From positions 1 to 22,998 of the forward strand of contig JAKAWN010000052.1 in NCBI GenBank assembly GCA_021827245.1: a stretch of DNA of 22,998 nucleotides. The letters run 5' to 3'. Below are positions 1 to 22,998 of the stretch, in pieces (the stretch's first letter is position 1; every line of letters begins with the position of its first letter). A program made the position numbers and the translations under genes. The DNA is from Acidobacteriota bacterium (GTDB lineage Bacteria > Acidobacteriota > Terriglobia > UBA7540). The notes under the pieces were generated by a model that made no database searches, had not been told where the DNA came from, and saw nothing but the letters and a program-made list of their open reading frames with translations.

Positions 1-63
1 AATCCGGGGTGGAGTCGCCAGCACAAGAACAACAACGCACAGCGCGATGAGAAAGGTTTCCAT
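1..63 (-). CDS. 5' end of an unidentified membrane or secreted protein (partial)
   Basis: Reading the minus strand from an ATG at 63-61 gives 21 codons without a stop before the window ends. The peptide starts METFLIALCVVVLVLA, a strongly hydrophobic stretch typical of a signal peptide or first membrane helix. A GGAAGG ribosome-binding site lies 6 bases upstream of the ATG. The product cannot be identified from so short a fragment. It is divergent from the DUF4019 gene. The last codons seen lie in one arm of the 17-bp inverted repeat at 1-17/148-164. Confidence 0.45.
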   Translation of the reverse strand, partial: METFLIALCVVVLVLATPPRI

Positions 64-164
64 GAGCGGCCTTCCGTTTCTTTCAGGATGCCGACATTCC
101 TGCCTTTCGTTTTAGCCCTCGTCAGAATTTTACGCCTCTTGGGCCGCCGACTCCACCCCGGATT
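1..164. repeat. 17-bp perfect inverted repeat (arms 1-17 and 148-164)
   Basis: Bases 1-17 (AATCCGGGGTGGAGTCG) are the exact reverse complement of 148-164. About 130 bases separate the arms, and pairing stops immediately inside position 17/148. The left arm touches the window edge, so the repeat may extend further left. The left arm sits inside the partial minus-strand gene and the right arm in the intergenic region. No transposase or target duplication is visible. Its nature (recombination scar, cruciform, assembly fold-back or coincidence) is open. Confidence 0.6.
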
Positions 165-196
165 GATCAAAAAGGACACGCCCCCGATCTCGCCGC

Positions 197-225
197 TTTT
201 TCGCACCGCGCACCGGCGTTATAAT
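197..225 (+). promoter_or_regulatory. Candidate sigma70 promoter for the DUF4019 gene
   Basis: A perfect TATAAT -10 hexamer lies at 220-225. The hexamer at the 17-bp spacing (197-202, TTTTTC) is a poor -35 match. Transcription would begin near 232, about 22 bases before the ATG at 254, and an AGAAGG ribosome-binding site lies in between. The ordered promoter, binding site and start codon support a real gene beginning at 254. Confidence 0.45.
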
Positions 226-253
226 CGTGGCAGCATAGCAGAAGGTGGCGATC

Positions 254-361
254 ATGAAGAAGGGGACCTTCACGATCTGTACATTCCTCTGTTTCGGCCA
301 GGCAATTTTCGCACGACCTCAGGCTGTCATCAGGCCTCCAACGACAACGACTCCGCAATAG
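254..361 (+). pseudogene. Signal-peptide 5' segment of the DUF4019 gene, ended by an in-frame TAG
   Basis: An ATG at 254, preceded by AGAAGG, opens a 35-codon frame. It starts MKKGTFTICTFLCFGQAIFA, a good Sec signal peptide with a basic start, a hydrophobic core and an Ala-type cleavage region. It ends at TAG 359-361. The DUF4019 domain resumes in exactly the same frame at the next codon (362). The simplest reading is one secreted DUF4019 protein of about 155 residues interrupted by a single nonsense codon. The alternatives are a sequencing error, suppression of the amber codon, or reinitiation at GTG 362. Confidence 0.6.
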
Positions 362-724
362 GTGGCCATGAAATGGCTTGCGCTTGTGGAATCCGGCCAG
401 TACGCCGTAAGCTGGAACCAGGCCGCAAAAGCGTTTCAATCCAGGATTAGCAAAAGTGAGTGGGTAGCCGGAATGAAAAAGTTGCGCGCACGCTTTGGGA
501 AGGTTGCGTCCCACGACTTCCAAGGCATTACCTACCCTGAGAATCCTCCCAGCATTTCCTCGGGCAAGCATGTGGCCTTGAAGTACAAGGTCAGCTTCAG
601 CAAGGGGATCAGGGCTGACGAAGTGGTATCAATGGTACTGAAGAACAACGGCGAGTGGCGAGTCAGCGGTTACTTTATCGTTCCCACCAACCTCGTTCGA
701 CTAGAGTCGCTGGATCACCGCTGA
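362..724 (+). CDS. DUF4019-like domain protein (export signal detached)
   Basis: This frame encodes 120 residues from GTG 362, or 118 from ATG 368. The sequence resembles the DUF4019 family of small secreted bacterial proteins of unknown function. It opens with a WLALVESGQYAVSW-type segment, has a central W-x-x-x-M/L helix region, and ends with the family's GEWRVSGYFI closing strand. Neither start codon has a good ribosome-binding site, and the same frame upstream encodes a signal peptide ended by TAG 359-361. The listed reading is therefore probably only the mature domain of a broken or misread gene. Its 3' end overlaps the converging dehydrogenase gene by 24 bases. The family assignment is from pattern recognition. 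No function is claimed. Confidence 0.65.
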   Translation: MAMKWLALVESGQYAVSWNQAAKAFQSRISKSEWVAGMKKLRARFGKVASHDFQGITYPENPPSISSGKHVALKYKVSFSKGIRADEVVSMVLKNNGEWRVSGYFIVPTNLVRLESLDHR

Positions 725-1759
725 AGCAAACTCCTGCGTGGTGTTTTTCCCGCCCAGGTCCGGAGTGCGCACTTTTTTTTTGCCTGTCACTTTCCTGAGT
801 GCTTCCATGATCCGCTGGCCGGTTTCAGGTTCGCCCAGATGTTCCATCATCAGGGCGGCGGCCCAGATGGTGGCGATGGGATTCGAGATGCCTCGGCCTT
901 CGATGTCCGGAGCGCTGCCGTGCACCGGCTCAAACATCGGAGGGCCCCGCCGCTCCGTGGGATTGAGGTTGGCGCTGGCGGCGAGACCGAGGCTGCCCTG
1001 TAGCGCCCCGCCCAGATCGGTGAGGATGTCGGCAAAGAGGTTGGAACCAACCACGACGTCCAGGCTTTCCGGATGCGTGATCATGCGCGCGGCGAGTGCG
1101 TCCACGTGATAGTTGGCCACGGTGACGTCAGGATAATCGCGTGCGACGGCATGCAGGATTTCATCCCACATCACCATGGTGTATTGCATGGCGTTCGATT
1201 TGGTGGCGCTGGCCAGGCGCTTGCGCGGGCGGCGCCGCGCCAGATCGAAAGCATAACGCAAGATGCGCTCCACGCCTTTGCGCGTGAAGACCGATTGCTG
1301 CACGGCAACCTCGTCCGGTGTCCCCGGCTTGAAGCGGCCCCCCATTCCGCAGTATTCTCCCTCGGAATTCTCGCGGACGAAAAGCATGTGAATGTCATCC
1401 GCCGTCTTGAACCGCAGCGGCGAATCGAGGCCGGGCAGAAGTTCGACAGGGCGCAGGTTCACATAAAGGTCGAAACCAAAACGGATCTGTAGCAACAGAT
1501 CGCGCAGGGAAATGTGGTCCGGCACGCTGGGATGGCCGATGGCGCCAAGCAGGATGGCGTCAAAAGGGCGCAACTTCTCCAGGCCGCCCTCGGGCATCAT
1601 GCGGCCGGTGCGCAAGTAATATTCGCAGCCCCACTCGAAGGGTTCAAAGGTGAAGGTAAAGCCGCTGGCCGCGGCCTCGAGGACCCGGACGGCTTCAGGC
1701 ACAACCTCTTTGCCAATGCCGTCACCAGGAAGAAGCGCAATGCGATAGTTTTTAGCCAT
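701..1759 (-). CDS. Tartrate/D-malate/isopropylmalate-type NAD-dependent decarboxylating dehydrogenase
   Basis: This is a 352-residue member of the isocitrate/isopropylmalate dehydrogenase family, which oxidises and decarboxylates 2-hydroxy acids with NAD+ and Mg2+ or Mn2+ in the cytoplasm. An N-terminal LLPGDGIGKEVV motif is present. The catalytic set appears complete: Arg93, Arg103, Arg129, Tyr136 (RENSEGEY), Lys187 (SATKSN), Asp220, Asp244 and Asp248. The substrate helix reads DHISLR...FDLYVNLRP, which looks like tartrate dehydrogenase or D-malate dehydrogenase (TtuC/DmlA) rather than leucine-pathway LeuB. No leuCD genes are near. FEPVHGSAPDI and the C-terminal NPIATIWA segment are intact. 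Start is ATG 1759; the ribosome-binding site is weak. It lies 189 bases downstream of the glycosidase gene on the same strand, and co-transcription is possible but unproven. Substrate specificity is uncertain. Confidence 0.85.
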   Translation of the reverse strand: MAKNYRIALLPGDGIGKEVVPEAVRVLEAAASGFTFTFEPFEWGCEYYLRTGRMMPEGGLEKLRPFDAILLGAIGHPSVPDHISLRDLLLQIRFGFDLYVNLRPVELLPGLDSPLRFKTADDIHMLFVRENSEGEYCGMGGRFKPGTPDEVAVQQSVFTRKGVERILRYAFDLARRRPRKRLASATKSNAMQYTMVMWDEILHAVARDYPDVTVANYHVDALAARMITHPESLDVVVGSNLFADILTDLGGALQGSLGLAASANLNPTERRGPPMFEPVHGSAPDIEGRGISNPIATIWAAALMMEHLGEPETGQRIMEALRKVTGKKKVRTPDLGGKNTTQEFASAVIQRL

Positions 1760-1890
1760 GCGCTCGATTCTACACGGAAACTCAAACCGCTGCCGCCATC
1801 AATCGTCCTGCGCCACCGGTCCTCAGGACTTGACGCGGTCATGAGCAAGATTCTTGCGGGAGCCGGGAATCCAGCACGCAGGTTTGGATT

Positions 1891-1907
1891 GGCGCGCGCA
1901 ACGCGCC
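1891..1907 (-). terminator. Weak GC-rich hairpin after the GH63-like gene
   Basis: GGCGCG (1891-1896) and CGCGCC (1902-1907) form a 6-bp GC stem with a 5-base loop, about 40 bases beyond the stop of the minus-strand glycosidase. No T-tract follows in the direction of transcription, so it may be a pausing or processing structure rather than an intrinsic terminator. Confidence 0.25.
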
Positions 1908-1948
1908 TGCGCAATTGCCGGGCTGGCCGCAAAGCCCCGATGCAACAG

Positions 1949-3199
1949 CTAAAACGGCTTCAAAGCGGTTGGATCCGTGTTGTTCCTGGCTTCTTCCACC
2001 ATGTGCTCGCCAAGGAGGTCCCAGCTCACAAAATGGCCTCCCGCAAGAGGCGTGCCGCGATCGGGATTGTAGCACTCGTTCATTCCACCGGTAGTTTCAA
2101 GGTCGCGCACCAGCAACCCCTGCGTCCGCTCAGCCAGTTCGAGTGCCTGCTTGTTGTAGCCGTAATTCATGAGGCCGTGCATGATGAGGTAATTCGAGAT
2201 CACCCACACAGGTCCTCGCCAGTAACCGTGAATTGGGTCGTAGAGCGGTTCGTTCGGCGAAAGAGTGCGGATCCCATAAGGAGCCCAGAATTCCTTGGGA
2301 TTGAGAATGTGCTCCTCGATCATCCGATGTGCCTCGGCCTGCGTGGCGATCCCGGCCCAGAGCGGCACAAAGTCCGTCCAGGTAAGGATGTGGATCTTCT
2401 TGCCTGTTCGGGCGTCAATGTTCAGAAAAGTGCCTTCCGTGCCGGACCACATGTCATCCCGAATCTTTGCCCGCAACGCCGCCGCCTTGGCTTTGTATTC
2501 GGCTGCATCCTTCGTATACCCAAGCTTGTCCGCCAGTATCGACATCGCAAGATATTCGCGATAAATGTAGCATTGCAGATCCACGCCTTCGGTCAGATCC
2601 GCCGGGCGGTCAATGACAGCAGGGTTGTTGTCGACTCCGCTTTCAACTCCATTGAACCAGAGGAAGAAACCGTCAGGCGCGCGCCGCGTGTTTTCCCAGA
2701 ACTGGAGCGTCTCAGCGAGTTTCTTGTACCAGGGCTTCAGCCACTCAACGCTTCCCGTGGTGAGCGAAGCGCGGTAGGCCGCCTGGGCCAGAAATGGTTT
2801 GCACATCTCCGGCAGCGCCCAGAGGCCATCGGGCGAGATCTCGCGTGGAACGTACCCAGCGTCGTCGGCATTCTGGCCCACAAAACTCAGAAAATTCTCG
2901 ACGGAATTTTCCAGGGGCATCCCCTCGTGGTTGTAGCTGAGCGCGACGCCCATGAAATAAGTGTCCCAATCAAAGAGTTGAAAATACGGGCCGCTGGGAA
3001 CCAGATAGGGATACTTGAGCAATCCCCTGGGCGGCTTCACGATTCCTTCTTTGACTTTGTATTTCTGGAACAGACGCGAGATCTCAGCTTTACTGCGAGC
3101 TGAGGCAGTCACTGCTCCTCCCATAACGAAAATTGCGGCCAAAATGATAGAGATTCCTGAACGATGTGAAATGTGTAGCAGACGTTTGCAGATGCGCAA
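1949..3199 (-). CDS. Secreted GH63/trehalase-like (alpha/alpha)6-barrel glycosidase
   Basis: The product is 416 residues and resembles short GH63 and trehalase-like enzymes such as mannosylglycerate/glucosylglycerate hydrolases and YgjK-type alpha-glucosidases, which invert alpha-linked glucosides or mannosides. A Sec signal peptide covers about residues 1-34 and ends near VTASA. Family motifs include LFDWDTYFMGVAL (about 75-87) and the GYWRGPVWVISNYL core (325-338). Asp190 in ESGVDNNP is the expected general acid. Glu375 in NECYNPDRG is the expected base. The start is the TTG at 3199-3197, because a perfect GGAGG (3206-3210) sits 6 bases upstream and no better start exists. It is divergent from the receptor/glycosidase cluster and probably part of the same glycan system. 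The exact substrate cannot be told from sequence. Confidence 0.8.
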   Translation of the reverse strand: MRICKRLLHISHRSGISIILAAIFVMGGAVTASARSKAEISRLFQKYKVKEGIVKPPRGLLKYPYLVPSGPYFQLFDWDTYFMGVALSYNHEGMPLENSVENFLSFVGQNADDAGYVPREISPDGLWALPEMCKPFLAQAAYRASLTTGSVEWLKPWYKKLAETLQFWENTRRAPDGFFLWFNGVESGVDNNPAVIDRPADLTEGVDLQCYIYREYLAMSILADKLGYTKDAAEYKAKAAALRAKIRDDMWSGTEGTFLNIDARTGKKIHILTWTDFVPLWAGIATQAEAHRMIEEHILNPKEFWAPYGIRTLSPNEPLYDPIHGYWRGPVWVISNYLIMHGLMNYGYNKQALELAERTQGLLVRDLETTGGMNECYNPDRGTPLAGGHFVSWDLLGEHMVEEARNNTDPTALKPF

Positions 3200-3205
3200 T
3201 AGTTT

Positions 3206-3210
3206 CCTCC
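3206..3210 (-). promoter_or_regulatory. Ribosome-binding site fixing a TTG start
   Basis: On the minus strand, GGAGG is followed by six bases and then the TTG at 3199-3197. This near-ideal spacing is the reason for accepting a TTG start for the GH63-like gene. Confidence 0.65.
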
Positions 3211-3227
3211 GCCGGTGTCCCGGTTTA

Positions 3228-3240
3228 GTCTTGGCAAGAC
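3228..3240. promoter_or_regulatory. 13-base palindrome in the leader of the GH63-like gene
   Basis: GTCTTG (3228-3233), one central base and CAAGAC (3235-3240) form a perfect 6-bp-arm palindrome. It lies 17 bases upstream of the GGAGG of the minus-strand glycosidase. It could be an operator half-site pair or a small leader hairpin. The regulator is unknown. Confidence 0.3.
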
Positions 3241-3589
3241 GGCGTCGAAGCGTCGCTTATTCGCAAGCTCTCCGAACGCGCAATTTGATGTTCATTTTCT
3301 TCATAAGTGTTGCTTCGGGCAGGAACTCGCCGGCGTGCCAGAGCTCCATCAAGCACCACTTACGCTGAATACGCCGGTGCTGGTGTGGCTATCCTCGTTA
3401 CTTCGCCCGGCACGCGACATTCAATGACTAAAGATAAGAATAACGAAACTTGTAATCAGCCGCACTAAAGAAATATTGAAATACAGCTTCCTTTCTGCAA
3501 CCTTTCGCCGCAAGCGCTGCATCGGAAAAATATGCGTCGGGAATCTTTGGGTCGGGAAGGAGTGAAGACCAGCCACTGGGGTGCTCAAA

Positions 3590-3620
3590 GTTTTCACTGA
3601 AATTGTTTCTTAGTGAACAC
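3590..3620. promoter_or_regulatory. Imperfect inverted repeat, possible operator
   Basis: GTTTTCACT (3590-3598) and AGTGAACAC (3612-3620) match in 8 of 9 positions as an inverted repeat around a 13-base spacer. The site lies midway between the divergent transcription units. It could bind a dimeric regulator, although no regulator gene is in the window. Confidence 0.3.
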
Positions 3621-3934
3621 TAGAAAGCTCACGAAGAGGCGGCGAATGGACCTGTCTTCAGCGGCGACTTTGAGAGTGTGCGTTTTCAAGAGTCCCCGGT
3701 AGGTCAACCGCAAAACGGGTGCGACCGAAGAGAAAAGCTCGCGTATCCGCTAACCGTCCCATTCTAGAAAGGTCGTTGTGTGGCGCCGATAGGCTGACCG
3801 CAATGACTGGTTGAATGGTCCAATTGATATAACCGTTAAGGGTATATCGCATTATGGCATAGACAATCCGTGAATTAACAATTCAGTGACTGCAGAATGG
3901 CCTATTTCAGGCCAAGGGAGTACTTTGCCTGCCA

Positions 3935-3942
3935 AAAGGAGG
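3935..3942 (+). promoter_or_regulatory. Ribosome-binding site fixing the GTG start of receptor 1
   Basis: AAAGGAGG is followed by five bases and then GTG 3948. The in-frame ATG at 3897 has no such site, and using it would add 17 residues before the basic start of the signal peptide. Confidence 0.7.
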
Positions 3943-3947
3943 TTTTG

Positions 3948-6900
3948 GTGAAAGTAAAAAAGAAATATTGGGTTCTTCCGCTAGTCCTCGCGTGTTTTGT
4001 TTGTTTGATACCTGTGCACCTGGCATTCGGCTCGGCAACCGCAGGAAACATTATCGGGACGATAACAGATCCGTCGGGAGCGGCAGTCCCAAGGGCGAAG
4101 GTAGTGGCGACAAACGTTGCGACGGGAATCACCACGACAGCAGAAACAGACCATACCGGCAACTACTCCGTATTGCATTTGCTGCCGGGAAATTACACGG
4201 TGACCATCACGAAACAGGGATTTCAAACGACAATTCAAAAAAACGTTACGGTGGCTGTGGCAACCTCGACCCCGCTCAATGTCAGTTTAAAGGTGGGCGC
4301 TGTTTCGTCACATGTAACGGTGAGCTCGGCCCCACCCCTGGTGGAAACCACTAACGCCGAAGTTACCACGCGGCTCAGTTCCCATTTGATTCAAAGCATT
4401 CCCATCTCCGGCCGGAATTTCACCAAGTTTGAACTGCTGTTACCAGGCGCGGTTTTGAACAATTTCCAGCATCCTCTTAATGAGAACCCGGGAGACGATA
4501 TCCTGGTAAACACCAACGGCCAGGATTATGACGCCAACAATTTTATGATCAATGGAATGTCAAACAACGATGCCGTCCTGGGAATTTCTCTGATCAACCC
4601 TCCGCTCGATTCCATCCAGGAAACTAAAGTGACCACGTCCAATTATGATGCGGAGTACAGCCAGGCGGGGGGCTCGGTGATTCAGGTGGAGACTAAGAGC
4701 GGCACCAACCAGATTCACGGTTCCCTCTTTGAATATCTCCAGAACAACGTATTCCAGGCGCGCGATCCGTTCACGCAGGGGCTGCATGCTCCGGGCACGC
4801 CCTCACCGGCGCACCGCGGTATTCCTGAATTGCGCTTTAACCAGTTCGGGGGATCAATCGGCGGACCGATTAAGAAGAACAAAATGTTCTGGTTCGGCGA
4901 CTTCCAACTGAACCGGGAAAATCTGGGCGGCTCGGTTCTGACGCGAGTGCCGACGGCATTGGAGCGACAGGGGAATTTGAGTGACCTGGGCGTTCCCATC
5001 TACAATCCCACGACAGGGAATGCCGACGGGAGCGGGCGGGCGCTGTTTCCCAACGCCACCATTCCCACAGCCATGATCGCCCCTCAAGCAACCAAGCTGA
5101 TGGATTTTCTTCCGGCGCCCAATATTACGGGTGCAACGGGAGCTGCGCCCAATTACGCGGTTTCTGGCGTGAACCATTACGATACCAATCAATTTGATCT
5201 TCGGTTTGATCACTATGTGAACAGCAAGTTGAACTACTTCGCAACTTACAGCTACGCGGGCGTCAATGTGCTGTCTCCCGGGGCCTTTGGACTTTATGGC
5301 GGACCTGAGATTTCTCCAACGGGGGTCAACATGTACGAAGGGAACGCCAACGATATGCTGATGAATGGCCAAGTCACTGTCAACTACGTTTTCAGCCCTT
5401 CCCTGCTGGGCGATTTCCGGTTTGGCGCCAATCGTTATCACATCGTGGAAAATGCACTTGACGCCAACACCACTCTCGCCCAACAAGTAGGGATCCCGGG
5501 AATCAACCTTCCCCAGTTGTTCGGCAGCGGCGGGCTGCCCGATCTCTATATCAATGGCACCGGCGCGTTCGAAATGGGCTACCAGTGCAACTGTCCACTG
5601 CGTGAAACAGAGGACGTTTTCCAGTGGGTCACGGACTGGACCAAGATGGTGGGCAATCATACCATCAAATGGGGCGCCCAAATCCAGTCAGCCTCGAACT
5701 TGCGCCTTCCGAGTGATAACCACCGTGCAGGTGTTTATCAGTTCAATTCCAGTGTGACGGCCTCAGGCGCTGATCCGACCGCCGGCTCGGGGCTTGCCAG
5801 TTTCCTCTTAGGCGATCCCAGTTCTTTCGCGCGGTTTGGCCAGGTCTCAACCAATCAAATGGACGAGCAGAAACGGATGTTCTACTACGTGCAGGACACC
5901 TGGCGTGCAACTCGCAAGTTGACGCTAAGTTACGGCCTGCGCTGGGACACCTGGTTTCCGGATTACTCGCGCCACGCCGGACAGGGCGGCCGATATGAAA
6001 TCTCCAACAACCTGGTGTTCATCCCCGGTATTGGCGGGAATTCCCTCAGCGCGAACGGCCAGACTCAATGGACGAACTTCAGCCCTCGTTTCGCTATCGC
6101 ATATGCTCTGCGGCCCACCACAGTGATTCGTACCGGTTGGGGACGCAGCTATTATCAGGGAACATTCGGTTGGACGTTCAACAACCTGGCAGCGGACATC
6201 TATCCCTCTATTGTGAACCAGCAGATCAATGCAGCTTCAGAGTTCTTCCCGGTTCAATTCACCAATCTTGGTACGGTGTCCGCAGCTCCTTCAATTGGTA
6301 CCGCGCCGCCCTTGCCGGTCTTCCCAAGAATTCCATCTACAGGCGTCATTCCCCTGGCCAACGGAATCAGCGATTCCTATCTACCTGCCAACCAAAAGAT
6401 TCCGTACGTCGATTCCTACAACTTCACGATTGAGCATCAATTTTCGCGTGGCATTGCGCTGCAGGTTGGCTACGTCGGCAACCAGGGGCGCAATCTGAAC
6501 ATGGGCTGGAACATGAATGAGCCCATCCCCGGACCCGGCTCCTTTACCTCGCGGCAACCGTACTACGCCTTGTTCGGACTCACGCAGACCATTTTTGACA
6601 AATGCGATTGTGAAAGCAGCAACTACAATGCTCTCCAGATGCAGGCCACGAAGCGGTTCTCTCACAATCTGTCGTTCATCGCGAATTTCACCTGGCAAAA
6701 GGCATTGGACTACGGTGAGTTTGGCACGCCGACCGATCAGTACAACACCATGCTGGATTACGGGCCGGCTACGTTTAATCGCCCCTTTGTTCTCACCATC
6801 GGGCACACCTACTTCCTGCCTTTCGGCAAGGGCCAGCATTTCGCCTCGAATGTAACCGGCGTAATGAACCAGATCATTTCCGGCTGGCAATGGAGCGGGT

Positions 6901-7322
6901 TCACCACGTGGGAGGACGGATCGCCTCTCAACGCCGGGCTTTCCAGCAACGCTTCGTTGAATTCTTTCATGAGCCTCCGGCCGAATCAGATCAGCAACCC
7001 ATTGGTCGGCACTCCACATAACAGAAACCAATGGTTCAACCCGGCGGCGTTTGCGGTTCCGGCGCTTTACCAGTTCGGGAATGCCGGCCGCGACGCCATC
7101 AATGGTCCCCACCTGTTCGAGGCTGACTGGTCGCTGTCAAAGAACTTCAAGGTCACCGAACGGCTCAACGCTCTGTTCAGTTGGGAAGTGTTCAATGCCT
7201 TTAACAACACCAACCTGGCCAATCCCAGCAATGACAACATCGACACGCCGACGGCCGGGCTCATTACTGACGTGCAAGCACCCATGCGGAACATGCAGTT
7301 CGGTTTGCACCTGACCTGGTAA
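3948..7322 (+). CDS. TonB-dependent outer-membrane receptor 1 (carboxypeptidase-regulatory-like, Oar type)
   Basis: The product is 1124 residues from GTG 3948, chosen because of the strong AAAGGAGG site. A Sec signal peptide (about 1-28, ending LAFG) is followed by a carboxypeptidase-regulatory-like beta-sandwich (about 33-118: GTITDPSGAAVPRAKV...GNYTV). A plug domain (about 133-268) follows, with the IPISGRNF and SGTNQIHGSLFE motifs, and then a beta-barrel to the C-terminus. The last residue is Trp, as in barrels recognised by the BAM complex. Two Cys-x-Cys pairs (547/549 and 886/888) may form disulfides in external loops. Such receptors import large ligands across the outer membrane using TonB/ExbBD energy. 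No SusD gene is adjacent. Two GH65 genes follow directly, which suggests an oligosaccharide ligand. The ligand is inferred, not seen. Confidence 0.9.
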   Translation: MKVKKKYWVLPLVLACFVCLIPVHLAFGSATAGNIIGTITDPSGAAVPRAKVVATNVATGITTTAETDHTGNYSVLHLLPGNYTVTITKQGFQTTIQKNVTVAVATSTPLNVSLKVGAVSSHVTVSSAPPLVETTNAEVTTRLSSHLIQSIPISGRNFTKFELLLPGAVLNNFQHPLNENPGDDILVNTNGQDYDANNFMINGMSNNDAVLGISLINPPLDSIQETKVTTSNYDAEYSQAGGSVIQVETKSGTNQIHGSLFEYLQNNVFQARDPFTQGLHAPGTPSPAHRGIPELRFNQFGGSIGGPIKKNKMFWFGDFQLNRENLGGSVLTRVPTALERQGNLSDLGVPIYNPTTGNADGSGRALFPNATIPTAMIAPQATKLMDFLPAPNITGATGAAPNYAVSGVNHYDTNQFDLRFDHYVNSKLNYFATYSYAGVNVLSPGAFGLYGGPEISPTGVNMYEGNANDMLMNGQVTVNYVFSPSLLGDFRFGANRYHIVENALDANTTLAQQVGIPGINLPQLFGSGGLPDLYINGTGAFEMGYQCNCPLRETEDVFQWVTDWTKMVGNHTIKWGAQIQSASNLRLPSDNHRAGVYQFNSSVTASGADPTAGSGLASFLLGDPSSFARFGQVSTNQMDEQKRMFYYVQDTWRATRKLTLSYGLRWDTWFPDYSRHAGQGGRYEISNNLVFIPGIGGNSLSANGQTQWTNFSPRFAIAYALRPTTVIRTGWGRSYYQGTFGWTFNNLAADIYPSIVNQQINAASEFFPVQFTNLGTVSAAPSIGTAPPLPVFPRIPSTGVIPLANGISDSYLPANQKIPYVDSYNFTIEHQFSRGIALQVGYVGNQGRNLNMGWNMNEPIPGPGSFTSRQPYYALFGLTQTIFDKCDCESSNYNALQMQATKRFSHNLSFIANFTWQKALDYGEFGTPTDQYNTMLDYGPATFNRPFVLTIGHTYFLPFGKGQHFASNVTGVMNQIISGWQWSGFTTWEDGSPLNAGLSSNASLNSFMSLRPNQISNPLVGTPHNRNQWFNPAAFAVPALYQFGNAGRDAINGPHLFEADWSLSKNFKVTERLNALFSWEVFNAFNNTNLANPSNDNIDTPTAGLITDVQAPMRNMQFGLHLTW

Positions 7323-7338
7323 TTCCCACACCAACCCC

Positions 7339-7368
7339 GAAGGGGCCTTGCGGAAGTGAGGCCCCTTC
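7339..7368 (+). terminator. Hairpin downstream of receptor 1
   Basis: GAAGGGGCC (7339-7347) and GGCCCCTTC (7360-7368) form a perfect 9-bp stem with a 12-base loop, 17 bases after the receptor stop. No T-tract follows, so it may attenuate or protect mRNA rather than terminate fully. It also argues against the GTG at 7356 as the start of the next gene, since that codon lies in the loop. Confidence 0.5.
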
Positions 7369-7400
7369 ACAACAATCCCTGGAATCGTGAGGATTGCAGG

Positions 7401-9614
7401 ATGGAGCTTGCACGCGTGTCTCAAAGGTTGCCGAAAATGTCTGCCTATCGCCGATCGGCGGTAATTCCGATCCTGATCATTCTATTGATTGCGCCGCTCT
7501 GGGCCGCGACGGCGCCTTCCGAACCTTCTGGAACGGCCGTGCCGTCGGCAGCAGTTCTGGATTCCTTCCAGTTTTCAACGCACATTTATTCGAGTTATTT
7601 CCCCACACTGCTCGGAAACGGGTATCTTTCGGCCTCGACGCCTTGGAACGGAGCGTCCGCCTCGGAGGCAACTCTGACCGGACTCTATGACGACCTCGAG
7701 CAGAATTCCTATGCCTATCAGGCCCTGATCCCTTCGTGGAACAACATCGACTACTGGGACGGTTCGCACTGGCTCGACCAGCTTCCTGCGGCTTCGATTC
7801 ACCTGCAGGGCTACCTTCAGACTCTTGACATGCGCCGGGGGCTGCTGACCACCCGCTTTGACTGGGTGGATGAGGATCACCTGACCCGCGTCAAAATCGA
7901 AGAGTTTCTGAGCCGTCAGAATCCGCATCTCGGCGTGGTTCAAATCCAACTGACGCCCGATTACGGAGTTACGGTGGGGCCGGTCACTTTTTCTTTTTCC
8001 TTGGGAGGCAGGACCGGACCGCCCTTTTTGTGGGAAGGGGCTGAGTTGCCGGGCGCAATTCCCATCCGCAGTGTGCACGCGGACAGTGACCGGCACGGGT
8101 TTGTTGCCGGCTGCGAGACGCGCGACGGAAAGATCCAGGTCGCGGAAGCTGTCCGCCTAGCCCTGCCTCGAAACCTGCCGCCAGTACACCAGGTTAATCT
8201 GGGATTTTCCTCGAACCTGGCGACGCCAGCCCTTAATGTGAAATTTATCGTCCATAAAGGGCAGACGTATACCTTCACGAAGTTCGTCGCCGTCGAGTCC
8301 TCACTCGATTCAGAATCACCGGTGGCCGCCGCGCAGGCGGTTGCGAAACAAGCGGCAAAAACAGGATTCGATAAGATTCTGAAACAGCACGTCGATGCCT
8401 GGGAAAAATTGTGGCAGACGGACATCATTGTTCAAGGCGATGTCGAAGCGCAGAGGGCTATTCACGCGGCGATGTATTACCTGCTCTCGGAACTGCGGCC
8501 GGGTGGAAATTGCAGTGTGCCGGCCATGGCCTTGCCATCGCGCGCCTACCTGGGCCGTATCTGGTGGGATGCTGACACTTGGATCTTCCCCGGCATGCTT
8601 GTGCTCCACCCGCAAATGGCCCATTCAATCGTCGCTTACCGGGAAGAGCGGCTGGCGGCAGCCGAGCAAAATGCCAGAAGCCGCGGCTATCGCGGCGCAC
8701 TTTACCCTATGGAGTCAGCCGGCTCCGGGCAGGAGACAGCACCGGAATGGAGCAGCGAAATCCACGTGACGGGCGACGTCGCCATGGCTCAGTGGCGCTA
8801 CTACCAGGCCACGGGCGATCTGCACTGGCTTCGCCTGCACGGCTATCCGGTGATCCGCGCAGTCGCCAATTTCTGGGCCAGCCGCGCCGAGGCCGAGCAG
8901 CACGGCCGTTACGAAATCCTCCACGTGACGGGACCGAATGAAGCCATCACGGACGTAAATAACGACGCCTATACGAACGCCATCGCAAAAAAAACAATGG
9001 AAGTGGCTACTGAAGCCGCCCGCTTGCTGGGGGAATCGCCCAATCCTGAATGGGACCGCGTGAGTCGGAAAATGCTGATTCCTTTCGATGCCCGGCGGCA
9101 GGTGCACCTGGAACATTCGGGCGATGAGCAAGGAAAGTATGCTTCCGCGCTCATACTGCTCACCTATCCGCTGGAAATGAGACTCTCCGATGCCATCGAG
9201 CAGAACGATCTGAATGCTTGCCTGAAGAACTTCGGAAAGCCGGGTTATGAAGTGGGCATGATGGGCAACTTCTATTCGATTGTGGCCTCGCAACTGGGGA
9301 AGCGAGAGCTGGCTTACAGGCTTTTTCTTTCCCTGATTCGTTCTTATGCACAGCCGCCATTTGAGGCAATGACGGAGACGCCAAGCAACGGCCGAGCGGT
9401 GTTCCTGACAGCGGAAGGGGCGTTCCTGCAACAGGTCATTTTCGGTTTCACTGGCCTGCGCTTCACCAACCAGGGCCTGAAGGCCAAGTATCCTCCGCTC
9501 CTGCCGCCCACCTGGCAGTCGCTGGAATTGCGCGGAATCAAATCGCAAGGAAAAGTCTACGACATCCGTGTGACCTCAGCGAATAAGCTCGTCATGCGGC
9601 AAATGGCCCCGTGA
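7401..9614 (+). CDS. Secreted GH65-type alpha-glucoside hydrolase A
   Basis: The product is 737 residues from ATG 7401. The GAGGA at 7389-7393 supports this start over GTG 7356, which lies inside a hairpin; ATG 7437 is also possible. A Sec signal peptide precedes an N-terminal beta-sandwich with LLGNGYLS. An (alpha/alpha)6 barrel follows with IWWDADTWIFPG and GPNEAITDVNNDAYTN. Glu514 in GPNE is the predicted general acid. Glu659 in FEAMTETP is the predicted base, 145 residues later. As I recall, GH65 hydrolases (human PGGHG, the FjGH65A kojibiosidase) carry acid and base about 144 residues apart, whereas phosphorylases use phosphate instead of the base. Hydrolysis of an alpha-glucoside is therefore expected, with kojibiose-type or Glc-alpha-1,2-Gal linkages as candidates. 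It is a diverged tandem paralogue of the next gene. Confidence 0.85.
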   Translation: MELARVSQRLPKMSAYRRSAVIPILIILLIAPLWAATAPSEPSGTAVPSAAVLDSFQFSTHIYSSYFPTLLGNGYLSASTPWNGASASEATLTGLYDDLEQNSYAYQALIPSWNNIDYWDGSHWLDQLPAASIHLQGYLQTLDMRRGLLTTRFDWVDEDHLTRVKIEEFLSRQNPHLGVVQIQLTPDYGVTVGPVTFSFSLGGRTGPPFLWEGAELPGAIPIRSVHADSDRHGFVAGCETRDGKIQVAEAVRLALPRNLPPVHQVNLGFSSNLATPALNVKFIVHKGQTYTFTKFVAVESSLDSESPVAAAQAVAKQAAKTGFDKILKQHVDAWEKLWQTDIIVQGDVEAQRAIHAAMYYLLSELRPGGNCSVPAMALPSRAYLGRIWWDADTWIFPGMLVLHPQMAHSIVAYREERLAAAEQNARSRGYRGALYPMESAGSGQETAPEWSSEIHVTGDVAMAQWRYYQATGDLHWLRLHGYPVIRAVANFWASRAEAEQHGRYEILHVTGPNEAITDVNNDAYTNAIAKKTMEVATEAARLLGESPNPEWDRVSRKMLIPFDARRQVHLEHSGDEQGKYASALILLTYPLEMRLSDAIEQNDLNACLKNFGKPGYEVGMMGNFYSIVASQLGKRELAYRLFLSLIRSYAQPPFEAMTETPSNGRAVFLTAEGAFLQQVIFGFTGLRFTNQGLKAKYPPLLPPTWQSLELRGIKSQGKVYDIRVTSANKLVMRQMAP

Positions 9615-9703
9615 AGATCCCGTTCCGGCTCTCCTCGCGGGGCAACATGGCCGAGCCGCCATCAATATTTCGTTTGCCGAACGCCCGAAGAGGAGAATAG
9701 ACG

Positions 9704-11848
9704 ATGACGATTTCCAGACGCTCATTCATGAAAGACGTGGGAATATTCGCGGGTCTTTCGTCGGGAATTCCAGAACTGTTGGGAAGCGTGACGCCAGAGG
9801 TGAGCTCAGGTCAGGCCTCGTCCGCGGGGACGGCTCCGCAATCCATTCCTCGGATTGTGGTCACAAACTTCACTGAAAAGTTCTACCCGGCCTATCTGAG
9901 CAACGGGCTGATCGGAATTCGTCCTGGACCCAACCCGCTGGTTCCCGCCAAGACGATGGTGAACGGGTTCGTTTATACCGACATCCCTTACAGGATGGTG
10001 AGCCTTTCTCCCGCGCCTTACCCGCTGACGACCGACTTTCGAGTGAACAACGTCAGCCTGCTTAAGCATCCCGAGTTGGTCAAGGTGGAACAACAGACGC
10101 TGGAAATGGCCAGCGGCGAACTGCTCACCGAAATGACCTTCACGCCCCCGAGTGGCACGACGCTCCGGTTGCGGGTTTTGCAATTTGCCTGCCGGGCCGT
10201 GCCTTCGCTTCTGTGCCAGATGATCACCTTCACTGTTTCATCCGATGCAAAAGTTGAAATCCTTGCTGGTATCGACGCTGCCGATTTCTCTGGCTCCGTT
10301 TACAGCACCCGCCCGCCTGAACGCACCGAGATTGATCTGGCTGTTGGTTACCTCAGTCAGGGCGCACTGAGCAAGTTGGGTGTGGCAGTCGCAGCGCCGG
10401 CAGGGGGCGATTTCAAGAGCTTGGGCCAGCAAGTCACGGGTCGGGCGTCTTTTGCCGCGGGCTTCGACCTGGACTCGAAAGCAGGACAGACTTATCAGTT
10501 TCCCACAATCGCCGCGATGGTCTCGGACTTCTACCAGCCCGAGCCGGAGCAGGAAGCCATCCGCCACGCCAAATGGGGCGCCATGCTGGGATTCGATTAT
10601 CTTCGCCAGCAGAACCGCGAACGGTGGAACGGCCTTTGGGAATCCCGCGTAAGAGTTGATGGCGACTCGGATTCGCAACGGGTTCTCGATTCAGCCTTCT
10701 TCTATCTGCATTCGAGCCTTCATCCCTCCAGTAAGAACGGCATGGCGCCTTTCGGCCTTTCGCAGTTTGATTATTACTATGGGCATAGCTTCTGGGATAC
10801 GGAAACGTGGTCACTGCTTCCTATCACTCTTGCGGCGCCCGCTACGGCGAAATCGCTGCTTGAGTTCAGGATTCGAGGACTTGAGAATGCAAGGCGGCTG
10901 GCGGCGCTTTACGGCTACCGTGGAGCCCAGTTCCCGTGGGAAGCAAGTCCTATTGACGGCGCTGACGTGACGCCCACCTTCGCCGGTACCGGCTGGGAAG
11001 AGCAGCACGTGACGCCGGATGTCGCGCTGGGCTTCTGGGAATATCAGATGGCGACGGGCGATGAGGAATTTCTTCACAAGGGAACCTGGCCCATCCTTCG
11101 CGCGGTTGCCGAATGGATAGAAAGCCGCGGTGTGGGCACCGCCAGGGGATTCGAGATCCTGCACATCATGGGGCCGGATGAAGGCGTTCAGAATGTCAAC
11201 AACAACTCCTACGTGAACGTGATCTGCCGCATGGTACTGGACGCGGCCGTGAGTTGCGCCTCAATGGTAGGAGCTAAGCCACCGGCATCCTGGGCCAGGA
11301 TCGCGCGCTCGATGGTGGTCCCGATTGATAAAGCCCGGAACATCGTCCTGCCCTATGACCATCCGGGCAAGGGCCTGGAGTATTCTCTGGGCAACATGGC
11401 TATGCTCACGGTCCATGATCCGCCGCTTGACCGGACACTGCTGAAGAACACCTATGAATATGAAGCGAAACTTCGCGCTCAGCGCCCCCATGGCATTGGT
11501 TTCGCACTGGATGCGTTGGCGGCTGCGGCTGCGTTTTTCGGCGACCGGAGCGCGGCCGCCAATCTCTATCGCAAGTCCTGGCAGAACGTGTGGGTCGAAC
11601 CTTACGGGATGATTAAAGAAGCTCCCAGCGAGGATTACGCCTGCTTCCTCACCAACTTCGGCTCGTTGCTGCAAACCGCCATGTTCGGGTTTACGGGAAT
11701 CCGCGCGGCCGCCCCGGGATGGGCCAAATATCCGGCCACCTTCCCCGAAGGGTGGGAGCGGATCGAGATTGACCGCGTATGGCTGGGAGGCACGCCTTAC
11801 AGATTGATTGCCCGCAACGGCCAAAAAGCAGAGTTGTCAAAAGCGTGA
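9704..11848 (+). CDS. Tat-exported GH65-type hydrolase B
   Basis: The product is 714 residues from ATG 9704, with AGGAG 8 bases upstream. It opens with a twin-arginine signal (SRRSFMK plus a short hydrophobic stretch), so it should be exported folded. The N-terminal sandwich contains FYPAYLSNGLIGIRPG. The catalytic barrel contains FWDTETW and GPDEGVQNVNNNSYVN. Glu493 is the predicted acid and Glu639 (MIKEAPSED) the predicted base, 146 residues apart, as expected for a hydrolase rather than a phosphorylase. It shares the GFTGIR-type C-terminal segment with its neighbour, but the two proteins differ widely elsewhere. Their specificities may therefore differ. It follows gene A by 89 bases and is probably co-transcribed. 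The substrate is inferred only at the level of an alpha-glucoside. Confidence 0.83.
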   Translation: MTISRRSFMKDVGIFAGLSSGIPELLGSVTPEVSSGQASSAGTAPQSIPRIVVTNFTEKFYPAYLSNGLIGIRPGPNPLVPAKTMVNGFVYTDIPYRMVSLSPAPYPLTTDFRVNNVSLLKHPELVKVEQQTLEMASGELLTEMTFTPPSGTTLRLRVLQFACRAVPSLLCQMITFTVSSDAKVEILAGIDAADFSGSVYSTRPPERTEIDLAVGYLSQGALSKLGVAVAAPAGGDFKSLGQQVTGRASFAAGFDLDSKAGQTYQFPTIAAMVSDFYQPEPEQEAIRHAKWGAMLGFDYLRQQNRERWNGLWESRVRVDGDSDSQRVLDSAFFYLHSSLHPSSKNGMAPFGLSQFDYYYGHSFWDTETWSLLPITLAAPATAKSLLEFRIRGLENARRLAALYGYRGAQFPWEASPIDGADVTPTFAGTGWEEQHVTPDVALGFWEYQMATGDEEFLHKGTWPILRAVAEWIESRGVGTARGFEILHIMGPDEGVQNVNNNSYVNVICRMVLDAAVSCASMVGAKPPASWARIARSMVVPIDKARNIVLPYDHPGKGLEYSLGNMAMLTVHDPPLDRTLLKNTYEYEAKLRAQRPHGIGFALDALAAAAAFFGDRSAAANLYRKSWQNVWVEPYGMIKEAPSEDYACFLTNFGSLLQTAMFGFTGIRAAAPGWAKYPATFPEGWERIEIDRVWLGGTPYRLIARNGQKAELSKA

Positions 11849-11935
11849 ACGCATTGACAGGAATGATTCCCGTCCCGCCGCAGTCCATCAGCCTGCCAGT
11901 GGCGTGCCGATTTGCCTTACCAAAGCTCCGGGCGA

Positions 11936-11961
11936 CAGACGGTGGCGCGTTTCACCGTCTG
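11936..11961 (+). terminator. Perfect 9-bp hairpin after GH65 hydrolase B
   Basis: CAGACGGTG (11936-11944) and CACCGTCTG (11953-11961) pair perfectly around an 8-base loop, 87 bases beyond the stop. No T-tract follows. Together with the candidate promoter 53 bases further on, it may separate two transcription units. Confidence 0.4.
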
Positions 11962-12013
11962 ATATCCATGGTTGGCAGCGTGTTCCGCTCAAGAGCGGTT
12001 CAGTAGCGTGAGG

Positions 12014-12042
12014 TTGACGCAGGGGGCGCGCTGGCATAGGAT
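12014..12042 (+). promoter_or_regulatory. Candidate sigma70 promoter for the Tat-exported GH2 gene
   Basis: TTGACG (12014-12019) and TAGGAT (12037-12042) are spaced by 17 bases, matching consensus at 5 of 6 and 4 of 6 positions. The predicted transcript would start near 12049, about 58 bases before the chosen ATG at 12107. This also argues against the in-frame ATG at 11972, which lies upstream of the promoter. Confidence 0.5.
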
Positions 12043-12106
12043 TTGTGAAAATGGCGAGTCGAATTTTAAGGATGCACTACTGACTGCCTTGAAGAGACCA
12101 GTGCTC

Positions 12107-14551
12107 ATGAAAAACAATCCGGAGCGATCGTGCGAAATGTCGCGCAGAGATTTTGTTCGAAACTGCGTTGCGGGAGCTGCCGGCCTTGTCTCAAGCTCCT
12201 CACTGTTGGCTGGAGCGACCGCTTCAAGGATGCTCGCGGTCCAATCCGGTTCGGCGTACCGTGCCATCCCACTGAACCAGGGCTGGCTTTTCGGCGGCAA
12301 GCTGAACAAGGCCGGCCTTGAGCCAGGGTTCGACGACGCGGGTTTTGAGCGTGTCAGCCTTCCGCACTGCGTGGCCAAGCTTTCCTGGCAAAAATGGGAT
12401 CCGGCGGAGTGGGAGTCCGAGTGGCTTTACCGGCGCCACTTTGCGTTGCCGCAGGAAATGAGGGGCCAGCGCATCTTTCTACACTTTGACGGGGTTATGG
12501 TTGGCGCGACTCCGGTGGTCAATGGCCATAAGCTGCCAGAACATCTGGGCGGCTACCTGCCTTTCCAGTATGAGATCACGCGCTTGCTGGCCGCAAGGGA
12601 GAATGTGCTGGCCGTCGCCCTCGACTCCCGCTGGAGCAACACGCCGCCGGAGGGTTCTCCGCTGGGGCCAATATCGATTGACTATCTTGAGCCAGGGGGC
12701 ATTGTGCGGCCCGTCAGCTTGCTCGCTGTGCCGCAGGTTTTTATCAGCGATGTGTTTGCCAAACCCGTTAAGGTTCTGGATTCTGACCGGCGAGTGGAAG
12801 TGAGTTGCTCGATCAACGCGGCCAGCGTGCCGGCCCGTCCCGTGCGAATCGAGGCTGCGTTGATGGAAGGGGGACGGGTGCTTACTCGCGCTTCCCGAAG
12901 CCTGGCCATCAACAAGGAAGGAGAGACGACTGTTGCACTGACCCTGGCGAACCTTGGCAACGTGAAGCTCTGGGATGTAGACGCCCCTCACCTGTACGAT
13001 GTCAGAGTCACGCTCTCCGAAAATCATAAGCCGATGCATGAGTACCGGACGCGGATCGGTTTTCGCGAGGCGCGCTTTGAAGTGGATGGATTCTTTCTCA
13101 ACGGGCGCCGGTTCGAAATCTTTGGTCTGGACCGGCACGAACTTTATCCCTACGCTGGCTTCGCCATGCCGCGCCGAACTCTTCGCCGGGACGCGGAGCT
13201 GCTTCGTCACACCTTCAATTGCAATTTTGTGCGCTGCTCGCATTATCCGCAATCCGAAGCCTTCGTCGAAGCGTGCAATGAACTGGGCCTGATGGTGTGG
13301 GAAGAACTGCCGGGCTGGCAATATCTTGGCGATGCTCTCTGGAAAGAGCGGGCTGTCAGGGATGTAGAAGGCATGGTGCAGCGCGACCGAAACCACCCCG
13401 CCATAGTCATCTGGGGTGTTCGCATCAACGAGTCTCAAAACGATCCTGAGCTTTACCGCAAGACAAAGGCCGCAGCCGACTCTCTCGATGGCTCGAGGCC
13501 GACCTCGGGCACGATGACTCCTTCTTCCACCAGGAACTATCTCGAGCACCCGGACAATTGGCTTCAGGATGTCTTTGCGTTTGACGACTATCACGCAAGG
13601 CCCGACGGCAGCGTGGACATCGCAAAACCGCTTCCCGGAGTGCCGTACATGGTCACAGAAGCCGTGGGGCAGTTCAATTATGCGGCCCGCAGCGGCTTCA
13701 ACGCGATCTACCGGCGGACCGGTGACGTGGAACTGCAAATGGCGCAAGCCATCAGGCACGCCCAGGCTCACGATAGGGGTGCGGCCTACCACCGTCTGGC
13801 GGGAGTGGTCGCCTGGTGTGCGTTTGACTACGGAAGCCTGCTCAACTCCTACCACGCAGTGAAGTACCCGGGCATTGCCGACATCTTCAGAATTCCGAAG
13901 CTGGGCGCATCATTTTACATGGCGCAGGTTGATCCAACAATCCGCCCGGTGATCGAGCCCAACTTCTACTGGGACTTCGGCCCTCACACACCTTCGGGAC
14001 CGGGCAAGAAAGCTGCGATCTTCTCGAATTGCGAAAGGCTGGAACTGTTCATCAACGGCAAACACCATGCAACCGTCCACCCGGACCGGGCAAATTTTCC
14101 GCGGACCAAGTACCCGCCGTTTTTCGCCGACCTCAGCATGGATGGATCAGAAAAGCCTGAGCTTCGCATCGACGGCTACACGGGCAAGACGAAGTTGCTG
14201 TCGCGTTCTTTTTCATCTGACCCTTCGAAAGACAAACTTCTTCTGCGTGCAGACGGTACCGATCTGGCCGGCGACGGCATTGACGCCATCCGACTGGAGT
14301 TCAAGGCCGTGGACCAATATGGTGCCATGCGCCCATTCGCGGGCGGGCAGGTAGGCTTTGATGTCAGCGGACCAGGCGTCATTGTGGGTGATAATCCCTT
14401 TGATCTGGGACCAAGCGGCGGCGCCGGAGCCGTCTGGATCAAGGCGGCGAAGTGCGAGTCAGGCCGCATCAAGGTTACGGCAACTCACGCCTCGCTGGGG
14501 CGCGCATCGGTCGAGATCACTGTGTCACCATCCCCTTGCCGTAAACTCTGA
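12107..14551 (+). CDS. Tat-exported GH2 family glycosidase (beta-galactosidase/beta-glucuronidase-like)
   Basis: The product is 814 residues from ATG 12107; ATG 12137 is an alternative, and both keep the twin-arginine signal SRRDFVRN. A jelly-roll sugar-binding domain (EWLYRRHFALP, LHFDGV) is followed by an immunoglobulin-like domain and a TIM barrel beginning near FFLNGRRFEIFGLDRHE. The predicted acid/base is Glu442 in HPAIVIWGVRINES. The predicted nucleophile is Glu518 in PYMVTEAVG. The segment between the Trp and the Asn-Glu pair is one residue longer than in classical GH2 enzymes. Two C-terminal beta-sandwich domains follow, one with SNCERLELFINGK and a last Ig-like one ending near SVEITVSP. 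GH2 enzymes retain configuration and act on beta-linked galactosides, glucuronides, mannosides or others. A beta-galactoside is plausible here from context, but not certain. Confidence 0.85.
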   Translation: MKNNPERSCEMSRRDFVRNCVAGAAGLVSSSSLLAGATASRMLAVQSGSAYRAIPLNQGWLFGGKLNKAGLEPGFDDAGFERVSLPHCVAKLSWQKWDPAEWESEWLYRRHFALPQEMRGQRIFLHFDGVMVGATPVVNGHKLPEHLGGYLPFQYEITRLLAARENVLAVALDSRWSNTPPEGSPLGPISIDYLEPGGIVRPVSLLAVPQVFISDVFAKPVKVLDSDRRVEVSCSINAASVPARPVRIEAALMEGGRVLTRASRSLAINKEGETTVALTLANLGNVKLWDVDAPHLYDVRVTLSENHKPMHEYRTRIGFREARFEVDGFFLNGRRFEIFGLDRHELYPYAGFAMPRRTLRRDAELLRHTFNCNFVRCSHYPQSEAFVEACNELGLMVWEELPGWQYLGDALWKERAVRDVEGMVQRDRNHPAIVIWGVRINESQNDPELYRKTKAAADSLDGSRPTSGTMTPSSTRNYLEHPDNWLQDVFAFDDYHARPDGSVDIAKPLPGVPYMVTEAVGQFNYAARSGFNAIYRRTGDVELQMAQAIRHAQAHDRGAAYHRLAGVVAWCAFDYGSLLNSYHAVKYPGIADIFRIPKLGASFYMAQVDPTIRPVIEPNFYWDFGPHTPSGPGKKAAIFSNCERLELFINGKHHATVHPDRANFPRTKYPPFFADLSMDGSEKPELRIDGYTGKTKLLSRSFSSDPSKDKLLLRADGTDLAGDGIDAIRLEFKAVDQYGAMRPFAGGQVGFDVSGPGVIVGDNPFDLGPSGGAGAVWIKAAKCESGRIKVTATHASLGRASVEITVSPSPCRKL

Positions 14552-14689
14552 GCCGTCGGATGACGAGCATGACTTCGCGGGCGTTAATAGGGCCGCTTTA
14601 ACTGGACCTCTTTGTCCTTGACTTCGGATTGAAGCCATGTTAGCCATTGTGTATTGGATATTACATATCTGACGAGGGAGGCATCCGTA

Positions 14690-17600
14690 ATGAAAGACCG
14701 ATGGAGACCCTGTCTGGCATGGCAAGGCATGCTCGCCACAATCGCCCTCGCTCTTGTGTTTGGGTTTTGCCCGGTACGCGGCTATGCTCAAGCCTTCGGA
14801 ACAATCAGCGGAAACGTAACAGACCCTTCCGGGGCTGTGATACCTGGAGCCAAGGTTACAGCTACCGAAACGGGAACTACTTTTTCCCGCACCGCAACTA
14901 CAGGCAGGAATGGGCAATACGTAATCCCCAACCTGCGTCCAACCCAATACGACATGACGGTTGAGGCCAACGGCTTCAAAAAAGTCATCCGGAAGGGCAT
15001 CACCCTGTTGGCCAACCAATCTGCCACGGTGGATTTTCACCTGCAACTTGGTTCCACCGTCCAGTCCGTAACGGTCACAGGAGGCGCGCCGCTCGTCAAT
15101 ACGACGACGCAGACCCTGAGCTCTGTGGTGGGCCGGGAACGGATGGTCGGGCTTCCTCTGAACGGCCGCAACGCCGTGCAGTTGATGACCCTGGTGCCGG
15201 GGGTGACCGGAGTGTCGCCGGCCACGACGACAAGCCAGAGCACGCTGCCCGGCGCAACAAACGCCAACATCAACGGTTCTCGAAATAACCAGACCAGCTA
15301 CGAGCTGGATGGTGCGAATTACGTGGACCAATACTACAACGTCAACATCCCCTTTCCTTTTCCCGACGCGCTGCAGGAATTCAGCGTGCAGACGGACAAT
15401 TACTCCGCCCGTTACGGAGGAAACGCCGGCGGCGTGGTCAATGTGGTGACCAAGAGCGGGACCAACCAGTTTCATGGCGACCTGTTTGAGTTCGTCCGGA
15501 ATCCGGTCTTTAACGCCCGAAATTTCTTTTCGGTGGATAGGGACAAGATCAAGCGAAACCAGTTCGGCGGGACGTTTGGCGGACCTGTCGTGATCCCCCA
15601 CGTGTACAACGGCCACGACCGCACATTTTTCTTTGTCGGGTATCAGGGTGAAACGTATCGCGATGTGAGCACGTCACACACCTTCGTGCCGACACCGGAT
15701 GAGCTGAATGGCAATTTCTCCGCCCTGCTCGACGCCAGCAACCCAAATAATCCAACCGGCAAAGCCACACAAATCGACAACCCATGGCCCTATGCGATCG
15801 GAACCACCGGCCCTGGACAGCCTTTTCCGGGCAACATCATTCCTGCCAGCGGCCTCGATCCTGCGGCTCTGAACCTGGCGCAGAACTATCTCCCGCATGT
15901 TGGCGGCGACGGTGGAGTTTTTTACACCCATCCCACCGTGCAGGATATCACCCAGGTCATTCTACGCTTGGACCATCGGCTCGGCGACAAAGACACCCTC
16001 ACCGGACGCTGGTACAAGGACCACGTTAACTTCGTGCCCCAGAATCCCGCTGGCAATCTCCTCGGTTACGCTGCCGGATATGACCAGCCGGTGAACAACA
16101 TCATGATTCAGGAGACGCATACTTTCCGGCCGAACCTGCTGAACCAGGCGAGCTTTACATTCTCGAACGTGCCAACGGAAAAAACGTTCACGAGCAACTC
16201 GCCCAATGCCGCAACGTTTGGCGTCCAGCTCCCTTGGCTGCCGACAACGAAATGGATTCAGAACATCGATGTCAGCGGTGCTTTTGGCATCAACGGCGGC
16301 GCTAAGGGGCCCTTCAACAACAAGGACTATGGATTCCAGGACAATCTGAGCTGGGTGCTGGGGCGGCACAACATTGATTTGGGAATGAGTTATGACCGCT
16401 CGATTGTCAACCTGGGCGATCAATACCTGGCCCAGGGGGCGTTCAGCTTTAACGCCACATCGACGAATTATTCCCTCGCAAGTTTCTTGCTGGGCTATAT
16501 GAACAACTTCCATCAGGGATACGGCGAGTACAAAAACAACCGCAACAATTTCTGGGCATTCTATTTCAACGACAGTTTCCATGCCACACGCCGGCTGACG
16601 CTCAATTATGGATTGCGGTACGAGCCTTACTTCCCATGGAGGGAGATCAAGGGCCGGGCGGAGCAGTTCAGCCCCTCTAATTACTACGCTGGTGTAATGT
16701 CTCAGAAATTCATCAACGCGCCACCGGGCTTGCTGTTTCCCGGCGACAAGGGTGTGCCTTTTGACGGCGTCACCGGCAATTACTCGAACTTCGCTCCCCG
16801 AGTGGGTTTCGCCTATGACCTGACGGGCAATGGCAAGACCAGCATTCGCGGGGGCGCCGGCTTCTTCTACGACTCGCAAACTGCCGGCGTCATCAACAAT
16901 CGCTTCGCGGATATCACGCCTTTCAGCCCGCAGGTCAGCCTTTCTCCGTCGCCCGGGCCTTTCAGCGAACCGCTGCGGGGGTACTCAGGCTACTATCCAT
17001 TTCCGTTCACCTATCCTCCCGCGAGCGACACGCCATTCTCGCTGCCGGTCCTGGTGATTACGTACGACCCGTCTACGAAGTATCTCGTCCCCGTGACGTA
17101 CGAGTGGGATATGGCCGTGGAGCGTGAGTTCGCCCACAATATGATGCTCCAGGTCGCCTATGTCGGCTCCGTGTCTCGCCATAACAAGGAAACCATTCAA
17201 CTGAATCCGTGTCCCGTGAATGCCACCACGACGTGCAAAGACTCCCTAAGGCTCTTTGCGCCTTACTACGGCCAGGTTGCTATGGATGGCCAGGATGTAA
17301 ACTCCAACTTCAATGCCCTCGAAGTGACGTTCAAGAAGCAGATGACGAAGAAGTTGAGCCTCGACGTCGCCTACACGTATTCCAAAGCTCTGGATGATAT
17401 TCCCAACGGCGGCAACAACAACGACATCAATTCGGACAGCTCCTCCCCGATACCTTGGTTCATGCCGGGGCGGCATCAGTTTGACTACGGTCCGGCAGGC
17501 TTTGATAGGACGCACAACCTGGTGGTTTCCTACGTGTGGGCATTGCCGGCCCTTTCCGGCGCAAACTGGCTCGAGCGGGGCGCGCTCGGAAACTGGGAAT

Positions 17601-18040
17601 GGAGCGGGATTGTGAGCGCGAGCTCTGGCGCTCCTTTCACCATCACCGCAGGTAAAGACGTGTCGGGAACCGGGCTAGGCCAGGAGCGTGGCGTTCAGGT
17701 TGCGGGGGTGAATCCCTCCGCCTCCGGGCCATGCGGCGGCCAGTTTTGTGTAAGCTACCTCAACAAGGCGGCGTTTACGCAGCCCGCAGCCGGGACGTTC
17801 GGCACACTCGCAAAAGATAGCTTCAGAGGCCCAGGGTATTTTGACTGGGATATGGGCGTGTTCAAGAATTTCCCGGTAACAGAACGCTTCAGACTGCAAT
17901 TCCGGGCGGAGTTCTTCAACACTTTCAATAACGTCAATTTCAGCAACCCGAACAGTAGTGTGAGCGCCGGCGGTTTCGGGACCATCACAGGCGCAAATTC
18001 TCCGCGAATCGGGCAGTTGGCGCTCAAGCTGTTCTTCTGA
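14690..18040 (+). CDS. TonB-dependent outer-membrane receptor 2 (carboxypeptidase-regulatory-like, Oar type)
   Basis: The product is 1116 residues. ATG 14690 is chosen because AGGGAGG (14675-14681) lies 8 bases upstream; the in-frame ATG at 14654 would add 12 residues. A signal peptide (to about residue 35, GYAQA) precedes a carboxypeptidase-regulatory-like domain (about 36-120: GTISGNVTDPSGAVIPGAKV). The plug contains GLPLNGRNAVQLMTLVPG, the ELDGANYVD segment and VVTKSGTNQFHGDLFEF. The beta-barrel ends in Phe-Phe, a normal outer-membrane signal. Paired Cys residues in NPCPVNATTTC and GPCGGQFC may form loop disulfides. It clearly belongs to the same family as receptor 1 but differs through most of the barrel, suggesting a different ligand. 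It lies between two GH2 genes, and no SusD-like lipoprotein is present. Confidence 0.9.
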   Translation: MKDRWRPCLAWQGMLATIALALVFGFCPVRGYAQAFGTISGNVTDPSGAVIPGAKVTATETGTTFSRTATTGRNGQYVIPNLRPTQYDMTVEANGFKKVIRKGITLLANQSATVDFHLQLGSTVQSVTVTGGAPLVNTTTQTLSSVVGRERMVGLPLNGRNAVQLMTLVPGVTGVSPATTTSQSTLPGATNANINGSRNNQTSYELDGANYVDQYYNVNIPFPFPDALQEFSVQTDNYSARYGGNAGGVVNVVTKSGTNQFHGDLFEFVRNPVFNARNFFSVDRDKIKRNQFGGTFGGPVVIPHVYNGHDRTFFFVGYQGETYRDVSTSHTFVPTPDELNGNFSALLDASNPNNPTGKATQIDNPWPYAIGTTGPGQPFPGNIIPASGLDPAALNLAQNYLPHVGGDGGVFYTHPTVQDITQVILRLDHRLGDKDTLTGRWYKDHVNFVPQNPAGNLLGYAAGYDQPVNNIMIQETHTFRPNLLNQASFTFSNVPTEKTFTSNSPNAATFGVQLPWLPTTKWIQNIDVSGAFGINGGAKGPFNNKDYGFQDNLSWVLGRHNIDLGMSYDRSIVNLGDQYLAQGAFSFNATSTNYSLASFLLGYMNNFHQGYGEYKNNRNNFWAFYFNDSFHATRRLTLNYGLRYEPYFPWREIKGRAEQFSPSNYYAGVMSQKFINAPPGLLFPGDKGVPFDGVTGNYSNFAPRVGFAYDLTGNGKTSIRGGAGFFYDSQTAGVINNRFADITPFSPQVSLSPSPGPFSEPLRGYSGYYPFPFTYPPASDTPFSLPVLVITYDPSTKYLVPVTYEWDMAVEREFAHNMMLQVAYVGSVSRHNKETIQLNPCPVNATTTCKDSLRLFAPYYGQVAMDGQDVNSNFNALEVTFKKQMTKKLSLDVAYTYSKALDDIPNGGNNNDINSDSSSPIPWFMPGRHQFDYGPAGFDRTHNLVVSYVWALPALSGANWLERGALGNWEWSGIVSASSGAPFTITAGKDVSGTGLGQERGVQVAGVNPSASGPCGGQFCVSYLNKAAFTQPAAGTFGTLAKDSFRGPGYFDWDMGVFKNFPVTERFRLQFRAEFFNTFNNVNFSNPNSSVSAGGFGTITGANSPRIGQLALKLFF

Positions 18041-18091
18041 ACGGACCCGTGCGAGAAGGGCAAGGTCCCTACCGCAAGCACAGATGGCAAC

Positions 18092-18125
18092 GGGCGGGCA
18101 GGTCCGTAAGGACCTCCCGCTCTTT
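18092..18125 (+). terminator. Probable intrinsic terminator after receptor 2
   Basis: GCGGG-C-AGGTCC (18094-18105), a GTAA tetraloop and GGACCTCCCGC (18110-18120) form an 11-bp GC-rich stem with a single bulged C. TCTTT follows immediately. The GNRA-type loop and the short T-run make it the best terminator candidate in the window, 50 bases after the receptor stop. Confidence 0.65.
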
Positions 18126-18200
18126 GCATGTTGACCAAGTCGTTTGTCTGCCGGACAATTGCTTGGACTTGTGGCGCGACAGGCGGATGGGGGGAGGAAA

Positions 18201-20813
18201 ATGATCAAACAGCTGAAGCGTGGCGCAGTGGTGTTCGTGCTGGGAGCGGTGTGTCTGTCGGTGGGTTGTTCTCCGTCGGGCACGAGCCAGCCGGGAGAGG
18301 TGTGGCATGCTCCTGAGCCGGCGCGGACAGTTCAATTGCTCGACACAGGCTGGATGCTGCACAAAGAGCCGGGATTTCGCCAATGGCCGCCGGAGCCACA
18401 ATTGACCGACGCGCAGATCAAAGAGCTGCACTGCCCCCCGCCGGGCAGAGAGTGGGAGCCGGTTCAACTGCCCGATGATTACGTCGTCATGGGGAAGTTT
18501 TCCCGCGAACCGAACGCCTCGCTGCTGGCGGGCGGTGGCAAATGTCTGCCTGGCGGCCGGGAATGTGGGCCGTCTGGCGAAGCGACTGCTGTGAAGAATC
18601 CTCACCTCAAACGCAGCGCCTACGGCGGGCACGGATATCTGCCTGTGTATCCCGCGTGGTACCAACACAGCATCTCCATTCCGGCGTCAGCCAAAGGCAA
18701 GAATGTCTGGCTCAACTTTGGCGGGATCTACCGTGACGCCATTATCTTCGTCAACGGGAAATTCGTTGACCAGCACCCCAGCGGGTACACAGGGTTTCGC
18801 CTGAACATCAGCGACGAGGTTCATTATGGCGCGAAGAACGAAGTAGCGGTATTCGTCGACCCGCGCTGGTTTGAAGGGTGGTTCTACGAAGGCGGCGGAA
18901 TCTATCGGCATGTGCGGTTGATAATCACTGACAAGCTGCAGGTTTCACCGTGGGGGACGTTTGTGATATCGAAAGTCCCCGGGCCGATCCACTACGGCTC
19001 GTCTGAGGGCGACCAGACGGCAGCGGATCTGACCATTCAGACGACTGTGCGCAATGACCATCAGACCAGCCGGGACTTTACTTTGGTGTCGCAAGTGATT
19101 GATCCGGCCGGGAAAATTGTTGCCTCGGCTTCCAACTCCGAAACACTGACAGCCGGGAAAGAGCAGACATTTAATCAGCATGTGTCTCTGAAAAACGCAC
19201 TGCTCTGGTCACTGCAGTATCCTAACCTGTACCGGCTGGCGACCACCCTTCGCTCCGGTGGCTCAACCATTGACAACAAGCTGACTACTTTCGGTATCCG
19301 CACCATCCGGTTTGATCCGGACCACGGCTTCTTTCTTGACGGCAAGCATGTTGAAATTCGTGGCACCTGCAATCATCAGGGTTTCCCTGGAGTGGGTATC
19401 GGCGTGCCGGATAATCTGTGGGCTTGGCGCATTGCCAAGCTGAAAGCAATGGGAGCCAATGCTTACCGCTGCGCGCACAATCCTGTTGCCCAGACGTTCT
19501 ACCGCGCCGCTGACCGGATGGGCATGCTGGTGATGGATGAGAATCGCCACCTGGGCGATACCTATTCGGTCAAGACCAAAATGGGCACACCCTATTCCAA
19601 CCTTTCGGATCTCAAGTGGATGATTCTTGCTCACCGCAATCACCCGTCGATCATCATGTGGTCGATGTGCAATGAGGAACCCCTGGAGTCAACACCCTAT
19701 GGCGCCATGATCTTTGCTGCGATGAAGGCGGTCGTGGAGAGGCTCGATCCCACGCGCCCGACGACCAGCGCGATGAACGGCGGGTATACAAAGGACGGAT
19801 TCATCTCCGTTGAAGGCATTCTCGGCATGAACTACCACAACAACGAATTTGCCAAGATACACGCCGAATATCCACACCTCATGATTTATGGCAGTGAGGA
19901 TATCAACTCAAAAACCTCGCGCGGAACGGTCACGACAAGCCCCGACACTGGCCTGTGTGCAGAATACGGCTGCTGGCTGACTCCCGGTGGAGAGGCTAAC
20001 GGAGGCTTTCCTTGGGATTCCTGGGCGCCGGTGATGGAAAACCCCTTTGTGGCCGGTGAATTTGAGTGGACCGGTTTTGACTACCGCGGTGAACCCAATC
20101 CCTTCAGCTGGCCGGCTGTAACCAGCCAGACCGGGGCAATGGACCTTTGCGGATTCCCCAAAGCGGTTTACTACTACTGGAAAGCATGGTGGGGCAAGAA
20201 GCCCACGGTTTATGTCTTCCCCAACTGGAGTTTTCCAAAGGCCATGACCGGCAAGGATGTTCTTGTTCGGGCGTATTCAAACTGCGAACGCGTGGAGTTG
20301 AAGCTCAACGGCAGGAGCCTGGGGACCCAAGCCATGCCGCGCTACAAATACGTGGAATGGCACGTCCCGTATGCTCCAGGCAAACTGGAGGCAATAGGAT
20401 ATAACGACGGGCAGGTTGCTGCGGAGTACACGGTTCAGACTGCCGGGCCGCCGGTCGCTCTAAAGCTCACCGAAGAAGTCGGTCACCTGGCGGCCAACGG
20501 AGAAGACGTTGCGCCAATTGCGGTGGCACTGGTGGATGCCAAAGGCCAGGTCGTTCCTGGGGCCGATAACCTGGTCCATTTTTCGGTTTCGGGGGACGGA
20601 ACGCTGGCCGGTGTGGCCAATGGGAACCCATCCAGCCATGAAGCCAATGTGGCCGATCAACGCAAAGCCTTTCGAGGTCTCTGCATGGTTCTGGTGAGGG
20701 CTGATGACCACCCCGGAGCCATTACCGTCAAAGCCCAAGCTTCAGGAATTAAGCCCGCCAGTATCGTTATTCATACAACGGCGGCTTCAACGGGAAGACA
20801 GGCTGGTTTGTGA
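18201..20813 (+). CDS. Lipoprotein GH2 beta-galactosidase-type enzyme
   Basis: The product is 870 residues from ATG 18201, preceded by GGGGAGG with a short 3-base spacing. The signal ends in a lipobox-like LSVGC with the lipidated Cys at 23 and Ser after it, so membrane anchoring is expected. A GH2 jelly roll (WLNFGGIYRDAIIFVNGK) contains an extra Gly/Cys-rich loop near KCLPGGRECG. An Ig-like domain and a TIM barrel with HVEIRGTCNHQG follow. The predicted acid/base is Glu492 in HPSIIMWSMCNEE, and the predicted nucleophile is Glu566 in MIYGSED. The later FEWTGFDYRGEPNPFSWP and DLCGFPKAVYYYWKAWW motifs are typical of the bacterial beta-galactosidase branch that carries DUF4982. A DUF4982-like domain (SNCERVELKLNGRSLG) and a final Ig-like domain complete the protein. 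It likely removes beta-galactose from glycans at the cell envelope. Confidence 0.88.
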   Translation: MIKQLKRGAVVFVLGAVCLSVGCSPSGTSQPGEVWHAPEPARTVQLLDTGWMLHKEPGFRQWPPEPQLTDAQIKELHCPPPGREWEPVQLPDDYVVMGKFSREPNASLLAGGGKCLPGGRECGPSGEATAVKNPHLKRSAYGGHGYLPVYPAWYQHSISIPASAKGKNVWLNFGGIYRDAIIFVNGKFVDQHPSGYTGFRLNISDEVHYGAKNEVAVFVDPRWFEGWFYEGGGIYRHVRLIITDKLQVSPWGTFVISKVPGPIHYGSSEGDQTAADLTIQTTVRNDHQTSRDFTLVSQVIDPAGKIVASASNSETLTAGKEQTFNQHVSLKNALLWSLQYPNLYRLATTLRSGGSTIDNKLTTFGIRTIRFDPDHGFFLDGKHVEIRGTCNHQGFPGVGIGVPDNLWAWRIAKLKAMGANAYRCAHNPVAQTFYRAADRMGMLVMDENRHLGDTYSVKTKMGTPYSNLSDLKWMILAHRNHPSIIMWSMCNEEPLESTPYGAMIFAAMKAVVERLDPTRPTTSAMNGGYTKDGFISVEGILGMNYHNNEFAKIHAEYPHLMIYGSEDINSKTSRGTVTTSPDTGLCAEYGCWLTPGGEANGGFPWDSWAPVMENPFVAGEFEWTGFDYRGEPNPFSWPAVTSQTGAMDLCGFPKAVYYYWKAWWGKKPTVYVFPNWSFPKAMTGKDVLVRAYSNCERVELKLNGRSLGTQAMPRYKYVEWHVPYAPGKLEAIGYNDGQVAAEYTVQTAGPPVALKLTEEVGHLAANGEDVAPIAVALVDAKGQVVPGADNLVHFSVSGDGTLAGVANGNPSSHEANVADQRKAFRGLCMVLVRADDHPGAITVKAQASGIKPASIVIHTTAASTGRQAGL

Positions 20814-21194
20814 TCGATTTCCGACATTCGCACATGTTGCAGCATAAATCCTGTTATGGCTTCCCGAAACAGGACGCCAATGTATAGTCGAGCCCTTAGG
20901 TCAGGAAATGCAACGAGTCTGGATTACAAGACAAAACTCTTGCTGAAAGGACCATAAAAGCAGCCTTTCCTCATACTGTAGCAAGCCTGCGTTGGGTACA
21001 GGGATTAACTTCGTGAGCCGAGGTGCAGCCGCGCGAGTGAGTGGGCCATTGAAACTGCAGGAATTCAGGCAAACCATCTGCTTGTCTTTCTCAAAGTCGT
21101 TACGCCCAGGCGTCCTGACCTTTGGTCGGCGGCTTTGCTTTGCGCTTTTTGCCCGGAATTGAAGCACGAAATTAGAAACTGGAGGACGATCATT
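20814..21194. other. Intergenic region between the GH2 lipoprotein and GH27 genes
   Basis: About 380 bases hold no recognisable coding sequence. The only clear structure is a nested inverted repeat. CTTGCTGAAAGG (20939-20950) can pair with CCTTTC (20964-20969) and, past a 10-base bulge, with AGCAAG (20980-20985). It could be a transcript-end structure or a small RNA element. No strong -35/-10 pair was found upstream of the GH27 gene. Confidence 0.5.
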
Positions 21195-22400
21195 ATGCGA
21201 CGACGAGATTTTCTTGGAGCAGGAATGGCACTTGCGGCAATACCTGGAACGGCAGCCGCGCTTACGGGAATGAAACCGATGTCTGCGGGCGACCCGCCTG
21301 GAGAGGAAACGAACCCAAGCGCCAAGCTGGCTCTGACTCCGCCGATGGGGTGGAATAGTTGGAATCACTTCCATCTGAACATCAACGAAGCCATTATTCG
21401 TGCGCAGGCCAAGGCGATGGTGGACAGCGGCATGAAGGAGGCCGGCTACGAGTACGTGGTGATTGATGGCGGGTGGGAAGGTTACCACAATGCCCAGGGT
21501 GTGTTTATCCCGGATATTCTCAAGTTTCCGAATATGAAAGGGCTGTTCGATTACATTCACAGCCTGGGTCTGAAGGTGGGAATTCACGACAGCCCCGGGC
21601 CGGTGACCTGTTCGGGGCGCGAAGCCAGTTACGGGCATGAGCGGCAGGACGCGGAGACCTTTGCGAGCTGGGGCTTGGATTTCATCAAGTACGACTGGTG
21701 CAGTGCAAGGCTGGTCTATAAACCGGACCAGATGAAGGCGGTCTACGAGAAATTTCATCAGGACTTGGTGCGCACCGGGCGACCGATCTTATACAGCATC
21801 TGCCAATACGGCCTCCAGGACGTCTGGAAATGGGGAGCGTCGGTGGGAGGCAATATGTGGCGAACCACCGGCGACATTTCGGATAACTACTACCACATGG
21901 CCTACATCGGCTTTGAGCAGAACGGGCTTGAGAAATACGCGGGGCCCGGCCACTGGAACAACCCAGGCGCGTTAGAAGTTGGAAATGGCGGAATGACAAA
22001 CGAAGAATATCGCACGCACATGAGTCTCTGGTGCATACTTGCGGCTCCTCTGTTTGCGGGCAATGACCTGACGAAGATGAGTCCGGAAACACTGTCCATT
22101 CTGGCCAACCGGGAAGTGATTGCGGTGGACCAGGACCGGGCTGGAATCCAGGGACATCGGGTGTGGCAGGAGGGCCCGATGGAAATCTGGATGAAGCCGC
22201 TGGCGGATGGGAGCAAAGCGGTGGGAATGTTCAACCGGGAAGAGGGCGAAATGACCATGACGTTAAGGTTCACAGACATCGGCGTCACGGGAGCGGCGAA
22301 GTTGCGCGACCTTTGGGCCCACAAGGACCTGGGGACCTTCAACGGCAGTTACACCACCAGCGTGCCGAAACATGGGGTGGTCATGTTGAGGGCAGAATAG
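21195..22400 (+). CDS. Tat-exported GH27 alpha-galactosidase-type enzyme
   Basis: The product is 401 residues from ATG 21195, with GGAGG 9 bases upstream. The frame runs open to 21135, but the upstream part is not signal-like. A twin-arginine signal (MRRRDFLGAG and a hydrophobic stretch to GTAAA) directs export. The GH27 TIM barrel starts with LTPPMGWNSWNHF and continues with YVVIDGGW and GLKVGIHDSPG. The predicted nucleophile is Asp167 in FIKYDWC. The predicted acid/base is Asp227 in WRTTGDISD. The normally very conserved WNDPDML segment reads WNNPGAL here (254-260), so two acidic residues are lost, while EVGNGGMTNEEYRTHMSLW after it is normal. A C-terminal beta-sandwich closes the protein. 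GH27 enzymes retain configuration and release terminal alpha-galactose or alpha-GalNAc. Specificity may be altered here. Confidence 0.87.
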   Translation: MRRRDFLGAGMALAAIPGTAAALTGMKPMSAGDPPGEETNPSAKLALTPPMGWNSWNHFHLNINEAIIRAQAKAMVDSGMKEAGYEYVVIDGGWEGYHNAQGVFIPDILKFPNMKGLFDYIHSLGLKVGIHDSPGPVTCSGREASYGHERQDAETFASWGLDFIKYDWCSARLVYKPDQMKAVYEKFHQDLVRTGRPILYSICQYGLQDVWKWGASVGGNMWRTTGDISDNYYHMAYIGFEQNGLEKYAGPGHWNNPGALEVGNGGMTNEEYRTHMSLWCILAAPLFAGNDLTKMSPETLSILANREVIAVDQDRAGIQGHRVWQEGPMEIWMKPLADGSKAVGMFNREEGEMTMTLRFTDIGVTGAAKLRDLWAHKDLGTFNGSYTTSVPKHGVVMLRAE

Positions 22401-22488
22401 TAGCTAATGAACTGAATATCAAGCAGGAAGCGCTGCATTCATCGGTCCAGGCAGAATCGTAAACGGAAACCCCACCCATTCTAGTATC

Positions 22489-22497
22489 TGATATAAT
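22489..22497 (+). promoter_or_regulatory. Extended -10 promoter for the phosphofructokinase gene
   Basis: TGATATAAT is a perfect extended -10 element (TG-n-TATAAT) and no -35 hexamer is visible at the right spacing, as is common for extended -10 promoters. Transcription would start near 22504, about 19 bases before the ATG at 22523, so this gene is probably expressed separately from the glycosidase cluster. Confidence 0.65.
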
Positions 22498-22522
22498 ACA
22501 GCACAGTTGAAAGGGATTACAG

Positions 22523-22998
22523 ATGTCGAGAGACGGAAACGTCGTCGTTGCGCAGGGTGGCGGCCCCACGGTGGTTATCAATGCCAGCCTGTATGGTGTC
22601 GTCCGCGAGGCCGCGCGGGAACTCGGCGCGAAAAGCAACATCTGGGGCGCCCGGAACGGAATCCTGGGCGTGCTGCGGGACCGCTTTGTGGATCTGCGGA
22701 AGCCCGGTGACCGGCTCTGGAAGCAAGTTGTTAACTCGCCGGGATCTGCGCTGGGATCCTGCCGCAAGATGCTGAATGAAGAAGAAGCCACGGAGGCAGT
22801 CCGGCTCTTGAAGGAAAAGGACGTACGGTACTTCTTCTACATTGGTGGCAACGATTCGATGGATACGGCTTTGAAAATGAACCAGGCTGCCCTCGGACTG
22901 CATTACGAGATGAGCTGTTGCGGTATCCCTAAAACGATCGACAATGACCTTCCCCACACTGACCATTGCCCCGGCTTCGGTTCAGCCGCGCGCTATAT
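22523..22998 (+). CDS. 6-phosphofructokinase, probably pyrophosphate-dependent (partial, N-terminal 158 residues)
   Basis: The frame starts at ATG 22523 with AAAGGGA about 7 bases upstream and runs off the window. The N-terminus shows the PfkA-family phosphate-binding pattern (VAQGGGPTVVINASL). A GGNDS motif follows, with Asp111 where ATP-dependent enzymes carry Gly (GGDGS). Next comes PKTIDNDL, with Lys137 where ATP enzymes have Gly. In this family that Asp plus Lys combination is the signature of pyrophosphate-dependent enzymes. The segment TDHCPGFGSAARY is also typical. The enzyme would reversibly phosphorylate fructose 6-phosphate in cytoplasmic glycolysis, a natural endpoint for hexoses released by the neighbouring glycosidases. 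The first variable position of the motif is Asn rather than the common Asp. The C-terminal half is not available. Confidence 0.88.
   Translation, partial: MSRDGNVVVAQGGGPTVVINASLYGVVREAARELGAKSNIWGARNGILGVLRDRFVDLRKPGDRLWKQVVNSPGSALGSCRKMLNEEEATEAVRLLKEKDVRYFFYIGGNDSMDTALKMNQAALGLHYEMSCCGIPKTIDNDLPHTDHCPGFGSAARY

Follow-up and report, generated by a model that had tools for sequence, protein, structure and literature searches.

CUT loci, described in 2007 from Xanthomonas and other bacteria, combine TonB-dependent receptor genes with genes for carbohydrate-active enzymes and are free of SusD; in the available sections of that report, no SusD-like protein was recorded for Xanthomonas, and partial CUT loci were also counted (PMC1790865). 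FjGH65A, a GH65 enzyme of Flavobacterium johnsoniae, lies in a SusC/SusD locus (PMC10316084). In the excerpted structural work on this alpha-1,2-glucosidase (PDB 7fe3), the -1 glucose is bound by Lys538-Gln539 in the enzymes compared, and the +1 residues of FjGH65A are Trp391-Glu392-Thr407 (PMC8626586). The characterized GH65 members covered in the consulted part of a further source act on alpha-glucosides (PMC8537180).

We analyzed a 22,998-nucleotide stretch of DNA (contig JAKAWN010000052.1, from a bacterium placed in Acidobacteriota, Terriglobia), hereafter called the window. An earlier note had described seven consecutive same-strand genes for two Oar-type receptors and five glycosidases, with a GH63-like enzyme divergent from them; open reading frames (ORFs) and Pfam matches agreed with its coordinates and families. 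The features are as follows.

701-1759, minus strand: isocitrate/isopropylmalate dehydrogenase-like gene (Pfam scan)
1949..3199, minus strand: divergent MGH1/GH63-like glycosidase (Pfam), linked to the cluster by adjacency only
3948..7322, plus strand: Oar1, TonB-dependent receptor of the Oar type (PF13620 CarboxypepD_reg and PF25183 OMP_b-brl_4)
7401..9614, plus strand: GH65A, GH65 hydrolase by prediction (PF03632 and PF03636; ORF from 7356)
9704..11848, plus strand: GH65B, second predicted GH65 hydrolase, Tat-type signal (PF03632 and PF03636)
12107..14551, plus strand: GH2-1, GH2 enzyme, Tat-type signal (ORF from 11972)
14690..18040, plus strand: Oar2, second Oar-type receptor (OMP_b-brl_4; ORF from 14654)
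18201..20813, plus strand: GH2-2, GalA-like GH2 enzyme, possible lipoprotein (NCBIfam GalA; ORF from 18144)
21195..22400, plus strand: GH27, alpha-galactosidase-like enzyme (PF16499 and PF17801; ORF from 21135)
22523 onward, plus strand: phosphofructokinase gene (Pfam scan)

The Pfam scan covered 14 of the 51 window ORFs of at least 100 amino acids and, together with the ORFs, gave the plus-strand order Oar1, GH65A, GH65B, GH2-1, Oar2, GH2-2, GH27. Translation starts were chosen by inspection at 3948 for Oar1 (GTG; ORF from 3897), 7401 for GH65A, 9704 for GH65B, 12107 or 12137 for GH2-1, 14690 for Oar2, 18201 for GH2-2, and 21195 for GH27. A purine-rich ribosome-binding stretch was weak ahead of GH65A and GH2-1 and clear ahead of the other five, Oar1, GH65B, Oar2, GH2-2, and GH27. 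Calculated from the chosen starts, the successive intergenic gaps measured 78, 89, 258, 138, 160, and 381 bases; the last and longest, 5' of GH27, could accommodate a further promoter. Promoter-like sites (10 in the window against 8.4, sd 3.0, in shuffles) and terminator-like sites (18 against 22.0, sd 4.5) showed no excess, the repeat scan of the window was uninformative, and tRNA and Rfam searches of the window gave no match. The plus-strand run goes on into the phosphofructokinase gene, and strand therefore does not delimit a unit.

Both receptors matched OMP_b-brl_4 strongly (Oar1, together with CarboxypepD_reg, at 712 bits; Oar2 at 729 bits), and they were 28% identical to each other. No SusD family member was found among the 14 ORFs scanned, so that neither receptor was seen to be adjoined by the SusD homologue of a Bacteroidota-type polysaccharide utilization locus (PUL); no space between neighbors among the seven genes exceeds 381 bases. 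The description of the locus as a SusD-less cluster of glycan receptors and glycosidases thus stands for the ORFs scanned. The further suggestion that the missing SusD marks a new architecture does not, given the precedent of the CUT loci as presented in the available sections of their description (PMC1790865). It also lost ground as a novelty within the group: the PF25183 receptor family was present in all four Terriglobia plasmids searched, and SusD_RagB (PF07980, the sole SusD profile used) in none of these four and in both Bacteroidota plasmids searched. On the Granulicella tundricola plasmid pACIX902, 4 of 11 receptor genes had an annotated glycosidase gene as their immediate downstream neighbor on the same strand (a GH27, an alpha-amylase family member, a GH20 in pieces, and one with an Rv2525c-like domain only), and a peptidase gene came directly after 2 of the 11. 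This tally was made by eye from the annotation of pACIX902 only, with pACIX901 and the Acidisarcina plasmids left out. A missing SusD is probably not remarkable in Terriglobia and looks ordinary for the group. The open-access literature on Acidobacteria and TonB-dependent receptors, in the portions consulted, including PMC3174227, PMC7074687, and PMC9599518, yielded no SusD-free locus of receptor and enzyme genes in Acidobacteria. Searches built on SusC/SusD pairs miss such loci in Acidobacteriota, and clustering of receptors with glycosidases would detect them. Acidobacteriota are common soil bacteria.

The two GH65 proteins were 28% identical and fell in separate clades of a tree built by a quick method from 91 of 247 aligned rows, which had SH-aLRT as its only support measure and carried long-branch warnings; both observations rule out a recent duplication. 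In the MAFFT alignment, the general acid Glu was conserved in 48/48 GH65A-clade and 120/120 GH65B-clade proteins and the general base Glu in 48/48 and 119/120, the GH65B figures referring to the best 120 of 312. The Ser pair of the phosphate site was gone from both (Val-Gly at 575-576 in GH65A, Ile-Gly in GH65B); the first of these positions was Ser in 33 of 35 phosphorylase-like rows. Retention of both catalytic Glu residues and loss of the phosphate-binding Ser pair bear out, at residue level, the prediction that both are hydrolases.

Relative to FjGH65A (residues from PMC8626586, as far as excerpted), the Lys538-Gln539 pair is replaced in both clades, and GH65A also lacks the +1 residues Trp391 and Thr407. 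GH65A carries Lys-Tyr at -1 (Gln to Tyr) and Met-Glu-gap at +1 (Trp to Met, with the Thr loop absent), and its clade had no characterized member among the rows compared. GH65B kept the +1 Trp-Glu-Thr motif, which its clade holds at W 120, E 120, and T 115 of 120 (best 120 of 312). Its KQAD motif was lost in all three alignments of this ambiguous loop, being read as Gly-Asn by MAFFT and as Glu-Tyr by phmmer and hhalign. The top NCBIfam match of both proteins was kojibiose hydrolase NF053734, at 399.7 bits for GH65A and 289.6 for GH65B against a cut-off of 800, and neither combined the -1 Lys-Gln with the +1 Trp-Glu-Thr residues expected of that enzyme. The predicted structure of GH65A, with a mean pLDDT of 70.9, had low confidence that extended to the active-site loops, and that of GH65B fell below pLDDT 50 at residues 345-361 and 414-433. 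The specificities of GH65A and GH65B are probably new.

Both GH2 enzymes were beta-galactosidase-like. The nearest solved structures of GH2-1 were the beta-D-galactosidases 5euv and 5ldr, and GH2-2 scored 830 bits to NCBIfam GalA (cut-off 900). Plasmid searches with GH2-1 and GH2-2 returned only matches below 60% identity. The KYDWC and TTGDI motifs of the window's GH27 aligned with KYDLC and TTGDI of a Granulicella GH27; the Asp residues of YDxC and TGDI, which we take to be the catalytic pair of GH27 enzymes, are thus present as in alpha-galactosidases. The divergent gene was found where a GH63-like neighbor had been described, with MGH1-like_GH as its top score (179 bits), trehalase next (78), and GH63 third (70). 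It was weakly similar to a Chaetomium alpha-glucosidase, to Thermus TTHA0978 (presumably a mannosylglycerate hydrolase), to trehalases, and to YgjK. By inspection, its SGVDNNPA and NECYNPDRG stretches align with the Asp and Glu motifs of GH63-type chains, motifs that we assume to be catalytic.

All five glycosidases look exported, as had been predicted. A motif scan found the Tat-type SRRxF motif in GH65B and GH2-1; by inspection, GH27 begins with the Tat-like MRRRDFLGAG, GH65A has a hydrophobic stretch of the Sec type, and GH2-2 carries LSVGC, suggestive of a lipoprotein although the lipobox pattern was unmatched.

The earlier note had proposed a search for conserved synteny of the seven genes. 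As a linkage fingerprint we used contigs of identical size, with one (the longest) contig per protein cluster; synteny of the window's genes in relatives is what we infer from such matches. About 8000 candidates were scored in each protein search. The GH65A set comprised 47 of 48 clade rows (P0028 had no contig, and the window's own row was included), the GH65B set the best 120 of 312 rows, and the GH2 set the best 120 of 3797 rows without the window's own, leaving 119. Nine of the 47 GH65A contigs were identical in size to contigs of these GH65B relatives; when one list was offset by 1 to 200 bases in either direction, matches averaged 0.24 and never exceeded 2. Rows P0049-P0085, which entered the comparison as well, had no shared contig size, and P0086-P0120 lay outside it. 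P0062, assigned to the middle group in the counts, seems to be a GH65A-clade fragment (52%). Eight matches to a listed GH65B relative were found both among the 29 GH65A contigs of at least 5 kb and among the 18 of at least 10 kb; 10 of these 18 had no size match among the listed GH65B relatives, and general occurrence of the pair is accordingly not demonstrated. In a Terriglobia assembly, one of the nine pairs is tagged VFQ24_02845 and VFQ24_02850, numbers that we read as marking adjacent genes. The close relatives of GH65A and GH65B that bear names, P0003 and P0122, are also from Terriglobia.

At one further locus, L001, the only one that a scan of genome contigs gave, the tandem was seen directly, its GH65A 60% and its GH65B, cut by the contig end, 50% identical to those of the window. 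This record is labeled Actinobacteria; the receptor family occurred in 2 of 21 genomes (its own and 20 relatives), namely in itself and, weakly (39 bits), in one other, and for this reason the contig is probably acidobacterial contamination. The matching contigs, the VFQ24 tags, and the L001 tandem together identify the GH65 pair as a recurring module. Both Bacteroidota GH65 relatives examined (2/2) sit in SusC/SusD loci, and the sole relative examined from elsewhere, a Sphingobium GH65 on a long branch, has no adjoining receptor. The receptor at locus L002 was ruled out as an orthologue of Oar1 or Oar2 (26% and 29% identity). Locus L007 carried no annotation. A search of IMG/VR gave no GH65A relative, and no acidobacterial GH65 on a plasmid was present among the 60 matches listed (225 and 136 records matched), all of them distant.

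GH2-1 behaved differently. Its 119 listed relatives, reaching down to 59% identity, matched 0/47 GH65A contigs and 0/120 GH65B contigs (best 120 of 312), and this null result includes the 26,487- and 288,841-base contigs that carry the nearest GH65 pairs. The whole seven-gene unit was consequently not found elsewhere, and the result is evidence against such a unit, taken over the longest contig per cluster and the best 120 proteins only.

A second pairing was recovered on pACIX902, where the best plasmid match of Oar2 is a receptor 46% identical over 98%. A GH27 gene starts 31 bases downstream of it and encodes a protein 51% identical to that of the window; the pairing of receptor and GH27 is thus also present in another genus, a named one, without a GH2 between. 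The best Oar2 matches in other acidobacterial plasmid records, taken as one row per record, were below 30% identity. Of the conserved synteny proposed, the GH65 pair and the receptor-GH27 pair recur, and the linkage of GH2-1 with the GH65 pair failed to appear among the listed proteins and longest contigs; the idea of the seven genes as one unit is not sustained by these comparisons.

Starting from the observed gene order, domains, conserved catalytic residues, and recurrence of the two pairs, we consider the window to be, probably, SusD-free, TonB-dependent acidobacterial glycan-scavenging machinery made of at least two receptor-led modules side by side. The modules would be Oar1-GH65A-GH65B(-GH2-1) and Oar2(-GH2-2)-GH27. 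Exported exo-glycosidases would shorten oligosaccharides outside the cytoplasm: GH65A and GH65B, as inverting hydrolases, would take off alpha-linked sugars from non-reducing ends, the two GH2 enzymes beta-galactosyl-type residues, and GH27 alpha-galactosyl residues, and the receptors, energized by TonB, would pass oligosaccharides through the outer membrane with no SusD lid. We infer export, co-function, uptake, and substrate in this scheme, and we count against it the GH2-1 null result, the 10 of 18 larger GH65A contigs unmatched among the listed GH65B relatives, the gaps of up to 381 bases, the GH65 scores below the kojibiose hydrolase cut-off, the lack of a transporter or regulator in the scanned ORFs, and the Sphingobium GH65 without an adjoining receptor.

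It is a serious possibility, if a little short of even, that two or three independent receptor/enzyme sets are adjacent by chance in a genome rich in Oar-type receptors and glycosidases. This would be compatible with the modules and would deny only the seven-gene unit. The density of PF25183-family receptors on Terriglobia plasmids (12 match rows on 300 kb and 25 on 476 kb), the glycosidases directly behind receptors on pACIX902, the listed GH2-1 relatives lying off the contigs that match the GH65 pair, and the separation of the receptor 2 and GH27 counterparts from GH65 in Granulicella all point this way, whereas the single strand and short gaps of the seven genes do not, and the GH2 and GH27 activities would fit one galactose-containing glycan. 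Should both modules act on one glycan, its likeliest identity is a heteroglycan or glycoconjugate that contains galactose and bears alpha-linked caps. Given the mix of GH65, GH2, and GH27, dextran and the collagen disaccharide are less favored than a galactose-containing heteroglycan, and any single named substrate is unlikely at best. Alpha-1,2-branched dextran or kojioligosaccharides, as for the F. johnsoniae branched-dextran PUL FjDexUL, would suit the W-E-T motif retained in the GH65B clade, a binder of the +1 glucose of kojibiose, and the kojibiose hydrolase matches; the sub-threshold scores, the lost -1 pair, the galactose suggested by two GH2s and a GH27, and the absence among scanned ORFs of the GH66, GH31, and GH97 reported for FjDexUL (PMC10316084, consulted in part) make this target doubtful. 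A collagen-type alpha-1,2-glucosylated beta-galactoside (Glc-alpha-1,2-Gal-beta-), from which the GH65s would remove Glc like PGGHG and a GH2 the Gal, is improbable. Among relatives of solved structure, human PGGHG ranked second for both GH65s (200 bits for GH65A, 137 for GH65B) and the GH2s have the appropriate character, but GH65A lacks Trp and Thr at +1, both clades have lost the -1 Lys-Gln pair seen by alignment in PGGHG, GH27 would have no role on Glc-alpha-1,2-Gal, and no peptidase was found among the 14 ORFs scanned.

We tentatively raise a bolder proposal, to which we give rather less than even weight. GH65A and GH65B may be the first noticed members of two new GH65 hydrolase specificities, a tandem conserved in Terriglobia in which the -1 sugar would be held through an aromatic Tyr instead of Lys-Gln; the pair might act sequentially on an alpha-linked sugar that is modified or of another kind, and the cluster's remaining enzymes would dismantle the rest of one undescribed heteroglycan. 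If true, a GH65 pair with a new -1 specificity would depart from a family with alpha-glucosides as the substrates of its characterized members and hint at a soil glycan with no assigned degrader. The conserved GH65 pair with its divergent pockets is the part most deserving of a bench test.

Among known systems, FjDexUL resembles the window in joining a TonB-dependent receptor to a GH65 hydrolase with a signal peptide. It differs, in the available description, by its SusC, SusD, SusE/F, and SusR homologues and its GH66, GH31, and GH97 enzymes (PMC10316084); no counterpart of these was found among the scanned ORFs of the window, which has two GH65, two GH2, and GH27 enzymes. The G. tundricola pACIX902 locus shares the receptor placed directly before GH27; it differs in having an alpha-L-fucosidase, a GH125, an MFS transporter, and a two-component system further on, with no GH2 or GH65 annotated within the 43 kb shown. 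No inner-membrane transporter or regulator was found among the 14 Pfam-scanned ORFs of the window, so the locus is at most a partial CUT locus, and it stands apart from the CUT loci by its phylum and its Oar-type receptors. With those loci, as far as the available sections describe them, it shares receptor genes lying beside genes for carbohydrate-degrading enzymes (PMC1790865).

Alignment of the two GH65 hydrolases with their relatives revealed that both clades, represented in the window by GH65A (7401-9614) and GH65B (9704-11848), have lost the -1 subsite motif KQAD, with the acid and the base retained in each. The motif was also mostly missing from the group neighbouring these clades (alignment rows P0049-P0072). 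A GH65A-GH65B tandem of acidobacterial type was found on a 3354-base contig (L001, CADDYV010000128.1) from a record that is labelled Actinobacteria and looks like a contaminated assembly.

Genes located beyond the glycosidases were:
701-1759, minus strand, isocitrate/isopropylmalate dehydrogenase-like gene, behind the divergent MGH1/GH63-like gene
22523-22996, plus strand, phosphofructokinase gene, 122 bases 3' of GH27 on the same strand
The phosphofructokinase gene may share one transcript with GH27.

In Granulicella tundricola, a named species, region 19884-34657 of pACIX902 (L008) is a fuller utilisation locus without SusD, extending past its receptor and GH27 to an alpha-L-fucosidase, GH125, an MFS transporter, a sensor kinase, and a response regulator.
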